From assembly GCA_023700805.1 (NCBI GenBank), contig JAMPYF010000008.1:1-64000 (forward strand): a stretch of 64,000 nt of DNA. Reading direction: 5' to 3'. This document shows positions 1-64,000 of this stretch, piece by piece. The position numbers were made by a program, and so were the translations under genes. The stretch's first letter is position 1. Each line of letters starts with the position of its first letter. The notes below the pieces were generated by a model that was not told the origin of the DNA, searched no databases, and saw only the letters and a list, made by a program, of their open reading frames with translations. This DNA comes from Sulfuritalea sp. (GTDB lineage Bacteria > Pseudomonadota > Gammaproteobacteria > Burkholderiales > Rhodocyclaceae).

Positions 1-129
1 CTCGCCGCCAAACTTCGACGACAGCACCGTCGTGATCGCCGCCGTCAATGTCGTCTTGCCGTGGTCCACGTGTCCAATCGTCCCCACGTTTACGTGCGGC
101 TTCGTCCGCTCAAACTTGCCTTTTGCCAT
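1..129 (-). CDS. tuf: Elongation factor Tu, N-terminal part (runs off the window)
   Basis: The 43 visible codons read [20 protein letters not shown] and continue into the G1 loop motif HVDHGKTT, which is the conserved start of EF-Tu, the GTPase that brings aminoacyl-tRNA to the ribosome. The ATG is at 127-129. The rest of the gene lies left of the window. It is preceded on the same strand by tRNA-Thr, tRNA-Gly and tRNA-Tyr, the usual tufB arrangement in beta- and gammaproteobacteria, so it is probably co-transcribed with them. Confidence 0.97.
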
Positions 130-162
130 GTCGATTACCCCAACAAAAATGCACTAGATTAA

Positions 163-237
<75 letters not shown>

Positions 238-266
238 TGAAACTCAAAACTGCGCAAAACAGAAAC

Positions 267-340
<74 letters not shown>

Positions 341-390
341 CCGCCCTACTTGTCCGCTAACCGCCTGTAAAACCTGTTGCCGAAACCTGC

Positions 391-475
<85 letters not shown>

Positions 476-488
476 AGCTGAACCAGCG

Positions 489-517
489 ATTATCTTCAAA
501 TTCGGTGCCAGCGTCAA
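489..517 (-). promoter_or_regulatory. Sigma70-type promoter of the tRNA-Tyr/Gly/Thr-tuf operon
   Basis: On the minus strand TTGACG (512-517) is followed by 17 nt and GATAAT (489-494). A GC-rich stretch (CGCTGG) follows the -10 box, as in stringently controlled stable RNA promoters. The first tRNA starts 13 nt after the -10. This is a sequence match only. Confidence 0.75.
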
Positions 518-750
518 CGAGAAAGTCAATTTTTCAAGCATTTTTGTCGCCGGACCGACGCCGTCCCCGGTCGCCAGGAACAAGCCGACACCCCATCGGC
601 GCCTTCGGCCGCTGCCCCGGCGCCGCCGTTCCCGCCCCGCCAGTGGCGATGAAATGCTGCAGCGAAGCATGGCGACGGGTCGTGGCCGGATGCCGAAGGC
701 GATCCGGCTGCGGCGTAGAATCCCGCGACAGCCCAACGCCGGAGACCGCC

Positions 751-2157
751 ATGAACGCCCCCATCGACCGCCCCCCGCTGCCGCAGGATCTGGCCGACAC
801 GCTCGCCACCCGCTTCGGCTCGCGTTTTACCGTCGCCGCCGCCGTGCGGCTGCATCACGGCAAGGACGAGTCATCGCACGCCCCGATGCCGCCCGATGCC
901 GTGGTATTCGCCGAATCCACTGCGGAAGTCGCGGAGATCGTCGGCCTGTGCCACCGCCATCACACCCCGGTCATCGCTTTCGGCACCGGCACATCGCTCG
1001 AAGGCCACTTGCTGGCGGTGCAGGGCGGCGTCTGCATCGACTTGTCGGCCCTCAACCAGGTCGTCGCCGTGCGCGAGGAAGACCTCGACGCCACGGTGCA
1101 GTGCGGCGTCACGCGCAAGGCGCTGAATGCCGCCTTGAACGGCACCGGCCTGTTCTTCCCTATCGATCCGGGAGCCGATGCCAGCCTCGGCGGCATGGCC
1201 GCGACGCGGGCCTCGGGAACCAACGCCGTGCGTTACGGCACCATGCGCGAGAACGTCCTGGGCATGACGGTAGTGCTGCCCGACGGGCGCATCCTCAAGA
1301 CCGGCGGCCGCGCCCGCAAATCGGCGGCGGGCTACGACCTGACGCGGCTGATGATCGGTTCCGAAGGCACGCTGGGCATCATCACCGAACTGACGGTGAA
1401 GCTCTACCCGGTGCCCGAGGCGATCTCCAGCGCGGTCTGCGCCTTCCCGACGCTGGCGGCGGCGGTTCGGACCGTGATCCAGACCATACAGCTCGGCGTC
1501 CCTGTGGCGCGCATCGAACTGCTCGACAAGCTTGCGATCACGGCCATCAACCGGCACAGCAAGACCACGCTGCGCGAAGCGCCGACCTTGTTCTTCGAAT
1601 TCCATGGTTCGCCGACCGGCGTCAAGGAGCAGGCCGAAACGGTGCAGGAGATAGCCGCCGAACACGGCGGACAGGATTTCGAATGGGCGACGCGCCCCGA
1701 AGATCGCAGCCGCCTGTGGCAGGCGCGCCACGACGCCTACTATGCCGGCCTCGGCCTCAAGCCCGGCTGCCGGGCGCTCACCACCGACGTCTGCGTGCCG
1801 ATCTCGATGCTGGCGGATTGCATTGCCGAAAGCTACCTGGACCTCGACCAGGAAGCCAGCAGCCTGGCCGGGCCGCTGGTGGGCCATGTCGGCGACGGCA
1901 ATTTCCACATGATGCTGCTGGTCGACGCCGACAACGCCGACGACCTGGCCCGCGCCAAGGGCTTTGCCTCACGCCTGGCGCAGCGCGCGATCCGCATGGA
2001 CGGCACCTGCACCGGCGAGCATGGCATCGGCATCGGCAAGCAGGACTACATGACGCTGGAACACGGCGAGGTCGCCATCGATCTGATGCGCACCATCAAA
2101 CGCGCGATCGATCCCGACAACATCCTGAATCCGGGTAAGATTCTGCCGCCGTCCTGA
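751..2157 (+). CDS. FAD-linked D-lactate/glycolate dehydrogenase (cytochrome type)
   Basis: A 468-residue flavoprotein of the GlcD/Dld2 family, which oxidises a 2-hydroxyacid such as D-lactate and passes electrons to a cytochrome or quinone. The N-terminal FAD-binding PCMH domain shows VIAFGTGTSLEGH near residue 70, PGADASLGGMAATRASG near 145-160 and MIGSEGTLGIITE near 205. The C-terminal cap shows GHVGDGNFH and HGIGIGKQDYM near 423, with the family-typical NPGKI ending. ATG 751 was chosen because family homology starts here. The open frame extends upstream, but that extension overlaps the tRNA-Tyr promoter region. Substrate cannot be settled from sequence. Confidence 0.85.
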   Translation: MNAPIDRPPLPQDLADTLATRFGSRFTVAAAVRLHHGKDESSHAPMPPDAVVFAESTAEVAEIVGLCHRHHTPVIAFGTGTSLEGHLLAVQGGVCIDLSALNQVVAVREEDLDATVQCGVTRKALNAALNGTGLFFPIDPGADASLGGMAATRASGTNAVRYGTMRENVLGMTVVLPDGRILKTGGRARKSAAGYDLTRLMIGSEGTLGIITELTVKLYPVPEAISSAVCAFPTLAAAVRTVIQTIQLGVPVARIELLDKLAITAINRHSKTTLREAPTLFFEFHGSPTGVKEQAETVQEIAAEHGGQDFEWATRPEDRSRLWQARHDAYYAGLGLKPGCRALTTDVCVPISMLADCIAESYLDLDQEASSLAGPLVGHVGDGNFHMMLLVDADNADDLARAKGFASRLAQRAIRMDGTCTGEHGIGIGKQDYMTLEHGEVAIDLMRTIKRAIDPDNILNPGKILPPS

Positions 2158-2240
2158 CCGGGGACGGCAAGGCAGGATGCGCGGCCCACGAAGCCGCCGC
2201 ATCTCCGACTTCCGAGGTCCAACAAGATTCAGGAGCAGCC

Positions 2241-5200
2241 ATGAACGCGCCACTGCGCAGCATCACCCTCGAGGACAAATACGCCCTCAGCCACGGCCGG
2301 GTTTTTCTGACCGGCACTCAAGCTCTGGTTCGACTGCTGCTGCTGCAGCGCCAACGCGACGCGCTGGCCGGACTCAACACCGCCGGCTATGTGTCCGGCT
2401 ATCGCGGCTCGCCGCTGGGCGGGCTCGATCAGGCGCTATGGAAGGCCAAGCCGCATCTGGCACAAAGCCAGGTCGTGTTCCAGCCCGGCGTCAATGAAGA
2501 CCTTGCCGCCACGGCGCTGTGGGGCACGCAACAGGTCAATCTGTCGCCCGGTGCCAAACATGACGGCGTCTTCGGCATGTGGTACGGCAAGGGTCCCGGG
2601 GTGGATCGCTGCGGCGACGTCTTCAAGCATGCCAATTCCGCCGGCACCTGGAAGCACGGCGGCGTGCTGGCGATCGCCGGCGACGATCACGCGGCGCGCT
2701 CTTCGACGGTGGCGCACCAGTCGGAACACGCCTTCAAGGCGGCGATGATGCCGGTGCTGGTCCCCGCCGGGGTGCAGGACTATCTCGACCTCGGCCTGCA
2801 CGGCTGGGCCATGAGCCGCTATTCGGGTTGCTGGGTCGGCTTCAAGGCGGTCGCCGATACCGTCGAGTCGTCGGCCTCGGTGGATGTTTCGCCGGACCGG
2901 GTGCAGATCGTGCTGCCCACCGACTACGCCCTGCCGGCAGGCGGGCTCAACATCCGCTGGCCGGACGACCGCCTGCTGCAGGAAGCCCGCCTGCTCGACC
3001 ACAAGCTGTATGCGGCGCTGGCCTATTGCCGCGCCAACCGGCTGAACCAGATCGTGATCGACGCTCCAAACCCGCGCCTGGGCATCATCACCACCGGCAA
3101 GTCCTATCTCGACGTACGCCAGGCCTTCGACGACCTCGGCATCGACGATGCGCTCGCCGCCGAGATCGGCATCCGCCTCTACAAGGTCGGCATGGTCTGG
3201 CCGCTCGAATCGGACGGCGTGCGCCGCTTCGCCGAAGGCCTCGAAGAAATCCTGGTGGTCGAGGAAAAGCGACAGCTGATCGAATACCAGTTGAAGGAAG
3301 AACTCTACAACTGGCGCGAGGACGTGCGCCCGCGCGTGATCGGCAAGTTCGACGAACAGGGCGAATGGGCGCTGCCCAACGGCCGCTGGCTGCTGCCCGC
3401 TTCCGGCGAACTGTCGCCGGCGCAGATCGCGCGCGTCATCGCCGACCGCATCGGCCGCCATTTCACCTCGACCCGCATCCGCGATCGCCTGGCCATCATC
3501 GAAGCCAAGGAACGCTCCGCCGCACCGGTGATCCCGATCGCACGCACCCCCTACTTCTGCCCGGGCTGCCCGCACAACACCTCGACCTGCGTGCCCGAGG
3601 GTTCGCGCGCCCTGGCCGGCATCGGCTGCCATTTCATGGTGCTGTGGATGAACCGCGCCACCAGCACCTTCTCCCACATGGGCGGCGAAGGCGCGGCCTG
3701 GATGGGGCAGGCGCCCTTCACCGAACAGCGCCATGTCTTCGTCAATCTCGGCGACGGCACCTACTTTCATTCCGGCTCGCTGGCGATACGCGCCGCGGTG
3801 GCCTCGGGCGTCAATGCCACTTACAAGATTCTCTACAACGACGCCGTGGCGATGACCGGCGGCCAGCCCGTGGACGGCAGCCTGACGGTGCCGCAGATCG
3901 CCCACCAGCTGCATGCCGAAGGCGTGCATCACGTCGTCGTGGTCACCGACGGTGCCCCGCGCGCCTATGGCCACCCCGACCTGCCGCACGGCGTACCGAT
4001 CCGCCATCGCGACGAACTCGATGCGATCCAGCGCGAGATGCGCGAATGCCCCGGCGTCTCGGCCATCATCTACGACCAGACCTGCGCCGCCGAAAAGCGC
4101 CGCCGCCGCAAGCGCGGCAAGATGATCGATCCGCCGCGCCGCCTGTTCATCAACGAGGCCGTCTGCGAAGGCTGCGGCGATTGCGGCGTGCAGTCCAACT
4201 GCCTCGCCGTAGTGCCGGTGGAAACCGAATTCGGCCGCAAGCGCGCGATCGACCAGTCGGCTTGCAACAAGGATTACTCCTGCGAGAAGGGCTTCTGCCC
4301 GAGCTTTGTTTCGGTGCTCGGCGGCAGCGTCAGGAAAGGCCGCGGCCTGGCCGGCAGCAGCGCGCCGGGCGACGCATTCGGCGTGCCGCCAGCGCCAACC
4401 CTCGGCCCGACGGCTACGCCCTACGGCATCCTGATCACCGGCGTCGGCGGCACCGGCGTGGTCACCATCGGCGCCCTGATCGGCATGGCCGCGCACATCG
4501 ACGGCAAGGGCGTCACCGTGCTCGACATGACGGGCCTCGCCCAAAAGGGCGGCGCGGTGTTCTCCCACGTGCGCATCTGCGACGACCCGGATGACATACA
4601 CGCGGTGCGCGTGGCCACCGGCGAAGCCGATGCGGTGATCGGCGGCGACGTCATCGTCAGCGCCTCGCCCGACGCGCTGACCCGCATGCAGGCCGGCCGC
4701 ACGCGCGTGGTGGTGAATTGCGCGGAAACTCCCACGGCCGACTTCACGCGCAACCCGGACTGGCAGTTCCCGCTGGCGCGCATGCAGGCCGTGGTCGGCG
4801 ACACGGTCGGCGCCGGCGCCGCGCATTTCATCGACGCCTCGGACCTCGCCCTGCGCCTGCTCGGCGACTCGATCGCCAGCAACCTGTTCCTGCTCGGCTA
4901 CGCCTGGCAGCTGGGCATGGTGCCGGTGTCCTGGGAGGCCATCGACCGTGCCATCGAACTCAACGGCACGGCCGTGGCGATGAGCCGCGCGGCCTTCCTC
5001 TGGGGCCGCCGTGCGGCGCACGATCCGGCGGCGGTGGCGGCCTATGCCCGGCCCAGAATCGCCGAACCGCCAGCGCCAACTCTTGACGAAGCGATCGCCC
5101 GGCGTGTCGGCATTCTCACCGAGTACCAGGATGCCGCCTACGCGGCGCGTTATCGGCTGCAGGTGGAGCAGATCCGCGCCGCAGAGTCGGCGATCAACTC

Positions 5201-5708
5201 GTCGCAGTTGACCGAGGCCGTCGCCCACAACCTGTTCAAGCTGATGGCGATCAAGGACGAATACGAGGTGGCGCGGCTGTATGCCGAAGGCAATTTCGTG
5301 GAGCAGATCGCCGCGCGCTTCGAAGGCGACTACACGCTGCGCTTCCACCTCGCGCCGCCGCTGCTGGCGCGGCCCGATCCGAAAACCGGAAAGGTGAAGA
5401 AGATGGCTTTCGGTCCCTGGATGCTGACCGCCTTCAGATGGCTGGCGAAGGCGCGCCGCTATCGCGGATCGCGCTGGGATGTTTTCGGCCGCAGCGAGGA
5501 GCGGCGGCTGGAGCGCGCCCTGCTGGCCGACTACGAAGCCGACCTGGCCGCGCTGCCGGCGAAGCTCGAACGCAACACGCTGGGCGACGCCATTGCACTG
5601 GCCAGGCTGCCGGAAAGGATTCGCGGCTTCGGCCACGTCAAGCGGCGCAGCATCGACGAAGCCGCGCCGGAACGCGAGGCCTTGCGCGCCAGACTGGGGC
5701 TGGGCTGA
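2241..5708 (+). CDS. Indolepyruvate:ferredoxin oxidoreductase, fused alpha/beta subunits
   Basis: A 1155-residue thiamine-diphosphate 2-oxoacid:ferredoxin oxidoreductase that decarboxylates aryl pyruvates from aromatic amino acids to aryl-acetyl-CoA. The IorA-like part includes CPGCPHNTS near residue 440 and a TPP-binding region NLGDGTYFHSGSLAIR. A ferredoxin-type cluster segment follows with CEGCGDCGVQSNC near 640. From about residue 730 the IorB/gamma-like part begins with GVGGTGVVTIGALIG. Fused forms of this length are common in proteobacteria. RBS AGGAG precedes ATG 2241. Two copies of the window's dispersed repeat lie inside it, both encoding PPAPTL in linker-like stretches (near residues 715-720 and 942-947). 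Confidence 0.93.
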   Translation: MNAPLRSITLEDKYALSHGRVFLTGTQALVRLLLLQRQRDALAGLNTAGYVSGYRGSPLGGLDQALWKAKPHLAQSQVVFQPGVNEDLAATALWGTQQVNLSPGAKHDGVFGMWYGKGPGVDRCGDVFKHANSAGTWKHGGVLAIAGDDHAARSSTVAHQSEHAFKAAMMPVLVPAGVQDYLDLGLHGWAMSRYSGCWVGFKAVADTVESSASVDVSPDRVQIVLPTDYALPAGGLNIRWPDDRLLQEARLLDHKLYAALAYCRANRLNQIVIDAPNPRLGIITTGKSYLDVRQAFDDLGIDDALAAEIGIRLYKVGMVWPLESDGVRRFAEGLEEILVVEEKRQLIEYQLKEELYNWREDVRPRVIGKFDEQGEWALPNGRWLLPASGELSPAQIARVIADRIGRHFTSTRIRDRLAIIEAKERSAAPVIPIARTPYFCPGCPHNTSTCVPEGSRALAGIGCHFMVLWMNRATSTFSHMGGEGAAWMGQAPFTEQRHVFVNLGDGTYFHSGSLAIRAAVASGVNATYKILYNDAVAMTGGQPVDGSLTVPQIAHQLHAEGVHHVVVVTDGAPRAYGHPDLPHGVPIRHRDELDAIQREMRECPGVSAIIYDQTCAAEKRRRRKRGKMIDPPRRLFINEAVCEGCGDCGVQSNCLAVVPVETEFGRKRAIDQSACNKDYSCEKGFCPSFVSVLGGSVRKGRGLAGSSAPGDAFGVPPAPTLGPTATPYGILITGVGGTGVVTIGALIGMAAHIDGKGVTVLDMTGLAQKGGAVFSHVRICDDPDDIHAVRVATGEADAVIGGDVIVSASPDALTRMQAGRTRVVVNCAETPTADFTRNPDWQFPLARMQAVVGDTVGAGAAHFIDASDLALRLLGDSIASNLFLLGYAWQLGMVPVSWEAIDRAIELNGTAVAMSRAAFLWGRRAAHDPAAVAAYARPRIAEPPAPTLDEAIARRVGILTEYQDAAYAARYRLQVEQIRAAESAINSSQLTEAVAHNLFKLMAIKDEYEVARLYAEGNFVEQIAARFEGDYTLRFHLAPPLLARPDPKTGKVKKMAFGPWMLTAFRWLAKARRYRGSRWDVFGRSEERRLERALLADYEADLAALPAKLERNTLGDAIALARLPERIRGFGHVKRRSIDEAAPEREALRARLGLG
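4380..4404 (+). repeat. Dispersed 25-nt repeat, copy 1 (variant)
   Basis: Divergent copy with core AGCGCCAACC instead of AGCGCCAACT. It lies in the indolepyruvate oxidoreductase gene and encodes PPAPTLG in the linker between the iron-sulfur and IorB-like parts. Confidence 0.6.
5061..5085 (+). repeat. Dispersed 25-nt repeat, copy 2
   Basis: GCCGAAC followed by CGCCAGCGCCAACTCTTG. Within the indolepyruvate oxidoreductase coding region, read as PPAPTLDE. Confidence 0.8.
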
Positions 5709-5735
5709 AACAGCGCCGACCGGCGGCGCTTGCGA

Positions 5736-6377
5736 TCAGTGCGGGCGCCGCTTGCGGCTGGCCATCAGGGCCGCCTCGGAGCGGTTGGTCACGCCCATGG
5801 CCTTCATGATCGCCGAGACGTGGATTTTCACCGTACCCTCGGTCAAGCCCAGCAACTCGCCGATCTGGCGGTTGCTGCGCCCTTCGGCCAGGAGTTCCAT
5901 GACCCGCGCCTGGGCCGCCGTCAAACCGAAACGCTGGGCCAGCGACTTGCCCTCGCCGTGGGCCGACTCGCTGCGATTGGTCAGTTCCTGCAGCTTCGGT
6001 GGCAGATAGATTTCGCCCGACAGCACCGCGCGCAAGGCCTCGATCAACTCGGTGCTGGAGCCGGATTTGGAAACAAAGCCGGAGGCACCGGCCTTCATCA
6101 CCCGGGCCACCGTGTCGGCATCGTCCAGCGCCGACAGGATCACCACCGGCACCGTCGGAAAGCGCCGGCGCACCAGCGGCAGGAAGGTCTGACCCTTGGT
6201 GCCGGGCAGCATCAGGTCGAGGATCATCATGTCGATGTCCTCGGACTCGAGCACGCCGATGGCCTCGTTGGCATCGGGCACGCCAAAGGTCCGCGTTTCC
6301 GCACCGAGATTCTTCAGCGTCGCCAGCAGGCCCTCGCGCACCAGGGCGTGATCTTCCACCACCAAAAGATTGAGCAT
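5736..6377 (-). CDS. NarL/FixJ-type response regulator
   Basis: A 213-residue two-component regulator. The receiver domain (1-120) has the acidic pocket ED at 8-9, the phospho-acceptor Asp54 in ILDLMLPG, and KSGSS near 105. A LuxR-type helix-turn-helix (about 148-205) contains LTAAQARVMELLAEGRSNRQIGELLGLTEGTVKIHVSAIM. No cognate histidine kinase lies next to it. It converges on the indolepyruvate oxidoreductase gene (27-bp gap) and is divergent from phaM. Targets are unknown. Confidence 0.93.
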   Translation of the reverse strand: MLNLLVVEDHALVREGLLATLKNLGAETRTFGVPDANEAIGVLESEDIDMMILDLMLPGTKGQTFLPLVRRRFPTVPVVILSALDDADTVARVMKAGASGFVSKSGSSTELIEALRAVLSGEIYLPPKLQELTNRSESAHGEGKSLAQRFGLTAAQARVMELLAEGRSNRQIGELLGLTEGTVKIHVSAIMKAMGVTNRSEAALMASRKRRPH

Positions 6378-6478
6378 CGCATTACCCTCCCCAGGTCGGT
6401 TGCGAATATGACAAAAAGCAGTTTAACGCGGAACCCGGCGCTGCGGTAAGATCATCGCATTACTTAGGAGCGACCGTC

Positions 6479-6868
6479 ATGAGCACGACACCGTCCGATC
6501 CGATGGAATTCCTCAAGACCCTTTGGGGCAATACCGGGATGCCCCTGCCCGGCCTGGTTACGCCGACCCTCGACACCAACGAACTGGAAAAGCGCATCAC
6601 CGACCTGAAGGCGGTCGAAGGCTGGCTCAAGACCAACCTCAACATGCTGCAGATGACCATCCAGGGCCTTGAGATGCAGCGCGCGACACTCGCGGCGCTG
6701 CAGGCCATCAGCCAGTCGGGCAGCAACCCCGAGGCCAACGCCAATCCCTTTGCCAACCCGGCGCTATGGCCGTGGAATTTCATGCAGGGCAACGGCCAGC
6801 CTGCGGCCACCGATGCCGCCGCCACACCCGCGGTGGATCAGGCGCCGGACAGCGGCAAGACCAAGTAG
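6479..6868 (+). CDS. phaM: PhaM-like polyhydroxyalkanoate granule regulatory protein
   Basis: A 129-residue protein matching the PhaM family, which in Cupriavidus activates PHA synthase PhaC and tethers granules to the nucleoid. The conserved core is residues 35-76: LDTNELEKRITDLKAVEGWL, followed by a helix with NLNMLQMTIQGLEMQRATL, suited to coiled-coil oligomerisation. The N-terminus EFLKTLWGNTGMPLPG is also family-like. The C-terminal tail is Ala/Pro/Asp-rich with a final Lys, shorter and less basic than the AKKAAAKK-type tail of Cupriavidus PhaM, so DNA binding is uncertain here. RBS TAGGAG lies 8 nt before ATG. Confidence 0.85.
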   Translation: MSTTPSDPMEFLKTLWGNTGMPLPGLVTPTLDTNELEKRITDLKAVEGWLKTNLNMLQMTIQGLEMQRATLAALQAISQSGSNPEANANPFANPALWPWNFMQGNGQPAATDAAATPAVDQAPDSGKTK

Positions 6869-6923
6869 CGCCTTGCGCGCCGGGCTGCTCTGCGCGCCTG
6901 GGATTTCACCTTCGGCGCAGGCG

Positions 6924-7844
6924 TCAGCGCCAAGCCAGCCAGAAGGGCAGGGTCAGCATGCCGAGCACGGTGCTGACCGAGATCAGCCAGGCCACACGCT
7001 GGCCATCGCCGCCCATGCGCTGAGCCAGGATATAGGCGGAACTGGCCGTCGGCAAAGCCGCGAATACCAGCGCCACGCCGGCATAAACGTCCGCCAGTCC
7101 GAACCAGCGTATCAATCCAAGAGCGGCCAGCGGCATTGCGATCAGCTTCACTGCAAGCAGATAGCCTGCAGCCGCCGCGGCGCCAGCGCCAACTTTCGCA
7201 CCGGTGCTGCGCAGCCCTGCGCCGACCGCCAGCAGCCCCAGCGCGATCGCGGCTTCGGCGAGCCGGCCGAGGAATTGCAGCAGAAGCTCCGGCGGCTGGA
7301 AGCCGGCCACGTTCGCCGCGGCGCCGGCGACCGTGGCGAGAATCAGCGGATTCTTCGCCAGCTCGCGCCAGACGCTGGCCTCGCCGTGACGCGCCAGCAT
7401 CCACACTGCGGCCATGTTGGCCGGCGGCACCATGACCCCGACCACGATCGCCATGGCGGCGATGCCCGGCAGGCCATAGAGCTTGCCCGCCACCGCGAGA
7501 CCGATATAGGAATTGAAGCGGAAGGCGCATTGGTATTGCGAGGCGAAGGACATCGGCGTCAGGCGAAACATGCGCGCGCCGTAGCCCAGCACCATGCCGG
7601 TCGCCATGGCCCCCATCACCACGGCCAGCAGCGGACCCGCCGCGACCCAGTCGATGCGCGCCTTCACCAGTCCGTTGAACAACAGGGCCGGGAACAGCAC
7701 GTAATAGACCAGTTTTTCCAGACCGGTCCAGAAATGGTCGCCCAGATGCAGCACGCGGCGCAGGCCTGCGCCGAGCAGGATCAGGGCGAAATCGGGAAGC
7801 AGGGCGAGGGCCGGCGCCAGCGCCGGAGTCGGCATCAGGGACAC
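6924..7844 (-). CDS. AEC-family permease (auxin-efflux-carrier-like)
   Basis: An integral membrane transporter of about 306 residues with roughly ten hydrophobic segments in the two five-helix repeats of the AEC/bile-acid transporter superfamily. Members export or exchange malonate, malate or other organic acids. It is the last gene of the leftward liv/acyl-CoA operon, 4 bp after the CoA transferase, so it probably moves a related acid. The longest frame starts at GTG 7844; an ATG at 7833-7835 is an equally plausible start. A dispersed repeat copy is embedded at 7174-7198, encoding AKVGAGAA. Confidence 0.85.
   Translation of the reverse strand: MSLMPTPALAPALALLPDFALILLGAGLRRVLHLGDHFWTGLEKLVYYVLFPALLFNGLVKARIDWVAAGPLLAVVMGAMATGMVLGYGARMFRLTPMSFASQYQCAFRFNSYIGLAVAGKLYGLPGIAAMAIVVGVMVPPANMAAVWMLARHGEASVWRELAKNPLILATVAGAAANVAGFQPPELLLQFLGRLAEAAIALGLLAVGAGLRSTGAKVGAGAAAAAGYLLAVKLIAMPLAALGLIRWFGLADVYAGVALVFAALPTASSAYILAQRMGGDGQRVAWLISVSTVLGMLTLPFWLAWR
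7174..7198 (+). repeat. Dispersed 25-nt repeat, copy 3
   Basis: GCCGCGG followed by CGCCAGCGCCAACTTTCG. Lies antisense within the AEC permease gene, whose sense strand reads AKVGAGAA here. Confidence 0.75.
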
Positions 7845-7848
7845 GCCG

Positions 7849-9060
7849 CTAAATTACCCCGCTGTCGCGCAGCCGCGCAATGTCGGATTCCACGTAGCCG
7901 GCCGCCTTCAGCACGGCCTCGCTGTCTGCGCCGGCGGCCGGCGCCGGCGTGGCGGCGGCCCAGGGCCAGGCCGAAAGTTTGCAAGGCGGCGCGTACTGTC
8001 TGCCGCCGCCGACCTCGACCAGCATTTCGCGCGCAGCGATCTGCGGGTGCGCCATGGCTTCGTCCAGGCGCAGCACGGGCGTGACGCAGCAGTCCGCGGC
8101 GGCAAATACGGGCTCCCAGTGGGCCAGGGGCCGGGCGGCGAGCACGGCGGCCAGTTCGGCCTTCACCGCACGCCCCTTGCTGCCCGTGGCCAGCCCGAAG
8201 GGTGCCAGGTCGGCGCGCCCGATCGCCGCGCACAGCGCCTGCCAGAACTTGGGTTCGAGCGCGCCCACCGCCAGGTAACGCTCGTCGGCGGTGCGATACA
8301 CGCCGTAGCAGGGCACGCCGCCGGTCAAGAGGTCGGCACCGCGCGGCGCCGGCCGGCCCTGGACCAGCGTGGTGACCAGCGGAAAGATGGTGTGCGCCAG
8401 CACGGCGTCGGTCATGGCCACATCGACGTGGCTGCCCCGCCCCGTCGCCTTGGCGCCGATCACCGCAGCAAGAACACCAAGCAAGGGAGTAAGCGCTCCC
8501 CCCAGCAGGTCGCCGACCTGCAGATTGGGAATCGCCGGCGGGCCGCTGTGCTCGCCGTCGTGGCTGCCGATCTGGTCGAGCAGCCCTGCGGTGGCCAGAT
8601 AATTGATGTCGTGGCCGGCCCGATCCGCCCAGGGGCCGGTCTGTCCGTAGCCGGTGATCGCGCAATAAACGATGCGCGGATTGATCGCGCGCACCGCCTC
8701 ATAGCCGATGCCCAGCTTGTCCACCACGCCGGGACGGAAACTTTCGAAAATCACGTCGGCATCCTGCGCCAGGCGCAGGAAGACCTCGACGCCCGCCGCC
8801 TGCTTGAGGTCCAGGCGCAGGCTTTTCTTGTTGCGATTGACCAGGCGGAAGAACAGGCTGTCGCCCGCAGCCCCGCTGCCGCCGGCCGCGCGCTCGCCCG
8901 GGCCCATGGTGCGGGCATAGTCGCCGGCGCCGGTATCCTCGATCTTGATCACCTCGGCGCCGAGATCGGCCAGATGCATGGTCGCCACCGGCCCCGGCAG
9001 CAGGCGCGTCAGATCGAGCACCCGCAGTCCGGCCAGCGGGCCGGACTTTGTTTCAGTCAT
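7849..9060 (-). CDS. Class III acyl-CoA transferase (CaiB/BaiF family)
   Basis: A 403-residue family III CoA transferase, which moves CoA between carboxylic acids through an aspartyl thioester. The N-terminal signature GLRVLDLTRLLPGPVATMHL is followed by LGAEVIKIED and the nucleotide-facing stretch NRNKKSLRLDL. The start overlaps the stop of the upstream ligase gene by 8 nt, showing translational coupling. The acceptor is unknown; within this operon it likely activates or recycles the imported acid. Racemase members of the same family (alpha-methylacyl-CoA racemase) are an alternative. Confidence 0.9.
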   Translation of the reverse strand: MTETKSGPLAGLRVLDLTRLLPGPVATMHLADLGAEVIKIEDTGAGDYARTMGPGERAAGGSGAAGDSLFFRLVNRNKKSLRLDLKQAAGVEVFLRLAQDADVIFESFRPGVVDKLGIGYEAVRAINPRIVYCAITGYGQTGPWADRAGHDINYLATAGLLDQIGSHDGEHSGPPAIPNLQVGDLLGGALTPLLGVLAAVIGAKATGRGSHVDVAMTDAVLAHTIFPLVTTLVQGRPAPRGADLLTGGVPCYGVYRTADERYLAVGALEPKFWQALCAAIGRADLAPFGLATGSKGRAVKAELAAVLAARPLAHWEPVFAAADCCVTPVLRLDEAMAHPQIAAREMLVEVGGGRQYAPPCKLSAWPWAAATPAPAAGADSEAVLKAAGYVESDIARLRDSGVI

Positions 9061-10285
9061 ACTTCCGTTCGTCCGCGATCACCTTGCCGTCGTTGGGCAA
9101 GCTGCCGGCGGCCACGAGTTCCACGACGCCACGCAGTTTGGTCAGCTCGCGCACGCTTTCGCCGATTGCAGTTGCCAAGCCGTCGCTGGCAGTCGCTTCG
9201 CAGCGCAGCGTCATGACGTCGCTGCTGTCGGGGTTGGTCACGACCAGGCGGGCCCGGGCGATTTCCGGATGACGCTTGACCACCGCCGCCACCTGCTCGG
9301 GATGAACGAACATGCCCTTGATCTTGGTGGTCTGGTCGGCGCGGCCCATCCAGCCCTTGATGCGCAGATTGGTGCGGCCGCAGGGAGAAATCCCCGGCAG
9401 AAATGCCGACAGGTCGCCGGTGCCGAAACGGATCAGCGGATAGTCGGCGTTGAAGGTGGTCACCACGACCTCGCCGACTTCGCCGAGCGCCACGGGATCG
9501 CCCGTACCCGGGCGCACGATTTCGACGATCACTCCCTCGTCGATCAACAGGCCCTGGCGCGCCTCGGTCTCATACGCGATGACACCGAGTTCGGCCGTCG
9601 CATAAGCCTGGTAGCCGGCGATGCCGCGCGCCGACAAGGCATCGCGTACCGGCGGCAGGAAGGCCTCGCCGGAAACCAGGGCCTTGCTCAGCGACGGCAG
9701 CTTGATGCCCATTTCGTCCGCCTTTTCCAGCAGGATGCGCAGGAAGGACGGCGTGCCGACATAGCCGTTCGGCTGCAGATCGGCCATCGCCGCCACCTGC
9801 TGCTCGGTCTGCCCGACGCCAGCCGGGAACACCGTGCAGCCCAGCGCCTGGGCGCCGGCCTCGAGGATCCAGGCGCCCGGCGTCATGTGATAGGAAAAAC
9901 TGTTGTGCACCAGGTCGCCGGCACGGAAGCCCGCCGCGTAAAGCGCGCGCGCCGTGCGCCAGTAATCGGCGTCGCGGCCTTCGGGTTCGTAAATCGGACC
10001 GGGCGAAGAGAAAACACGGCCGAGCTTGCCCCAGGGCGACGCCGCCAGGCCGCCGAATGGCAAGCGCGCCTTCTGCAGTTCGATCAGGTCGAGCTTGCGC
10101 ACCACCGGCAGCGCCGCGAGGGCCACGGTCGAGGTGATCGCCGCGGCATCGACGTTCTTCAGGGATTCCGCGAAGTAGGCGGTATTGGTCTTGGCATGGG
10201 CGATCTGCTGCGGCAGCCGTGTCGCCAGCGCCAACTCTCGTTCGTCGGCGGTGCGGGTTTCGAGGGCGTCAAAATACTTCGACAT
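9053..10285 (-). CDS. Phenylacetate-CoA-ligase-like adenylate-forming enzyme
   Basis: A 410-residue protein of the PaaK-like AMP-binding superfamily. Fold landmarks are YATAELGVIAYE (around 225-240), the DYPLIRFGTGDLS hinge region (about 300) and KIKGMFVHPEQV with a C-terminal lysine-containing subdomain (KVIADERKYD). The usual Ser/Thr/Gly-rich ATP loop (SSGTTG) is replaced by FSSPGPIYEPEG. It lies between livF and the CoA transferase in the acid-import operon, so it probably makes the CoA thioester of the imported compound. ATG at 10283-10285 was chosen because family homology starts there. A dispersed repeat copy codes for residues ERELALAT near the N-terminus. Confidence 0.85.
   Translation of the reverse strand: MSKYFDALETRTADERELALATRLPQQIAHAKTNTAYFAESLKNVDAAAITSTVALAALPVVRKLDLIELQKARLPFGGLAASPWGKLGRVFSSPGPIYEPEGRDADYWRTARALYAAGFRAGDLVHNSFSYHMTPGAWILEAGAQALGCTVFPAGVGQTEQQVAAMADLQPNGYVGTPSFLRILLEKADEMGIKLPSLSKALVSGEAFLPPVRDALSARGIAGYQAYATAELGVIAYETEARQGLLIDEGVIVEIVRPGTGDPVALGEVGEVVVTTFNADYPLIRFGTGDLSAFLPGISPCGRTNLRIKGWMGRADQTTKIKGMFVHPEQVAAVVKRHPEIARARLVVTNPDSSDVMTLRCEATASDGLATAIGESVRELTKLRGVVELVAAGSLPNDGKVIADERKYD
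10216..10240 (+). repeat. Dispersed 25-nt repeat, copy 4
   Basis: GCCGTGT followed by CGCCAGCGCCAACTCTCG. Antisense within the ligase gene; the sense strand uses a different frame from the other copies (ELALATR). Confidence 0.8.
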
Positions 10286-10410
10286 GTCACGGAGCTCCGA
10301 GGTTTGGTGAGGCCGCAAAGCGTGGCGCAGGGCAAGGCGCGAGAGGGTGACGTTAGCAGCGCTAAACGAGCCCTTGAGCAACGCCGCCATGCGGCACGAT
10401 CTGCGGCCGA

Positions 10411-11223
10411 TTAAGCGAGCCAGCGCTTGCGGCGGCGGTAATGCTTGGCCTCGCGGAAGCTCTTGCGCTCCCCCGAGGAGATGCCGAGGTAGAACTCCTT
10501 GACGTCCTCGTTGTTGGCCAGATCCTTGGCCGCACCCTCCATGACCACGCGGCCGTTCTCGAGGATGTAGCCGAAGTCGGCATAGCGCAAAGCCATGTTG
10601 GTGTTCTGTTCGGCCAGGAGAAAGGTGACCTTTTCGCGCTGGTTGAGGTCTTTGACGATGCCGAATACTTCGTCGACGATCTGTGGCGCCAGGCCCATCG
10701 ACGGTTCGTCGAGCAGCACCATGGTCGGATTCGCCATCAGCGCGCGGCCGATCGCGCACATCTGCTGTTCGCCGCCGGAGGTGTATGCCGCCTGGCTGGT
10801 GCGCCGCGTCTTCAGCCGCGGGAAATAGTTGTAGACCTTTTCCAGCGTCTGCGCCACGGCGGCCTTGCCATCCGTGCGCGTGTAGCTGCCGGTCATCAGG
10901 TTTTCTTCGATGGTCAGGTGGCCGAAGCAATGGCGGCCTTCCATGACCTGGACCACGCCGCGCTTGACCAGATCGGAGGGCGTCAGCGCCTCGATGCGCT
11001 CGCCGCGACACTCGATCGAACCCTTGGTCACCTCGCCGCGCTCGCCGTGGAGCAGGTTGCTGACGGCACGCAGGGTCGTCGTCTTGCCCGCGCCGTTGCC
11101 GCCCAGCAGAGCCACGATGCTGCCATCGGGCACGGACAGCGAGACGCCCTTGAGCACGAGGATGACGTGGTTGTAGATCACCTCGATGCTATTGACGTTG
11201 AGAAGGATGTTGGCAGTAGTCAT
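10411..11223 (-). CDS. livF: Branched-chain-type ABC importer ATPase LivF
   Basis: A 270-residue ABC ATPase. Walker A GGNGAGKTT is near residues 41-49, the signature is TSGGEQQM (T replacing the usual L), Walker B is MVLLDEPSMGLAP, and the switch His is replaced by AEQN as in LivF proteins. The C-terminal basic extension (ERKSFREAKHYRRRKRW) is longer than in E. coli LivF. It follows the binding-protein gene, separated by a strong stem-loop. It energises import together with LivG, LivH and LivM. Confidence 0.92.
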   Translation of the reverse strand: MTTANILLNVNSIEVIYNHVILVLKGVSLSVPDGSIVALLGGNGAGKTTTLRAVSNLLHGERGEVTKGSIECRGERIEALTPSDLVKRGVVQVMEGRHCFGHLTIEENLMTGSYTRTDGKAAVAQTLEKVYNYFPRLKTRRTSQAAYTSGGEQQMCAIGRALMANPTMVLLDEPSMGLAPQIVDEVFGIVKDLNQREKVTFLLAEQNTNMALRYADFGYILENGRVVMEGAAKDLANNEDVKEFYLGISSGERKSFREAKHYRRRKRWLA

Positions 11224-11247
11224 GTGCTCTTTCGATTGATGCGGGCT

Positions 11248-11282
11248 GAAAATCCGGGCGGGGCTCGACGAGTCCCGCCCGG
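11248..11282 (-). terminator. Stem-loop between binding-protein gene and livF (attenuator-like)
   Basis: On the minus strand CCGGGCGGGACTCG pairs with CGAGCCCCGCCCGG (one G-T pair, minimal loop), followed by ATTTTC. It starts about 12 nt after the binding-protein stop codon. Such hairpins often let the binding protein be made in excess over the ATPase; that role is inferred. Confidence 0.65.
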
Positions 11283-11294
11283 CAAGCCTTTACG

Positions 11295-12629
11295 TCAGTT
11301 CTTGCAGTCTTCCGGCGTGCGCGGCTTGATCTTCTTTTCTTCCGCATACTTGGCCGAAGCCAGCATCACCATCGGACGCAGAACCTTCTGGTCCGCCTCG
11401 TACCAGTCGGACGAGAAGTTCCACTTCTTGCCATCCCAGGTGTGAACGCGCGCAAAGCCCGATCCCATGTGGTCGATGCAAGTGGTATGGACCGGGCGCA
11501 TCACGCCGGCAAAACCCAGGGCATCCAGCGCCTTCTGGTCGAGGTTGAGGTTCTCCAGACCCCAGCGCATCTGCTCGCCGGTGATGCGCTTGCCCTTGCC
11601 GTAGCGTCCCTGTGCCACGCGTACTGCTTCGGTCTGGACCATCGCCGAGATCAGGCCGCGCATGTAGAGCACCTGGCCGACTTCTTCCTTGGGACCGGTA
11701 CCCTGGCCCTTGGCGTGCAACTTCTCGAGAACCTCCTTGACCACCTTGGCATTCGGCTCTGCGCCATGTTGCATGGCCAGCGCGTTGTAGCCCTTGGCGC
11801 CGTCGCCGACGTCCTTGACATCGGGTTCCGCACCAGACCACCAGACGCCATACATCTTCTCGCGCGGGTAACCGGTGGCCTGCGCTTCCTTGATCGCGGT
11901 CGAGTTCATCACGCCCCAGCCCCAGAGGAAGACGTAGTCGGGCTTGTTCTGGCGAATCTGCAGCCAGGTGGCCTTCTGCTCGACGCCGGGGTGAGCCACC
12001 GGCAGCAGGGAAAGAGTGAAGCCGTGCATCTTGGCGCGTTCCTGCAACAAGGCAATCGGCTCCTTGCCGTAGGGACTGTCGTGGTAGACCAGCGTGAGCT
12101 TCTTGCCCTTCAGCTTGTCGAAGCCGCCTTCCTTCTTGGCGATGTGCTGCACCAGGACGTCGGCGCCCGACCAGTAGGTGCCCACCAGCGGGAAGTTCCA
12201 GCCGAACACGGCGCCGTTCTGCGACTCGCTGCGACCGTAGCCGGCGGTGATGACGGGGATCTTGTCGACCGGGGCTTTTTCCGTCAGGGCGAAAGTGATG
12301 CCGGTGGACAGCGGCTGCACTGCCGTGGCGCCACCATGCTTGCCCTTCAGGCGCTCATAACACTCGACGCCGCGATCGGTGGCATAGGCGGTTTCGCATT
12401 CCTCCCAGATCATTTTGACGCCATTGACACCGCCGCGGGCGTTGGTCAGCTTCATGTAGTCGACAAAGCCGTTGGCCCAGGGTGCGCCGTTGGGGGCGTA
12501 GGCGCCGGTGCGGTAAGCCAGCACCGGAAAGAACTGCTCTTCGGCCGCATAGGCCGCAGGCGCGGTGAGCGCAGCGGAAAAGCCGATCGCTGCGACTGAA
12601 GCGGCGACAACCAGTTTGCGTAGTTTCAT
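11295..12629 (-). CDS. Liv-type ABC transporter periplasmic substrate-binding protein
   Basis: A 444-residue type I periplasmic binding protein (peripla_BP_6 family). It has a signal peptide of about 28 residues (MKLRKLVVAASVAAIGFSAA, processed near AYAAEEQ). The mature protein has FPVLAYRTGAYAPNGAPWANG at its start and YHDSPYGKEPIALLQE mid-chain. Members bind amino acids, urea, aromatic acids or bile acids. At over 400 residues with GxYAPNGAPWANG it resembles the binding proteins found next to acyl-CoA ligases in betaproteobacteria rather than classical LivK. The ligand is not predictable. Confidence 0.9.
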   Translation of the reverse strand: MKLRKLVVAASVAAIGFSAALTAPAAYAAEEQFFPVLAYRTGAYAPNGAPWANGFVDYMKLTNARGGVNGVKMIWEECETAYATDRGVECYERLKGKHGGATAVQPLSTGITFALTEKAPVDKIPVITAGYGRSESQNGAVFGWNFPLVGTYWSGADVLVQHIAKKEGGFDKLKGKKLTLVYHDSPYGKEPIALLQERAKMHGFTLSLLPVAHPGVEQKATWLQIRQNKPDYVFLWGWGVMNSTAIKEAQATGYPREKMYGVWWSGAEPDVKDVGDGAKGYNALAMQHGAEPNAKVVKEVLEKLHAKGQGTGPKEEVGQVLYMRGLISAMVQTEAVRVAQGRYGKGKRITGEQMRWGLENLNLDQKALDALGFAGVMRPVHTTCIDHMGSGFARVHTWDGKKWNFSSDWYEADQKVLRPMVMLASAKYAEEKKIKPRTPEDCKN

Positions 12630-12720
12630 GTTTTCTCCTCCTAGGATGATTTAGTGTTACGCGTGCAATAAACCCGATCTGCGCGTCCGGCAATATTACG
12701 CCGTCCGCGCCCCTGACTCA

Positions 12721-13797
12721 TTAGTGCGGGAACGGCCACAAACGCAGTTTTTCCCTGCCCGTGGACCACAGGCGTGCGATGCCGTGGGGCTCGACGATCA
12801 GGAAGAAAACGATGAGCGCGCCGAAAATCATGATCTCTACGTGCGATACCAGCGCGATCGAAACCTCCAGACCAAACAAGCCCCCGATGATCGGCAGTAT
12901 CTGATTCAGGAAAATCGGCAGTATCACGATGAAAGCAGCGCCGAAGAAACTGCCGGCGATGGCGCCCATGCCGCCGATGATGACCATGAACAACAACTGG
13001 AAGGAACGGTCGATCGAGAATGCCGCCGGCTCCCAGGAGCCGAGATTGATCATGCCCCAGAGGGCGCCTGCCACCCCGAGATAAAACGAACTGACGGCAA
13101 AGGCGGTGAGCTTGGCGTACAAGGGGCGAATGCCGATCACCGTCGCCGCAACGTCCATGTCGCGAATCGCCATCCACTGCCGGCCGATGCTGCCGCGCAC
13201 CAGGTTCTTCGCCATGAGGCTGAAGATCACCAGGATCACGAGGCAGAAGAGATACTTGTCGGTCGGCGTATTGACGATCCAGCCGAAAACGTCGATGTCG
13301 GCCACCGATACGGAGCCCGACGACGCGTCGTTGGTGAACCACTTGACGCGCAGGAAGGCCCAGTCCCAGAAGAATTGCGCCGCCAGGGTCGCCACCGCGA
13401 GGTAAAGACCGCGCACGCGCAGGCTGGGGATGCCGAACACGATGCCGACCGCCGCGGCCGTGAAGCCGCCCAGCAGGATGGCCCCCAGCGCCGGCATGCC
13501 GCTGACGCGAATCAGGAAATTATAGGCCGCGTAGGCGCCCACTGCCATGAAGGCGCCGGCGCCGAGGGTGATTTGCCCGCAGTAACCGACAAGGATGTTC
13601 ACCCCCAGTGCCGCCAGGGACAAAATCAGGAAGGGAATCAGGATGGCGCGAAACAGATATTCGTCCACCATGAACGGAATACCGAGAAAGGCAAAGGCGA
13701 CGATGGCCAGAATCAGCCAGCGATCCTGTGGGATCGGAAATATCTGCTGATCCGACTTGTACGAGGTCTTGAACTGACCGTTTTCTCTATAGAACAT
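12721..13797 (-). CDS. livM: Branched-chain-type ABC importer permease LivM
   Basis: A 358-residue inner-membrane permease. After a hydrophilic N-terminus it has about nine to ten hydrophobic helices and the LivM landmarks NILVGYCGQITLGAGAFMAVGAYAA, PSLRVRGLYLAVATLA and GGMGAIAGSFFGAAFI. It lies 15 bp downstream of livH and forms the heterodimeric channel with it. It is followed by the binding-protein gene after a 91-bp gap. Confidence 0.92.
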   Translation of the reverse strand: MFYRENGQFKTSYKSDQQIFPIPQDRWLILAIVAFAFLGIPFMVDEYLFRAILIPFLILSLAALGVNILVGYCGQITLGAGAFMAVGAYAAYNFLIRVSGMPALGAILLGGFTAAAVGIVFGIPSLRVRGLYLAVATLAAQFFWDWAFLRVKWFTNDASSGSVSVADIDVFGWIVNTPTDKYLFCLVILVIFSLMAKNLVRGSIGRQWMAIRDMDVAATVIGIRPLYAKLTAFAVSSFYLGVAGALWGMINLGSWEPAAFSIDRSFQLLFMVIIGGMGAIAGSFFGAAFIVILPIFLNQILPIIGGLFGLEVSIALVSHVEIMIFGALIVFFLIVEPHGIARLWSTGREKLRLWPFPH

Positions 13798-13812
13798 TCC
13801 TAATCCCTCGTC

Positions 13813-14742
13813 TCAAACGCGATCGATGATCTTCTCCCCGAACAGGCCTTGCGGTCTGAACAGGAGGAACACCAGCGCCAGCATGTAGGCAAACCAGATC
13901 TCGATGCCGCCGCCGACATAGGGCCCCAGATAGACTTCGGACAACTTTTCGCCGACGCCGATGATCAGGCCGCCGATGATCGCGCCGGGAACCGAAGTCA
14001 GGCCGCCCAGGATCACAACGGGCAAGGCGCGCAAGGCCACGGTCGACAAGGAAAACTGTGCGCCCAGTTTCGAACCCCAGATCACGCCCGCCACCAGCGC
14101 CGTGATGCCGGCGACACACCAGACGATGACCCAGATCCGGTTCAGCGGAATGCCGATCGACTGCGCCGCCTGGTGATCGTCGGCCACGGCACGCAGTGCG
14201 CGCCCGGTGGATGTCTTCTGGAAAAAGATGCTCAGTGCCACCACCAGCAGCGCCGAAATGAAAGCGGCGACGAAGTCTTCCTTGTTGATCAGGATGCCGC
14301 CTTCGAAGACGCTCTCCAGCATCATCACCGGTTCCTTCGGCATGCCGACGTCGATCTTGTAGATGTCGCTGCCGAAGATGGTCTGACCGACGCCGTCGAG
14401 AAAGTAGGCGATGCCCAGCGTTGCCATCAGCAGCGTCGCGCCTTCCTGGTTGACCAGGTGGCGCAGCACCAGACGCTCGATCAGCCAGGCCACCACGAAC
14501 ATCACTACGATGGATATGGTGAAGGCCAGCACGTTGGCCATGAACAGGTTGTCCATGCCCAGCCATTCGGGTATCCACTCGGAAAAACGCGCCATCGACA
14601 GGGCGGCGAACAGCACCATCGCGCCCTGGGCGAAGTTGAACACACCGGAAGCCTTGTAGATCAGCACGAAGCCCAGTGCCACCAGGGAGTAAAGCATCCC
14701 GCTCATGAGGCCGCCGAGCAGGGTTTCCAGGAAGAAGCTCAT
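13813..14742 (-). CDS. livH: Branched-chain-type ABC importer permease LivH
   Basis: A 309-residue permease with about eight transmembrane helices. LivH landmarks are SLVALGFVLIYKASGVFNFAQGAMV, HLVNQEGATLLMATLGIA, RALRAVADDHQAAQSIGIP and VILGGLTSVPGAIIGGLIIG. It is 11 bp downstream of livG and immediately upstream of livM. Confidence 0.93.
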   Translation of the reverse strand: MSFFLETLLGGLMSGMLYSLVALGFVLIYKASGVFNFAQGAMVLFAALSMARFSEWIPEWLGMDNLFMANVLAFTISIVVMFVVAWLIERLVLRHLVNQEGATLLMATLGIAYFLDGVGQTIFGSDIYKIDVGMPKEPVMMLESVFEGGILINKEDFVAAFISALLVVALSIFFQKTSTGRALRAVADDHQAAQSIGIPLNRIWVIVWCVAGITALVAGVIWGSKLGAQFSLSTVALRALPVVILGGLTSVPGAIIGGLIIGVGEKLSEVYLGPYVGGGIEIWFAYMLALVFLLFRPQGLFGEKIIDRV

Positions 14743-14753
14743 ATCTCAGATCC

Positions 14754-15539
14754 TCAATGGCTGGCGCCGAGATAGGCGCTGATGACGTCGGGATTGGCGC
14801 GAACTTCATCGGGCGTGCCGTCGCCGATTTTCTTGCCGTAATCGAGCACCACGACGCGGTCGGAAATGTCCATCACCACGCCCATGTCGTGCTCGATCAG
14901 CACCACCGTGGTGCCGAACTGGTCATTGACGTCGAGAATGAAGCGGCACATGTCCTGCTTTTCCTCGACGTTCATGCCGGCCATGGGTTCGTCGAGCAGC
15001 AGGATCTGCGGCTCCATGGCCAGGGCGCGGGCCAGGTCGACGCGCTTTTGCAGGCCATAGGGCAGGCGGCCGACCGGGGTCTTGCGAATGTGCTGGATCT
15101 CGAGGAAGTCGATGATTTCCTCGACCTTGAGCCTGTGCTCGAGTTCCTCGCGCTGCGCCGCGCCCAGCCAGAAGGCCTGCTGCAGCATGTTGGCCTTCAT
15201 TTTCAGGTTGCGCCCGGTCATGATGTTGTCGAGCACCGACATGCCCTTGAACAGCGCGATGTTCTGGAAGGTGCGCGCCAGTCCGGCCTTGGCTGCGCCA
15301 TACGAGTCCATATTGGCATGGTGCACGCCGCGCAGGATGATGTCCCCCTCCTGCGGCCGGTACACGCCATTGATGACGTTCAGCATGGAACTCTTGCCGG
15401 CGCCGTTGGGGCCGATGATGGCGCGAATTTCATGTTCGCGCACATCGAAGGAAATGTCCTGCAGCGCCTTGACGCCGCCGAAACTGAGGCTGATGTTCTT
15501 GAGGTCGAGGATGACCTCGCCGATTTTTCTTCCGCTCAT
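14754..15539 (-). CDS. livG: Branched-chain-type ABC importer ATPase LivG
   Basis: A 261-residue ABC ATPase. Walker A GPNGAGKSS is near residues 43-51, the signature-region LPYGLQKRVDLARALAMEP is typical of LivG, Walker B is LLLDEPMAGMN and the switch region is VVLIEHDMGVVM. Its ATG overlaps the stop of the acyl-CoA synthetase by one base (TGATG), so translation is coupled. Confidence 0.93.
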   Translation of the reverse strand: MSGRKIGEVILDLKNISLSFGGVKALQDISFDVREHEIRAIIGPNGAGKSSMLNVINGVYRPQEGDIILRGVHHANMDSYGAAKAGLARTFQNIALFKGMSVLDNIMTGRNLKMKANMLQQAFWLGAAQREELEHRLKVEEIIDFLEIQHIRKTPVGRLPYGLQKRVDLARALAMEPQILLLDEPMAGMNVEEKQDMCRFILDVNDQFGTTVVLIEHDMGVVMDISDRVVVLDYGKKIGDGTPDEVRANPDVISAYLGASH

Positions 15540-17509
15540 CAGGCTGCCTTCTTCATCACGGGAAAGGTCTTCACGTCGCTAATCACCAGATCGGCCGAGA
15601 CCTTGCCGGTGCGGCCGTCCTCGAACTTGACCTGGGTTTCGATGAACTGCGTGGTCTTGCCCGAGTACAAAGCTTCTATCAGCACCGCATATTTCTCGGA
15701 AATGAAACCGCGCCGCACCTTGCGCGTGCGCGTGAGCTCGTCGTCGTCGGGATCGAGTTCCTTGTGCAGCACCAGGAAGCGGTGGATCTGCGTTTCGGCC
15801 ACCATCGCATCGTGCGACAGGTCGGCATTGACCTGCTCGACGCATTCGCGCACCAGTTCCAGCACTTCCTTCTTGCCGGCCAGATCGGTGTAGCCCGAGT
15901 AGGGCAGGCCGCGCCGCTCGGCCCAGTTGCCCACCGCACCCATGTCGATATTGACGAAGGCGCAGACCATGTCGCGGTCATGGCCGAAGCAGACCGCCTC
16001 CTTGATGTACTGGAAGAACTTGAGCTTGTTCTCGATGTAGTTCGGCGCGAAGATCGCGCCGTGCGCCAGCTTGCCGACGTCCTTGGCGCGGTCGATGATC
16101 TTGAGATGGCCGTCCTCGTCGAAGAAGCCGGCATCGCCGGTGTGGAACCAGCCTTCGGCATCGATCGCCTCGGCCGTCGCGTCGGGCCGCTTGTAGTATT
16201 CCTTGAGCAGCAGCTTGCCGCGCACCAGGACTTCGCCGCTGTCGGCGATCTTGACCTCGACGCCGGGCGCCGGCTTGCCGACGCTGTCGAACTTGATCTC
16301 GCGGTCCGGCTGCAGGCAGACCGCGGCGCAGGTTTCGGTCGCCCCGTAGAGCTGCTTCAGATTGACGCCGATGGAACGGTAGAAGCGGAACAGGTCGGGG
16401 CCGATCGCGGCGCCGGCCGTGTAGGCGACGCGGATGCGGCTCATGCCGAGCACGTTGCGCAGCGGACCGTAGACCAGCAAGTTGCCCAGCGCATACAGCA
16501 GGCGGTCGGCAGCGGAGACGCCGGGCTTGCCGTCGAGGATGTCCGCGCCGCAGCGCTTGGCCACGCCCATGAAGTAATGAAACATGCCGCGCTTGGTGGC
16601 GCCGGCATCCTCCATGCGGATCATCACCGTGGTCAGCAGGTTCTCGAACACGCGCGGCGGCGCAAAGTAGTAGGTCGGCCCGATCTCGCGCAGGTCGGTC
16701 ATCACCGTGTCGCCGGATTCGGGGCAGTTGATGGTGAATCCCGCGACCAGCGCCTGGGCGTAGGAGAACAGGTGGTCGCCGACCCAGGCCATCGGCAGGT
16801 AGGAAAGAATGTCTTCCTGGTCGGTCAGGTGGTCGAAGCCGACGCCGCTCTGCGCCGCGGCGATGAAGGTCTCGTGGGTCTGGCAGACGCCCTTGGGCTT
16901 GCCCGTGGTACCCGAGGTGTAGAGCATCACGGCGACGTCCTGCGGACTGCCCTTGGCGACTTCGGCGGGGATGAAGTCGGGCTGGTTCTTGTCGTGGATG
17001 CGGCCCATGGCCATCACTTCATCGAGGCCCTGCAGCCAGGTCTGGGTGTAGTGGCGCATGCCGCGTGCATCGTCGTAGAGGATGTGCTGCAGGCAGGGGC
17101 ACTGTTCCTTGATTTCGAGCAGCTTGTCGACCTGCTCCTGGTCCTCGACGATGGCAAAGCGGATCTCGCCGTCGGTCAGGACGAATACCATTTCCGCCGC
17201 CACCGCGTCCTGGTACATCGGCACCGGGACGCCGCCCAGCATCTGCGCCGCGCACATCGCCCAGTACAGCCGCGGGCGGTTGTCGCCGATCAGGGCCAGA
17301 TTGTCGCCGCGCTTGAAGCCCAGTTCCGCCAGGCCGCAGGCGATGGCGCGGACTTCCTCGGCAACCTGGCTCCAGCTCCAGGTCTGCCAGATGCCGAGAT
17401 ACTTCTCGCGCGTCGCCGGACGCTCGCCGCGCGTCGCCGCGTGATTCAGCAATAGACGGGGAAATGTATCGAGCGGGCCCGAAGCCTGCCCCGATGGGGA
17501 TGCAGCCAT
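15539..17509 (-). CDS. AMP-forming long-chain/aryl acyl-CoA synthetase
   Basis: A 656-residue ANL-superfamily enzyme that adenylates a carboxylic acid and forms its CoA thioester. The P-loop is LYTSGTTGKPKGVCQTHE near residue 200, followed by YLPMAWVGDHLFSYAQ, LKQLYGATETCAAVC and the hinge GWFHTGDAGFFDEDGHLKIIDRAKD. It is longer than acetyl-CoA synthetase-like aryl ligases and matches the FadD15/ACSBG-like group often found heading liv operons in betaproteobacteria. It is the first gene of the nine-gene operon. GGAGGAGAG precedes the ATG. A long-chain fatty, isoprenoid or steroid acid is possible; the sequence does not decide. Confidence 0.9.
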   Translation of the reverse strand: MAASPSGQASGPLDTFPRLLLNHAATRGERPATREKYLGIWQTWSWSQVAEEVRAIACGLAELGFKRGDNLALIGDNRPRLYWAMCAAQMLGGVPVPMYQDAVAAEMVFVLTDGEIRFAIVEDQEQVDKLLEIKEQCPCLQHILYDDARGMRHYTQTWLQGLDEVMAMGRIHDKNQPDFIPAEVAKGSPQDVAVMLYTSGTTGKPKGVCQTHETFIAAAQSGVGFDHLTDQEDILSYLPMAWVGDHLFSYAQALVAGFTINCPESGDTVMTDLREIGPTYYFAPPRVFENLLTTVMIRMEDAGATKRGMFHYFMGVAKRCGADILDGKPGVSAADRLLYALGNLLVYGPLRNVLGMSRIRVAYTAGAAIGPDLFRFYRSIGVNLKQLYGATETCAAVCLQPDREIKFDSVGKPAPGVEVKIADSGEVLVRGKLLLKEYYKRPDATAEAIDAEGWFHTGDAGFFDEDGHLKIIDRAKDVGKLAHGAIFAPNYIENKLKFFQYIKEAVCFGHDRDMVCAFVNIDMGAVGNWAERRGLPYSGYTDLAGKKEVLELVRECVEQVNADLSHDAMVAETQIHRFLVLHKELDPDDDELTRTRKVRRGFISEKYAVLIEALYSGKTTQFIETQVKFEDGRTGKVSADLVISDVKTFPVMKKAA

Positions 17510-17575
17510 GCGTTTTCTCTCCTCCAGCGCAACCGACGCAGACTCGCTTGTGCCGCGACTTGTCTGCTACAGAAA

Positions 17576-17605
17576 TTGAGTCTAAGCCATTCTCCTGCCT
17601 ATAAT
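17576..17605 (+). promoter_or_regulatory. Sigma70-like promoter of the Crp/Fnr regulator gene
   Basis: TTGAGT (17576-17581) and a consensus TATAAT (17600-17605) are 18 nt apart. Transcription would begin near 17612. Confidence 0.7.
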
Positions 17606-17624
17606 TGTCGCGTGCCTGACAATT
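17603..17624. promoter_or_regulatory. Perfect palindrome, candidate operator in the acyl-CoA synthetase/crp divergent region
   Basis: AATTGTC, an 8-nt spacer, then GACAATT: a perfect two-fold symmetric site centred at 17613.5. It overlaps the TATAAT box and the predicted transcription start of the Crp/Fnr gene, so binding there would block its own promoter. The 22-bp symmetric layout suits a Crp/Fnr dimer, though the half-site differs from the classical TGTGA and TTGAT. Confidence 0.65.
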
Positions 17625-17653
17625 GCCTAAAAACCCCTGTTTCGCTCGATGAC

Positions 17654-18310
17654 ATGCTGCGCCGCACAAGCTGGGCGCAGGCTTTGTCGGATGTCGACTA
17701 TCGCCGGGCGCGCGAGGGCATCGTCGAACGTCAGGTGCCGACCGGCGGATATGTCTGTCATAAAGGCGAACCGGCCGATCACTGGCACGGCGTCATCGAC
17801 GGCCTCGCCAAGATGTGCAGCGACTGGGCCACGGGCAAGACCGCGAGTTTCACCGGCATCGCCGCCGGCGGCTGGTTCGGCGAAGGCTCGATGCTCAAGG
17901 ACGAGCCGCGGCGCTATGACGTCATCGCCCTGCGCGATACCCGCGTCGCCTGCATGCGGCGCGAAACCTTCCATTGGCTGCTGGACAACAGCATCCCCTT
18001 CAACCGTTTCATCGTCACCCAGATCAACGAACGCCTGGGCCTGTTCATCGGCCTGCTCGAATCGGAACGCCTGCTCGACATCGATGCGCGCGTCGCGCGC
18101 ACACTGGCCGCCCTGTTCCACCCCGTCCTGCAACCGGGCATCGACGCCCGCATCGCCATCTCGCAGGAAGAAATCGGCTACCTGGCGGGAATCTCGCGCC
18201 AGCGCGTGAACAAGGCCTTGCGCCAGCTCGAGGACGACGGATTTTTGACCACCCAGTACGGCGGCATTACCGTGCTCGACCTGGAAGGCCTGCGCCGCTT
18301 CGGCGGCTAG
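17654..18310 (+). CDS. Crp/Fnr-family transcription regulator
   Basis: About 218 residues from ATG 17654. The N-terminal cyclic-nucleotide-like beta-roll contains GGYVCHKGEPADHWHGVIDGLAK and GGWFGEGSMLKDEPRRYDV. A dimer helix follows, then a C-terminal winged helix with ISQEEIGYLAGISRQRVNKALRQLEDDGFL. There is no Fnr-type N-terminal cysteine cluster. A GTG at 17612 in the same frame could add 14 residues but coincides with the predicted transcription start. No clear ribosome site precedes either. Divergent from the acid-import operon, it is the natural candidate to control it and itself through the palindrome at 17603-17624. Confidence 0.88.
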   Translation: MLRRTSWAQALSDVDYRRAREGIVERQVPTGGYVCHKGEPADHWHGVIDGLAKMCSDWATGKTASFTGIAAGGWFGEGSMLKDEPRRYDVIALRDTRVACMRRETFHWLLDNSIPFNRFIVTQINERLGLFIGLLESERLLDIDARVARTLAALFHPVLQPGIDARIAISQEEIGYLAGISRQRVNKALRQLEDDGFLTTQYGGITVLDLEGLRRFGG

Positions 18311-18414
18311 GAATGGAAACGGGACGGCTGCGGACCCTGATCGGGGCCCTCGGCCGGCCCGCATGGCCGACCGACCGGCGCGGGCGCGAAGCGGTGCTTG
18401 GCGACATCCGCCGC

Positions 18415-18439
18415 GCCGTGGCGCCAGCGCCAACTCTTG
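18415..18439 (+). repeat. Dispersed 25-nt repeat, copy 5
   Basis: GCCGTGG followed by CGCCAGCGCCAACTCTTG, directly abutting the stop codon of the dehydrogenase gene (18440-18442) in the convergent gap. Together with two extra upstream bases it is identical over 27 nt to copy 12 at 62071. Confidence 0.85.
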
Positions 18440-19291
18440 TCAGCCGTAGGTGTAAAACCCGCGGCCGGTCTTGCGCCCGAGGTAGCCGGCGGCGACCATT
18501 TCCTTCAGCAGCGGCGCCGGACGGTACTTGGAGTCGTTGAAGCCCTCGTAGAACACCATCATCACCGCCAGCATGGTATCGAGGCCGATCATGTCGGCCA
18601 GGGCCAGCGGGCCGATCGGATGGTTGCAGCCCAGCTTCATGCCGGCGTCGATCTCCTCGGCCGACGCCAGTCCCTCGGCATAGACGAAGATGGCCTCGTT
18701 GATCATCGGGCACAGGATGCGGTTCACCACGAAGCCGGGATTGTTCTTCACCGTGATCGGCGTCTTGCCCAGCGCCTTGGCCAGGGCCTCGACCCTGGCA
18801 TGGGTTGCGTCGCTGGTCTGCAGGCCGCGGATCAGTTCGACCAGCGCCATCATCGGCACCGGATTGAAGAAGTGCATGCCGATGAAGCGGTCGGCGCGTC
18901 CCGTCGCGGCGGCCAGCTGGGTGATCGAGATCGACGAGGTGTTGCTGGCGATGATGGTGTCGGCGCCGATCACGGCCTCGGCTTCCTTGAGGATCCTGAG
19001 CTTCAGGCCCTCGTTCTCGGTCGCCGCCTCGATCACGATATCGACACCCTGCATGTCGGCCATCTGCGTCGTCGCCTTGATGCGCGCCATCGCCGCCGCC
19101 TTTTGCTCGGCGCTCATCTTTTCCTTCTTGACCAGCCGGTCGAGGCTGCCGGAAATCGTCGCGACGCCCTTCTGCACCGCCGCCTCGTTGATGTCCAGCA
19201 TCACCGCGTCGATGCCCGAAACGGCGCACGCCTGAGCGATGCCGTTGCCCATGGTGCCCGCGCCGATGATGCCCACTGTCTTGATGCTCAT
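18440..19291 (-). CDS. 3-hydroxybutyryl-CoA / 3-hydroxyacyl-CoA dehydrogenase
   Basis: A 283-residue NAD-dependent dehydrogenase interconverting 3-hydroxyacyl-CoA and acetoacetyl-CoA, used in beta-oxidation, aromatic degradation or PHA metabolism. The Rossmann motif GIIGAGTMGNGIAQ starts at residue 8. It also has IASNTSSISI, the catalytic segment GMHFFNPVPMMALVE, NNPGFVVNRILCPMINEA, and a C-terminal KTGRGFYTYG typical of Hbd/PaaH. It converges with the Crp/Fnr gene. Confidence 0.94.
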   Translation of the reverse strand: MSIKTVGIIGAGTMGNGIAQACAVSGIDAVMLDINEAAVQKGVATISGSLDRLVKKEKMSAEQKAAAMARIKATTQMADMQGVDIVIEAATENEGLKLRILKEAEAVIGADTIIASNTSSISITQLAAATGRADRFIGMHFFNPVPMMALVELIRGLQTSDATHARVEALAKALGKTPITVKNNPGFVVNRILCPMINEAIFVYAEGLASAEEIDAGMKLGCNHPIGPLALADMIGLDTMLAVMMVFYEGFNDSKYRPAPLLKEMVAAGYLGRKTGRGFYTYG

Positions 19292-19363
19292 GCCTGCTTC
19301 TCCTTCCGATTCACAAAAAGCGCGAAGCCACGCCGCTCATGCGTGGGCTTTGCGCAAGACATT

Positions 19364-19395
19364 CCGTCGGGCGGACGCGCAGTCCGCCGCCCGAT
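19364..19395 (-). other. GC-rich imperfect hairpin upstream of the dehydrogenase
   Basis: TCGGGCGGAC pairs with GTCCGCCGCCCGA (one bulged base) between the diguanylate cyclase stop and the dehydrogenase start, both on the minus strand. It may terminate the upstream transcript; no T-run follows. Confidence 0.35.
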
Positions 19396-19406
19396 GGCAA
19401 CGGCGC

Positions 19407-19434
19407 ATTATCGCAGCGGGCAAGCCAGACTCAA
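19407..19434 (-). promoter_or_regulatory. Possible promoter of the 3-hydroxyacyl-CoA dehydrogenase gene
   Basis: On the minus strand TTGAGT (19429-19434), 16 nt, GATAAT (19407-19412). The -35 hexamer equals that of the Crp/Fnr promoter. It lies at the very end of the upstream cyclase gene. Confidence 0.4.
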
Positions 19435-21716
19435 ACCGTAGTTTCCGCAGTTTCCAGCGCCGCTCCGTACACGCAAACCCGGTTGCGGCCGCTGCGCTTG
19501 GCCTCATACAGGGCGCTGTCGGCCTGGCCGAGCAGGGTGTCGATGTTGGCGCCGCCGCCGCCGGCCAGCGTGGTCACGCCGATCGACAGCGTGAATTGCA
19601 GCGGCAGGCCGCGCTCCAGCGCAATCTCGGTGCGCGCAACGGCCTGGCGCAGGCGTTCGGCGACTTCCAGGGCGCGCGGGCCGTCCGTCTGCGGCAGGAT
19701 CACGGCGAATTCCTCGCCGCCGATGCGGCCGACGCTGTCGAATTCCCGCAGGGCTTCGCGGCACAGGCTGCCCAGCTTCTGCAGCACCAGATCCCCGGTC
19801 TGGTGGCCATAGGTGTCGTTGACCGCCTTGAAATGATCGATATCCATCATGAACACCGACAAGGCGCCGCCATACCTGAGCGCGCGCGCCAGTTCCTGCT
19901 CCGCCAGGGTCATGAAATGCCGCCGGTTGGACAGCCCGGTCAGCGCATCGATCTGGGACAGGCGCTCGAGTTCCTGCTGCGCCTTCTTGTGCTCGGTGAC
20001 GTCGCGGGTGACGCCGAGCAGGCTGGTGATCCGCCCGTGGGCGTCGCGCATCGGCACCGCATGCGTATCCAGCCAGCAACGGCGACCCTTGAGGCCGACG
20101 ATCTCGAACTCCAGCGATCCCGTCTCGCCCCGCGCAACTCTTTCATTCAGCTTATTGAAGGCATCCCTGTGCTCGGGCACCACGAGGTCGGCCACGTGCG
20201 CGCCGATCACCTGCTCCTCCGATTCGGCCTCGATCATGTCCAGGCCGGCACGATTTATCTGCAACAGCGTGCCGTCGGGCGCCAGCAGCTTGACGCATTC
20301 GGGCTCGGTTTCGATGATCGCCTTCAGATTCGCCTCGCTGGCGACCAGGTCCATTTCGACGCGCTTGAGGCGGCTGATGTCCGAGACCAGGACGAAAAAA
20401 CCCTTGACCCGGCCGCCCTCGATGTCGGGAACATACTGCGCCCAGGTGTAGCCCGTGCTGCCGTCGGCCTTGGTCAGCGTGCGTTCGAAGTCCTGCCGCT
20501 CGCCGCGCAGCGCAGCGCGGATATAGGGCTCGTTCTGGCGAAACAGTTGCTCGCCCATCAGCTCCTGGATGGTGATGCCGCGCATTTGTTCCGTCGTCTT
20601 GCCGAACCATTCCAGATAGGCGCTGTTGGCGAAGGCGCAGCGCAGCTCGCTGGTCCAGTAGCCGACCATGCCCGGAATGTTGTCGGCCACCATTTTCATG
20701 AAGCGTTCGCTGGCTTTCAGTGCATCGGCCGCGGCTGCCTCCTGCAGCACGAACTGCCGCAGCCGCCGCTGGTAGGCGTAAAGCCCGAGGCCGATGACCA
20801 GCGCACCGAGCACAAAACCCGCGGCCTTCATCTGGAAGTCATGGCGCCAGGGCGCGTAGATATCGTCGAGCAGGCGCGACACCGCCACGCCCAGCGGCTT
20901 GTCCATGTTCAGCTCGGCCGGCTGCACGTTGCGCTGCGCGATCATGCGCTCCTGGCCCGTGGCGAGCACGGTGCCGGCGAATACGCTGGCCGCCTGCCCG
21001 CTCTCGCGGTGGCGCCTGAAGAAGGAACCGGGCTGGTCCAGATTCTTGCCGATGACGGCACCCTGCTGCCGCGGGGCGTGCGCGAACACCACGCCGTCGC
21101 CGTGATGCAGGGAGGTCGCCATGTCCGGCGCATAGCGCACCGAATCGAGCAGCGGATCGAAGTATTGCGGATCCAGCGTGGCCGTGATCACGCCGGCGAA
21201 TTCGCCGCGCGGACCGGGCACCATCCGGGTGACGGTGATGGCGAATACCCCGAGTACGGTGCGAAACGGCGGCGAGACGAACAGCGTGTCCGGGTTCGGG
21301 TGTTGTTGCGGCGTCCTGAAATAGTCGCGCCGGCTGAACTCGGCGGTGCTGCCGACCAGTTCCGGCCGGCTGGCGGCACGGACCGTTCCCGCCCGATCGA
21401 GCAGCAGAAGGGTACGCACGCTGGGCATGGCTTCGGTCAGCGTGACCAGGCGTTCATTGAACTTTGCGCCCACCGGCGCGGTCGCCGCCTCCTTGCGCAG
21501 ATCGGCCAGCACCCGATTGATCGAGGCCAGATTCTGCTCGACGTTTTCCTGGATGACGCGGGACGTGGCCAGCAGCCTGTCATGCTCGCGCCGCTCGACG
21601 CGGCCGCGCTCCTGATAAAGATCGTAGCCAACGGCGATCCCCAGCAGCAGCAGGGCCATGGCCAGGATCAGCCACTGGATCAGGAAGTGATTGTGTTGGC
21701 GATGCAGCGGATTCAT
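19431..21716 (-). CDS. Membrane diguanylate cyclase with Cache and PAS domains
   Basis: A 761-residue protein. A transmembrane helix near residue 15 (IQWLILAMALLLLGIAVGYDL) is followed by an extracytoplasmic Cache-like sensor to about 290, a second helix (FVLGALVIGLGLYAYQRR), then two PAS domains (roughly 330-450 and 455-575) and a GGDEF domain. The active-site GGEEF is at 666-670, with the RxxD inhibitory-site motif (REFD) upstream, so it should make cyclic-di-GMP and show product inhibition. It stands alone, with hbd downstream and a 314-bp gap upstream. No Shine-Dalgarno is evident before its ATG. Confidence 0.92.
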   Translation of the reverse strand: MNPLHRQHNHFLIQWLILAMALLLLGIAVGYDLYQERGRVERREHDRLLATSRVIQENVEQNLASINRVLADLRKEAATAPVGAKFNERLVTLTEAMPSVRTLLLLDRAGTVRAASRPELVGSTAEFSRRDYFRTPQQHPNPDTLFVSPPFRTVLGVFAITVTRMVPGPRGEFAGVITATLDPQYFDPLLDSVRYAPDMATSLHHGDGVVFAHAPRQQGAVIGKNLDQPGSFFRRHRESGQAASVFAGTVLATGQERMIAQRNVQPAELNMDKPLGVAVSRLLDDIYAPWRHDFQMKAAGFVLGALVIGLGLYAYQRRLRQFVLQEAAAADALKASERFMKMVADNIPGMVGYWTSELRCAFANSAYLEWFGKTTEQMRGITIQELMGEQLFRQNEPYIRAALRGERQDFERTLTKADGSTGYTWAQYVPDIEGGRVKGFFVLVSDISRLKRVEMDLVASEANLKAIIETEPECVKLLAPDGTLLQINRAGLDMIEAESEEQVIGAHVADLVVPEHRDAFNKLNERVARGETGSLEFEIVGLKGRRCWLDTHAVPMRDAHGRITSLLGVTRDVTEHKKAQQELERLSQIDALTGLSNRRHFMTLAEQELARALRYGGALSVFMMDIDHFKAVNDTYGHQTGDLVLQKLGSLCREALREFDSVGRIGGEEFAVILPQTDGPRALEVAERLRQAVARTEIALERGLPLQFTLSIGVTTLAGGGGANIDTLLGQADSALYEAKRSGRNRVCVYGAALETAETTV

Positions 21717-22030
21717 ATGTCAGCGCTTGGCGAATGGGCTGACCGCATGCGGCCGCCCGGATTCCACTCCACCCGATGGGTCCCCGACCGGTGGATCCCG
21801 GGAGCAGATGCGGCATTTTGCCCTATAAACCACAAGGGCATTGTTGCCGCAGCCCATGGGGATGCCGTTTCGCCGGAGAACCGCCCGTTCACTTGCCGAT
21901 GCCATATTGCGCGCCCCGGAAAGTTGGCGCAGTATTCCGCCGGTCTGATCGCGGCGTTGGCACAGGCACCGAATCTCCACCAGCCCGCCGCCCGATCCGG
22001 TACGCGCTATACCCGCCGAGGAGGACCAGC
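21717..22030. other. 314-bp gap between cyclase and lectin-like gene
   Basis: No gene seen. It should hold the divergent promoters of the cyclase and the lectin-like/subtilase pair, but no convincing -35/-10 pair stands out. A partial match (GAAAGTTGGCGC, minus-sense core of the dispersed repeat) lies near 21919-21930 without the rest of the element. Confidence 0.4.
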
Positions 22031-22444
22031 ATGACCCGGCTTGACATCGGAGCAACCCATTCCCTGGAGGTAGACCCGCGCCCGCTGTTCGTCCCCTCCG
22101 GCCTGGAGGTGGCCCCCGGCGAGCGCTACCGGTTCGCCGCCAGCGGCCGATGGCAGGACTGGTTACGCATCCGCGACGCCAATGGCTGGTCCTCGCCCCT
22201 GCAACGCTGGAACCGGGTGCCGCACCGGCCGTTTTTCATGCTTTGCGGCTGCATCGGCAAAGACGAGGCGAACGCCTTTGCCATCGGCGCGGGCAGCGAA
22301 TGGGCGGTGCCCGAAACAGCCGCCGCTGCGCCCGACCATGGGCTGTATCTGTTCGCCAACGATTGGCGCGGCATGTACTGGAACAACCACGCGCTGCCGC
22401 CGCCCGACGGACCGCTGCGGGTGGAGATCACCCGCATTGCATGA
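22031..22444 (+). CDS. LecA-like (PA-I galactophilic lectin fold) small protein
   Basis: A 137-residue protein with no signal peptide. Its layout resembles the Pseudomonas PA-IL lectin: an early beta region with VAPGERYRFAASGRW, a central PFFMLCGCIGKDEANAFAIG (compare CGALVMKIG in LecA), and a C-terminal LYLFANDWRGMYWNN. The last stretch aligns with the calcium/galactose loop NDVPGTYGNN of LecA and keeps Asp111, Asn118 and Asn119, while the LecA Thr is replaced by Met115. Sugar binding is plausible but not assured. It is 43 bp upstream of a subtilase gene on the same strand, so the two probably act together. The family call rests on motif resemblance. Confidence 0.6.
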   Translation: MTRLDIGATHSLEVDPRPLFVPSGLEVAPGERYRFAASGRWQDWLRIRDANGWSSPLQRWNRVPHRPFFMLCGCIGKDEANAFAIGAGSEWAVPETAAAAPDHGLYLFANDWRGMYWNNHALPPPDGPLRVEITRIA

Positions 22445-22487
22445 CCCCGCACCACATCGTTCAACTGCATCTGCCAAGGAGACCCTC

Positions 22488-23939
22488 ATGCCGCTCGAAG
22501 CCGTCAACGCCGAAGTCCTCATCCTGCGCCTGCGCAAGAACGATACGCCGGCCGCGTTCCAGTCCCGCATCGAAGCGGACGCGGGGCCGCTCAGCGGCGA
22601 ACTGGTGTCCTGGCTCGACGGCCAGTGGTGCTACCTGAGCGGCGGCGGCGAGGAACTGCTGGCCGGCCGCGTGGCCGGAAAATCCGCCGCCCAGGTCTGC
22701 ATCGCAGCCGGCGCCGCCCAGGTGATCAGCATCCCGCTGGCCGAGTTCGAGCTGCGACTCGGCCGACGCGCGCACAAGGCCGGCTTCCTGCGCGATGCCG
22801 GCGCCACCGGTGTGGCCATGCCGAGCGTGATCGGCGACAGTGCGACGATCGACGGCCGCGGCATCGACCTCGACTGGCAGCTCACGATCAGCCGCATCGA
22901 CAAGGCCTGGTCCCTGTTCGACCTGGGCGCCGGCGCCATCCCCTGGGCCGACGTCCGCATCGGCCATATCGACACCGGCTGCACCCGGCATCCGGCGCTG
23001 GGCTTCCATGACGGCGTCAGTGACTACCTGCGGCCCGAGCTGGGGAAGAATTACTTCAGCGACTTCCTGCCCCTGCCCAGCCCCGACCAGCCCAACAGCA
23101 ACCCGCCCGAGGAAGCAGGCCCCTTCGACAACCTGACGGGCGGCAACGGCGGCCACGGCACGCGCACCCTGTCTACCCTGGCCGGGTTCTACGAGCGTGC
23201 CGACGACGACATCCCGCCGTTTTACGGTGCCGCGCCCGGCGCCTGCGTGATTCCCTACCGCGTCACCGACTCGATCCTGATCGATGCCGTGCAGCGGCTG
23301 ATGGTCCTGGCCATCGACGACGCGATCGCCCGGGACTGCCGCGTCATCAGCATGAGCCTGGGCGGCATCATTCCCTGGTCGCCGCTCGCGCGCGCCATCG
23401 ACCGGGCCTACGAGGCCGGCGTGATCGTCTGCGCCGCGGCCGGCAATGTCATTCGCGACGTCACCTACCCCGGCCGCTACAACCGCGTCATCACCCTCGG
23501 CGGCGTCAGTCCGGCGGGACCCAATGCATTCAAGCCATGGGACAACGCCTCGCGCGGCGAATTCGTCGACGTCTGCGGTCCCGCCGACGGCATCCGCCGC
23601 GCCAGCATCGAAAGGCGCGACGGCGCGCTGGTGCCCTTCATTGCCGCCAACGGCAGCGGCACTTCCTACGCCACGGCCCTGTGCGCGGGCATCGCGGCAA
23701 TGTGGCTGGCGAAGCGGCGCAGCGAACTCCAGGCCGCCTACGGTGCGTCCAACTGGCGCTGGCCGGCGGCGTTCAAGCAACTGATCAAGGCGACCGCCGT
23801 CCCGGGCGCAAACTGGGACGCAGGCAACTGGGGGCGCGGCCTCTACCAGGCCGACGCGCTGCTCCTGGCCGAGCTGCCGCCCGCGGCGGCGCTGCATCAT
23901 GAAGCCGAAGCGGGGGCACCCTTCGATCCGGCGGCCTAG
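22488..23939 (+). CDS. Subtilisin-like serine peptidase (S8) without signal peptide
   Basis: A 483-residue protease. Catalytic residues are visible: Asp162 in GHIDTG, His223 in GGHGTRTLSTLAG and Ser393 in NGSGTSYATALCAG, with oxyanion Asn320 in CAAAGN. About 150 residues precede the catalytic domain and contain no signal peptide or membrane helix. They may be an inhibitory propeptide-like or targeting domain (EVLILRLRKNDTPAAFQSRI at the start). Secretion by Sec therefore looks unlikely; a cytoplasmic role or non-Sec export is possible. CAAGGAGA precedes the ATG. It follows the LecA-like gene. Confidence 0.88.
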   Translation: MPLEAVNAEVLILRLRKNDTPAAFQSRIEADAGPLSGELVSWLDGQWCYLSGGGEELLAGRVAGKSAAQVCIAAGAAQVISIPLAEFELRLGRRAHKAGFLRDAGATGVAMPSVIGDSATIDGRGIDLDWQLTISRIDKAWSLFDLGAGAIPWADVRIGHIDTGCTRHPALGFHDGVSDYLRPELGKNYFSDFLPLPSPDQPNSNPPEEAGPFDNLTGGNGGHGTRTLSTLAGFYERADDDIPPFYGAAPGACVIPYRVTDSILIDAVQRLMVLAIDDAIARDCRVISMSLGGIIPWSPLARAIDRAYEAGVIVCAAAGNVIRDVTYPGRYNRVITLGGVSPAGPNAFKPWDNASRGEFVDVCGPADGIRRASIERRDGALVPFIAANGSGTSYATALCAGIAAMWLAKRRSELQAAYGASNWRWPAAFKQLIKATAVPGANWDAGNWGRGLYQADALLLAELPPAAALHHEAEAGAPFDPAA

Positions 23940-24037
23940 GCGTATCCGTACCGGCGGCACGGCGTCCATCATCACCGCGACGGGTTGACGCCGATGATTG
24001 AACTCCGCGCTGCTCGGCTTGCGACGCTTCGTCCGCC

Positions 24038-25207
24038 TCAAGGAACATTCGGCGTTCGGCACAGATTGCCCGCCGGGAAGGCTGTGATTCCCTCGGCCAG
24101 CGGCCACGGCGGCTCGTTGCCGTGGCAGACGACGTACAGGTGATCGAGCTGCAGCACTTCGCGGGCCGAGCGCATGGAGGGCGTGACGGCCGGCGAGCGG
24201 GTCAGCTTGACTTCGAAACCGATGCGTTCCGTCCCGCGCAGGATCAGCAGGTCGAGTTCGCCGCCGGTATGCACGCCCCAGAACCAGGCGCCGTCGCGAC
24301 CGACCCCGGAACGGCGGGCCAGTTCGAGGACGATCAGCCCCTCCCGGGAGGCACCGCACTTGGGATGGGCGAGCAGGGCGTCCTGGCTGCCGATGCCGAG
24401 CAGGCTGTGCAGCAGCCCGGTATCGGCGATATAGACCTTGGGCGCCTTGATCTCGCGTTTGCCGACATTGGCATGCCACGGCCGCAGGCGGCGAACCAGG
24501 AAGGTGCCTTCCAGCACATCCAGCCAGCGCGCCATGGTCTTCACGGTCTTGTCGGTGACGCCCATCGCGCGCGCCAACTCGCTGCCGTTCCAGGTTTGCC
24601 CGTGGTAATGGGCGAGCATGGTCCAGAAGCGGCGCATGGTCGCCGCCGGCAGGGCAAACCCGAGCTGGGCCAGGGCGCGCTCGAGATAGGTCCGAATCAG
24701 CGCGGCGCGCCATTCGGCGCTGGCTGCGTCGCTCGCCGCCAACAACGCACGCGGAAAACCGCCGCGCAACCAGCGCGCGTCGATGGCGTCGGCGGCGATC
24801 TCGTCCAGGCCGAAACCTTCAAGCTCGTGAAAACCGATGCGGCCGGCCAGCGACTCGGCGGACTGACGCATCAGTTCCGGCGATGCGCTGCCGAGGATCA
24901 GGAAACGCGCCGGGCAGTCGGGCCGATCCGCCAATACCCGCAGCAGCGGAAACAGGTCCGGGCGCCACTGGATCTCGTCGAGCACCACCAGGCCGCGCAA
25001 GGGCCGCAGCGCGAACGAGGGGTCGGCCAGTCGCGCCAGATGGTCCGGGTCTTCCAGATCGAACAACGTGGACGGGCCGTCCCAGACGGCAACCAAGGCG
25101 CGCGCCAGCGTGGTCTTGCCCGCCTGGCGCGGACCGAGCAGGACCACCACGGGAAAGTCGGCGAGCCGGCTGCGCAGGCGATCGAGATGCGAGGAACGGG
25201 AATCCAT
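24038..25207 (-). CDS. AAA+ ATPase with DUF4143 C-terminal domain
   Basis: A 389-residue protein of the common prokaryotic ATPase/DUF4143 family. Walker A GPRQAGKTT starts near residue 25, Walker B is LVVLDEIQW near 95, and a sensor-type FLILGSASPELM follows. The C-terminal half (about 190-370) has the winged-helix and restriction-enzyme-like fold landmarks of DUF4143 (KVYIADTGLLHSLLG, then FEVKLTRSP). Its cellular role is unknown; members are often carried in accessory regions. It converges with the subtilase gene. Confidence 0.88.
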   Translation of the reverse strand: MDSRSSHLDRLRSRLADFPVVVLLGPRQAGKTTLARALVAVWDGPSTLFDLEDPDHLARLADPSFALRPLRGLVVLDEIQWRPDLFPLLRVLADRPDCPARFLILGSASPELMRQSAESLAGRIGFHELEGFGLDEIAADAIDARWLRGGFPRALLAASDAASAEWRAALIRTYLERALAQLGFALPAATMRRFWTMLAHYHGQTWNGSELARAMGVTDKTVKTMARWLDVLEGTFLVRRLRPWHANVGKREIKAPKVYIADTGLLHSLLGIGSQDALLAHPKCGASREGLIVLELARRSGVGRDGAWFWGVHTGGELDLLILRGTERIGFEVKLTRSPAVTPSMRSAREVLQLDHLYVVCHGNEPPWPLAEGITAFPAGNLCRTPNVP

Positions 25208-25331
25208 GGCTGGATGCCACCATGAATATTCGGAGCGCGACTCCGATGTTTCACGGTTGACCTGCCAGCGTCGAAACTCTTGATGTCATCCGGTCCGACC
25301 GTTGAACACGGCGGCGCCGTGCGCTGGAAAT

Positions 25332-26024
25332 TCACCGACGGACGCATCGTGTGGCCTGCTCGACGTAAGCCCACTTGCCGACGGTGCAGGCCATGACGGT
25401 GGCGGCGAACCCGGAGGGCGCGACCAGCAGCAACGGCAACTGCCAGGCATGGCCGAAGACACCGAACATGGATGCCTTGATGGCCTTGACCACCCAGGTC
25501 AGGGGCGGCCACGGGCTGATACCCATGAATACGCCGCCACCGAGCTCGACCGTGATGATGCCCCCGGAGGATGACAGCTGCACGGCGAGGAAAAGTATCG
25601 ACAGGGCCTTGCCGGCATCCCCGAGGGCGCGGGTGAGCGCGAAAACGATGATCAGGAAGGTCACCGCCGACACCGCCAGCGTCAGGCTCAGTGCCGCGAT
25701 GTCGGCCACCTGCATGTGCAGCACTAGCAGCACCGGGAGGATCACCAGCAGCACCTGCAGCAGGACCACGCAGGACGGCGCGGCGATCTTGCCCAGGAAC
25801 TGCGCGATGCGCGAGAATCCCTGCGCTTCGCGCGGCAGAACCCGGACATGGATCAGGAAGGCGGCGATGCCGGCGCCCAGCCAGAACGCGGCCGGAATGA
25901 TGTTCGGCGCATAGGCACTGCCATTGTTCTGCAGCGCGGCGGCAATTTCGACCTCGGGGCGCACCGAATTGGCCAGGCCCTCCGCGCTTCCCGGATTCCG
26001 CATGCCGCCGGTACTGCCTTGCAC
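25332..26024 (-). pseudogene. Truncated YhgE/Pip-like membrane protein (C-terminal remnant)
   Basis: The open frame matches the C-terminal membrane half of YhgE/Pip (phage infection protein family), with LANSVRPEVEIAAALQNNGSAYAPNIIPAAFWLGAG and about five hydrophobic segments. Family members normally carry a long N-terminal extracytoplasmic part with a first transmembrane helix; here the frame begins near GSAEGLANSV with a TGA just upstream in frame. The N-terminal two-thirds is missing, so it is most likely a decayed gene. The last residues (YVEQATRCVRR) are also unlike the family end. Confidence 0.7.
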
Positions 26025-26369
26025 AACTGCGCAGGGCTTCCTCGATCAGGCCCTGGTCCCTTGGTACTGCTCCAGCCGTCGCGCCCACCGTCACCCGCCT
26101 CATCCTCGGTTCCGAAAATGCCGGCATCCATTCCTGCTTACTACCTTCTTCAAGTCATTTCCAGTTCCAATCGGCCGGGGGTGCCGTGCCTCCCAAAAGT
26201 TGCCCTTCGAGAATCACTTACCTCAGCGTGAATTCCGTCACGGAACAGGCTTGGTAGCTTGGTTGACAACTCAGCTATTGCGGACTATTCTCATTCTCAT
26301 CTAAATGCGGGCCGTTCTTTGAGCGGTCGCGTTCAGTGTTCCTAGTGTTCCATTCATCAGGAGTCCAGC
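26025..26369. other. 345-bp gap upstream of the PAS-PAS kinase
   Basis: Between the decayed Pip gene and the kinase. The right half is visibly richer in A/T than its surroundings and holds the kinase promoter (26263-26291). The left half has short open stretches but no recognisable protein. Confidence 0.5.
26263..26291 (+). promoter_or_regulatory. Sigma70-type promoter of the kinase/regulator operon
   Basis: Consensus TTGACA (26263-26268), 17-nt spacer, TATTCT (26286-26291). Predicted transcription start is near 26298, about 70 nt before the kinase ATG. Confidence 0.8.
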
Positions 26370-27893
26370 ATGGATACGATGAAGGGCACCGCGAGCAGCA
26401 CAAGCGCGACTGGAGAAATGCAGAGCGTTGAGGCGCGCTACGGCGTGCTGCTCGAATCGATGCCGGACGGCATACTCATCGTCGATGCGCACGGGCGCAT
26501 CGCGGTCTGCAACACGCAGGTAGAGAACCTGTTTGGTTACGCGCGCGAACAATTACGCGGCCAGCCGATTGAGATCCTGTTGCCGGAGCGTTTTCGCGGC
26601 GCGCACATCGGGCACCGTTCAAGTTATTTCGTGCAGCCGCGTGCGCGTGCCATGGGACGCGGCCTGGAGTTGTACGGACTACGTCAGGATGGCACCGAGT
26701 TCCCCTTGGAGATCAGTCTGAGCCCGTTGTCCACTCCGGAGGGCAACTTTGCCATGAGCGCCATTCGCGATGTCAGCGAGCGCCACAAGGCCGATGCGAA
26801 ATTCCGAGGGCTGCTGGAGTCCGCGCCCGACTCCATCGTGATTGTCAATCGCGACGGCAACATCGTCCTGGTCAATTCGCAGACCGAAAGGCTGTTCGGC
26901 TACGCGCGCGACGAACTGCTCGGGCACCCGATAGAGATGCTCATGCCGGCTCGCTTCGAGGCGCAGCACCCGCAGCATCGAACGTCCTTCTTTACCGATC
27001 CTCGCGTGAGACCGATGGGCATGGGTCTGGAACTCTATGGCCTGCGCAAGGACGGCGAGGAATTCCCGATCGAGATCAGCCTGAGCCCCCTTGAGACCGA
27101 AGACGGGCGTCTGGTGTCGAGTGCCATTCGCGACATTACCTGGCGCAAGCGCATCCAGCACGACCTGCAGGAAAAGAACGAGGAACTGGCCCGGGCCAAC
27201 CAGGCCAAGGACCAGTTCCTCGCCAGCATGAGTCACGAATTGCGCACGCCGCTGAATGCCGTGATCGGCTTTACCGGCACTCTGCTGATGCAATTGCCCG
27301 GCCCGTTGAATGCCGACCAGCAACACCAGTTGCGCACCGTGCAGTCCAGCGCCAAGCATCTACTGGCGCTCATCAACGATCTGCTCGACCTGGCCAAGAT
27401 CGAAGCCGGCAAGCTGGAGCTCACCCGGGTGCCGGTGGACTGCGAACAGGTCATGGCTGAAGTTGCGGCATCGCTACGCCCCATAGCCGAGGCCCGGGGC
27501 ATCGCGCTTCGGATGGACAAGTGCGATGAACCGCTGGTGATCAATGCGGACCGCCGCGCCATCAGCCAGGTGCTGATCAACCTGATCAACAACGCCATCA
27601 AGTTCACGGAAACGGGCGGCGTCACCTTGTCCGGCGGCTGGTCGGCGGAACCGCACGGCAATGTCATGCGACTGTCGGTCCATGACACCGGCGTCGGCAT
27701 CCGCGAGGCCGACCAGGCCGGGCTGTTCAGCGCCTTCTCGCGCCTGTCGGAACCCAGCCTGCTGGCGCGCGAGGGGACCGGCCTTGGGCTCCATCTGAGC
27801 CGCATGCTGGCCGAAGCCATGGGCGGATCCATCACCTTCGACAGCACCTTCGGCGTCGGCAGCACCTTCACCCTGAACCTGCCGGAAGGCTGA
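26370..27893 (+). CDS. Soluble hybrid-free histidine kinase with two PAS domains
   Basis: A 507-residue kinase with no membrane segment. Two tandem PAS domains (about 22-140 and 145-265) are strikingly alike: [20 protein letters not shown] in the first versus [20 protein letters not shown] in the second, pointing to an internal duplication. The HisKA domain has [16 protein letters not shown] with His289. The ATPase domain has the N box [10 protein letters not shown], then DTGVGI and [14 protein letters not shown] lies 6 nt before the ATG. It is followed within 20 bp by a lone receiver gene and the REC-GGDEF-EAL gene, which probably receive its phosphate. Confidence 0.93.
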
Positions 27894-27909
27894 GCGGCGG
27901 ACATCGAAC

Positions 27910-28311
27910 ATGCCGGCGAGGATACTGATCATCGAGGACGATCCCTCCAGCCTGGAGCTGGTGACCTACCTGCTCGTTCGTGCGGGCTACGAGGCGATTC
28001 CCGCCGCAAATGGTCTGGACGGATCGCGCCGCGCCCTGAGCGCCCTGGCGGACCTGGTGCTCTGCGACCTGCAGTTGCCGCTCATGAACGGCTACGAAGT
28101 GCTAAAAAGCCTTCGCAACGATGCGCGCACGCAAGATCTGCGCGTCATTGCGCTGACGGCGTTCTCGATGCAGGGGGATCGCGACAAGGTGCTGGCAGCG
28201 GGGTTCAATGGCTACATGTCCAAGCCGATTGATCCGGAAACCTTCGTGCGCGACGTCGAATCCTACCTGGCGCCGGACATCCTCGCCCCGCGCGGCACCG
28301 GCGCCGGCTGA
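27910..28311 (+). CDS. Single-domain response regulator (receiver only)
   Basis: A 133-residue CheY-like protein with acidic pair EDD at 9-11, phospho-acceptor Asp53 in LVLCDLQLPLMNGYEVL, the Thr/Ser switch in IALTAFS and the conserved Lys in YMSKPIDPETF. No output domain, so it likely acts in a phosphorelay or by protein contact with its operon partners. Confidence 0.93.
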   Translation: MPARILIIEDDPSSLELVTYLLVRAGYEAIPAANGLDGSRRALSALADLVLCDLQLPLMNGYEVLKSLRNDARTQDLRVIALTAFSMQGDRDKVLAAGFNGYMSKPIDPETFVRDVESYLAPDILAPRGTGAG

Positions 28312-28322
28312 CGGGGACAATC

Positions 28323-31300
28323 ATGGCCAGGATCCTGGTCGTCGACGATCGCCCGACCAATCGCCAGATGCTGCTGACCCTGCTGGGCTATACCGGTCAT
28401 GAGCTGATCGAGGCCGGCAACGGCGCCGATGCGCTGGAACTGGTTCGCAGCTCGCACCCCGACCTGGTGATCAGCGACATCCTCATGCCGACCATGGACG
28501 GCTACGAGTTCGTGCGCGAGTTGCGCGCCGATCCCGCCATCGCCGCCACCCCGGTTATCTTTTACACCGCCACCTTCAGCAAGCCCGAGGCGGAAAGCCT
28601 TGCCCACACCTGCGGCGTAAGCATCGTGCTGCCCAAACCCTGCGATCCCGGGGTCATACTGGCGGCCGTGGAGCAGGTCGTTGGCCGACCGCCCAAGCCG
28701 ATGCGGACAGCGTTTGCCGGGCGGGCCCCGCCGACGGAGCGGGGCGACGTGGCACCGCCTCTCAAATCCTCGCCGTTGCAAGGCAGCGTCGAGGCCTACA
28801 CCCATGAGCTGCAGGCGGTTCAGGCGGAATTCGAGGAAATCGCGCGGCAACCCCCTGAGCTGATGAACGATCCGCGCTGGTTACGCGAGACCGCCGGACA
28901 ATTCTCGGCCAACGCCACGCATCTGCAGCGGCTGGCGAGCCGGCTTTCCGCGGTTTTCGAAGTCGGCATGGTGGCCAGCGCCGAGCGCGATCCGGAACGG
29001 CTGCTCAAGCTGTTCTTCGGCGCGGTATGCGACATCGTGACGTCGGACTATGCCGCCGTCGGCATGCTCGACGAGCAGGAGCAATCGCTGGCCTGCGTCT
29101 TCGCCAAAGGTGTCGACACCACCCTGTTTCGGCAGCCCGGCGCAAGCGGCGTTCTGTCTGCCCTGCTGGCCGGGCATACGCCTATCCATGCGTGCAGCCC
29201 GGCGCTCGACGCGAGCCACGGCGAACTGCCCGATGGCCATCCGCCGGTGCGCAATTTTCTGGGCGTCGCCGTGAAGTCTGCGGAACGCGTGCATGGCTGG
29301 CTGTACTTTGGCAACCGCACGGGAGCCGCCGATTTCGACGAGGAAGACGAGCGCATGGCGAGTCTCATGGCGGGGCGACTCGCCCTGATGTACGAGAACG
29401 CCATGCTCTACGACGTCATCCAGCGGCATGCTGCGGAACTGCAATTGCAGATCGTCGAGCGACACAGGGCCGCCGAAAAGCTGAGAGAAAGCGAGCTGCG
29501 CCTGCGGGAGATTTCCGAAAACATCAACGATGTCTTCTACCTGGTATCTCCCGACCTGCAGCGCATGCTGTACGTCAACAGCTCCTACGAGCGCATCTGG
29601 GGTCGTCCGCTGCAAACGCTGTACGACGACGCGCGCACCTGGACCGAGGCCATCCATCCGGATGACCGAGTGCGCGTCGGCGAAGTGCTGAAGAGCAGTC
29701 ACGGCAAAGGCAGCTTCGACGTCGAATACCGCATCGTGCGGCCGGACGGCGATGTGCGCTGGATAAAGGCGCGCTCCTACCCGGTGCTGGACGACGCGGG
29801 CCAGGTGTATCGGGTGGCGGGCATGGCATCGGACATCACTGCGGCGAAGGCCGCCGACAATCGCATCCGGCGGCTCAATCGCGTCTATTCGGTGCTGAGC
29901 GGGATCAACGCGCTGTTGGTGCGCGTGCGCGACCGGGACGAATTGTTCCGCGAGTCCTGTCGCATTGCCGTCGAGCAGGGACATTTTCTGCGCGCCTGGA
30001 TCGGTGTCGTGGAGCCAGGTAAGACAGGAGTGCGCCTGGTCGCGACCAGCGGAAACGACGAGGGCGGCTACTTCGATCACGCGCGCAAGGCGCTGGCGGC
30101 GCAGACGCCCGACTCCCGGGAGTTGAAGTTCCGCGTGCTGGAGACCCGGCGCCCGGTCTTCGTGAATCACCTGGAGACCTCCGCGCGCGGCATTGATCTG
30201 CACGAGCACGCATTGGCCATCGGCACACGGGCCATCGGCATTCTGCCCATCGTGCTGGGCGACGCTGCCGCAGCCATCATGGTGCTGCACGCCGCCGAGA
30301 GCGGTTTTTTCGACGACGAAGAAACAAAGCTGCTCGAAGAGCTCGCGGGCGACATCGGCTTCGCCCTCGACCATCTGGAGAAATCGGACCGGGTCGACTA
30401 CCTCGCCTACTACGACGTGCTGACGGGCCTGGCCAATCGTGCGCTCTTCAGCAAGCGCCTCGAACAATATATCGAGAAGGCGGCGCGCGAGCACACGCGT
30501 CTTGCCGTGGTGCTGTTCGACATCGACCGCTTCCGTCACTACAACGATGCCTTCGGCCGTCACGCCGGCGACGACCTGCTCAAGCAGGTGGCAGCGCGTT
30601 GCGGGCCGGACAAGATCCGCTATGCGCGCCTCAACGCCGACAACTTCGCCGTCATCCTGCCCGACGTGGCTGGCGAGGAAAGCGTGGCGAAAACCGTCCT
30701 GCGGCGCCAGCAGGAAGCGTTCGGTCCGCCTTTCAAGATTGGCGACCAGGAGGTTCGCGTGGCGGTGTGCGCCGGCATTGCGCTGTATCCGGACAACGGC
30801 GAGACCCCCGAAGTGCTGGTGCGCAATGCCGAGGCGGCGCTGAAGCAGGCCAAGAAGGGGTCGGCGCACTACCTTTTCTATGAGCCGCAGATGAACCATC
30901 GCGTGAGCGAGCGGCTCGGCATCGAGAACCGGCTGCGGCAAGCGCTGGAAAAGCAGCAATTCGTCCTCCACTACCAGCCCAAGGTGTCGCTCGAGACCAA
31001 TCGGATCAACGGCATGGAGGCCCTCATCCGCTGGAACGACCCGGCTCACGGCCTGCTGCCGCCGGTGCAGTTCATTTCCATCCTCGAGGAGACTGGCATG
31101 ATCCTCGAGGTCGGCGCGTGGGTGATGCAGCAGGCGATCGCGGACATACGGCGCTGGGAAAGCGCCGGCCTGCGCGTGCCGCGAGTGGCGGTCAACGTGT
31201 CGCCGATCCAGTTGCAGCAGGCCGATTTTCTGGACACCGTGCGCGCCAACCTGGCCTTGATGACGGTGACTTCGCGCCTGGACATCGAGATCACCGAGTC

Positions 31301-31685
31301 GGTGCTCATGGAAGACATCGAAGCCAACATCGGCAAGCTGCGCGCCGTGCGCGCCATGGGCGTCGGCATCGCCATCGACGATTTCGGCACCGGCTATTCC
31401 TCGCTCGCCTACCTGGCGCGGCTGCCGGTGGGTGCGCTCAAGATCGACAGGTCCTTCGTCGTGACCATGCTCGAGAGCGCTGACGTCATGACGCTGGTGT
31501 CCACCATCATTACCCTGGCGCGCGCGCTCAATCTGAAAGTGATCGCCGAAGGCGTGGATGATCAGGAGCAGGCGCGAATCCTGCGGCTGCTGCGCTGCGA
31601 TGAAATGCAAGGCTACCTGTTCAGCAAGCCGATTCCCTTTGAGGACATGTCCCGGATGCTGGCCGGCGCGGAAGCACCGTCCTGA
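28323..31685 (+). CDS. REC-GAF-PAS-GAF-GGDEF-EAL cyclic-di-GMP protein
   Basis: A 1120-residue multidomain regulator. Order: receiver (1-120, phospho-acceptor Asp52 in LVISDILMPTMDGYEF), a GAF-like domain (about 215-360), PAS (about 385-505), a second GAF-like domain (about 520-680), GGDEF (about 695-855) and EAL (about 865-1115). The GGDEF signature is degenerate (ARLNADNFAVI near 768), so cyclase activity is not expected. The EAL domain is intact by eye: MEALIRW near 898, DDFGTGYSSL and KIDRSFV. It therefore probably hydrolyses cyclic-di-GMP under control of the adjacent kinase. It is the third gene of the operon. Confidence 0.92.
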   Translation: MARILVVDDRPTNRQMLLTLLGYTGHELIEAGNGADALELVRSSHPDLVISDILMPTMDGYEFVRELRADPAIAATPVIFYTATFSKPEAESLAHTCGVSIVLPKPCDPGVILAAVEQVVGRPPKPMRTAFAGRAPPTERGDVAPPLKSSPLQGSVEAYTHELQAVQAEFEEIARQPPELMNDPRWLRETAGQFSANATHLQRLASRLSAVFEVGMVASAERDPERLLKLFFGAVCDIVTSDYAAVGMLDEQEQSLACVFAKGVDTTLFRQPGASGVLSALLAGHTPIHACSPALDASHGELPDGHPPVRNFLGVAVKSAERVHGWLYFGNRTGAADFDEEDERMASLMAGRLALMYENAMLYDVIQRHAAELQLQIVERHRAAEKLRESELRLREISENINDVFYLVSPDLQRMLYVNSSYERIWGRPLQTLYDDARTWTEAIHPDDRVRVGEVLKSSHGKGSFDVEYRIVRPDGDVRWIKARSYPVLDDAGQVYRVAGMASDITAAKAADNRIRRLNRVYSVLSGINALLVRVRDRDELFRESCRIAVEQGHFLRAWIGVVEPGKTGVRLVATSGNDEGGYFDHARKALAAQTPDSRELKFRVLETRRPVFVNHLETSARGIDLHEHALAIGTRAIGILPIVLGDAAAAIMVLHAAESGFFDDEETKLLEELAGDIGFALDHLEKSDRVDYLAYYDVLTGLANRALFSKRLEQYIEKAAREHTRLAVVLFDIDRFRHYNDAFGRHAGDDLLKQVAARCGPDKIRYARLNADNFAVILPDVAGEESVAKTVLRRQQEAFGPPFKIGDQEVRVAVCAGIALYPDNGETPEVLVRNAEAALKQAKKGSAHYLFYEPQMNHRVSERLGIENRLRQALEKQQFVLHYQPKVSLETNRINGMEALIRWNDPAHGLLPPVQFISILEETGMILEVGAWVMQQAIADIRRWESAGLRVPRVAVNVSPIQLQQADFLDTVRANLALMTVTSRLDIEITESVLMEDIEANIGKLRAVRAMGVGIAIDDFGTGYSSLAYLARLPVGALKIDRSFVVTMLESADVMTLVSTIITLARALNLKVIAEGVDDQEQARILRLLRCDEMQGYLFSKPIPFEDMSRMLAGAEAPS

Positions 31686-31842
31686 CAGGCGGCCAAGCGA
31701 AACGAGATGGGCGCCCCGGCACCGATTGGAATCCTGCTCAGGCTGTCCACCTTCGGTTGCGGATAGTCAATTCAAACGCCATTCTTCACCGATCGACCCC
31801 AGGCCATTGGCCCGGATACTGTTGCCCTTCAGACCTGGATCC

Positions 31843-31867
31843 GCCGTGCCGCCAGCGCCAACTTTCT
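31843..31867 (+). repeat. Dispersed 25-nt repeat, copy 6
   Basis: GCCGTGC followed by CGCCAGCGCCAACTTTCT. It overlaps the icmF stop codon (31866-31868) by two bases in the convergent gap. Confidence 0.8.
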
Positions 31868-34800
31868 ACATCGAGCGCCGGTACTGCCCTCCGACGAGAT
31901 ACAGGGCATTGGAAATCTGCCCCAGCGAGCAATGGCGCACGGCGTCCATCATCACGGCGAAGACGTTGCCGTTGTCGATCACGGCTTGCTTCAGCCGGGC
32001 CAGACAGGCCTCGGCTTCGCCGGCGTTGCGCTGCTGGAAATCCGCCAGCCGCTTGAGTTGCGACTGCTTCTCCTCTTCGGTCGAGCGCGCCAGCTCGATT
32101 TCGCTGGCGACGCCCGAGCCGTGCGGATTGAGGAAGGTATTGACGCCGATGATCGGGTAGGAGCCGTCGTGCTTCTTGTGCTCGTAGTGCATCGACTCTT
32201 CCTGGATTTTGCCGCGCTGGTAGCCGGTCTCCATGGCGCCGAGGACGCCGCCGCGGCTGGCGATGGCTTCGAATTCCTTCAACACGGCTTCCTCGACCAG
32301 GTCGGTCAGTTCCTCGATGATGAAGGCTCCCTGGTTCGGGTTCTCGTTCTTCGCCACGCCCCATTCGCGGTTGATGATGAGCTGGATCGCCATGGCGCGG
32401 CGCACCGACTCCTCGGTCGGCGTGGTGATCGCCTCGTCGTAGGCATTGGTGTGCAGGCTGTTGCAGTTGTCGTAGATCGCGATCAGCGCCTGCAGCGTGG
32501 TGCGGATGTCGTTGAAGTCCATTTCCTGCGCGTGCAGCGAGCGCCCGGATGTCTGGATGTGGTACTTGAGCTTCTGGCTGCGCTCGTTGGCGCCGTAGCG
32601 GTTCTTCATCGCCACGGCCCAGATGCGGCGTGCGACGCGGCCGATCACCGAGTATTCCGGATCCATGCCATTGCTGAAGAAGAAAGAGAGGTTGCCGGCG
32701 AAGTCGTCGATGTGCATGCCGCGCGCGAGGTAGGTCTCGACGTAGGTGAAGCCGTTGGCCAGGGTGAAGGCGAGCTGGCTGATCGGGTTGGCGCCGGCTT
32801 CGGCGATGTGGTAGCCGGAGATCGAGACCGAGTAGAAATTGCGGATCTGGTGATGGACGAAATACTCCTGGATGTCGCCCATCATTTTCAGCGCGAACTC
32901 GGTCGAGAATATGCAGGTGTTCTGGCCCTGGTCTTCCTTGAGGATGTCGGCCTGCACCGTGCCGCGCACCGATGACAGCGTCCAGGCGCGAATCTTGTCG
33001 GCCTCGTCCTCGGTCGCGTCGCGGCCGTTCTGCTCGCGGAATTTCGCTATCTGCTGGTCGATCGCGGCATTGAGGAACATCGCGAGGATCATCGGCGCCG
33101 GGCCGTTGATGGTCATCGACACCGAGGTCGCCGGGTCGCAGAGGTCGAAGCCCGAGTAGAGCACCTTGAGGTCGTCCAGCGTGGCGATCGAGACGCCCGA
33201 GTTGCCGATCTTGCCGTAGATGTCGGGGCGCGGATCGGGGTCGCAGCCGTAGAGCGTGACCGAATCGAAGGCCGTGGACAGGCGCTTGGCCGGCATGCCT
33301 TCGGAAACTTTGAGGAAGCGCTTGTTGGTGCGGAAGGCGTCGCCCTCGCCGGCGAACATGCGCGTCGGGTCCTCGTTCTCGCGCTTGAAGGCAAAGACGC
33401 CGGCAGTGTAGGGAAACGACCCGGGCACGTTCTCGCGCATCAGGAACTTGAGCAGTTCGCCCTCGTCGTCGAAGCGCGGCAGCGCCACCTTGCGGATCCT
33501 GGTGCCCGACATGGTCTCGTAGATCAGGCCGGTGCGGATTTCCTTGTCGCGGATCTTCACCACGTACTCGTCGCCGGCATAGGCCTTCTTCATGTCCGGC
33601 CACATCGCCAGGAGCTTCCTGGCATGCGGCGTGAGCTGGCCGTCCTTCCAGGCGATCAGTTCGTCGAAATCTGTCGCGTTCTTCTTGCAGGCCTCGAAGA
33701 TGGCCTTGGCGGTTTTCAGCGACTGCCGCTCGCGCGCCAGCAGCGCCTGCTCGGCAATGTGCTTGTGATAGCCGCGCAGGCTGTCGGCGATTTCGGCCAG
33801 GTAGCGCACGCGGTCGGCCGGCACGATGGCGCGCCCGGCCGATGAGTGCTTGACGTTAACCGCCGGCAGGATGCCCTGCTTGAACTTCAGTCCGCGCTCG
33901 GCCAGGCGCGGCACCAGCGCCTGGTACAGCGCGGTGACGCCGTCGTCGTTGAAGCGCGCCGCCATGGTGCCGAACACCGGCATGTCGTCCGGCTTTTCGC
34001 CGAATCGTTCACGGTTGCGCTGGTACTGCTTGCGCACGTCGCGCAGCGCATCGGAGGCCCCGCGTCGGTCGAACTTGTTGATCGCGACGAAGTCGGCGAA
34101 GTCGAGCATGTCGATCTTTTCCAGCTGCGAGGCGGCGCCGAATTCCGGAGTCATGACGTAGAGCGAGACATCGACCAGCGGCACGATCGCGGCATCGCCC
34201 TGGCCTATGCCCGACGTCTCGACCACGACGAAGTCGAAGCCGGCCACCTTGCAGGCGGCGATGACGTCGGGCAGCGCCTTGGAGATTTCGCTGCCGGTGT
34301 CGCGCGTGGCCAGCGAGCGCATGTAGATGTTCGGATGCTGGATCGCATTCATGCGGATGCGGTCGCCCAAGAGCGCGCCGCCGGTGCGCTTGCGCGAGGG
34401 ATCGATCGAAATCACGGCGATGCGCTGAGAGTCGTCCTGGTCGAGGCGGAAGCGGCGGATCAGCTCGTCGGTCAGCGAGGACTTGCCGGCGCCGCCGGTG
34501 CCGGTGATGCCGAGAGTTGGCGCTGACGACACGGCGGCCTTCTCGTGCAGCGCCTTTTTCGCCTTTTCGGGCCAGGCGCCGTTCTCCAGCGCCGTGATGA
34601 TCTGCGCCAGGTTGCGCAGGCGCTCGGCGCGGTCGGCGACCTCGAGCGCTTTCATTTCCTGTGGCGCACGCTTGCTGATGTCGATATCGCAGCGCATCAC
34701 CATGTCGTTGATCATGCCCTGCAGGCCCATTTTCTGGCCGTCCTCGACCGAGTAGAGGTGGGCCACGCCGTAGTCGTGCAATTCCTTCATCTCGGCCGGC

Positions 34801-35135
34801 ACGATCACGCCGCCGCCGCCGCCGAAGACCTGGATGCTCTCGCCGCCGCGGCTCTTGAGCAGGTCGACCATGTACTTGAAGAACTCGACGTGGCCGCCCT
34901 GGTAGGACGACACCGCGATGCCCTGCGCATCCTCCTGCAGCGCCGCGTTGACGATTTCCTCGACCGAGCGGTTGTGGCCGAGGTGGATCACCTCGACGCC
35001 CGTGGATTGCAGGATGCGCCGCATGATGTTGATCGAGGCGTCATGGCCGTCGAACAGCGAGGTGGCGGTGACGAAACGCACCTTGTGCCTGGGCTTGTAG
35101 GGGATCAGTTTTGCAGCGATGCTGAGGTCGGTCAT
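31866..35135 (-). CDS. icmF: Fused isobutyryl-CoA mutase (IcmF)
   Basis: A 1089-residue adenosylcobalamin enzyme interconverting isobutyryl-CoA and n-butyryl-CoA (or related acyl-CoAs), with its own GTPase chaperone. Order: B12-binding domain ([12 protein letters not shown] near residue 35, LGHNRS), a MeaB-like G domain (Walker [14 protein letters not shown]), then the large TIM-barrel mutase domain ([36 protein letters not shown]). GVFAF carries Phe where methylmalonyl-CoA mutases have Tyr, favouring the isobutyryl type. The start MTDLS (ATG 35133-35135, GGAG upstream) matches Cupriavidus IcmF. A dispersed repeat copy falls in the linker between the B12 and G domains ([10 protein letters not shown]). 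Confidence 0.93.
34511..34535 (-). repeat. Dispersed 25-nt repeat, copy 7
   Basis: On the minus strand GCCGTGT followed by CGTCAGCGCCAACTCTCG. In the icmF coding region, encoding VSSAPTLG in an interdomain linker. Confidence 0.75.
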
Positions 35136-35220
35136 GGCGGCAACTCCAGGATGGGCGGCGGAACTTGCATCATAGGTAAAGGCCTGCGATACCGCCATGA
35201 CACAAAACGACGAGAACTAT

Positions 35221-35239
35221 GCATAATTTGCCATTATGC
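35221..35239. promoter_or_regulatory. Palindrome over the araC-family start codon
   Basis: GCATAAT, 5-nt spacer, ATTATGC: a perfect inverted repeat that includes the ATG (35236-35238). CATAAT could serve as a -10 box, with ATGACA at 35197-35202 as a poor -35 (19-nt spacing). That would give a nearly leaderless mRNA. It could be an autoregulatory operator. Confidence 0.45.
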
Positions 35240-36300
35240 GCAGAACAGCCACTCCCTCACGGAACTCCGCCGGCAGCCCATCGACCGTCGCCATGGGCTT
35301 CGTCAGCGGCATTCTGTCGGGGGTGGCGCGGGCCGGGCTGGCGCCCGAGACCCTGCTCGACCGTGCAGGAATTGCCAGGAACCTGCTGCATGAGCGCAGC
35401 GCCCGCATCCCCGTCGCGCGCTATGCCGCGCTCTACCGCCTGATCAACGAAAGCCTCGACGACGAGGGTTTCGCGCTGTTTTCACGGCCCCTGCGCCGCG
35501 GCAGCTTCGAGTTCCTCTGCCGCGCCACGCTGTCCGCAGCAAACCTGGAGGAGGCGCTGCAACGCATCGCGCGCTTCCTGCATGTGGTGCAGGACGAGCT
35601 CGACGTGGAACTGGAACTAAGCGGCCGCGCCGCCGTCATCGTCATCAGCGAGGAACAGGCGCTGCCGGTCGGCGCTGCGGGGCGCGTGTTCGCCTACGAA
35701 TGGCTGCTGCGCATGATCCACGGCCTCGCCGCCTGGCTGGTGGCGCACCCGCTGCCGCTCGACGAAGTCTGCTTCCCTTACCCGCCGCCGCTCCATGCGG
35801 CCGACTACGAACTGGTCTTCGCGCCGCGCTACACCTTCGACGCGCCGCGCCTCGAAGCGCGCTTTCCGGCGGAATGGCTGGCCCTGCCGGTGCGCCGCGA
35901 CGAGGCGGCGCTGCGCAGCTTTCTCGCCGACGCGCCGGCTTCCATCACCACGCTGTATCGCCGCGACCGCGCGCTGGCCTTGCGCGTGCGCGAACACCTG
36001 CGCGCGGCCCTGCCCGAACAGCCGACGCTGCCGGCCATCGCGCGCCGCCTGTTCCTTTCGCCGCGCACGCTGCATCGCCGACTGGAAGACGAAGGCACGA
36101 GTTTTCGCGCCATCAAGGACGGCCTGCGCCGCGAGCTCGCCACCGACTGGCTGACCAAGACCGCACGCCCCCTGAGCCGCATCGGCGCCGACCTCGGCTT
36201 CGCCGACGCCGCCGCTTTCTATCGCGCCTTCAGCGCCTGGACCGGCAGCGGCCCGCGCGAATACCGCAGGCGCTTCCGCCACACCCCGCCATCGGTATAA
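35236..36300 (+). CDS. AraC-family transcription regulator
   Basis: A 354-residue regulator. The N-terminal arabinose-binding-like domain (about 20-220) has the OruR/ArgR-like look of this subfamily. The C-terminal double helix-turn-helix (about 250-345) has PTLPAIARRLFLSPRTLHRRLEDEGTSFRAIKDGLRRELATDWL and IGADLGFADAAAFYRAFSAWTGSGPREYRR. Divergent from icmF with about 100 bp between, it may regulate icmF in response to an acyl compound; this is inference. Its TAA stop is the first three bases of dispersed repeat copy 8. Confidence 0.92.
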   Translation: MRRTATPSRNSAGSPSTVAMGFVSGILSGVARAGLAPETLLDRAGIARNLLHERSARIPVARYAALYRLINESLDDEGFALFSRPLRRGSFEFLCRATLSAANLEEALQRIARFLHVVQDELDVELELSGRAAVIVISEEQALPVGAAGRVFAYEWLLRMIHGLAAWLVAHPLPLDEVCFPYPPPLHAADYELVFAPRYTFDAPRLEARFPAEWLALPVRRDEAALRSFLADAPASITTLYRRDRALALRVREHLRAALPEQPTLPAIARRLFLSPRTLHRRLEDEGTSFRAIKDGLRRELATDWLTKTARPLSRIGADLGFADAAAFYRAFSAWTGSGPREYRRRFRHTPPSV

Positions 36301-36322
36301 GAGTTGGCGCTTGCGATACGGC
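36298..36322 (-). repeat. Dispersed 25-nt repeat, copy 8
   Basis: On the minus strand GCCGTAT followed by CGCAAGCGCCAACTCTTA. Its end supplies the stop codon of the AraC-family gene; it lies in a convergent gap. Confidence 0.75.
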
Positions 36323-36380
36323 GAATTGCCCCGCAAAACGCATTCGATTCGCAGATTGACCTGAGATTTTCAGAATTGCG

Positions 36381-38390
36381 TCAATACCTGGTCGTCGAGA
36401 AGCGGCGCTCGGGACTGTCCGCCGCGACCCAGTTCTTTTCCCACCAGGCGTCGATCTGGCGCCGTGTCCATGGCGCGTGCACCAGCAGCGCATCGAGCGC
36501 GCCGGCCACTTCGGCGATGTTCTGCGGGCGCGCCGCCGGGTCCTTTTCCAGGCAGCGGCCGATCAGGGCATCGAGTTCCGCCGGCACCGCGAAGGGCGAA
36601 CAGTCCGATGCTAGCCGCGGCTCTTCGTGCAGCACGTGATAAGTCAGGTCGTGCTCGGTCTCGGTTTCGAACAGGCGCCGGCCCGTGAGCAGGTGGAAGC
36701 CGACCGCGCCAAGCGCGTAGATGTCGGCGCGCGCATCGGCGTCGGCCGGGTTGCGGATGCGTTCCGGCGACATGTAGAGCGGCGTGCCGAGGATGCGCAT
36801 GGAGCCGGTCAGGTCGCGCGTGGCAACGCCCGAAACCTGCTTGACCAGGCCGAAGTCGAGTACCTTGACCACGTCGCGCTCGCCCGATATTTCGCACAGC
36901 ATGATGTTCTGCGGCTTGATGTCGCGATGCACCAATCCGCAGGAATGCGCCTCCCACAGCGAGGCGCAGGCCTGGCGCAGGATGTAGGCGGTGCGCGCCG
37001 GCGGCACGGGGCCGTAGCGCTCGACCAGGTCGGCCAGCGACAGGCCCTCCAGGTATTCCATGGCGTAATAGAAGAGGCCGTTCGGCCCCCTGCCGTACTC
37101 GTAGATCGTGATCGTGTTGGGGTGGCGCAGCAGGCTGGTGGACTGCACCTCGCGCTCGAAACGCGCGATCCATTCGTCGGAGGACGCCTGCGGCTTGAGC
37201 ACCTTGAGCGCCACCGGGCGCTTGAGCAGGCGGTGCTCGGCAAGGTAGACATTGCTGATGGCGCCGGCGCCGATCTGGCGTATCACCCGGTAGGGACCGA
37301 TCTGCTGCCCCGGTTTGCGGCGCAGCAGGCGATCGAGGGTCTCGGCCGGGAGGAAGACGGACAGCCACACCAGCAGGATCATGGCCAGCAGGACCATGAA
37401 GGCGATCTGCAGATAGCGCAGCGGCGCGTAGGCCTCGGCGGCATGCATTTCCACGGCCACGCCGAGATCGAGTTCACTCAACCAGCGCCAGGCGCCGATC
37501 ACCTCGCGGTCGAGATAGCCGACGTAGGGGTCCAGCAGCACGCCGGCGCGCTGCGATTCCTCGCCGAGGCGCGCCGCGATGGCCGTCGCCGCCAGCCGCG
37601 TCAGCCGCGCCGTGTCGTCCTGGGCGACCAGGAGGCGCAGCGGCGCGATGCCCTTGCTCGCCCCGGCAACGAGACCGCGGCTGCGCAGCTCCTCGATGTG
37701 GCGGCTTTCCGAAACCAGCCAGCCATCGGCGTCGAAGGCAAAGGACTCGCCGCTGCTGCCGGGACGGGCCGCCTTGAACAAGTCGGCGAAGCCGGCTGCT
37801 GCCGGCGAACCCAGGGCCAGCAGGGCGAGCACCTTGCCCCTGGCGTCGCGCACCGGCGCCGCGATCCAGACGCTGCCCAGCTGCAGGGGATTGATGCCCA
37901 TGGCGCCGCCGCGATAAGGACGGATGAATATGGAACGCCCGGCCAGGGCCGGGGCGAGGTTGGCGAAGAAATCCGGGGTCACGGTCTGGCCGATGCGCGC
38001 CGCGTCGCTCGAAGCGAGAACATTTCCCTTGCCGTCGATCACATGCGCGGCGGTGATGCCGATGCCTCCGGCGGCCTGCAGTACGCGTTCGATGATGCGG
38101 CCCCCCTCCTCGCCGCCGGCGCCGTGGCGGATCAGCCGGCCGACCGTTGCGCTCAGTTCCGCGTCGGCCGCCAGTTGCTCCGCTTCATGCCGCCCCTCGG
38201 CGATCCATTGCTCCAGCGCCTCGATTTGCGTGTTGAGCAGCGTCACCATCGAGGTGGCGCGCAGTTCGCGCAGCGAATCGCCGACCCCGCGATAGGCCCA
38301 GATGCCCACGCCGAGGAGGGCGGCAAGCAGCAGCAGGGCAAGCCGTGGCCGGTCGATGGAAAGCTTCACGGCTGCCAGCCTAACGCGCAT
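36381..38390 (-). CDS. Membrane Ser/Thr protein kinase with extracytoplasmic sensor
   Basis: A 669-residue protein from ATG 38388-38390. A transmembrane helix (LALLLLAALLGVGIWAY, about 16-33) is followed by a Cache-type extracytoplasmic sensor of roughly 300 residues, a second helix (LQIAFMVLLAMILLVWLSVF) and a C-terminal Hanks-type kinase. Kinase motifs: glycine loop IGAGAISNVYLAEH, catalytic Lys in VALKVLK, HRDIKPQNIML, DFGLV and GTPLYMSPERI. The order sensor-membrane-kinase is the reverse of PknB-like proteins and resembles a chemoreceptor or histidine kinase with a Ser/Thr kinase output. A longer frame starts at 38501 but lacks family support. It is downstream of a GGDEF gene. Confidence 0.9.
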   Translation of the reverse strand: MRVRLAAVKLSIDRPRLALLLLAALLGVGIWAYRGVGDSLRELRATSMVTLLNTQIEALEQWIAEGRHEAEQLAADAELSATVGRLIRHGAGGEEGGRIIERVLQAAGGIGITAAHVIDGKGNVLASSDAARIGQTVTPDFFANLAPALAGRSIFIRPYRGGAMGINPLQLGSVWIAAPVRDARGKVLALLALGSPAAAGFADLFKAARPGSSGESFAFDADGWLVSESRHIEELRSRGLVAGASKGIAPLRLLVAQDDTARLTRLAATAIAARLGEESQRAGVLLDPYVGYLDREVIGAWRWLSELDLGVAVEMHAAEAYAPLRYLQIAFMVLLAMILLVWLSVFLPAETLDRLLRRKPGQQIGPYRVIRQIGAGAISNVYLAEHRLLKRPVALKVLKPQASSDEWIARFEREVQSTSLLRHPNTITIYEYGRGPNGLFYYAMEYLEGLSLADLVERYGPVPPARTAYILRQACASLWEAHSCGLVHRDIKPQNIMLCEISGERDVVKVLDFGLVKQVSGVATRDLTGSMRILGTPLYMSPERIRNPADADARADIYALGAVGFHLLTGRRLFETETEHDLTYHVLHEEPRLASDCSPFAVPAELDALIGRCLEKDPAARPQNIAEVAGALDALLVHAPWTRRQIDAWWEKNWVAADSPERRFSTTRY

Positions 38391-38662
38391 GGCTTCGACA
38401 ATCCACCCCGCGTCATGAAATCTCGTGCCATCGATGAGCCCCAGGCTGGAAAATGGGCCCGCCCCTCCCATCCGCTGCGCGGCCCACGGCTGGCTTTGCA
38501 CAGCCAGCCGGCTGCGGCGGCGCGACGCATGCGTCGCGAATTCCCGCCTCGCCCCCTCGCGGGGAGGCTACTGATTGGCCCGCTGCGCTCGAACCTGACA
38601 CAGCGCGCCTGGCGATGTATTTCACGCTGAACCCATCCGCCGCCGCCGCGGGTCGTCCACGT
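38391..38662. other. 272-bp gap carrying structured repeat A
   Basis: Between the Ser/Thr kinase start and the diguanylate cyclase stop, both minus strand. Most of it is occupied by the two-hairpin repeat at 38481-38572. No separate gene is supported. Confidence 0.6.
38481..38572 (+). repeat. Structured two-hairpin intergenic repeat, copy A
   Basis: Hairpin 1 is CGGCTGGCT / loop TTGCAC / AGCCAGCCG (38487-38510). A 10-nt spacer follows, then hairpin 2, a perfect palindrome CGCGACGCATGCGTCGCG (38521-38538), then a C-rich stretch ending in CCCCTCGCGGGG. Copy B at 56141-56225 has the same order, loop and spacing but different stem sequences that still pair. Confidence 0.75.
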
Positions 38663-40114
38663 CTAGGCGGAGGGTGCGACGCAGACGCGGTTGCGGCCGC
38701 CGTGCTTTGCCTGGTAGAGCGCGCCGTCGGCGCGATTGACCGCCTGGTCGGTGGTCTCGACGCCGTCGAACTCGCTGACGCCGATGCTGACGCTGACGCC
38801 CTCATGCTGCCCGGCGAGCCGCGCCCGGGCCACGGCCTGGCGCAGATTCTCGGCAATGCGCGTGGCCTCCGCAAGGTTGCAGCCCTGCAGCACCAGCAGG
38901 AATTCCTCGCCGCCCCAGCGCACCGCGATGTCGGATTCGCGCAGGCCTTGCCGCAGGATGCCGGCGACCCCTGCCAGGACCTCGTCGCCGGCGAGATGTC
39001 CGTGCCGGTCATTGACCTGCTTGAAGTGGTCGAGATCCACCAGCAGCATGCTGATCGGCCGCGGCGCGCGCCGGTAGGCCGCCATCAGCTTGTCCACCAG
39101 GATGATGAAAGCATGGCGGTTGAGCAGGCCGGTGAGCTTGTCGGTCGAGGCCATTTCCTCGATGCGGTGCTGGTAGCGCGACAGCGCCAGGTGGGTCAGC
39201 AGCACCACCACCAGCGTCACCGCCAGGCTGATGGCGAGATTGACGTAGAGCGTGCGGCGGATGCCGGCCAGCGCCACTTCCTCGTTCTGCTCGACGAACA
39301 GGTACCACTTCAGTTCCGGCAGGTAATTGACGTTGAGGATGTGGTTGTCGCCCCCGGCCTGGTACTGGTAACTGCCGCTCTTCTCCGTGAGGATGCGCTC
39401 CACCAGCGGCCCCAGGCCCTCGGCGGCGCGCAGGTCGGCGGCGCGATCGAGCTGGTTGCCGAAGACCACCACCCTGCCCCCGGCATCGACGAAGTAGATC
39501 GTGCGCTGGAAGCGCTGCTGGTACTCGGCGATCAGGCGCCGCACCGCGTCCACGGTGAGCCCGATGCCGGTGGCGCCGATGTAGTTGCCATCGAAGTCGA
39601 ACACGCGGTAGTTGATGAATATGGTCAGCGCATCGCGATTGGCGAGATCGGGATCGACGTTGATCTCATAGGCTTCCTTCATGTCGCGCACGCGGTAGTA
39701 CCACGCATCGCGCGGCTCGTTGGGCGCCACGCGCTTGAGCATGCCCTCGCCGGTGTAGTAGATCGCGCTCTTCTCCGAAACGAAAAAACTGCTGAAGGCG
39801 CCGTAGCGCTGCTTCACTTCGCTCAGGTAGCGCGCCATCTCGCCGACCCCGACCTCGCCCCTGAGTACCCAGTCGCGCAGGAAGGTGTCACTGGCCATGG
39901 TCGATGAAATCAATACCGGCCGCACCAGGTCCTTCTGGATTTCGGAGTAGATGTTGCTCGACGTCAGCGGCAGATCCTGTCCGATGATGGCATCGCGAAT
40001 CGCCCGCTTCGATACCTGGTAGCCCAGCAACGTGGTGGCGAAGAAGCCTGTCGTCAGCAGCAGGCTCAGCAGCAGCAGCAGGCCGCGGCGATCGAAGATT
40101 TTCTGATATCCCAT
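38663..40114 (-). CDS. Membrane diguanylate cyclase with extracytoplasmic Cache sensor
   Basis: A 483-residue protein: N-terminal transmembrane helix (LLLLLSLLLTTGFFATTLLG), a double-Cache-like sensor (about 40-290) with GATGIGLTVDAVRR, a second helix (LAISLAVTLVVVLLTHLAL) and a GGDEF domain. The active site GGEEF is at 401-405 with an RESD inhibitory-site motif just before it. It probably makes cyclic-di-GMP in response to a periplasmic ligand. It lies between a histidine kinase (upstream, 68 bp) and the Ser/Thr kinase (downstream), all on the minus strand. Confidence 0.93.
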   Translation of the reverse strand: MGYQKIFDRRGLLLLLSLLLTTGFFATTLLGYQVSKRAIRDAIIGQDLPLTSSNIYSEIQKDLVRPVLISSTMASDTFLRDWVLRGEVGVGEMARYLSEVKQRYGAFSSFFVSEKSAIYYTGEGMLKRVAPNEPRDAWYYRVRDMKEAYEINVDPDLANRDALTIFINYRVFDFDGNYIGATGIGLTVDAVRRLIAEYQQRFQRTIYFVDAGGRVVVFGNQLDRAADLRAAEGLGPLVERILTEKSGSYQYQAGGDNHILNVNYLPELKWYLFVEQNEEVALAGIRRTLYVNLAISLAVTLVVVLLTHLALSRYQHRIEEMASTDKLTGLLNRHAFIILVDKLMAAYRRAPRPISMLLVDLDHFKQVNDRHGHLAGDEVLAGVAGILRQGLRESDIAVRWGGEEFLLVLQGCNLAEATRIAENLRQAVARARLAGQHEGVSVSIGVSEFDGVETTDQAVNRADGALYQAKHGGRNRVCVAPSA

Positions 40115-40182
40115 GATGATCGATTTTACCGGATCGCCTGCGGCGGCAGGAAGCAGCCGCCGCCCGATGCCGCACGCCGCGC

Positions 40183-41721
40183 TCAGGCGGCAGCGTCGTC
40201 GCAGGCCTGGTGGGCCGGCAGGGCGAAGCCGAAACAGGCCCCGGCGTCCGGCTTGCCCTCGGCCCAGACGCGGCCGCCGTGCATGGCGACGAAACGCTTG
40301 ACGATGGCCAGGCCGATCCCGCTGCCCTCGAATTTGCCGGCCTCATGCAGGCGCTGGAAGGGCACGAAGATTTTCGCGACCTGGGCCTGATCGAAGCCGG
40401 CGCCATTGTCGCGCACATGATAGAGAAGCTCGTCCGCGGCAGTCTCGCCGCCGACCTCGATCACCGCCGGCGCGCGGCCGCGCGTGAACTTCAGGGCATT
40501 GGCGAGCAGGTTCTGCCAGACCTGACGGATGGCCGCGATGTCGCCGCTGGCGCGCGGCAGTTCGCCCAGGCGCAATTCCACCTGACGGTCCTCGCGCTGC
40601 GGTTCCAGTCCCTGCCAGACTTCGCGCACCAGCGCGTTCATGTCGATCGGCAGGATCGTCATCTCCTGGCGGCCGGCGCGGGAGAAATTCAGGATGTCGC
40701 CGATCAGCCGCCCCATCTTGTTGGCGTTGTCGCCGACCACCCGCAGCAGGCGCCGTCCCTCATCGTCCAGGCGCGGCGCGTAGTCCTCGGCGAGGATCCC
40801 GGCAAAGCCGTCGATGGCGCGCAGCGGCGCGCGCAGGTCGTGCGAGACCGAGTAGCTGAAACTTTCGAGGTCGGCATTGGCGACCTCGAGTTGCGCCGTG
40901 CGCTGCCGCACCCGCGCCTCGAGTTCCTCGTTGAGATTGCGTATTTCGTCGTGGGCCTGGCGAATCTGCTCCAGCGCGGCCTCCCGCTCACGCACCGCAG
41001 CCTCCAGTTCGCGGTTCATGGCTTCCAGGCTGGCCTGGCGCTGCATGAGCTTTTGCCGCATCTGGTCGAGATTTCCGGCCAGACCGTGAATCTCGTCGTC
41101 GCCCGCCGACAGCCGGCTCACCGGCAGCGTCAGCGGCTGCGCCAGATCCCCCGCGGCAAGCCGGCGGGCCTGGCCGGCGATGCGCTCCAGCGGCTGGGTG
41201 ATCATGCGCCGCACCAGCAGGAAAATCAGGGCGGCGACCAGCGCCGTCTTCAGCGCGTTGAGCAGCAGCACGAACCACAGACGTTCCCAGGTGCGCCGGA
41301 TCGGTCCGTCGAGCGAGGCGCCGACCTCCAGATGACCGATGTCGAGCAGCTGGCCACGGTACTCGTAGGTCAGCGGAAACTGCCGGATCAGTTCGGCGGA
41401 AGCGGGGCGCTTGCCGCTGCTGGCGAAACGCTTGCCGTCGACGCGGACTTCGGCGAACTCGAAATCCGGCAAACGGTTGATGCCTTCGAGCAAAGTGTCC
41501 AGGCGCGCGGGATCGACCACCCAGACGTTCTGCACGATGCTGGGCAGATAGGCTTCCTCGACCTGGCTGAAACGATCATGGATGTAGCCGACGTCGCGCT
41601 TGAATTCCAGGTAGAGCTGGGCCGCGGTGATCAGCAGGGCAATCACCGAACTGGCGAAGACGATCAGGAAAGCCAGCCGGCGCGCCAGCAGCTGCCCACT
41701 CCAGAAACGGTCCGGAATCAT
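40183..41721 (-). CDS. Membrane sensor histidine kinase
   Basis: A 512-residue kinase from ATG 41719-41721. Two transmembrane helices (LAFLIVFASSVIALLITAA and LWFVLLLNALKTALVAALIFLLV) flank a small periplasmic domain. HAMP, a long coiled coil, HisKA (SYSVSHDLRAPLRAIDGF, His294) and the ATPase domain (NLLANALKFTRG, DNGAGF, GSGIGLAIV) follow. It starts 7 bp after a periplasmic binding-protein gene, so the pair probably forms one sensory unit in which the binding protein presents a ligand. No response regulator gene is adjacent; the neighbouring diguanylate cyclase has no receiver domain. Confidence 0.92.
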   Translation of the reverse strand: MIPDRFWSGQLLARRLAFLIVFASSVIALLITAAQLYLEFKRDVGYIHDRFSQVEEAYLPSIVQNVWVVDPARLDTLLEGINRLPDFEFAEVRVDGKRFASSGKRPASAELIRQFPLTYEYRGQLLDIGHLEVGASLDGPIRRTWERLWFVLLLNALKTALVAALIFLLVRRMITQPLERIAGQARRLAAGDLAQPLTLPVSRLSAGDDEIHGLAGNLDQMRQKLMQRQASLEAMNRELEAAVREREAALEQIRQAHDEIRNLNEELEARVRQRTAQLEVANADLESFSYSVSHDLRAPLRAIDGFAGILAEDYAPRLDDEGRRLLRVVGDNANKMGRLIGDILNFSRAGRQEMTILPIDMNALVREVWQGLEPQREDRQVELRLGELPRASGDIAAIRQVWQNLLANALKFTRGRAPAVIEVGGETAADELLYHVRDNGAGFDQAQVAKIFVPFQRLHEAGKFEGSGIGLAIVKRFVAMHGGRVWAEGKPDAGACFGFALPAHQACDDAAA

Positions 41722-41728
41722 CGGCGCC

Positions 41729-42448
41729 TCAGAGCCGCGGCAGGGTCTGTTCGTGAATCCGCCGGTAGCTGCCGTCGGCCTTGGCCGCGCGCAGCGCCTC
41801 GGCAACGCGCCCGAGCAGATGCGCATGCTTCTTGTGCAGGTACATGTACATCTCGGTCGTCACCAGCGGCGGCAGCAGCAGCCGGGCCGGTATCCTGCGT
41901 TCGCGGACCAGCCAGTTGCCCTGCCAGCGCTCGAACAGCACGACGTCGGCGCGGTCCTTGTCGAGCAGGGTGAACAACTGGTTCGCATCCTGCACCAGCG
42001 TGACAGCCGGCGCGGAACGCAGCGGCACCTCGAACACCTTCCAGCCGATGATGTAGCCGACCTGGAAAGGCTTCAGGCTGTCGAAGCCGGTGGTCTTGAA
42101 ATCGTGGCGGATCGAGTAGGCGACGAATTCGTTGTCGATGATCTTTTCCTCGACCCGCAGCAGGTTCGGGTAGATCGCCTCCAGGCCCTTGATGCGCATC
42201 GCCATGCCGTCATCGACGCCGTTGTTGGCGTTGATCATCGCCCGCTCCGAAGCCGCGTAGCCGACCGCCTCGGCCTCGATCCCGACGCGGCGGAAGATCT
42301 CGGGCACCAGCAGGTCGAGGAAGCCCTTGCGGTCGGCCTGGATGTAGGGTGCGCCGACGCCGGTGTTGATGCGCAGCGCTTCGGCGGCGGACGGCGACGA
42401 CGCCAGCAGCGCAAGCGCGGCAATGCAGATGGGCGAAATTTTCATCAT
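41729..42448 (-). CDS. Family 3 periplasmic solute-binding protein, probably sensory
   Basis: A 239-residue exported protein with signal peptide MMKISPICIAALALLASSPS (cleavage near AEA). The mature part follows the amino-acid-binding SBP_bac_3 pattern: GAPYIQADRKGFLDLLVPEIFRRVGIEAE, then the hinge-crossing VGYIIGWKVFEVPLR and VQDANQLFTLLDKDRADVVLFE. No ABC permease or ATPase is nearby; a histidine kinase follows 7 bp later, so a sensing rather than transport role is inferred. Two adjacent ATGs (42446-42448, 42443-42445) could start it. Confidence 0.85.
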   Translation of the reverse strand: MMKISPICIAALALLASSPSAAEALRINTGVGAPYIQADRKGFLDLLVPEIFRRVGIEAEAVGYAASERAMINANNGVDDGMAMRIKGLEAIYPNLLRVEEKIIDNEFVAYSIRHDFKTTGFDSLKPFQVGYIIGWKVFEVPLRSAPAVTLVQDANQLFTLLDKDRADVVLFERWQGNWLVRERRIPARLLLPPLVTTEMYMYLHKKHAHLLGRVAEALRAAKADGSYRRIHEQTLPRL

Positions 42449-42520
42449 GGCTGAACGGCTTCGGTGCGCGGATTTCCCTGATCGCCTGGCGCCAGAGCGA
42501 CGCATGCCAAAATTTTAGGG

Positions 42521-42542
42521 GCCGCGGCGCGGCAAACTCTTG
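42521..42542 (+). repeat. Degenerate dispersed repeat copy (short)
   Basis: GCCGCGGCGCGGCAAACTCTTG resembles the 25-nt repeat with a 3-4 base deletion in the middle. It lies between the binding-protein gene and cusA. Confidence 0.4.
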
Positions 42543-42564
42543 TCGAAGGTCAACCTCGCGGGAT

Positions 42565-45500
42565 TCAAGCCTCCCGCCGCGATCGCAACTGCCACTCCTT
42601 GACCAGAGCATAGATGGCCGGGATCACCGCCAGGGTCAGCACGGTGGAGGAGATCATGCCGCCGACCATGGGCGCCGCGATGCGGCTCATGACTTCCGAA
42701 CCGGTCCCGCTGCCCCACATGATCGGCAGCAGGCCGGCCATGATCGCCACCACGGTCATCATCTTCGGCCGCACCCGTTCCACCGCGCCTTCCATGACGG
42801 CGGCGTACAAGTCGGCGCTGGCGGGACGGCGATTCTCGGCCGTGCAGCGCGCCTGGGCCGCCGCCCAGGCATGGTCGAGGTAGATCAGCATGACCACGCC
42901 GGTCTCGGCGGCGACGCCGGCCAGCGCGATGAAGCCGACCGCGACCGCGACCGAGAGGTTGTAGCCGAGCAGCCACATCAGCCAGACCCCGCCGACCAGG
43001 GCGAAGGGCACCGAGAGCATGACGATCAGGGTTTCGGTCAGGCGCCGGAAGTTGAGGTAGAGCAGCAGGAAGATGATCAGCAGCGTGACCGGGATGACGA
43101 CCTTCATTTTTGCGATGGCCCGCTCCATGTACTCGAACTGGCCGCTCCAGGTGACGTAATAGCCGGGCGGGAACTTGATCTGCGCCGCCACCGCCTGCTT
43201 CGCGTCGGCGACGTAGCCGCCGATGTCGCGCCCGCGGATGTCGACGAAGATGTAAGCGGAGAGCAGGGCGTTCTCGGTGCGTATGCCCGGCGCGCCCTTG
43301 GCGATTTCCACCTTCGCCACCTGGCCGATCGGGATCATGGCGCCGTCCATGGTCGGCACCAGCACCTCGCGCGCGATCTGCTGCGGATCGGCGCGCAGTT
43401 CGCGCGGATAGCGGACCTGCACGCCGAAGCGCTCGCGGCCTTCGACCGTGGTGGTCACCATCTCGCCGCCGAGAGCCGTGCCGATCACGTCCTGCAGGTC
43501 GCCGACCGCCAGCCCATAGCGGGCCAGTTGCTCGCGGTCGGGCGTGATGTCGAGGTAGAAGCCGCCGGTGATGCGTTCGGCGAAGGCCGAGGTGGTGCCC
43601 GGCACCTGCTTCACCACGGCCTCGATCTCCCTCGCCAGCTTTTCCATCTCGCCGAGGTCCTTGCCGAAGACCTTGATGCCGATCGGCGTGCGGATGCCGG
43701 TGGACAGCATGTCGATGCGCGCCTTGATCGGCATGGTCCAGGAGTTGGCGACGCCGGGGAACTGCAGGGCGCGATCCAGTTCGGCGATCAGCTTGTCGGT
43801 GCTCATGCCGGGCCGCCATTCGGACTCGGGCTTCAAGTTGATCACGGTCTCGAACATCTCGGTCGGTGCCGGGTCGGTCGCCGTGTTGGCGCGGCCGGCC
43901 TTGCCGTAGACCGAGGCGACTTCGGGGAAGCTCTTGATGATCTTGTTCTGCGTCTGCAGCAGTTCGGCGGCCTTGGTGATCGACATGCCGGGCAATGAAG
44001 TCGGCATGTAGAACAACGTGCCCTCGTTGAGCGTCGGCATGAACTCGGAACCGAGCCGGGATGCAGGATAGATCGAGGCGCCGAGCGCCAGCAGCGCCAG
44101 CGCGATGGTCAGCTTCTTCCAGCGCATGACCCAGGCGATGATCGGCCGATAGACCCAGATCAGGACGCGGTTCACCGGGTTCTTCGCTTCCGGCATGATC
44201 CTGCCGCGGATGAACAGCATCATCAGCACCGGCACCAGGGTCACCGACAACAGGGCCGCGCCGGCCATGGCGAAGGTCTTGGTGTAGGCCAGGGGCGAGA
44301 ACAGCCGGCCCTCCTGGGCTTCGAGCGTGAAAACTGGCAGGAAGGAGACCGTGATGATCAGGAGCGAAAAGAACAGCGCCGGCCCGACCTCCTTGCACGC
44401 GGCAATGATGGCTTCGGCGCGCTGCCTTGTTCCCTCCCCTTCAAGGGGAGGGTTAGGGTGGGGATGGGGTTGTGCCCCGCCCTCTTCCCCCATCCCCCTC
44501 CCAGCCTCCCCCTTGAAGGGGGAGGAGTGAAGCCGTTCGAGGTGCTTGTGCGCGTTCTCGATCATGACGATCGCGGCATCGATCATGGCGCCGATGGCGA
44601 TCGCGATGCCGCCCAGGCTCATCAGGTTGGAATTCATGCCCAGCAGGCGCATGGCGATGAAGGCGATCAGGATGCCGACCGGCAGCATCAGGATCGCGAC
44701 CAGGGCGCTCCTGACATGCAGCAGGAAGACGATGCAGACCAGGGCGACGATGATTGATTCCTCGGCCAGGGTGCGCTTCAGGGTGTCGATCGCGCGGTGT
44801 ATCAGTTCGGCGCGGTCATACACGGTCTCGACGCTGACGCCTGGCGGCAGGCCGGCGGAGACTTCGGCTAGCTTCTGCTTGATGTTGTGGATCACTTCCA
44901 GCGCGTTCTGGCCGTAGCGCGCCATGACGATGCCCGACACCACCTCGCCCTCGCCGTTGAGTTCGGTGATGCCGCGCCGCTCGTCGGGCGCCAGTTCGAC
45001 GCGGGCGATGTCGCGGATCAATACCGGCGTGCCTTTCTCGCTTTTCACCACCAGCAGTTCGAGATCGCTCCTGCCGCGCAGATAGCCCTTGCCGCGCACC
45101 ATGTACTCGGTCTCGGCCATTTCGACCACGCGGCCGCCGACGTCGCGGTTGGAGTCGCGGATCACCTGCGCCACCTTCATCAGCGGAATGCCGTAGGCGC
45201 GCAGTTTGACCGGATCGACCGTGACCTGGTAGGTCTGGACGAAACCGCCGATCGAGGCCACTTCGGCGACGCCCTGCGCCTTGGTCAGCTGGTAGCGCAG
45301 ATACCAGTCCTGGATGCTGCGCAGCTCGGCCAGGGTCTTGTCCTTCGCCAGCAGCGCGTACTGATAGACCCAGCCGACGCCCGTGGCGTCCGGCCCGATC
45401 TGCGGCGTGATGCCCTTGGGCATGCGCCCTGCCGCGAAGTTCAGGTATTCGAGAACCCGCGAACGCGCCCAGTAGATGTCGGTGCCGTCCTCGAAAATGA

Positions 45501-45783
45501 TGTAGACGAAGGAGGCGCCGAAGAAGGAAAAACCGCGCACCACTTTCGACTTCGGCACCGACAGCATCGCCGTGGTTAGCGGATAGGTGACCTGGTCCTC
45601 GACCACCTGCGGCGCCTGGCCGGGGTATTCCGTATAGACGATGACCTGCACGTCGGACAGATCGGGCAGTGCGTCGATCGGCGTGCGCAGCACGGCGTAG
45701 ATGCCGGCCAGCGTGACGAACAGCGTGGCGAGCAGGACGAGGAAGGCGTTCCGCGCCGACCAGCCGATCAGGGCATTCAGCAT
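42565..45783 (-). CDS. cusA: Copper/silver RND efflux permease CusA
   Basis: A 1072-residue heavy-metal RND proton antiporter that exports Cu(I)/Ag(I) through the CusCBA complex. It has twelve predicted transmembrane helices. Markers for the copper/silver type include KARIDMLSTGIRTPIGIKVFG, which carries the Met of the E. coli metal site, and GGIAIAIGAMIDAAIVMIENAHKHLE after helix 4. About 33 residues following this (near 418-451, HSSPFKGEAGRGMG then PHPHPNPPLEGEG) are encoded by a palindromic mobile-type element inserted in frame (44432-44525). The frame then resumes with ACKEVGPALFFSLLIITVSF. Last gene of the metal cluster; its start is 1 bp from the cusB stop. Confidence 0.93.
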   Translation of the reverse strand: MLNALIGWSARNAFLVLLATLFVTLAGIYAVLRTPIDALPDLSDVQVIVYTEYPGQAPQVVEDQVTYPLTTAMLSVPKSKVVRGFSFFGASFVYIIFEDGTDIYWARSRVLEYLNFAAGRMPKGITPQIGPDATGVGWVYQYALLAKDKTLAELRSIQDWYLRYQLTKAQGVAEVASIGGFVQTYQVTVDPVKLRAYGIPLMKVAQVIRDSNRDVGGRVVEMAETEYMVRGKGYLRGRSDLELLVVKSEKGTPVLIRDIARVELAPDERRGITELNGEGEVVSGIVMARYGQNALEVIHNIKQKLAEVSAGLPPGVSVETVYDRAELIHRAIDTLKRTLAEESIIVALVCIVFLLHVRSALVAILMLPVGILIAFIAMRLLGMNSNLMSLGGIAIAIGAMIDAAIVMIENAHKHLERLHSSPFKGEAGRGMGEEGGAQPHPHPNPPLEGEGTRQRAEAIIAACKEVGPALFFSLLIITVSFLPVFTLEAQEGRLFSPLAYTKTFAMAGAALLSVTLVPVLMMLFIRGRIMPEAKNPVNRVLIWVYRPIIAWVMRWKKLTIALALLALGASIYPASRLGSEFMPTLNEGTLFYMPTSLPGMSITKAAELLQTQNKIIKSFPEVASVYGKAGRANTATDPAPTEMFETVINLKPESEWRPGMSTDKLIAELDRALQFPGVANSWTMPIKARIDMLSTGIRTPIGIKVFGKDLGEMEKLAREIEAVVKQVPGTTSAFAERITGGFYLDITPDREQLARYGLAVGDLQDVIGTALGGEMVTTTVEGRERFGVQVRYPRELRADPQQIAREVLVPTMDGAMIPIGQVAKVEIAKGAPGIRTENALLSAYIFVDIRGRDIGGYVADAKQAVAAQIKFPPGYYVTWSGQFEYMERAIAKMKVVIPVTLLIIFLLLYLNFRRLTETLIVMLSVPFALVGGVWLMWLLGYNLSVAVAVGFIALAGVAAETGVVMLIYLDHAWAAAQARCTAENRRPASADLYAAVMEGAVERVRPKMMTVVAIMAGLLPIMWGSGTGSEVMSRIAAPMVGGMISSTVLTLAVIPAIYALVKEWQLRSRREA
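44432..44525. mobile_element. Palindromic miniature element inserted in frame in cusA
   Basis: About 94 bp. Each end is itself a palindrome (CCTCCCCTTCAAGGGGAGG at left, CCTCCCCCTTGAAGGGGGAGG less one base at right). The two ends form an imperfect inverted repeat of about 37 bp: left end continues GTTAGGGTGGGGATGGGG, right end is preceded by CCCCATCCCCCTCCCAG. The translated peptide PHPNPPLEGEG is a familiar product of this repeat class in proteobacterial genomes. No transposase is encoded, so it would need help in trans. The insertion keeps the cusA frame. Confidence 0.85.
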
Positions 45784-45784
45784 G

Positions 45785-47371
45785 TCAGTGGCCCTGGTGC
45801 CGGTCTGCCGGCGCGCTCGCCCCGGTCTGCGCTGCCGCGTCCATTTTCGTGATCACCCACTCGCCGGGCTTGCGCTCGACGAACTCGATGGCAATCGCGC
45901 TGCCGGGTTTGATCTTCTCGGTCAGCGCCGGATTCGCCAGCATGAAGTCCATGGTCATGCCCGGCCACTTGAGGCTGGCCACCGGACCGTGGGTCACGGT
46001 CACGCTGCCGGCCCTGGCATCGATGGCATCGAGCCTGCCGCTCGCCTGGTGGCTGACCGCGCCGCCCTTGGCCGCCGCTGGCGGCGCGCCGGCCGCCGCG
46101 AAGCCGCCGAGCGCGGCCTTGAGGTTGCTTTCGGCATCGATCAGGAAGTTCGCCGCGACCACCACCGGCTCGCCGTCCCTGATCCCCTCGCGGACTTCCA
46201 CGTAATCGTCGCTGCGCGCGCCGAGCCTGACCGCGCGCGGCTCGAAACGCCCCGCGCCCTTTTCGACCAGCACGATCTGCCGCGTGCCGCTGTCGATCAC
46301 GGCCGAGACCGGCACCGTCAGCACGCGGTCGGCGGCGCCCACCGCCAGTTCGACGCTGGCGTACATCGCCGGCTTGAGCAGCCCGCCCGGATTGGCCAGC
46401 TCGATGCGCACCGGGATCGTGCGCGTCTCGGCCGTAAGCCGGGGGTAGATGTAGGCGATCGTGCCGGCAAAGCTTTTCTCCGGATAGGCGCTGATCGCGA
46501 GACTGACCTTCTGCCCGGGTTTGACCAGCGCGATGTCGCGCTCGAAGACATCGGCCAGCACCCAGACCGAGGACAGGTCGGCGATCTGGTAGAGCATCTC
46601 GCCGGGCATGAAACGCATGCCGGCCACGGCCTTCTTCTCCAGCACCACGCCGCCCGCCGGCGAGCGGAAACTCAGCGTGCGACTGGCCTCGCCGCCCGCC
46701 GCCAGCGCCTTGATCTGCTCCTCGGAAATGTCCCAGTTGCGCAGACGCACCAGGCTTGCCTCGGCCAGCTGGCGCATGCCGGTCTGCATTTCGGCGCCGG
46801 CATCCTTCAGCGCCGCGACGCCCTTGGCCGCCACCACGTACTCGCGCTGCGCCGAAACCAGCTCCGGGCTGTACACCTCGAACAGCGGCTGGCCCTTGGC
46901 CACCGGCTGGCCCGTGGCATTGACGTGCAGGCGCTCGACCCAGCCCTCGAATTTCGGCGCCACGTTGTGCAGGCGACGCTCGTCGACCTCGACCCGGCCG
47001 GAGGCGCGCACCCGGCGCGCGAGTTCGCGCAGCGCCGCGGGTTCGGTCTTGACGCCGAGCTTCTGTACCTTCTCGGTGCTGATCTTCAGCTCGCCCGCCG
47101 CCACACCGTCGTCCTCGCCTTCATAGACCGCGATGTAGTCCATGCCCATCGAGTCCTTCTTCGGCGTCGGCGAGGTGTCCGCCAGACCCATCGGGTTGCG
47201 GTAGTAGAGCAGCTTGCGCGGCTTCTGCGCCCCGGCAGCGCCGGCAGCCGCAGCGGGCGTGGCGGCCATGCTCGCCGTGTCGCCAGCGCCAACTCTTGCC
47301 TTGCCCAGCCAGTAGCCTCCGCCGGCGGCCAGCAGTGCCACCGACAGCGCGGCCAGGTATCCGTATTTCAT
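45785..47371 (-). CDS. cusB: Cus-type periplasmic adaptor CusB with fused CusF domain
   Basis: A 528-residue membrane fusion protein linking CusA and CusC. N-terminal helix MKYGYLAALSVALLAAGGGYWLG is followed by a heavy-metal-binding YYRNPMGLADTSPTPKKDSMGMDYI segment, the hairpin/lipoyl/beta-barrel core (FEGWVERLHVNATGQPV, AGMRFMPGEMLYQIADLSSVWVLADVFE) and a C-terminal CusF-like domain (about 430-520) retaining VTHGPVASLKWPGMTMDF, the His, Trp and MxM copper ligands. A dispersed repeat copy encodes RVGAGDTA right after the membrane helix. The ATG overlaps the cusC stop by 4 nt. Confidence 0.93.
   Translation of the reverse strand: MKYGYLAALSVALLAAGGGYWLGKARVGAGDTASMAATPAAAAGAAGAQKPRKLLYYRNPMGLADTSPTPKKDSMGMDYIAVYEGEDDGVAAGELKISTEKVQKLGVKTEPAALRELARRVRASGRVEVDERRLHNVAPKFEGWVERLHVNATGQPVAKGQPLFEVYSPELVSAQREYVVAAKGVAALKDAGAEMQTGMRQLAEASLVRLRNWDISEEQIKALAAGGEASRTLSFRSPAGGVVLEKKAVAGMRFMPGEMLYQIADLSSVWVLADVFERDIALVKPGQKVSLAISAYPEKSFAGTIAYIYPRLTAETRTIPVRIELANPGGLLKPAMYASVELAVGAADRVLTVPVSAVIDSGTRQIVLVEKGAGRFEPRAVRLGARSDDYVEVREGIRDGEPVVVAANFLIDAESNLKAALGGFAAAGAPPAAAKGGAVSHQASGRLDAIDARAGSVTVTHGPVASLKWPGMTMDFMLANPALTEKIKPGSAIAIEFVERKPGEWVITKMDAAAQTGASAPADRHQGH
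47274..47298 (+). repeat. Dispersed 25-nt repeat, copy 9
   Basis: GCCGTGT followed by CGCCAGCGCCAACTCTTG. Antisense in cusB; the sense strand encodes ARVGAGDTA just after the N-terminal helix. Confidence 0.85.
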
Positions 47372-48639
47372 AGTTCCTCTCCCACCATCTTTTCGATCTC
47401 GGCCAGGCGCATCTGCTGGTCGCCGCGCGCCTTCACCAGTTCGCCGCGGGCGCGGCGCAGTTGCCGGTGCGCGTCGAGCACCGCGGCGAAATCGGCGCGG
47501 CCGTTTTCGTAAGCGGCCAGCGCCGCGTTGAGATTCAATTCCGCCTGCGGCAGCAGGCCGTTGGTCACCAGCGACTCCAGCCGCCGCGCGACGTCGAGGC
47601 CGGCCAGGCTTTCGCTGAGTTCGGCCAGGCTCTGGTTGAGGTTGCCCTGGCGGCGCAGGCGCGCGGCTTCCAGGTTCAGTTCGGCCTCGCGCTCCTGGGC
47701 GCGACGGCTGCCCTGCTGCAGCGGAATGTTGATCTCGAACATCAGCTCCCATTCGCTGACGCGGTTGCGCGTCTGGGTTGGCGAAATGCCGAGGTTCAGG
47801 TCGGGATAGCGGTTGCGCTCGACCAGATCGCGGCCCTTCTCGGCGCCGCTGATGCGCGCGTCGTCGGCCGCCAACTGCGGATTGTTGGCGCGCAGCCGCG
47901 CCTCCAGCGCGGCCATGTCCAGCTTGGCTACCGGCGGCAAGGGGCGCAGTTTCTCCGGCGGGCGCAGCTTGACGTTTTCCGGCCGCCCGAGCAGCGCGCG
48001 CATGCGGGCGCTGGCCTGGGCGCTTTCGCCTTCGAGCATGACCAGGTCGGTTTCCATGGCGATGATTTCGGATTGCGCGCGCAAGGCATCCTGCTGGCTG
48101 CCGAAGCCACTGCCATAGCGGGTGCGCGCGATCTCGGCGACACGCCGCATGAGGTCGAGGTTTTCCTGCGCATAGCGGATGCTGATCAGGTGCACGTGAT
48201 GCTGGGCGTAGGTCAGCTTGATCTTCGTCGCCAGCTCGATCCAGCCGGCGCGTGCCTTCGCCTGCGCCTCGTCGGCAACCGCGCCGGCCACGCCGCGACG
48301 CAGGTCGCGCTTGCCGAACCAGGGCAGCGCCTGGCTGAAGGTGTAGCGCGCGCCGCCGATGCGCGGCGGCAGCAGATTGGCGCTGGCGTCCATGCCCTCG
48401 TTGGTGACGTCGCGCAACTCGGTGCGCAGCATAGGATCGGGCAGTGCACCGGCCGGCTCGATCTTCGCCGTCGCGGCCTCGGCCTCGGCGCGCAATGCGG
48501 CGAACTCGGGATGACGGCTGCGGGCAAATTCGAGCAGGCTCCCGACCTCGCCGCCGATCAACTGCTCGGCAGGCTGGGCCCAGGCCGTGGTAGTGGTCAG
48601 GGCGAGCAACGCTGCCAGCCGCACGAGACGGGAGGCCAT
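47368..48639 (-). CDS. cusC: Outer-membrane efflux protein CusC-like (TolC family)
   Basis: A 423-residue TolC-family channel with a signal peptide (MASRLVRLAALLALTTTTAW, cleaved near AQPAE). Two outer-membrane efflux repeats with long helices: LLEFARSRHPEFAALRAEAEAA near the N-terminus, the characteristic YTFSQALPWFGKR, and EINIPLQQGSRRAQEREAE in the second half. It lacks a lipobox, unlike E. coli CusC. It pairs with CusB and CusA downstream, overlapping cusB by 4 nt. Confidence 0.92.
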   Translation of the reverse strand: MASRLVRLAALLALTTTTAWAQPAEQLIGGEVGSLLEFARSRHPEFAALRAEAEAATAKIEPAGALPDPMLRTELRDVTNEGMDASANLLPPRIGGARYTFSQALPWFGKRDLRRGVAGAVADEAQAKARAGWIELATKIKLTYAQHHVHLISIRYAQENLDLMRRVAEIARTRYGSGFGSQQDALRAQSEIIAMETDLVMLEGESAQASARMRALLGRPENVKLRPPEKLRPLPPVAKLDMAALEARLRANNPQLAADDARISGAEKGRDLVERNRYPDLNLGISPTQTRNRVSEWELMFEINIPLQQGSRRAQEREAELNLEAARLRRQGNLNQSLAELSESLAGLDVARRLESLVTNGLLPQAELNLNAALAAYENGRADFAAVLDAHRQLRRARGELVKARGDQQMRLAEIEKMVGEEL

Positions 48640-48642
48640 GCC

Positions 48643-48954
48643 CTACTTCGCGGCTTCGATACTGGTGACGGTCAATACGCCCTTAGCGTCCACCGCGCGG
48701 AAGCGGATCTTGTCGCCCTCCTTCCACTTCTTCAGCATCGCCGGATCCTTGGCCTTGAAGCTCATGGTCATGGGGCCCATGTGAAGATTGGGAAGCTCGC
48801 CGTGCGTGATGGTGATGGAGCCCGAAGCCCGATTCAGCTTCCTGATCACGCCGTCGGTCGGCGTTACCGTCTCGGGCGCCTCAGGCGCGGCCAGCGCCGG
48901 CAAGGCGGAAAAGACCAGGCTGGCGCAGAGGGCAAGAAATGCGTGGCGATTCAT
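48643..48954 (-). CDS. cusF: CusF-like periplasmic copper-binding protein
   Basis: A 103-residue exported protein: signal peptide MNRHAFLALCASLVFSALPA, then the small OB-fold CusF domain. Ligand candidates are His51 in TITHGE and Met62/Met64 in GPMTMSF. The position of the copper-capping Trp of E. coli CusF is occupied by Met59 (LHMGPMTM), so the site may be His/Met-only. GAGGAG precedes the ATG at 48952-48954. It lies 3 bp upstream of cusC and hands copper or silver to CusB. Confidence 0.88.
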   Translation of the reverse strand: MNRHAFLALCASLVFSALPALAAPEAPETVTPTDGVIRKLNRASGSITITHGELPNLHMGPMTMSFKAKDPAMLKKWKEGDKIRFRAVDAKGVLTVTSIEAAK

Positions 48955-49056
48955 GTGCGATAACTCCTCATTGTTCATTGACGTAAATCGGTGTTGCGGC
49001 GAGCCCGCGGCGCGCTGCAACATGATAAAGCCCATCGCCGGCGAAATGCTTTTCCG

Positions 49057-51348
49057 TCAGGCGCCGCGCAGGCGCAAGGCATTGCCGACGACGCTGGCCG
49101 ACGACAGGCTCATCGCCGCGGCGGCGATGACGGGCGACAGCACCAGGCCGAAGGCCGGGTAGAGGATGCCCGCCGCTATCGGCACGCCGAGCGCATTGTA
49201 GAGAAAGGCGAAGGCCAGGTTCTGCCGCATGTTGGCCACGGTCGCAGCCGACAGCTGGCGGGCGCGGGCGATGCCGCGCAGATCGCCCTTGACCAGCATG
49301 ACCTGGGCGCTGTTCATGGCGACGTCGGTGCCGGTGCCCATGGCGATGCCGACGTCGGCTTTCGCCAGGGCCGGCGCATCGTTGATGCCGTCGCCGACCA
49401 TGGCCACGATGCGCCCTTCGCGCTGCAGTTGCTCGACCAGCGCCAGCTTGTCGGCCGGCTTGACCTCGCCATGCACTTCCTCGATGCCCAGCCGCTGGCC
49501 GACCGCCCGCGCCGTGGTCAGGCCGTCGCCGGTGGCCATGACGACGCACAAGCCGGCCTGGCGCAGGCTCGCCAGCGCTTCCGCCGTGCTCGCCTTGATC
49601 GGATCGGCGACGGCGAGCAGCCCGAGCAGCCGCCCGTCAACGGCAAGGTGCATGACGCTGGCGCCGCTCAGGCGCAGCGCCTCGGCCTCGACCACCATGC
49701 CGCTTACATCGACGCCCGCGTCGGCCAGCAGCGCCGCATTGCCCAGCACCAGGCGGCGGCCGCCGACCGCGCCGCGCACGCCGATGCCGCTGGCGGACTC
49801 GAACTGCTCGGCCTTGTCGAGGCTCAGTCCGCGCTCGCGCGCGGCGCGCACGATGGCATCGGCCAGCGGATGCTCGCTGCCCTGGTCGAGGCTCGCCGCC
49901 AGACGCAGCACCTCGTCCTCGCTACCGCCGGCGACCGCCACGACGCGCTCGAAAGCCGGGCGGCCCTCGGTCAGGGTGCCGGTCTTGTCCACGATCAGCG
50001 TGTCGACCTCGCGCAGGCGTTCGATCGCGGCGGCATCGCGAAACAGGATGCCGCTGGTGGCCGCCTTGCCGGTCGCGACCATGACCGACATCGGCGTGGC
50101 CAGGCCCAGCGCGCAGGGGCAGGCGATGATCAGCACCGAGACGCCGTTGATCAGTCCGAACACCCAGCCCTGTTCGCCGCCGAGCAGGCCCCAGGCGAAG
50201 AAGCTCAGCAAGGCGATGCCGACCACCGCCACGACGAAGTAGCCGGCGACGACATCCGCCATGCGCTGCAGCGGCGCCTTCGAGCGCTGGGCCTGGGCCA
50301 CCATCTGCACGATCTGCGCCAATACGGTCTGGGCGCCGACTTTTTCGGCGCGGATCACCAGGCTGCCCGAGGTGTTCATCGTGGCACCGATCACCTTGTC
50401 GCCGGGGCGCTTGGTCACCGGCAGCGGTTCGCCGGTGAGCATGGATTCATCGACCGCGCTGGCGCCTTCCGTCACCGCGCCATCTACCGGCAGCTTCTCG
50501 CCGGGGCGCACGCGCAAGCTATCGCCGACGTGCACATGGGCGAGCGGCACGTCTTCCTCGCTGCCGTCGGCATTGATGCGGCGTGCGGTTTTCGGCGCGA
50601 GGCCGAGCAGGGACTTGATCGCCGCGGTGGTTTGCGCGCGCGCACGCAATTCGAGCATCTGCCCGAGCAGGGTCAGCGAGATGATGACCGCCGCCGCCTC
50701 GAAATACACGCCGATGCGGCCGTGGGCCATGAACGAGGTGGGGAACCAGCCGGGCACCAGGGTCGCGGCCACGCTGTAGGCGAATGCCGCACCGGTGCCG
50801 AGGCTGATCAGGGTCCACATGTTGGGGCTGCGATGGAGCAGCGACTGCCAGCCGCGCACGAAGAAGGGCCAGCCGGCCCAGAGCACGATAGGCGCGGCGA
50901 GCAGCAGTTCGCCCCAGTTGCGCAGCGCGGGCACCAGCCAGGCCAGCCTGTGCCCGGCCATCGCCAGGAGCACGACGCTGACGGTCAGCGGCAGGCTGGC
51001 CCAGAAGCGGCGCTGGAAGTCGCGGTACTCGGCCTTGTCCTCGTCCTGCTCCAGCTCGGGCAGCACCGGCTCCAGCGCCATGCCGCACTTGGGGCAGGTG
51101 CCGGGACCGGTCTGGCGCACCTCGGGGTGCATCGGGCAGGTGTATTCGCGGGCCGATGTCGATTCGACCGGCTCGGCGGCGGCCGGTACTGGCAGGGCCA
51201 GGTAGCGCCGCGGATCGGCAGCGAATTTGGCAAGACACTTCGCGCTGCAAAAGCGGTACTGCCGTTCTTCGTATTCGAAGCGGTGCGCCGAATCGGGCTG
51301 GACCGTCATGCCGCACACCGGGTCGACCATGGTTCCGTCCGCTTTCAT
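49057..51348 (-). CDS. copA: Copper-exporting P-type ATPase (P1B, CPC type) with YHS and heavy-metal-binding N-terminal domains
   Basis: A 763-residue pump that moves Cu(I) out of the cytoplasm. The N-terminus carries a YHS/TRASH domain ([19 protein letters not shown]) and a heavy-metal-binding motif ([22 protein letters not shown]) in place of the usual HMA domain. Core motifs: TGEP, CPC at 410-412 ([12 protein letters not shown]), DKTGTLT with phosphorylated Asp454, [16 protein letters not shown], and terminal [15 protein letters not shown] typical of copper pumps. Its ATG overlaps the upstream membrane-protein stop by 4 nt; the family start [14 protein letters not shown] fixes the ATG at 51346-51348. 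Confidence 0.94.
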
Positions 51349-51794
51349 CGGATTTGCCTCCTTACCAGCCAAACGACGAGGGGCGGCAGCAGCAGCCATT
51401 GCACCAAGGGCGCCAGCCCAGTACCCAGCAAGGGCAGCCGGGGCATTGCTTCGGCATATTGCCAGCGGCCGCCGACCTGCGTGGCCCAGTATTCCAGCAC
51501 CACGGTGGCGGCCACGCCGACGGCGACGAAGGTCCCCAGGGTGACGGCTGTGGGCCGCCGTATCCAGCCGCGCGTAGCAACGGTTGCGACCAGCCAGAAG
51601 GCGAGCAGCGCAATCACCGCATCGCCCGCCGCGGCGCGCGTGCACATGATGACCCCGTCCCAGTGCGCGAGCGAGGCCACCCCCTTGAACAAGGGGATCT
51701 GCCAAATTTCCCAGGGCAGATTGAGCAGGAAGGCAAACAAGACCAGGTTGGTCTCGGGCCAGTCCATCACGCCGCTGCGCCGCGTGCGCAACAT
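51345..51794 (-). CDS. Small integral membrane protein in copper operon
   Basis: A 149-residue protein with about four hydrophobic helices ([71 protein letters not shown]). I do not recognise a named family. Its stop overlaps the copper-ATPase start by 4 nt, so it is co-translated with the pump and may assist copper handling in the membrane; this is inference. A start at the in-frame ATG 51765-51767 (MDWPETN) is possible. Confidence 0.75.
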
Positions 51795-51849
51795 CAGAAC
51801 GACGGGGGCAAGCGCCTGAGCCGGACAAGCATGGCGAAACTCCCCGTGC

Positions 51850-52368
51850 CTACTTCATCGGCGCCGCCGGCGCGGCCGCGCCCTCCTGACGGCGCATCAT
51901 CTGCTCCATCATCATCTGCATCATGTCCATGCGCTTTTCCATGTGCTGCATGCGGTCTGCAGCCTCGGCAGGCGCGGCGCCACCCATCATGCCCATGCCG
52001 CCCTTGCCCATCATCCCGCCTTGCATCATGCCCATGCCGCCTTTGCCCATCATGCCGCCGTGCATCATCTGACAATCGGCGCCCATTCCGGCCTGCATGC
52101 CGCGCGCCATGCCCATGTTTTCCTGCATGGTCTGCATATGCTCGGCCATCGCCTTGTGCCGCTCGGCGTCGCTCCTGGCCTTGGCGACTCGGTCGAGCTG
52201 CGACTGCATCTTCTTCACGTTGTCCTGCATCTTTTTCACCTGCGGCGCCAGCGGGGCGGGTGCGCCCTTGGCTTCCGCGGCCTTTTCCGGGTGATGCGCG
52301 TCGTCGGCGAAAACCGGTGCCGAGAACGCGAGTGCGGCCGCAATGGCTGTCATGGCAAACTTGTTCAT
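51850..52368 (-). CDS. Methionine-rich exported protein, candidate periplasmic copper binder
   Basis: A 172-residue protein with signal peptide MNKFAMTAIAAALAFSAPVF (cleaved near FADDAHH). A predicted coiled coil (VKKMQDNVKKMQSQLDRVAK) is followed by a Met/Gly-rich block containing GGMMGKGGMGMMQ directly repeated as GGMMGKGGMGMMG, then MQHMEKRMDMMQMMMEQMMRR. The N-terminal part of the mature protein has DDAHHPEK. Clustered Met and His suit Cu(I)/Ag(I) binding in the periplasm. No named family recognised; function inferred from composition and operon position. Confidence 0.82.
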   Translation of the reverse strand: MNKFAMTAIAAALAFSAPVFADDAHHPEKAAEAKGAPAPLAPQVKKMQDNVKKMQSQLDRVAKARSDAERHKAMAEHMQTMQENMGMARGMQAGMGADCQMMHGGMMGKGGMGMMQGGMMGKGGMGMMGGAAPAEAADRMQHMEKRMDMMQMMMEQMMRRQEGAAAPAAPMK

Positions 52369-52429
52369 GCTGTGCCTCCTTCGCTGGGTTTGTCGCCGCC
52401 CCTCGGCAACGAATCTGATGGGGCAGAAT

Positions 52430-52897
52430 TTAGTGCTTGTGGTCGGTATGCCCGTCGTTTGCCGCGACCGACGGTGCGGCCAGCGGCGTGAAGCGCGCCT
52501 GCTCGGCGGGCTTGCCCGAGAGCGTGATCGACACCACCACCTTCATGTCCGGCGTCGACGCGTACTTGCCGACGCCCTTGAGGCGGTTGTCGCCGTCGGG
52601 CACCAGCTTGACGCTGGCCTTCTGCTTGCCGGCGAGGATGGTCGCCGTACCGCCAGCGCCAACTGTTGGAATCTTCGCATTGGCGTGGTCGGTGACATAC
52701 ACCACGACCGGGTTGTCCCTGGCCTCCTTGCTGTCCTTGGCCACCACCAGCTCGAAGTGATAGGCGCCGGCCATGCGCTGCTGGCCGCCGTTGGGCGTCT
52801 TCTGGGTATCCAGGTATTCGTCGCTATGGGCGAACGAGAACGAACTCGCCAGCATCAGGGCGCTGGCCGCGGCAAGAGAAATCAGGGATTGCTTCAT
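52430..52897 (-). CDS. Exported beta-rich hypothetical protein of copper operons
   Basis: A 155-residue protein with signal peptide MKQSLISLAAASALMLASSF (cleaved near SFAHSDEY). The mature part looks like an FixH/YtkA-type immunoglobulin-like domain (YHFELVVAKDSKEARDNPVVVYVTDH, PDMKVVVSITLSGKPAEQARFTPL) ending in a His-rich tail NDGHTDHKH. It may bind metal or assist the adjacent RND system. A dispersed repeat copy encodes PTVGAGGTAT. Start chosen for the signal peptide. Confidence 0.78.
   Translation of the reverse strand: MKQSLISLAAASALMLASSFSFAHSDEYLDTQKTPNGGQQRMAGAYHFELVVAKDSKEARDNPVVVYVTDHANAKIPTVGAGGTATILAGKQKASVKLVPDGDNRLKGVGKYASTPDMKVVVSITLSGKPAEQARFTPLAAPSVAANDGHTDHKH
52644..52668 (+). 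repeat. Dispersed 25-nt repeat, copy 10
   Basis: GCCGTAC followed by CGCCAGCGCCAACTGTTG. Antisense within the exported protein gene; the sense strand encodes PTVGAGGTA. Confidence 0.75.
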
Positions 52898-52926
52898 GGG
52901 AAACTCCTTGGTTGTCGGAAACAGGC

Positions 52927-55900
52927 TTAGAAACTTTCGCTCTCTTTGGCGGCGAGCAGCCGCTCCAGCGCGGGCTTGCCCCACAGCCAGAACATCAGCG
53001 GCGTCAGCAGTGTATCGAGCAGGGTCGAGCTGATCAGGCCGCCGAAGATCACCACCGCCACCGGGTGCAGCACTTCCTTGCCCGGCGCGTCGGCCGAGAG
53101 CAGCAGCGGCATCAAGGCGAAGGCGGCCACCAGCGCGGTCATCAGCACCGGCGTCAGGCGCTCCAGCGAGCCGCGCACGATCATGTGCCGGCCGAAGCTT
53201 TCCCCCTCGAAGGCGCAGAGGTTGATGTAGTGGCTGATCTTGAGGATGCCGTTGCGCGTCGCAATGCCGGTCAGGGTGATGAAGCCGACCAGCGCGGCGA
53301 CCGACAGCGGCTGGCCGGAAATCCACAGCGCGATGACGCTGCCGATCAGGGCCAGCGGAATATTGCCCATGATGATCAGGGTCAGCGCGGTCGAACGGTA
53401 GCGGCTGTAGAGCACCATGAAGATCATGGTCAGCGACACGCCGGCGAGCAGCGTGATCAGGCGCGCCGCCTGCTCCTGCGCCTGGAACTGGCCTTCCAGC
53501 GCGGTGAAATAGCCTTCCGGCAAGGGCTTGGCGGCGAGTTCGGTGCGCACGTCGGCGATCACCTGCGACATGTCACGGCCGTCGGTGTTGGCCGAGAGCA
53601 CGATGCGGCGGCGCGAGTTCTCGCGGCTGACCTGATTCGGACCGTCGCTCTCCTCGACGCTGGCGATGCGCGACAGCGGCACATGGCCGCCCGGCGTTTC
53701 GATCAGCAGATCGGCCAGCGCCTGCGGGCTGCGCGCGGACTCCGGCAGGCGTACCAGCAGGTCGAAGCGCCGGTTGCCTTCGATGACCTGGGTGATCTGC
53801 TCGCCCTCGATCATCTGCTCCAGGCTGCGCAGCAGGTTGCCGGGGGCGACGCCGTAGCGCGCGGCCTGCTCGTAGTCGAGGCGGATCTTGACCTGCGGGA
53901 TCAGCACCTGTTTCTCGATCTGCAGATCGGTGACGCCGGGAATTTTCGCCAGGCGCCCGCGCATCTCGGCGGCCAGGCCGCGCAGCGTGTCGAGATCGTC
54001 GCCGTAGATTTTCAGCGCGATCTGGGCGCGCACGCCGGACAGCAGGTGGTCGAGGCGGTGCGAAATCGGCTGGCCGACGTTGGAGGCCGCCGGCAGGCTG
54101 GCCAGGCGGCTCCGGATGTCGGCGATGATCTGCTCGCGGCTGCGTTCGGATGCCTTGAGGTCTACGTCCATCTCGGTGTAATGCACGCCTTCGGCATGTT
54201 CGTCGAGCTCGGCGCGGCCGGTGCGGCGGCCGACCTTGGTCACCTCGGGCACCTCGGCGACGAGTTGTTCGGCCAGCGTGCCGATGCGGTTGGATTCGGC
54301 CAGCGAAGTGCCGGGATTGAGCAGCACATTGACCGTCAGCGTGCCTTCGTTGAAGGGCGGCAGGAAAGAGCGCGGGAAGAAGGGCACACTGGCCGCGACG
54401 ATCAGCACCAGCGCGCACGCGCCGGCCAGCAGCGCGCGCGCGTGATCGAAGGACCAGTGCAGCAGCTTCGCGTCCCAGCGCTTGAGGCGGATCACCAGCG
54501 GGCTGTCGCCGGCATGCAGCTGCTTCATGTGCGGCAGCAGGTAGTAGGCCATCACCGGCGTCAGCGTCACCGAGACGATCATGCTGGCCAGAATCGACAC
54601 GATGTAGGCGATGCCCAGCGGCGTGAACAAGCGCCCCTCGATGCCGGGCAGGACGAACAGCGGCACGAACACCAGCACGATGATCACCGTCGCATAGACG
54701 ATGGCCGAGCGCACTTCCAGCGTCGCCGCGGCGATCACCTCGGCCACCGGACGCGGTGTCGCCGCCGCACGATTCAGCTTGAGGCGGCGCAGGACGTTCT
54801 CGACGCCGACCACGGCGTCATCGACCAGTTCGCCGATGGCTATCGCCAGGCCTCCCAGGGTCATGGTGTTGATCGACAGGCCGAAGTAGTGGAACACCAG
54901 CGCCGTCGCCAGCAGCGACACCGGGATCGCCATCAGCGAAATGATCGTGGTGCGCACATTGAGCAGGAACAGGAAGAGGATCACCGCGACCAGCATCGCA
55001 CCGTCGCGCAGGGCTTCCTCGACGTTGTTCACCGAGTGCTCGATGAAGTCGGCCTGCTTGAACAGGAAGGACGGCGCCTCTATGCCCCGGGGCAGGCTCT
55101 TGCCGAGTTCGGCGATGGCCTTTTCCACTTCGCGGGTCAGGGTCACGCTGTCGGCGGCCGGCTGCTTCTGCACCGACAGGATCACCGCCGGCTTGCCCTT
55201 GTAGCTGCCGTCGCCGCGCTTGATCGCCGGCGCGATTTTGACCTCGGCCAATTGCCTGAGCAGGATAGTCTGGCCGTTCTTCACCGCCACCACGAGGTTC
55301 TGCAAATCCTCGATGCGCGAGCTGCGGCCGATCTGGCGAATCAGCCATTCGCGGCCCTGGGCTTCGAGAAAGCCGCCGCTGGTGTTGGCGCCGAAATCGC
55401 GCAGCGCGGCTTCCAGCTTTTCGCGCTCGATGCCCAGCGCCTGCAACTGCGCGGGCTTGATCTCGACGCGGTACTGGCGCACTTCGCCGCCGATCGGAAT
55501 CACCTGGGCGACGCCGGGAATGGTCAAGAGGCGCGGCCGCACAACCCAGTCGGCATACTCGCGCACCGCCATCGGGCTGAGCTTGGCCGGGTCGGCGGGA
55601 ATGGCGATCAGCAGGATCTCGCCCATGATCGAGGAGATCGGCCCCAGTTGCGGCACGATGCCCGGCGGCAGCTGTTCGCGCACCAGGTTCAGGCGCTCGG
55701 CGACCTGCTGCCGGTTGCGGTAGATGTCGGAGCCCCATTCGAATTCGACATAGACGATGGACAGGCCGATACCCGAAACGGAACGCACGCGCGTCACGCC
55801 CGGCATGCCGTTCATGCTCGACTCGACCGGGAAGCTCACCAGTTGCTCGACCTCCTCCGGCGCCATGCCGCCCGCTTCGGTCATCAGCGTCACGGTGGGC

Positions 55901-56031
55901 TTGTTGAGGTCGGGGAAGACATCGACCGGCATCTGCCGCAGCGTGATCGCGCCGTAGATGATCAGCAGCAGCGAGATGCCGAGAACGATCAGCCGCTGCT
56001 TGAGCGCGGCGTGGATGATGTAGTCGAACAT
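52927..56031 (-). CDS. Heavy-metal RND efflux permease (second system)
   Basis: A 1034-residue HME-family RND pump with twelve predicted helices. Landmarks: [20 protein letters not shown] start, [40 protein letters not shown]-like helix 4 region with [21 protein letters not shown], and [24 protein letters not shown] in the porter domain. It lacks the IDMLSTG Met marker of the CusA in this cluster, so its metal may differ (copper, silver or a divalent ion). ATG at 56029-56031 is the family start; the longer frame runs into an intergenic repeat. Its adaptor and outer-membrane genes lie upstream beyond that repeat-filled gap. Confidence 0.92.
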
Positions 56032-56108
56032 CTCAGTGCTCCATGACGCTGCGCGTCTTCCGCGACGCATGAATCGGTGTAGTGGAGGCGGTTTTGATGC
56101 CTGCGCGC

Positions 56109-56282
56109 GCCAAGGACGACTGGTATCCGACTCCCTCCATGGTCCACGGCTTGCTTTGCACAGCAAGCCGGCTTCGACAGCGCGGAGCAGTGCTCCGCGA
56201 AACCCTGCCTACGCCCCCCGGGCCGAAAAAGCACCGGCCCTCCTCCTTTACTTCCGGGAGTCGGATACCCGCCATCCTTGGC
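56109..56282. mobile_element. MITE-like element with 27-bp terminal inverted repeats, containing structured repeat copy B
   Basis: Left end starts GCCAAGGACGACT and continues GGTATCCGACTCCC (56109-56135). The right end (56256-56282), reverse-complemented, starts GCCAAGGATGGCG and continues identically; 24 of 27 positions agree. Inside are hairpin 1 CGGCTTGCT / loop TTGCAC / AGCAAGCCG (56147-56170), a 10-nt spacer and hairpin 2 CGCGGAGCAGTGCTCCGCG (56181-56199). No coding capacity. Confidence 0.7.
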
Positions 56283-56374
56283 AGGACACGCCCACGGCCT
56301 TGAACGGCCAATGAGGCACGGCGCCAACCGATCGGGCCGGTGGGGTGCTCTGCGGAGCGGAAGTAAAGGAGGAG
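56240..56374. repeat. 16-nt inverted repeat pair flanking the element end
   Basis: CTCCTCCTTTACTTCC (56240-56255) is exactly repeated in inverted orientation as GGAAGTAAAGGAGGAG (56359-56374). The pair straddles the right terminal repeat of the MITE-like element, suggesting a second nested element. Confidence 0.7.
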
Positions 56375-56471
56375 GCGACGGCCGCAGGCCGACGACGGGG
56401 GACATGGAGCGGAGCGGAGCGCCCCGGCGGCCCGATCGCTACCCACCGCAAATGAGAGTGTCGGTTTCACT

Positions 56472-57626
56472 TCAGCGGACCTGGGACAGCAGGCCGGCGC
56501 CTTCGATCACGACCCGGTCGCCCTCGTGCAGGCCGTCGGCAATTGCCACGTTGGCGGCATCGAGCGCCTGATGGCGCACCCGGCGTACGACGAAGCGCTC
56601 GGCCTCCGTGTGCACCCACACCGCCGTCTCGCCAGCGCCAACTTTCGTCAGCGCCGCGCGCGGCACCGAGGCGCCCTTGAGCTCATGCGCGGTGCGCACG
56701 ATCACCTTGACCGGCTGGCCGACCGCCACCATGGAGTTGGCCGAGACGATGCGGAACAGCAAGGGCAGCGCCTGCTCGCGCAACTGCCGGCCGGCGCCGA
56801 CGAACTTGAGCTCCAGCGCGGTCTGCTCGGCCAGGGCGCTGGCCGAGACCAGGGTCGCGCCGATGCCGGCATCGTAGGACAGCGCCTCGACCGCCAGGCG
56901 CTCGGGGTCGACGATCTCGAACAGCACCTCCCTGGCGTCGACGATCTGGCCCGCCACCAGGTGGTGCGAGGCGCTGATCACGCCGGTCGCCGGGGCCAGC
57001 AGCGGCTCGGCGGAATCGATGCTGGCGGCGACGAAGGCGCGGCGCTTTTGCAGCGCCGCGTGCTCGATGCGAGCCATTTCGATTTCCTTTTGCGGCACCG
57101 CGCCTTCCAGTTGCTCGAAGCGCTTGACGCGTCCGTCGGCAATCGCCAGCTGGGCCTCCAGTTCGGACAAAAGCGCCTTCTGGTTGCCGCGCTCGATGGC
57201 GCTGGCAACCGGGCGCAGCCAGGCCAGCACTTCGCCTTTGGCGACCTTGCGTCCCGGCATCGGCATGCCCTTGGGGCCCGGCATGACGCTGCCGGCGAAG
57301 GTCGCCTGGACGCGACCGCTGGTGTTCGGATCGGGGATGACCCTGCCGTTGAGCTCGACCGTCGCCGCGAGATCGCCGATGTGCGCGGGCTGGGTGCGCA
57401 GCCCGAGCTGGCGCTGCACCGACTTGGGCACAAACAGGCTGCCGTCGGCCAGGCGCTGCAGCGCGGCAGGCGCGTTCGCTGCTCCCGGCGCTGCGCCGGC
57501 CGGCGCGACAGGCGCCGCCTTCTTGGCGTCCTGGCTGTGATCCTCGTCGCCGTGGGCCAGCGCGCCGCCGGCGACGAACGCCAGGCTGGTCGTGGCGGCC
57601 AGGAGCCGCACCAAAGTATTTCGCAT
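56472..57626 (-). CDS. RND periplasmic adaptor (membrane fusion protein), second metal system
   Basis: A 384-residue HlyD/CusB-type adaptor with signal peptide MRNTLVRLLAATTSLAFVAG. A His/Asp-rich AHGDEDHSQDAKK follows processing, as in several heavy-metal adaptors. The core has LFVPKSVQRQLGLRTQPAHIGDLAATVELNGRVIPDPNTSG, a helical hairpin (LSELEAQLAIADGRVKRFEQLEG) and a lipoyl/barrel region. It belongs with the downstream RND permease and upstream TolC-like gene. A dispersed repeat copy sits in the late beta-barrel region (ALTKVGAGETAVWVH), a stretch that is also conserved as protein in relatives. Confidence 0.9.
   Translation of the reverse strand: MRNTLVRLLAATTSLAFVAGGALAHGDEDHSQDAKKAAPVAPAGAAPGAANAPAALQRLADGSLFVPKSVQRQLGLRTQPAHIGDLAATVELNGRVIPDPNTSGRVQATFAGSVMPGPKGMPMPGRKVAKGEVLAWLRPVASAIERGNQKALLSELEAQLAIADGRVKRFEQLEGAVPQKEIEMARIEHAALQKRRAFVAASIDSAEPLLAPATGVISASHHLVAGQIVDAREVLFEIVDPERLAVEALSYDAGIGATLVSASALAEQTALELKFVGAGRQLREQALPLLFRIVSANSMVAVGQPVKVIVRTAHELKGASVPRAALTKVGAGETAVWVHTEAERFVVRRVRHQALDAANVAIADGLHEGDRVVIEGAGLLSQVR
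56623..56647 (+). repeat. Dispersed 25-nt repeat, copy 11
   Basis: GCCGTCT followed by CGCCAGCGCCAACTTTCG. Antisense within the adaptor gene; the sense strand encodes TKVGAGETA. Confidence 0.75.
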
Positions 57627-57629
57627 TTT

Positions 57630-58145
57630 CTAGAGTCCCTTCTGCTTGCGCCGCCGCGCGGCCAGCAATGCGCCGCTGACCAGCAGCAACAGTGCGGCAA
57701 GGCCCCAGACGACCCACGCGCTGCGGAAATGCGCCGGCGACGCCGCGGGTGCGGCCGTAGATGTGTCCAGCGTGGCGGTCAGCAGGTCGGCGCTGTCGCC
57801 GGCTTCGATGCTGATGGTCAGGCCATGCCTGGCCGGCGGCAGGGCCGCCGCGAGATTCAACAGGTAGGTGCCGGGCGCGGATTCCGCGGCGACGCCCTGC
57901 AGTCCGCCGCCCTCGATTTCCACCTTGGCGCCGGCGACCGGTTCGTTGCTGGCGTAGCGATCGACATACACCACGAGGTGCTTGTCTTCGAGCACGGCGA
58001 CCACCTCGAATTCCTCGCTGGCGGCCACCGCGCGCGGGGCCATGCTCTGGGTAACGGGCGGCGGCGCCGCGCCATGGTCCTCGTCGCCGTGGCCATAGGC
58101 TGAAAACGCCACGGCAAACGAAACGACTGCAACAATCCGTCTCAC
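57630..58145 (-). CDS. Exported His-rich protein with C-terminal membrane anchor
   Basis: About 171 residues from GTG 58143-58145, which overlaps the upstream TolC-like stop by 4 nt (translational coupling). It has a signal peptide (VRRIVAVVSFAVAFSAYG), then HGDEDHGAAP, a beta-sandwich-like domain (FEVVAVLEDKHLVVYVDRYASNEPVAGAKVEIEG), and a C-terminal helix (SAWVVWGLAALLLLVSGALL) followed by RRRKQKGL. Probably a periplasmic accessory of the RND system facing outward from the inner membrane. No named family is recognised; the start is inferred from coupling. Confidence 0.75.
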   Translation of the reverse strand: MRRIVAVVSFAVAFSAYGHGDEDHGAAPPPVTQSMAPRAVAASEEFEVVAVLEDKHLVVYVDRYASNEPVAGAKVEIEGGGLQGVAAESAPGTYLLNLAAALPPARHGLTISIEAGDSADLLTATLDTSTAAPAASPAHFRSAWVVWGLAALLLLVSGALLAARRRKQKGL

Positions 58146-59389
58146 GGCAATACTCCCAGGGCTTGATTCAAGCGCGATATGGCCGCCGCGCGGGCAACGC
58201 GCTGGCGGTCGAGAAAGGCTTCGGCATCGAAGGCGGCGGCGCGGATGCGCAGCAGCGTCGCCAGGTCGGACTCGCCGAGCGAAAAGGCTTTTTCGGCGAG
58301 GCGCAGATTCTCGGCGGAGAGCGCCAGGCGCTCCTGCGCCATGGCCAGCTGGCGCTCCGCGGCGTCCAGGGCGCGCCCGGCGCGCTCCGCTTCGAGCCGC
58401 ACGCGGGTCTGGGCACGCAGCATTTCGGCGTCGGCCTGGTCGGTCTCGGCCTGCGCCGCCGAACCTTCGCGGCGCACCAGCGCCTGCGAGGAAAACGGGA
58501 TCTTCAGCTGTATGCCCACCGTGTTGGCGTAGGGCTCGGCGAAGTCGCCGCGCTCGCGCACCATCCGCAGCGCCAGCTCCGGCGCGGCGCGCCGCGATTG
58601 GTCGGCCACCGTGAGCCGGGCGCGGGCGCTGCGCGCCGTCGCCGCGGCCGCCGCCAGCACAGGATGGGCTGCGGGGTCGGCCAGCGCGCCGGCTGGCGCC
58701 GGGCGCGGCGGCGCTTCCTCGGCCATGTCCTGCGGTGCGTCCGTGCCGGTCAGCGTGCGCAAGGCCTGGTCCGCCTGCAGCAGCGTCGCCTCGGTTTCGA
58801 TCAACTCGGCGCCGGCCGCGTGGACTTCGCTCTGCGCCAGGTTGGCGTCGATCCGCGACAGTTCGCCGACCTTGTAGCGGCGCCTGACGTCGGCTTCCAG
58901 TGCGCGTGCGGTATCGAGCCGGCGGGCCGCCAGCAGCCTGGCATTGCGCGCCGCCGCCAGCGTCCACCAAGCCTCGCGCAATTCGCCGGCCAGCTCGGCG
59001 CGCAAGGCCGCGCGCCTGGCGGCGACAGCGTCGACGCGGCTGGCCGCCTCGGCTTCGTGCGCCGCCTTCTGCCCCGGCAGCCACAAGGGCGCCGCCAGTT
59101 CGACTTCGTATTCCTGCATGCCCCGATTGCGATTCGCCCGGTCGTTGCGGCTGCCGATGCTGAGCGAACCCGGCTCCGGCGTCAGGCCGGCGGCGACCTC
59201 CTGCGCCGCGCGTGCCTCGGCCTCGCGGCCTTCCAGCGCGGCGGCCTGGGGATGCAGGCGCCAGGCCTGCTCCAGCGCCTGGGCCAGGCCGGAGCGCGCG
59301 GGCGCAGCGTCCGCAGCGTAAGCCGGCAAACCGAAGGCCAGGCCAGCGGCGCAGATCAGCAACTGCCGGCGAAATGCGCTGAACTTCAT
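58142..59389 (-). CDS. Outer-membrane efflux protein (TolC family), second metal system
   Basis: A 415-residue TolC-like channel with signal peptide MKFSAFRRQLLICAAGLAFG (cleaved near AYAADA). Long helical pairs: LAQALEQAWRLHPQAAALEGREAEA at the start, LAAPLWLPGQKAAHEAEA, and KIPFSSQALVRREGSAAQAETDQ in the second repeat. It lies 3 bp after the DUF411 gene and overlaps the next gene by 4 nt. Forms the outer-membrane duct for the second RND pump. Confidence 0.9.
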   Translation of the reverse strand: MKFSAFRRQLLICAAGLAFGLPAYAADAAPARSGLAQALEQAWRLHPQAAALEGREAEARAAQEVAAGLTPEPGSLSIGSRNDRANRNRGMQEYEVELAAPLWLPGQKAAHEAEAASRVDAVAARRAALRAELAGELREAWWTLAAARNARLLAARRLDTARALEADVRRRYKVGELSRIDANLAQSEVHAAGAELIETEATLLQADQALRTLTGTDAPQDMAEEAPPRPAPAGALADPAAHPVLAAAAATARSARARLTVADQSRRAAPELALRMVRERGDFAEPYANTVGIQLKIPFSSQALVRREGSAAQAETDQADAEMLRAQTRVRLEAERAGRALDAAERQLAMAQERLALSAENLRLAEKAFSLGESDLATLLRIRAAAFDAEAFLDRQRVARAAAISRLNQALGVLP

Positions 59390-59392
59390 GCT

Positions 59393-59827
59393 TCAGTGGC
59401 TGGCGAAGACGCGGGTCGTGCCGTCGCGGGCCACCAGCAGCGTGGCGTAGGGCATGGGCTTGGGAGCCTCCATGCCGGGCGAACCGGGCACCATGCCGGG
59501 TACTGCCAGCCCGATCGCCTTGGGCTTTTCCTTGAGCAGGCGGCGGATGTCGGCGGCCGGCACATGGCCTTCGATCACATAGCCGGCGACTTTCGCGCTG
59601 TGGCAGGAACCCAGGCGCTCGGGCATGCCGAGCATCTTGCGCTGCGCGGGAACGTCGGCGACGTCATGGGTACTGACCTCGAATCCGTTCTGGCGCATGT
59701 GCTCGACCCAGGCACCGCAGCAGCCGCAGCTGGGACTCTTGAAGACTTCGACCTTGGGCGCGCCCTGGGCAAATGCGGCCGAGGCCGAGAGCATGACGAG
59801 GGTGAGGGCGATACGCAGCGGTTTCAT
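59393..59827 (-). CDS. DUF411 exported metal-binding protein
   Basis: A 144-residue protein of the DUF411 family, often found in copper or silver resistance loci. Signal peptide MKPLRIALTLVMLSASAAFA, then KVEVFKSPSCGCCGAW with Cys34, Cys36 and Cys37, VSTHDVADVPAQRKMLG, SCHSAKVAGYVIEGHVPA, and a Met/Pro-rich PGMVPGSPGMEAPKPMPY. It is the first gene of the leftward metal cluster, divergent from cusR. The ATG at 59825-59827 follows AGGGA and gives the signal peptide at the N-terminus. Confidence 0.88.
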   Translation of the reverse strand: MKPLRIALTLVMLSASAAFAQGAPKVEVFKSPSCGCCGAWVEHMRQNGFEVSTHDVADVPAQRKMLGMPERLGSCHSAKVAGYVIEGHVPAADIRRLLKEKPKAIGLAVPGMVPGSPGMEAPKPMPYATLLVARDGTTRVFASH

Positions 59828-59841
59828 GGCAGGGATTCCTT

Positions 59842-59868
59842 TTGCAGAGGGTTGAACGCATTCTGCAA
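59842..59868. promoter_or_regulatory. Inverted repeat in the cusR/DUF411 divergent region
   Basis: TTGCAGA and TCTGCAA separated by 13 nt, just upstream of the DUF411 start. It could be a regulator site or a leader hairpin of the DUF411 transcript. Confidence 0.4.
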
Positions 59869-59898
59869 ACCCCTTCCCCACCGCAAGCTGACGCCGGG

Positions 59899-59914
59899 AT
59901 TACATTTCTGTAAT
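59899..59914. promoter_or_regulatory. CusR/CopR-type box
   Basis: ATTACA, TTTC, TGTAAT: a perfect palindrome in the 148-bp space between the divergent metal operon and cusR. The form ATTACA-N4-TGTAAT resembles the operators bound by CusR/CopR-type metal regulators, so it likely controls both directions. Confidence 0.75.
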
Positions 59915-59975
59915 CTTCGGCGGGCGCCGTTTCGCCAAGCGCACAATCCTGGCATGGACATGAGCGGGGCATGAA

Positions 59976-60656
59976 ATGAAAATCCTGGTGGTCGAAGACG
60001 AGCCGAAAACCGGCGACTACCTCAAACAGGGGCTGGTTGAAGCCGGCTTCGTCGTCGACCTGGCGCGCGACGGTGTCGACGGCCTGCATCTGGGCGAAAC
60101 CGGCGACTACGACCTGGCGATACTCGACGTGATGCTGCCGAGGCTCGACGGCTGGCAGGTGCTGGCCGGCATGCGCCACGCCGGGCGCGAGCTGCCGGTG
60201 CTGTTCCTCACCGCGCGCGACCAGGTCGAGGACCGCGTCAAGGGCCTCGAACTGGGCGCCGACGACTACCTGGTGAAACCCTTCGCCTTCGCCGAACTGC
60301 TGGCGCGGGTGCGCACCCTGCTGCGCCGCGGCAGCCGCGCCAAGGAAGCGGAACAGCTGCGCGTCGCCGATCTCGAACTCGACCTGCTGCGCCGCCGCGT
60401 CACGCGCGCCGGCCAGCGCATCGACCTGACGGCCAAGGAATTCGCCCTGCTCGAACTGCTGCTGCGGCGCCGCGGCGAAGTGCTGCCGCGCTCGCTGATC
60501 GCCTCGCAGATCTGGGACATGAATTTCGACAGCGACACCAACGTCATCGAAGTGGCGGTGCGCCGGCTGCGCGCCAAGATGGATGACGGCTTCGAGCCGA
60601 AGCTCATACGCACCGTGCGCGGAATGGGCTATGTGCTGGAGGACGACGCCGCGTGA
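59976..60656 (+). CDS. cusR: CusR/CopR-type heavy-metal response regulator
   Basis: A 226-residue OmpR-family regulator. Receiver: [19 protein letters not shown], phospho-acceptor Asp51 in [17 protein letters not shown], and [20 protein letters not shown]. The winged helix has [32 protein letters not shown] and the recognition region [17 protein letters not shown], all typical of the heavy-metal group (CusR, CopR, CzcR). It overlaps the kinase gene by 4 nt and is divergent from the metal efflux operon, which it most likely activates. Confidence 0.94.
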
Positions 60657-62050
60657 AGGGCCGCAGCCGGTCCATCACCGTCAGGCTGACGCTGCTGTTC
60701 ACCACGGTGTCCACGGCGGTGCTGCTGGCGCTGGGCCTGCTGATCGGCAATGCGGTCGAACAGCACTTCATCGAACAGGACATGGAACTGATGGACGGCA
60801 AGCTGCACCTGGCCGGCCACCTGCTGGAAAAAGTGCAAAGCCGCGCCGATCTGGACGCCTTGCCGACGCAGCTCGACGATGCATTGGTCGGCCACCACGA
60901 GCTCGCCGTGGTGGTGCGCAATGCCGCCGGAGAGAACCTGTTCGCCACCCCGGGCGCCGGTTTTCCGCCCGCGCTGCTGGCGCGCACCGCCGTCGCCAGT
61001 CCGCCGCAGCCGCAGGTCTGGCATGAGACGGGGCCATCGGGCACGCAACCCCGGCGCGGCATCTCCGCGCTGCTGCCGACCGGCATTCCCGGCGAGCCGC
61101 CGGTGCTGGTCGCAGTGGCGGTCGATATCACGCACCACGAGCACTTCATGGACTCCTTCCGCCGCACGCTGTGGCTGTTCGTCGCCACTGCCGCGGCGCT
61201 GGCCGGCCTGCTCGGCTGGGCCGCGGTCAGGCGCGGCCTGGCGCCGCTGCAGGCGATCCGCCAGGGCGCGGCCGGCGTCACCGCGAGCCGGCTCGACTAT
61301 CGCCTGGCGGTCGATGCGGTGCCGGACGAACTCGCCGACCTCGCGCAAACCCTGAACGACATGCTGGCCCGCCTCGAAGATTCGTTCACGCGGCTCAAGG
61401 ATTTCTCCTCCGACCTGGCCCACGAACTGCGCACGCCGATCAGCAACCTGATGACCGAGACCCAGGTCGCGCTGACCCGCGCCCGCAGCCCCGAGGAGTA
61501 CCGCGAGGTGCTGGCCTCCAACGCCGAGGAATACGAACGCCTGGCGCGCATGGTGGGCGACATGCTGTTCCTGGCGCAGGCCGAGCACGGCCTGGTGGTG
61601 CCCAGTCGCGAACCGGTGGACCTGGCCAACGAGGTACGCGAACTGTTCGATTTCTTCGATGCGCTGGCCGAGGAAAAGTCCTTGCAACTTTCCTTGGCCG
61701 GCAGCGGCCAGGTAAGCGGCGACAAGCTCATGCTGCGCCGCGCGCTGGCCAACCTGATCGCCAATGCCATACGCCACACGCCCGCCGGCGGCAGCATCCG
61801 CGTCGGCATCGAGGCGGGCGACAGCGGTACCACGCTCGCCATCGAAAACAGCGGCGAGCCGATTCCGCCGGAACATCTGTCGCGCATCTTCGACCGCTTC
61901 TACCGCGCCGACCCCTCGCGCCACCGCAGCCACGAAGGCGCCGGCCTCGGCCTCGCCATCACGCGTTCGATCGTCCAGGCCCACGGCGGCGAGATTTCAG
62001 TGCGCTCCACCGCCGACGGCGTCTGCTTCGAGATCCGGCTGTCCCGCTGA
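60653..62050 (+). CDS. cusS: CusS/CopS-type heavy-metal sensor histidine kinase
   Basis: A 465-residue kinase of the heavy-metal sensor group, with GTG start inside the cusR stop (GTGA). N-terminal helix [20 protein letters not shown], a periplasmic sensor of about 150 residues, second helix [24 protein letters not shown], HisKA ([24 protein letters not shown], His257) and ATPase domain ([14 protein letters not shown], then [21 protein letters not shown] and [12 protein letters not shown]). The [15 protein letters not shown] and [14 protein letters not shown] stretches are characteristic of CusS/CopS. Confidence 0.94.
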
Positions 62051-62070
62051 GGCTGCCGGCAGCGAGCGGC

Positions 62071-62095
62071 GCCGTGGCGCCAGCGCCAACTCTTG
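62071..62095 (+). repeat. Dispersed 25-nt repeat, copy 12
   Basis: GCCGTGG followed by CGCCAGCGCCAACTCTTG, 6 nt beyond the stop of the EF-G-like gene in its direction, in the convergent gap with the cusS-like gene. Confidence 0.85.
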
Positions 62096-62101
62096 GGTGG
62101 C

Positions 62102-64000
62102 CTATTCGTCCTCGTCCTTCAGCTTGAAGCTTGCCGCGAGCTTCTGCTGCACTTGCGGCGGCACTTGCGCATGGCGCGCAAACTCGATGTTGTAGGCGCC
62201 CTGGCCGCCGGTCATCGATTTCAGGCGCGAGGCATAGTCGGTGATCTCGGCCAGCGGCACTTCGCCGGTGATCGAGGCGGTGCCGCCGGGACGCGGGCTG
62301 GTGCCGGTGATGTGGCCGCGCCGGCTCGACAGGTCGCCGGTGAGGTCGCCGATCGCGGCCTCGGGCGTCACGATCTCGATGCTGACGATGGGCTCCAGCA
62401 CGATCGGGTTGGCGGCGCGGATCGCTTCCACCGTGGCTTTGCGCCCGGCGGTGACGAAGGCGACTTCCTTGCCGTCGACCGGATGGGTCTTGCCGTCATA
62501 GACGATGACGCGCAGGTCCTCGACCGGAAAGCCGGCGGTGACGCCGCCTTCCAGCGCCTGGCGCACGCCCTTCTCGACGGCCGGCATGAACACGCCGGGA
62601 ATCACGCCGCCCTTGACGTGGTCCACGAACTCGAAGCCGGCGCCGCGCGCCAGCGGCTCGATCTTCAGATAGACCTCGCCGAACTGGCCGGCGCCGCCCG
62701 ACTGCTTCTTGTGCCGGCAGTGGCCTTCGGCAGTCGTGGTGATGGTTTCGCGATAAGGAATCAGCGGCGGCCTGGTGTCGAGTTCGAGCTTGAACTGCGT
62801 CGCCATCTTTTCCAGCTTGTAGCGCAGGTGCATTTCGCCGAGGCCGCGGATCACGGTCTCGTGCGTGGTCGGGTGGCGCTCGACTTCGAAACAGGGGTCT
62901 TCGAGTTCCAGCTTGTGCAGGATGTCGAACAAGCGCTGCTCGTCGCCCTTGCGCTTGGTCTCGACCGCGAGGCCCTGCATCGGCTTGGGAAACTCCAGCG
63001 GCTTCAGGTGAATATGGTCCTCGTCGTGCGAATCGTGCAGCACGGCGTCGAAGTCGATTTCCTCGACCTTGGCGATGGCGCCGATGTCGCCCGGCAGCAG
63101 GCTGTCGACCTCGACGTAGTCCTTGCCCTGCAACTGGTAGAGGTGGCCGACCTTGAACGGCTTCTTGCCGTCGCCGACGAAAAGCTGGCTGTCCTTCCTC
63201 ACCGTGCCCTGATGCACGCGGAATATACCGACCTTGCCCATGTAGGGATCGGCGATGATCTTGAAGACGTGGGCCAGCACGTGCTGCGCTGCATCGGGAA
63301 CGGCATGGAAGGGTTCCGCCCCCTGCCCCGGCTCGCCCTTGTAGAAGGGCGGCGGATTGCCCTCGGCCGGATTCGGCGCCAGCGAGGCCAGCACGTGCAG
63401 CAGTTCGCCGATGCCGGCGCCGGTGCGGGCCGAGGTGAACAGAACCGGGACCAGGTGGCCCGAGCGCAGCGCCTTCTCGAAGGGCGCATGGAGTTCCTGC
63501 GCGCCGGGGTCCTTGCCTTCCTCCAGGTAGCGCGCCAGCAGCGACTCGTCCTCTTCGACCAGCTGGTCGATCAGTTCGCGATGGGCATGGGCGATGGAAT
63601 CGAAGTCTGCATCGCCGCCGTCGTGCTCCAGCACCTCGACCACGTCCTGGCGACCCCGCGCGGGCAGGTCGAGCAGCAGGCATTCCTTGCCGAAGCGCTC
63701 GCGGATCTGGTTCACCAGTCCGGGCAGGTCGACATTGTCGGCATCGATCTTGTTGATCACGATCATGCGCGCCAGACCCCGCGCCTGGGCCGCCCGCATC
63801 ATGCGCTCGGTGGCGAGTTCGATGCCGGTCTGGGCGTTGATGACCACGACCGCGGTTTCCACGCCGGCCAGCGCGGCGACCGCCTGCCCGGCGAAATCCG
63901 GATAGCCCGGGGTGTCGATCAGGTGGATGTGCACGCCCTCGGCGGCGAAATTGACCATGGCCGAATTGAGCGAATGGCCCGCGGTCTTTTCCTGCGGATC
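62102..64000 (-). CDS. EF-G-like translation-type GTPase (FusA paralogue), N-terminus beyond window
   Basis: At least 632 residues, open to the right edge. The visible part starts after the G1 loop with DPQEKTAGHSLNSAMV, then the G3 region HLIDTPGYPDFAGQ and the G4 motif NKID, followed by domains II-V: GKVGIFRVHQGTVRKDSQL, GLGEMHLRYKLEKM, HCRHKKQSGGAGQFGEVYLKIEP and GDLTGDLSSRRGHITG. It belongs to the EF-G-like group (elongation factor G-like protein) distinct from the main fusA, since the main fusA normally sits beside tuf and rps genes. The role of this paralogue in translation or recovery is not known from sequence. Confidence 0.9.
   Translation of the reverse strand, partial: DPQEKTAGHSLNSAMVNFAAEGVHIHLIDTPGYPDFAGQAVAALAGVETAVVVINAQTGIELATERMMRAAQARGLARMIVINKIDADNVDLPGLVNQIRERFGKECLLLDLPARGRQDVVEVLEHDGGDADFDSIAHAHRELIDQLVEEDESLLARYLEEGKDPGAQELHAPFEKALRSGHLVPVLFTSARTGAGIGELLHVLASLAPNPAEGNPPPFYKGEPGQGAEPFHAVPDAAQHVLAHVFKIIADPYMGKVGIFRVHQGTVRKDSQLFVGDGKKPFKVGHLYQLQGKDYVEVDSLLPGDIGAIAKVEEIDFDAVLHDSHDEDHIHLKPLEFPKPMQGLAVETKRKGDEQRLFDILHKLELEDPCFEVERHPTTHETVIRGLGEMHLRYKLEKMATQFKLELDTRPPLIPYRETITTTAEGHCRHKKQSGGAGQFGEVYLKIEPLARGAGFEFVDHVKGGVIPGVFMPAVEKGVRQALEGGVTAGFPVEDLRVIVYDGKTHPVDGKEVAFVTAGRKATVEAIRAANPIVLEPIVSIEIVTPEAAIGDLTGDLSSRRGHITGTSPRPGGTASITGEVPLAEITDYASRLKSMTGGQGAYNIEFARHAQVPPQVQQKLAASFKLKDEDE

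Follow-up and report, generated by a model that had tools for sequence, protein, structure and literature searches.

The window, the whole 64-kb stretch of Sulfuritalea DNA analyzed here, contains twelve copies of a 25-nt motif inside genes and in gaps between convergent genes. A 25-nt consensus allowing ≤3 mismatches recovered exactly the twelve places and strands listed for this window in a first-pass annotation. They are given below with gene calls from a crude codon-usage caller that used no annotation.

4380..4404, + strand: copy 1, 2 mismatches, inside gene 2241-5708, of the pyruvate/indolepyruvate:ferredoxin oxidoreductase type by its Pfam domains
5061..5085, + strand: copy 2, 2 mismatches, inside the same gene 2241-5708 as copy 1
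7174..7198, + strand: copy 3, 1 mismatch, inside Mem_trans permease gene 6924-7844(-)
10216..10240, + strand: copy 4, exact, inside AMP-binding gene 9053-10285(-)
18415..18439, + strand: copy 5, exact, intergenic gap flanked by convergent genes 17684-18310(+) and 18440-19291(-)
31843..31867, + strand: copy 6, 1 mismatch, intergenic gap flanked by convergent genes 28323-31685(+) and 31866-35135(-)
34511..34535, - strand: copy 7, 1 mismatch, inside gene 31866-35135(-), a methylmalonyl-CoA mutase fusion
36298..36322, - strand: copy 8, 3 mismatches, end of gene 35293-36300(+), before convergent gene 36381-38369(-)
47274..47298, + strand: copy 9, exact, inside gene 45785-47371(-), a CusB/HlyD adaptor with a CusF domain
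52644..52668, + strand: copy 10, 2 mismatches, inside gene 52430-52897(-)
56623..56647, + strand: copy 11, 1 mismatch, inside gene 56472-57611(-), an HlyD-type adaptor
62071..62095, + strand: copy 12, exact, intergenic gap flanked by convergent genes 60653-62050(+) and 62102-(-)

The earlier statement that all twelve fit the consensus was slightly generous, as four copies match it exactly and the other eight carry 1–3 mismatches. The claim that chance is far exceeded held: 100 shuffles of the window gave 0 matches to the 25-nt consensus at ≤3 mismatches, and its 11 occurrences of AGCGCCAACT compare with a shuffle mean of 0.22 and a largest value of 2. The 10:2 strand ratio was likewise real within the window (binomial p 0.039), and the 25-mer is, as described, not palindromic (fold −2.0 kcal/mol). 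Across the whole genome the motif was again far above chance and present outside the window, with the 14-nt core (≤1 mismatch) found at 301 forward and 325 reverse places (626 in all), where the reversed control reached 4 and 3. The conserved unit spans ~26 nt with sharp edges (TCGCCGTRNCGCCAGCGCCAACTYTYG), beyond which the flanking columns are background, and its density is about 1 per 5–7 kb. Inverted pairs were few: of the adjacent opposite-strand pairs, 0/30 and 1/74 lay ≤100 nt apart. This count missed the abutting pair L132 12666/12686, in which the left half of one partner is poor. The annotation knew of no described element with this sequence, and a search of the open-access literature found none either.

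The share of copies in non-coding gaps was 2.3–2.5 times that of non-coding DNA, yet most copies lie in coding DNA. There the motif was opposite to the gene in 36 cases and in the same orientation in 25 for genome G000, and 91 and 76 respectively for the closed relative G002. Since the presence of both orientations argues against a role at the RNA level, that candidate was rejected. The motif is read in several frames, a few of them favored, and the favored ones translate as A-V-x-P-A-P-T-L and R-V-G-A-G-D-T-A. That a few frames are favored would suit chance or a codon or amino acid repeat, but we give such an origin practically no credence in view of the enrichment in gaps, the two orientations, the several frames, the empty shuffles, and the 626 places versus 7 in the control.

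Three explanations had been suggested in the first-pass annotation, namely a DNA uptake sequence, a polar chromosome-organizing motif, and a protein-binding site. The first fits best and is partly supported, by dialects, origin in place, shared DNA, spacing, and strands that are equal overall. A protein-binding site in the general sense is a possible reading. Species differ in one base of the motif (AACT versus GACT). Among unique sites whose sequence was examined, base +10 was A in 83/94 G000 sites and G in 243/244 G002 sites, and base +4 was G in 8/10 G023 sites. A third dialect form was also counted across the genus, and the CGCCGGCGCCGACT form contains neither CTG nor CAG. Dialects are largely uniform within a genome. 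At orthologous same-length sites compared from G000 to G002 (n = 27), identity was 83.1% in the flanks, 93.6% over 18 motif columns, and 4% in the dialect column, where 23/25 present sites were A>G. Pooling five AACT genomes against G002 gave a switched dialect base at 35/38 sites, and a stricter orthologue filter left 4 G000/G002 pairs, 3 of them A>G. In the reverse direction, from G002 to G000 (n = 38), identity was 83.9% in the flanks and 89.5% in the motif, with G>A at 23/27 sites. The conservation above the flanks was only modest in this direction, which we counted against an uptake sequence. Within the window, copies 10 (52644..52668) and 11 (56623..56647) were each kept by nine relatives in their own dialect. 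For copy 10, the sequences in G008, G013, and G022 are different but of the same length, and at copy 11 the motif is interrupted internally by 21 additional nt in G008 and 30 in G024.

Sequence comparison indicates that copies are gained or lost in place. No motif-sized empty site was found among 70 strict G000/G002 comparisons, which held one larger deletion of 61 nt. In a looser set of 493 pairs, 334 of which passed the filter for the empty-site test, the lone −26 case was a mosaic of gaps within a diverged region. The idea that the motif is itself an inserted mobile element was rejected on this absence of motif-sized empty sites. Sites were enriched in DNA shared with a relative (62/88 versus 1082/2000 random positions, p 0.003; in the reverse direction 75/239 versus 511/2000, p 0.06), where shared means found in the examined part of one relative, and 3 and 4 sites close to the ends of stretches were set aside. 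Spacing was even, with only 4/157 gaps of ≤500 nt where 14.2 were expected (G000 p 0.0025; G002 p 0.11).

Some copies are split by REP-like hairpins. Thirty hairpin loci, the top scorers among 144 matches across four genomes, were classified by reading: 23 clearly had the hairpin at fixed points inside a split motif, 2 more had it in a degenerate motif, and 5 did not. The folding energies of the type A inserts were −15.0 and −16.5 kcal/mol. A Y1 transposase (PF01797) was found in 26/31 genomes of the genus, and the genome's own copy lies on the contig of the window (C51:80457-80786), followed closely downstream by a degenerate hairpin-in-motif. No relatives of the Y1 transposase were found in viral contigs. 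Uptake would not have predicted hairpin insertion into the motif, and we counted this against it. These hairpins and transposases, which the genus has in common with REP/RAYT systems, raise the alternative of a small palindromic element mobilized by the Y1 transposase, with the motif as its empty target or its collapsed remnant. We regard that as improbable. Short motifs are gained and lost without insertion-sized gaps, and a hairpin insert in one species can face a short motif at the homologous place in another, as at copy 9 (47274..47298), where G002 has a hairpin insert within the motif (L291). In such cases the hairpin either entered an existing motif or left exactly. Genome G019 (99% complete) had 0 matches to PF01797, yet the core occurs there at 204 places and the third dialect at 55, and in the examined third of G002 about 17 copies had a type A or B insert versus 243 short copies. 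Nor would a remnant explain the dialect switching of short copies. Unlike REP sequences, the 25-mer lacks a palindrome, lies mostly in coding DNA, and is not dispersed by insertion. The hairpins apparently use the motif as a landing pad.

The suggestion of a polar chromosome-organizing motif was not supported by the closed relative, where exact sites numbered 82+/100− in one half of the chromosome and 107+/96− in the other (Fisher p 0.15). Local one-strand runs do occur, with 3+/15− on the genome's own contig C10 (79 kb) and 12+/6− in the window plus the next 40 kb, alongside balanced stretches (21/19 on its C4, 260 kb; 8/7 on its C3, 60 kb; 36/35 in the first 380 kb of G002). An apparent + strand bias in 20 blocks was discarded since many of these had been chosen for their + sites; unbiased lists had no polarity. 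KOPS and AIMS are about 8 nt long and strongly replichore-polarized. The motif resembles them in being non-palindromic and repeated genome-wide, but has no strand bias that flips at origin or terminus. A non-polar site for a chromosome-organizing or nucleoid-associated protein, maintained by selection at hundreds of locations and evolving together with the specificity of the protein, would account for the even spacing, the overall equality of strands, the chromosome-wide spread over genes and gaps, and the conservation at orthologous places. We consider it unlikely, given the absence of replichore polarity, the similar numbers in both halves of G002 (182 and 203 exact sites), and dialects, which are documented for uptake sequences. 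Among proteins of this kind we know of none whose site is as long as 25 nt, asymmetric, and repeated hundreds of times in a form that varies by dialect between species. Conservation and enrichment in shared DNA would also be compatible with a recombination hot-spot, Chi-like signal, or other DNA-processing mark, a very remote prospect in our view when there is no leading-strand bias and dialects differ by single bases. Chi is much shorter than the 25-nt motif.

The motif was abundant in 30/31 Sulfuritalea genomes. An origin limited to the genus, suggested by a first sample covering six more Rhodocyclaceae genera, all at background, was overturned by a survey of 199 genomes from 68 genera, in which 16 genomes of six other Rhodocyclaceae genera carried 28–550 copies. 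The 177 other genomes in that survey had 0–12, including G136 (0), a member of a carrier genus. A comparable iterated word of their own was not found in six motif-poor genomes (50–80 kb each), and a peak in G035, considered as a sister-genus word, was a hexamer tandem repeat. In G098, considered as a candidate carrier of a further dialect, 6/7 matches have CGCCAGCGTCGACT in common, and 20 kb examined gave one copy only. The narrower AACT pattern had 0 matches in viral contigs, while the GACT form was present in them at no fewer than 120 stretches, and one contig (L335) carried clear phage genes. At 80 viral loci tested, the extra motif density was 0.038 per kb beyond the copy that retrieved each locus. 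The motif is thus not confined to cellular DNA, which we counted against uptake.

ComEC was found in 30/31 genomes of the genus. Pilins of the ComP_DUS family (PF16732) were present in 55/61 genomes irrespective of the motif, and G017 (99% complete) has ComEC and a ComP_DUS-family pilin with motif counts at background; both observations were counted against the uptake interpretation. In 44 kb of G017 examined for a word of its own, without the motif, there was a single peak, taken for a local repeat. The ComP_DUS-family pilins read in the genus were neutral or acidic (mature pI 5.2–6.4) with no basic ComP among them, while those at two loci of motif-poor outgroups were basic (pI 8.3 and 9.3), a contrast that we also counted against uptake. 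A pilin of FimT/GspH-like type in G000 (L274), by our naming, has a mature pI of 8.6 and is a first candidate for a receptor.

Over-representation, dialects, and conservation with enrichment in shared DNA, three features of DUS and USS, were all found for the motif. Like the Neisseriaceae DUS, whose receptor is ComP, it is a short non-palindromic word repeated genome-wide that is conserved, occurs on both strands within genes as well as gaps, favors shared DNA, and has one-base species dialects. Published accounts describe neisserial DUS as enriched in the core genome, highly conserved, spaced, and placed at permissive locations (PMC2397512), and report one-base dialects between species, a 5′-CTG-3′ core required in all dialects, and ~1900 DUS per 2.2–2.3 Mb in N. 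meningitidis and N. gonorrhoeae (PMC3630211). Measured against those accounts, the motif differs in that the CTG core is not common to all its dialects (CGCCGGCGCCGACT lacks it on either strand), inverted pairs are few where DUS genomes commonly have them, and density is roughly 4- to 6-fold lower than in these two species. It is also about 25 nt long rather than 10–12, and belongs to another bacterial family, and no basic ComP was found in the genus. The lower density, the greater length, and the scarcity of inverted pairs were counted against uptake. As an analogue, the Pasteurellaceae USS is similarly a genome-wide asymmetric motif with a strong core and weaker flanking positions. In the USS, A/T-rich sequence flanks a 9-nt core; the motif is GC-rich without such flanks, and USS hosts are gammaproteobacteria.

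As the motif behaves like the Neisseriaceae DUS, we favor a third, independent uptake-sequence system: the 25-mer is probably a self-DNA mark that works like DUS and USS and evolved independently in the Rhodocyclaceae. Motif-bearing fragments would be bound at the cell surface by a DNA receptor belonging to the type IV pilus/competence machinery, and the DNA would pass in via ComEC and then recombine. Uptake bias would over time enrich the motif in place, at tolerant spots of conserved genes and in gaps, and where the preference of the receptor shifted by one base, sites would follow and dialects arise. We infer the reading of the motif during uptake, the receptor that reads it, and biased uptake as the driving force. 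More tentatively, there may be a third, independently evolved self-DNA uptake system in the Rhodocyclaceae, with at least three dialects, together with a family of REP-like hairpins that a Y1 (RAYT-type) transposase moves and that insert site-specifically into the uptake word, in multiples of three bases. In that joint reading a mobile element lands on a host ‘sex’ signal, possibly while incoming DNA is single-stranded.

To our knowledge, uptake-sequence marking of own DNA is so far known from two bacterial families only. If the Rhodocyclaceae are a third, unrelated environmental lineage with dialects, the origins of such systems could be compared, and the dialect switch, with the same base changed at orthologous sites, would be a natural experiment in receptor-motif co-evolution. 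A third lineage would help test whether drive or selection maintains uptake sequences, and would imply natural transformation in uncultured Rhodocyclaceae.

All 12 copies of the 25-nt motif that the first-pass annotation placed in the window were recovered, each at its position and on its strand. Its 10-mer AGCGCCAACT occurred 11 times in the window versus a shuffle mean of 0.22, and the 25-mer at ≤3 mismatches gave 12 matches there with 0/100 shuffles giving any. The repetition extended genome-wide: the core CGCCAGCGCCAACT (≤1 mismatch) had 301 forward and 325 reverse places in the source genome (G000; 63 contigs, 4.16 Mb, 89% complete), versus 4 forward and 3 reverse for its backwards-read control. 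The conserved unit was TCGCCGTRNCGCCAGCGCCAACTYTYG, based on 82 copies (≤1 mismatch) from the window and 399 kb of three other contigs of G000. Columns beyond about -9 to +17 were at or near background, and comparison of these 82 copies revealed no longer repeat around the motif. The annotation also correctly described the motif as non-palindromic (folding energy -2.0 kcal/mol) and the host genes of the window copies as unrelated.

The motif occurred in dialects. Counting each site once in the sequence stretches examined per genome, base +10 was A at 83/94 sites in G000 (AACT form) and G at 243/244 sites in G002 (GACT form), a closed relative in the genus (single contig, 3,802,648 bases). Exact CGCCAGCGCCAACT had 0 occurrences in the complete G002 and exact CGCCAGCGCCGACT had 385. 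Base +4 was likewise G at 8/10 sites in G023, another genus member, and this third form, CGCCGGCGCCGACT, numbered 2-191 per genus genome and 0-5 outside the genus. We compared orthologous places anchored by their flanks, at equal length only. From G000 to G002 (27 sites), identity was 83.1% in flanks, 93.6% in the 18 non-dialect motif columns, and 4% in the dialect column; part of the motif-column excess arises because query copies were chosen as motif copies, which leaves the dialect column unaffected. A in one genome faced G in the other at 23/25 present sites, and the dialect base was switched at 35/38 when five AACT genomes were pooled against G002. From G002 to G000 (38 sites), identity was 89.5% in motif columns vs 83.9% in flanks, with the dialect base switched at 23/27 present sites. 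AACT genomes compared with each other had the same base at 28/28.

Core places numbered 72-626 per genome in 30/31 genus genomes; the remaining member, G017, had 32, inside the 0-36 range of 30 genomes outside the genus. An exact-form database scan of named genomes (20 specified bases) matched at least 84 stretches, and Sulfuritalea and Rhodocyclales metagenome-assembled genomes made up 76 of the 80 loci listed, which is why we take the genus to be Sulfuritalea. We surveyed 199 family genomes from 68 genera with a dialect-tolerant 22-mer (controls 0-4 per genome), which had 363-599 places in six genus genomes, 28-550 in 16 genomes from six other genera, and 0-12 in the other 177. The motif system thus has a patchy distribution across the family. 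Outside the genus, G135 had five GACT-form copies inside 41 kb (C1:1461265-1502264), and G109 had small GACT-form clusters on contigs C104, C66, and C557; both genomes were otherwise without the motif. Such clustered few copies in some non-carrier genomes are possibly DNA imported from carrier genera. GACT-form motifs also occurred on viral contigs (at least 120 stretches), with about one extra motif per 26 kb in the 80 viral loci tested (L321-L400). One of these, L335, encodes phage genes, and phages with the GACT form may infect carrier species.

Motif copies were gained and lost in place. In strict pairs (both flanks ≥78% identical), 26 of 32 G000 sites were present in G002, one was degenerate at equal length, four were hairpin-split in G002, and one was a -61 deletion. 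Conversely, 28 of 38 G002 sites were present in G000; at equal length three were degenerate and five absent, and two more were absent with length differences of 3 and 6. These 32 + 38 comparisons contained 0 clean losses of 25-27 nt, and the single -26 case among 493 looser pairs was a gap mosaic within a diverged region. Nine relatives retained the window copy at 52644, and nine retained the one at 56623, base +10 being A or G depending on the species; three further relatives had an equal-length difference at 52644, and two had inserts at 56623. Several absent cases had many motif bases changed together, which is compatible with recombinational replacement, as PMC2397512 argues for the neisserial DNA uptake sequence (DUS), and also with point mutation.

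Using our own gene caller, we found 26/91 G000 sites and 72/243 G002 sites in gaps between genes, which are 12% of the DNA, and 4 sites at gene edges in each genome. Orientation to the host gene was 36 opposite/25 same in G000 and 91/76 in G002, and in-gene copies preferred two or three reading frames. Spacing was more even than random across both genomes (157 gaps), with 4 gaps ≤500 nt vs 14.2 expected (p 0.0025 in G000, 0.11 in G002) and 31 ≤2 kb vs 49.6 expected. G000 sites fell in DNA shared with G002 more frequently than did random points (62/88 vs 1082/2000); the other direction was weaker (75/239 vs 511/2000, p 0.06). The suggested role as a chromosome-organising polar motif found no support: the halves of G002, where GC skew turns between 1.67 and 1.83 Mb, had 82+/100- vs 107+/96- exact sites, without chromosome-wide polarity. 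One strand dominated locally on contig C10 of G000 (3+/15-), for which we have no explanation beyond chance.

The window also contained a distinct dispersed repeat in the intergenic gap at 56144-56437, with no Rfam family at gathering threshold. Its 74-nt part (about 90-95% identical) and ~220-nt part (about 72-82%) had many further places in genus genomes among the matches listed. One tRNA call lay inside the long predicted gene 49057-51348:

window 50998-51094, minus strand, tRNA-Ser (ARAGORN)

Rfam gave this call no support, and it is probably false.

Hairpins split some motif copies. In type A, an insert of 36 bases separated CGCCGTNNC from AGCGCC and was mostly GGACTCTGTCTGCCGGGGATTCCGCTTCGCGGGCCGGCA, or else a relative in opposite orientation; in type B, 21-39 bases separated AGCGCC(G) from ACT. 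Insert lengths of both were multiples of three. All 7 type B inserts found in G002 sat in predicted genes, and type A occurred in genes and gaps. Hairpin-core places (≤3 mismatches) numbered 40, 40, 28, and 36 in four genomes (controls 3-4), and by our reading of the best 30 of these 144, 23 were clearly within the motif, two within a degenerate motif, and five outside. The right half of split copies was mostly in the species' dialect, with exceptions at L247 and L251 in G000 and one altered copy at L241 in G002. Homologous places in other species were short copies at several independent loci. The hairpins appear to use the motif as their landing pad. In a further class, unlike the type A and B families, the motif halves were separated by an insert of 22 or 64 nt whose last bases, TTCATC or TTTATC, preceded AGCGCC:

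L124 17942, minus strand, further insert class
L209 552, further insert class
L062 3888, minus strand, further insert class

A Y1 transposase gene was present in 26/31 genus genomes, including one about 16 kb past the window end:

L271:16091-16873 (the window's contig, C51), Y1/RAYT-type transposase gene

A degenerate hairpin-in-motif lay directly downstream of this gene, and we infer that the transposase moves the hairpins. The transposase probably does not account for the existence of the motif, since the motif was abundant in genus member G019 (99% complete), which had no match to the transposase family.

Among the annotation's suggestions, an uptake sequence agreed most closely with the data. 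ComEC was present in 30/31 genus genomes, and ComP_DUS pilins in 55/61 genomes overall, motif-poor ones included; none of the ComP_DUS pilins read in the genus was basic. A minor-pilin cluster in G000 (L274, C37:205001-225000) encoded two further-characterized pilins, one that we named FimT/GspH-like, with a mature pI of 8.6, and one from the ComP_DUS family, with a pI of 5.2. Two observations speak against a strict self-mark: viral contigs carry the GACT form, and G017 has ComEC yet almost lacks the motif. We found no literature on an uptake sequence in Rhodocyclales, Sulfuritalea, or Rhodocyclaceae, nor any linking one with a REP-associated transposase, in a search that covered mainly open-access papers. 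The motif lacks the CTG core of the Neisseriaceae DUS and has few inverted pairs, which sets it apart from that group, yet it seems to operate like a member. How often the word occurs, its dialects and conservation, its placement in shared DNA, and its spacing match the descriptions of neisserial DUS in PMC2397512 and PMC3630211. We therefore favor with moderate confidence, as the most likely reading, that the motif would be an independent uptake-sequence system, a kind that PMC12616744 gives as known from only two families.
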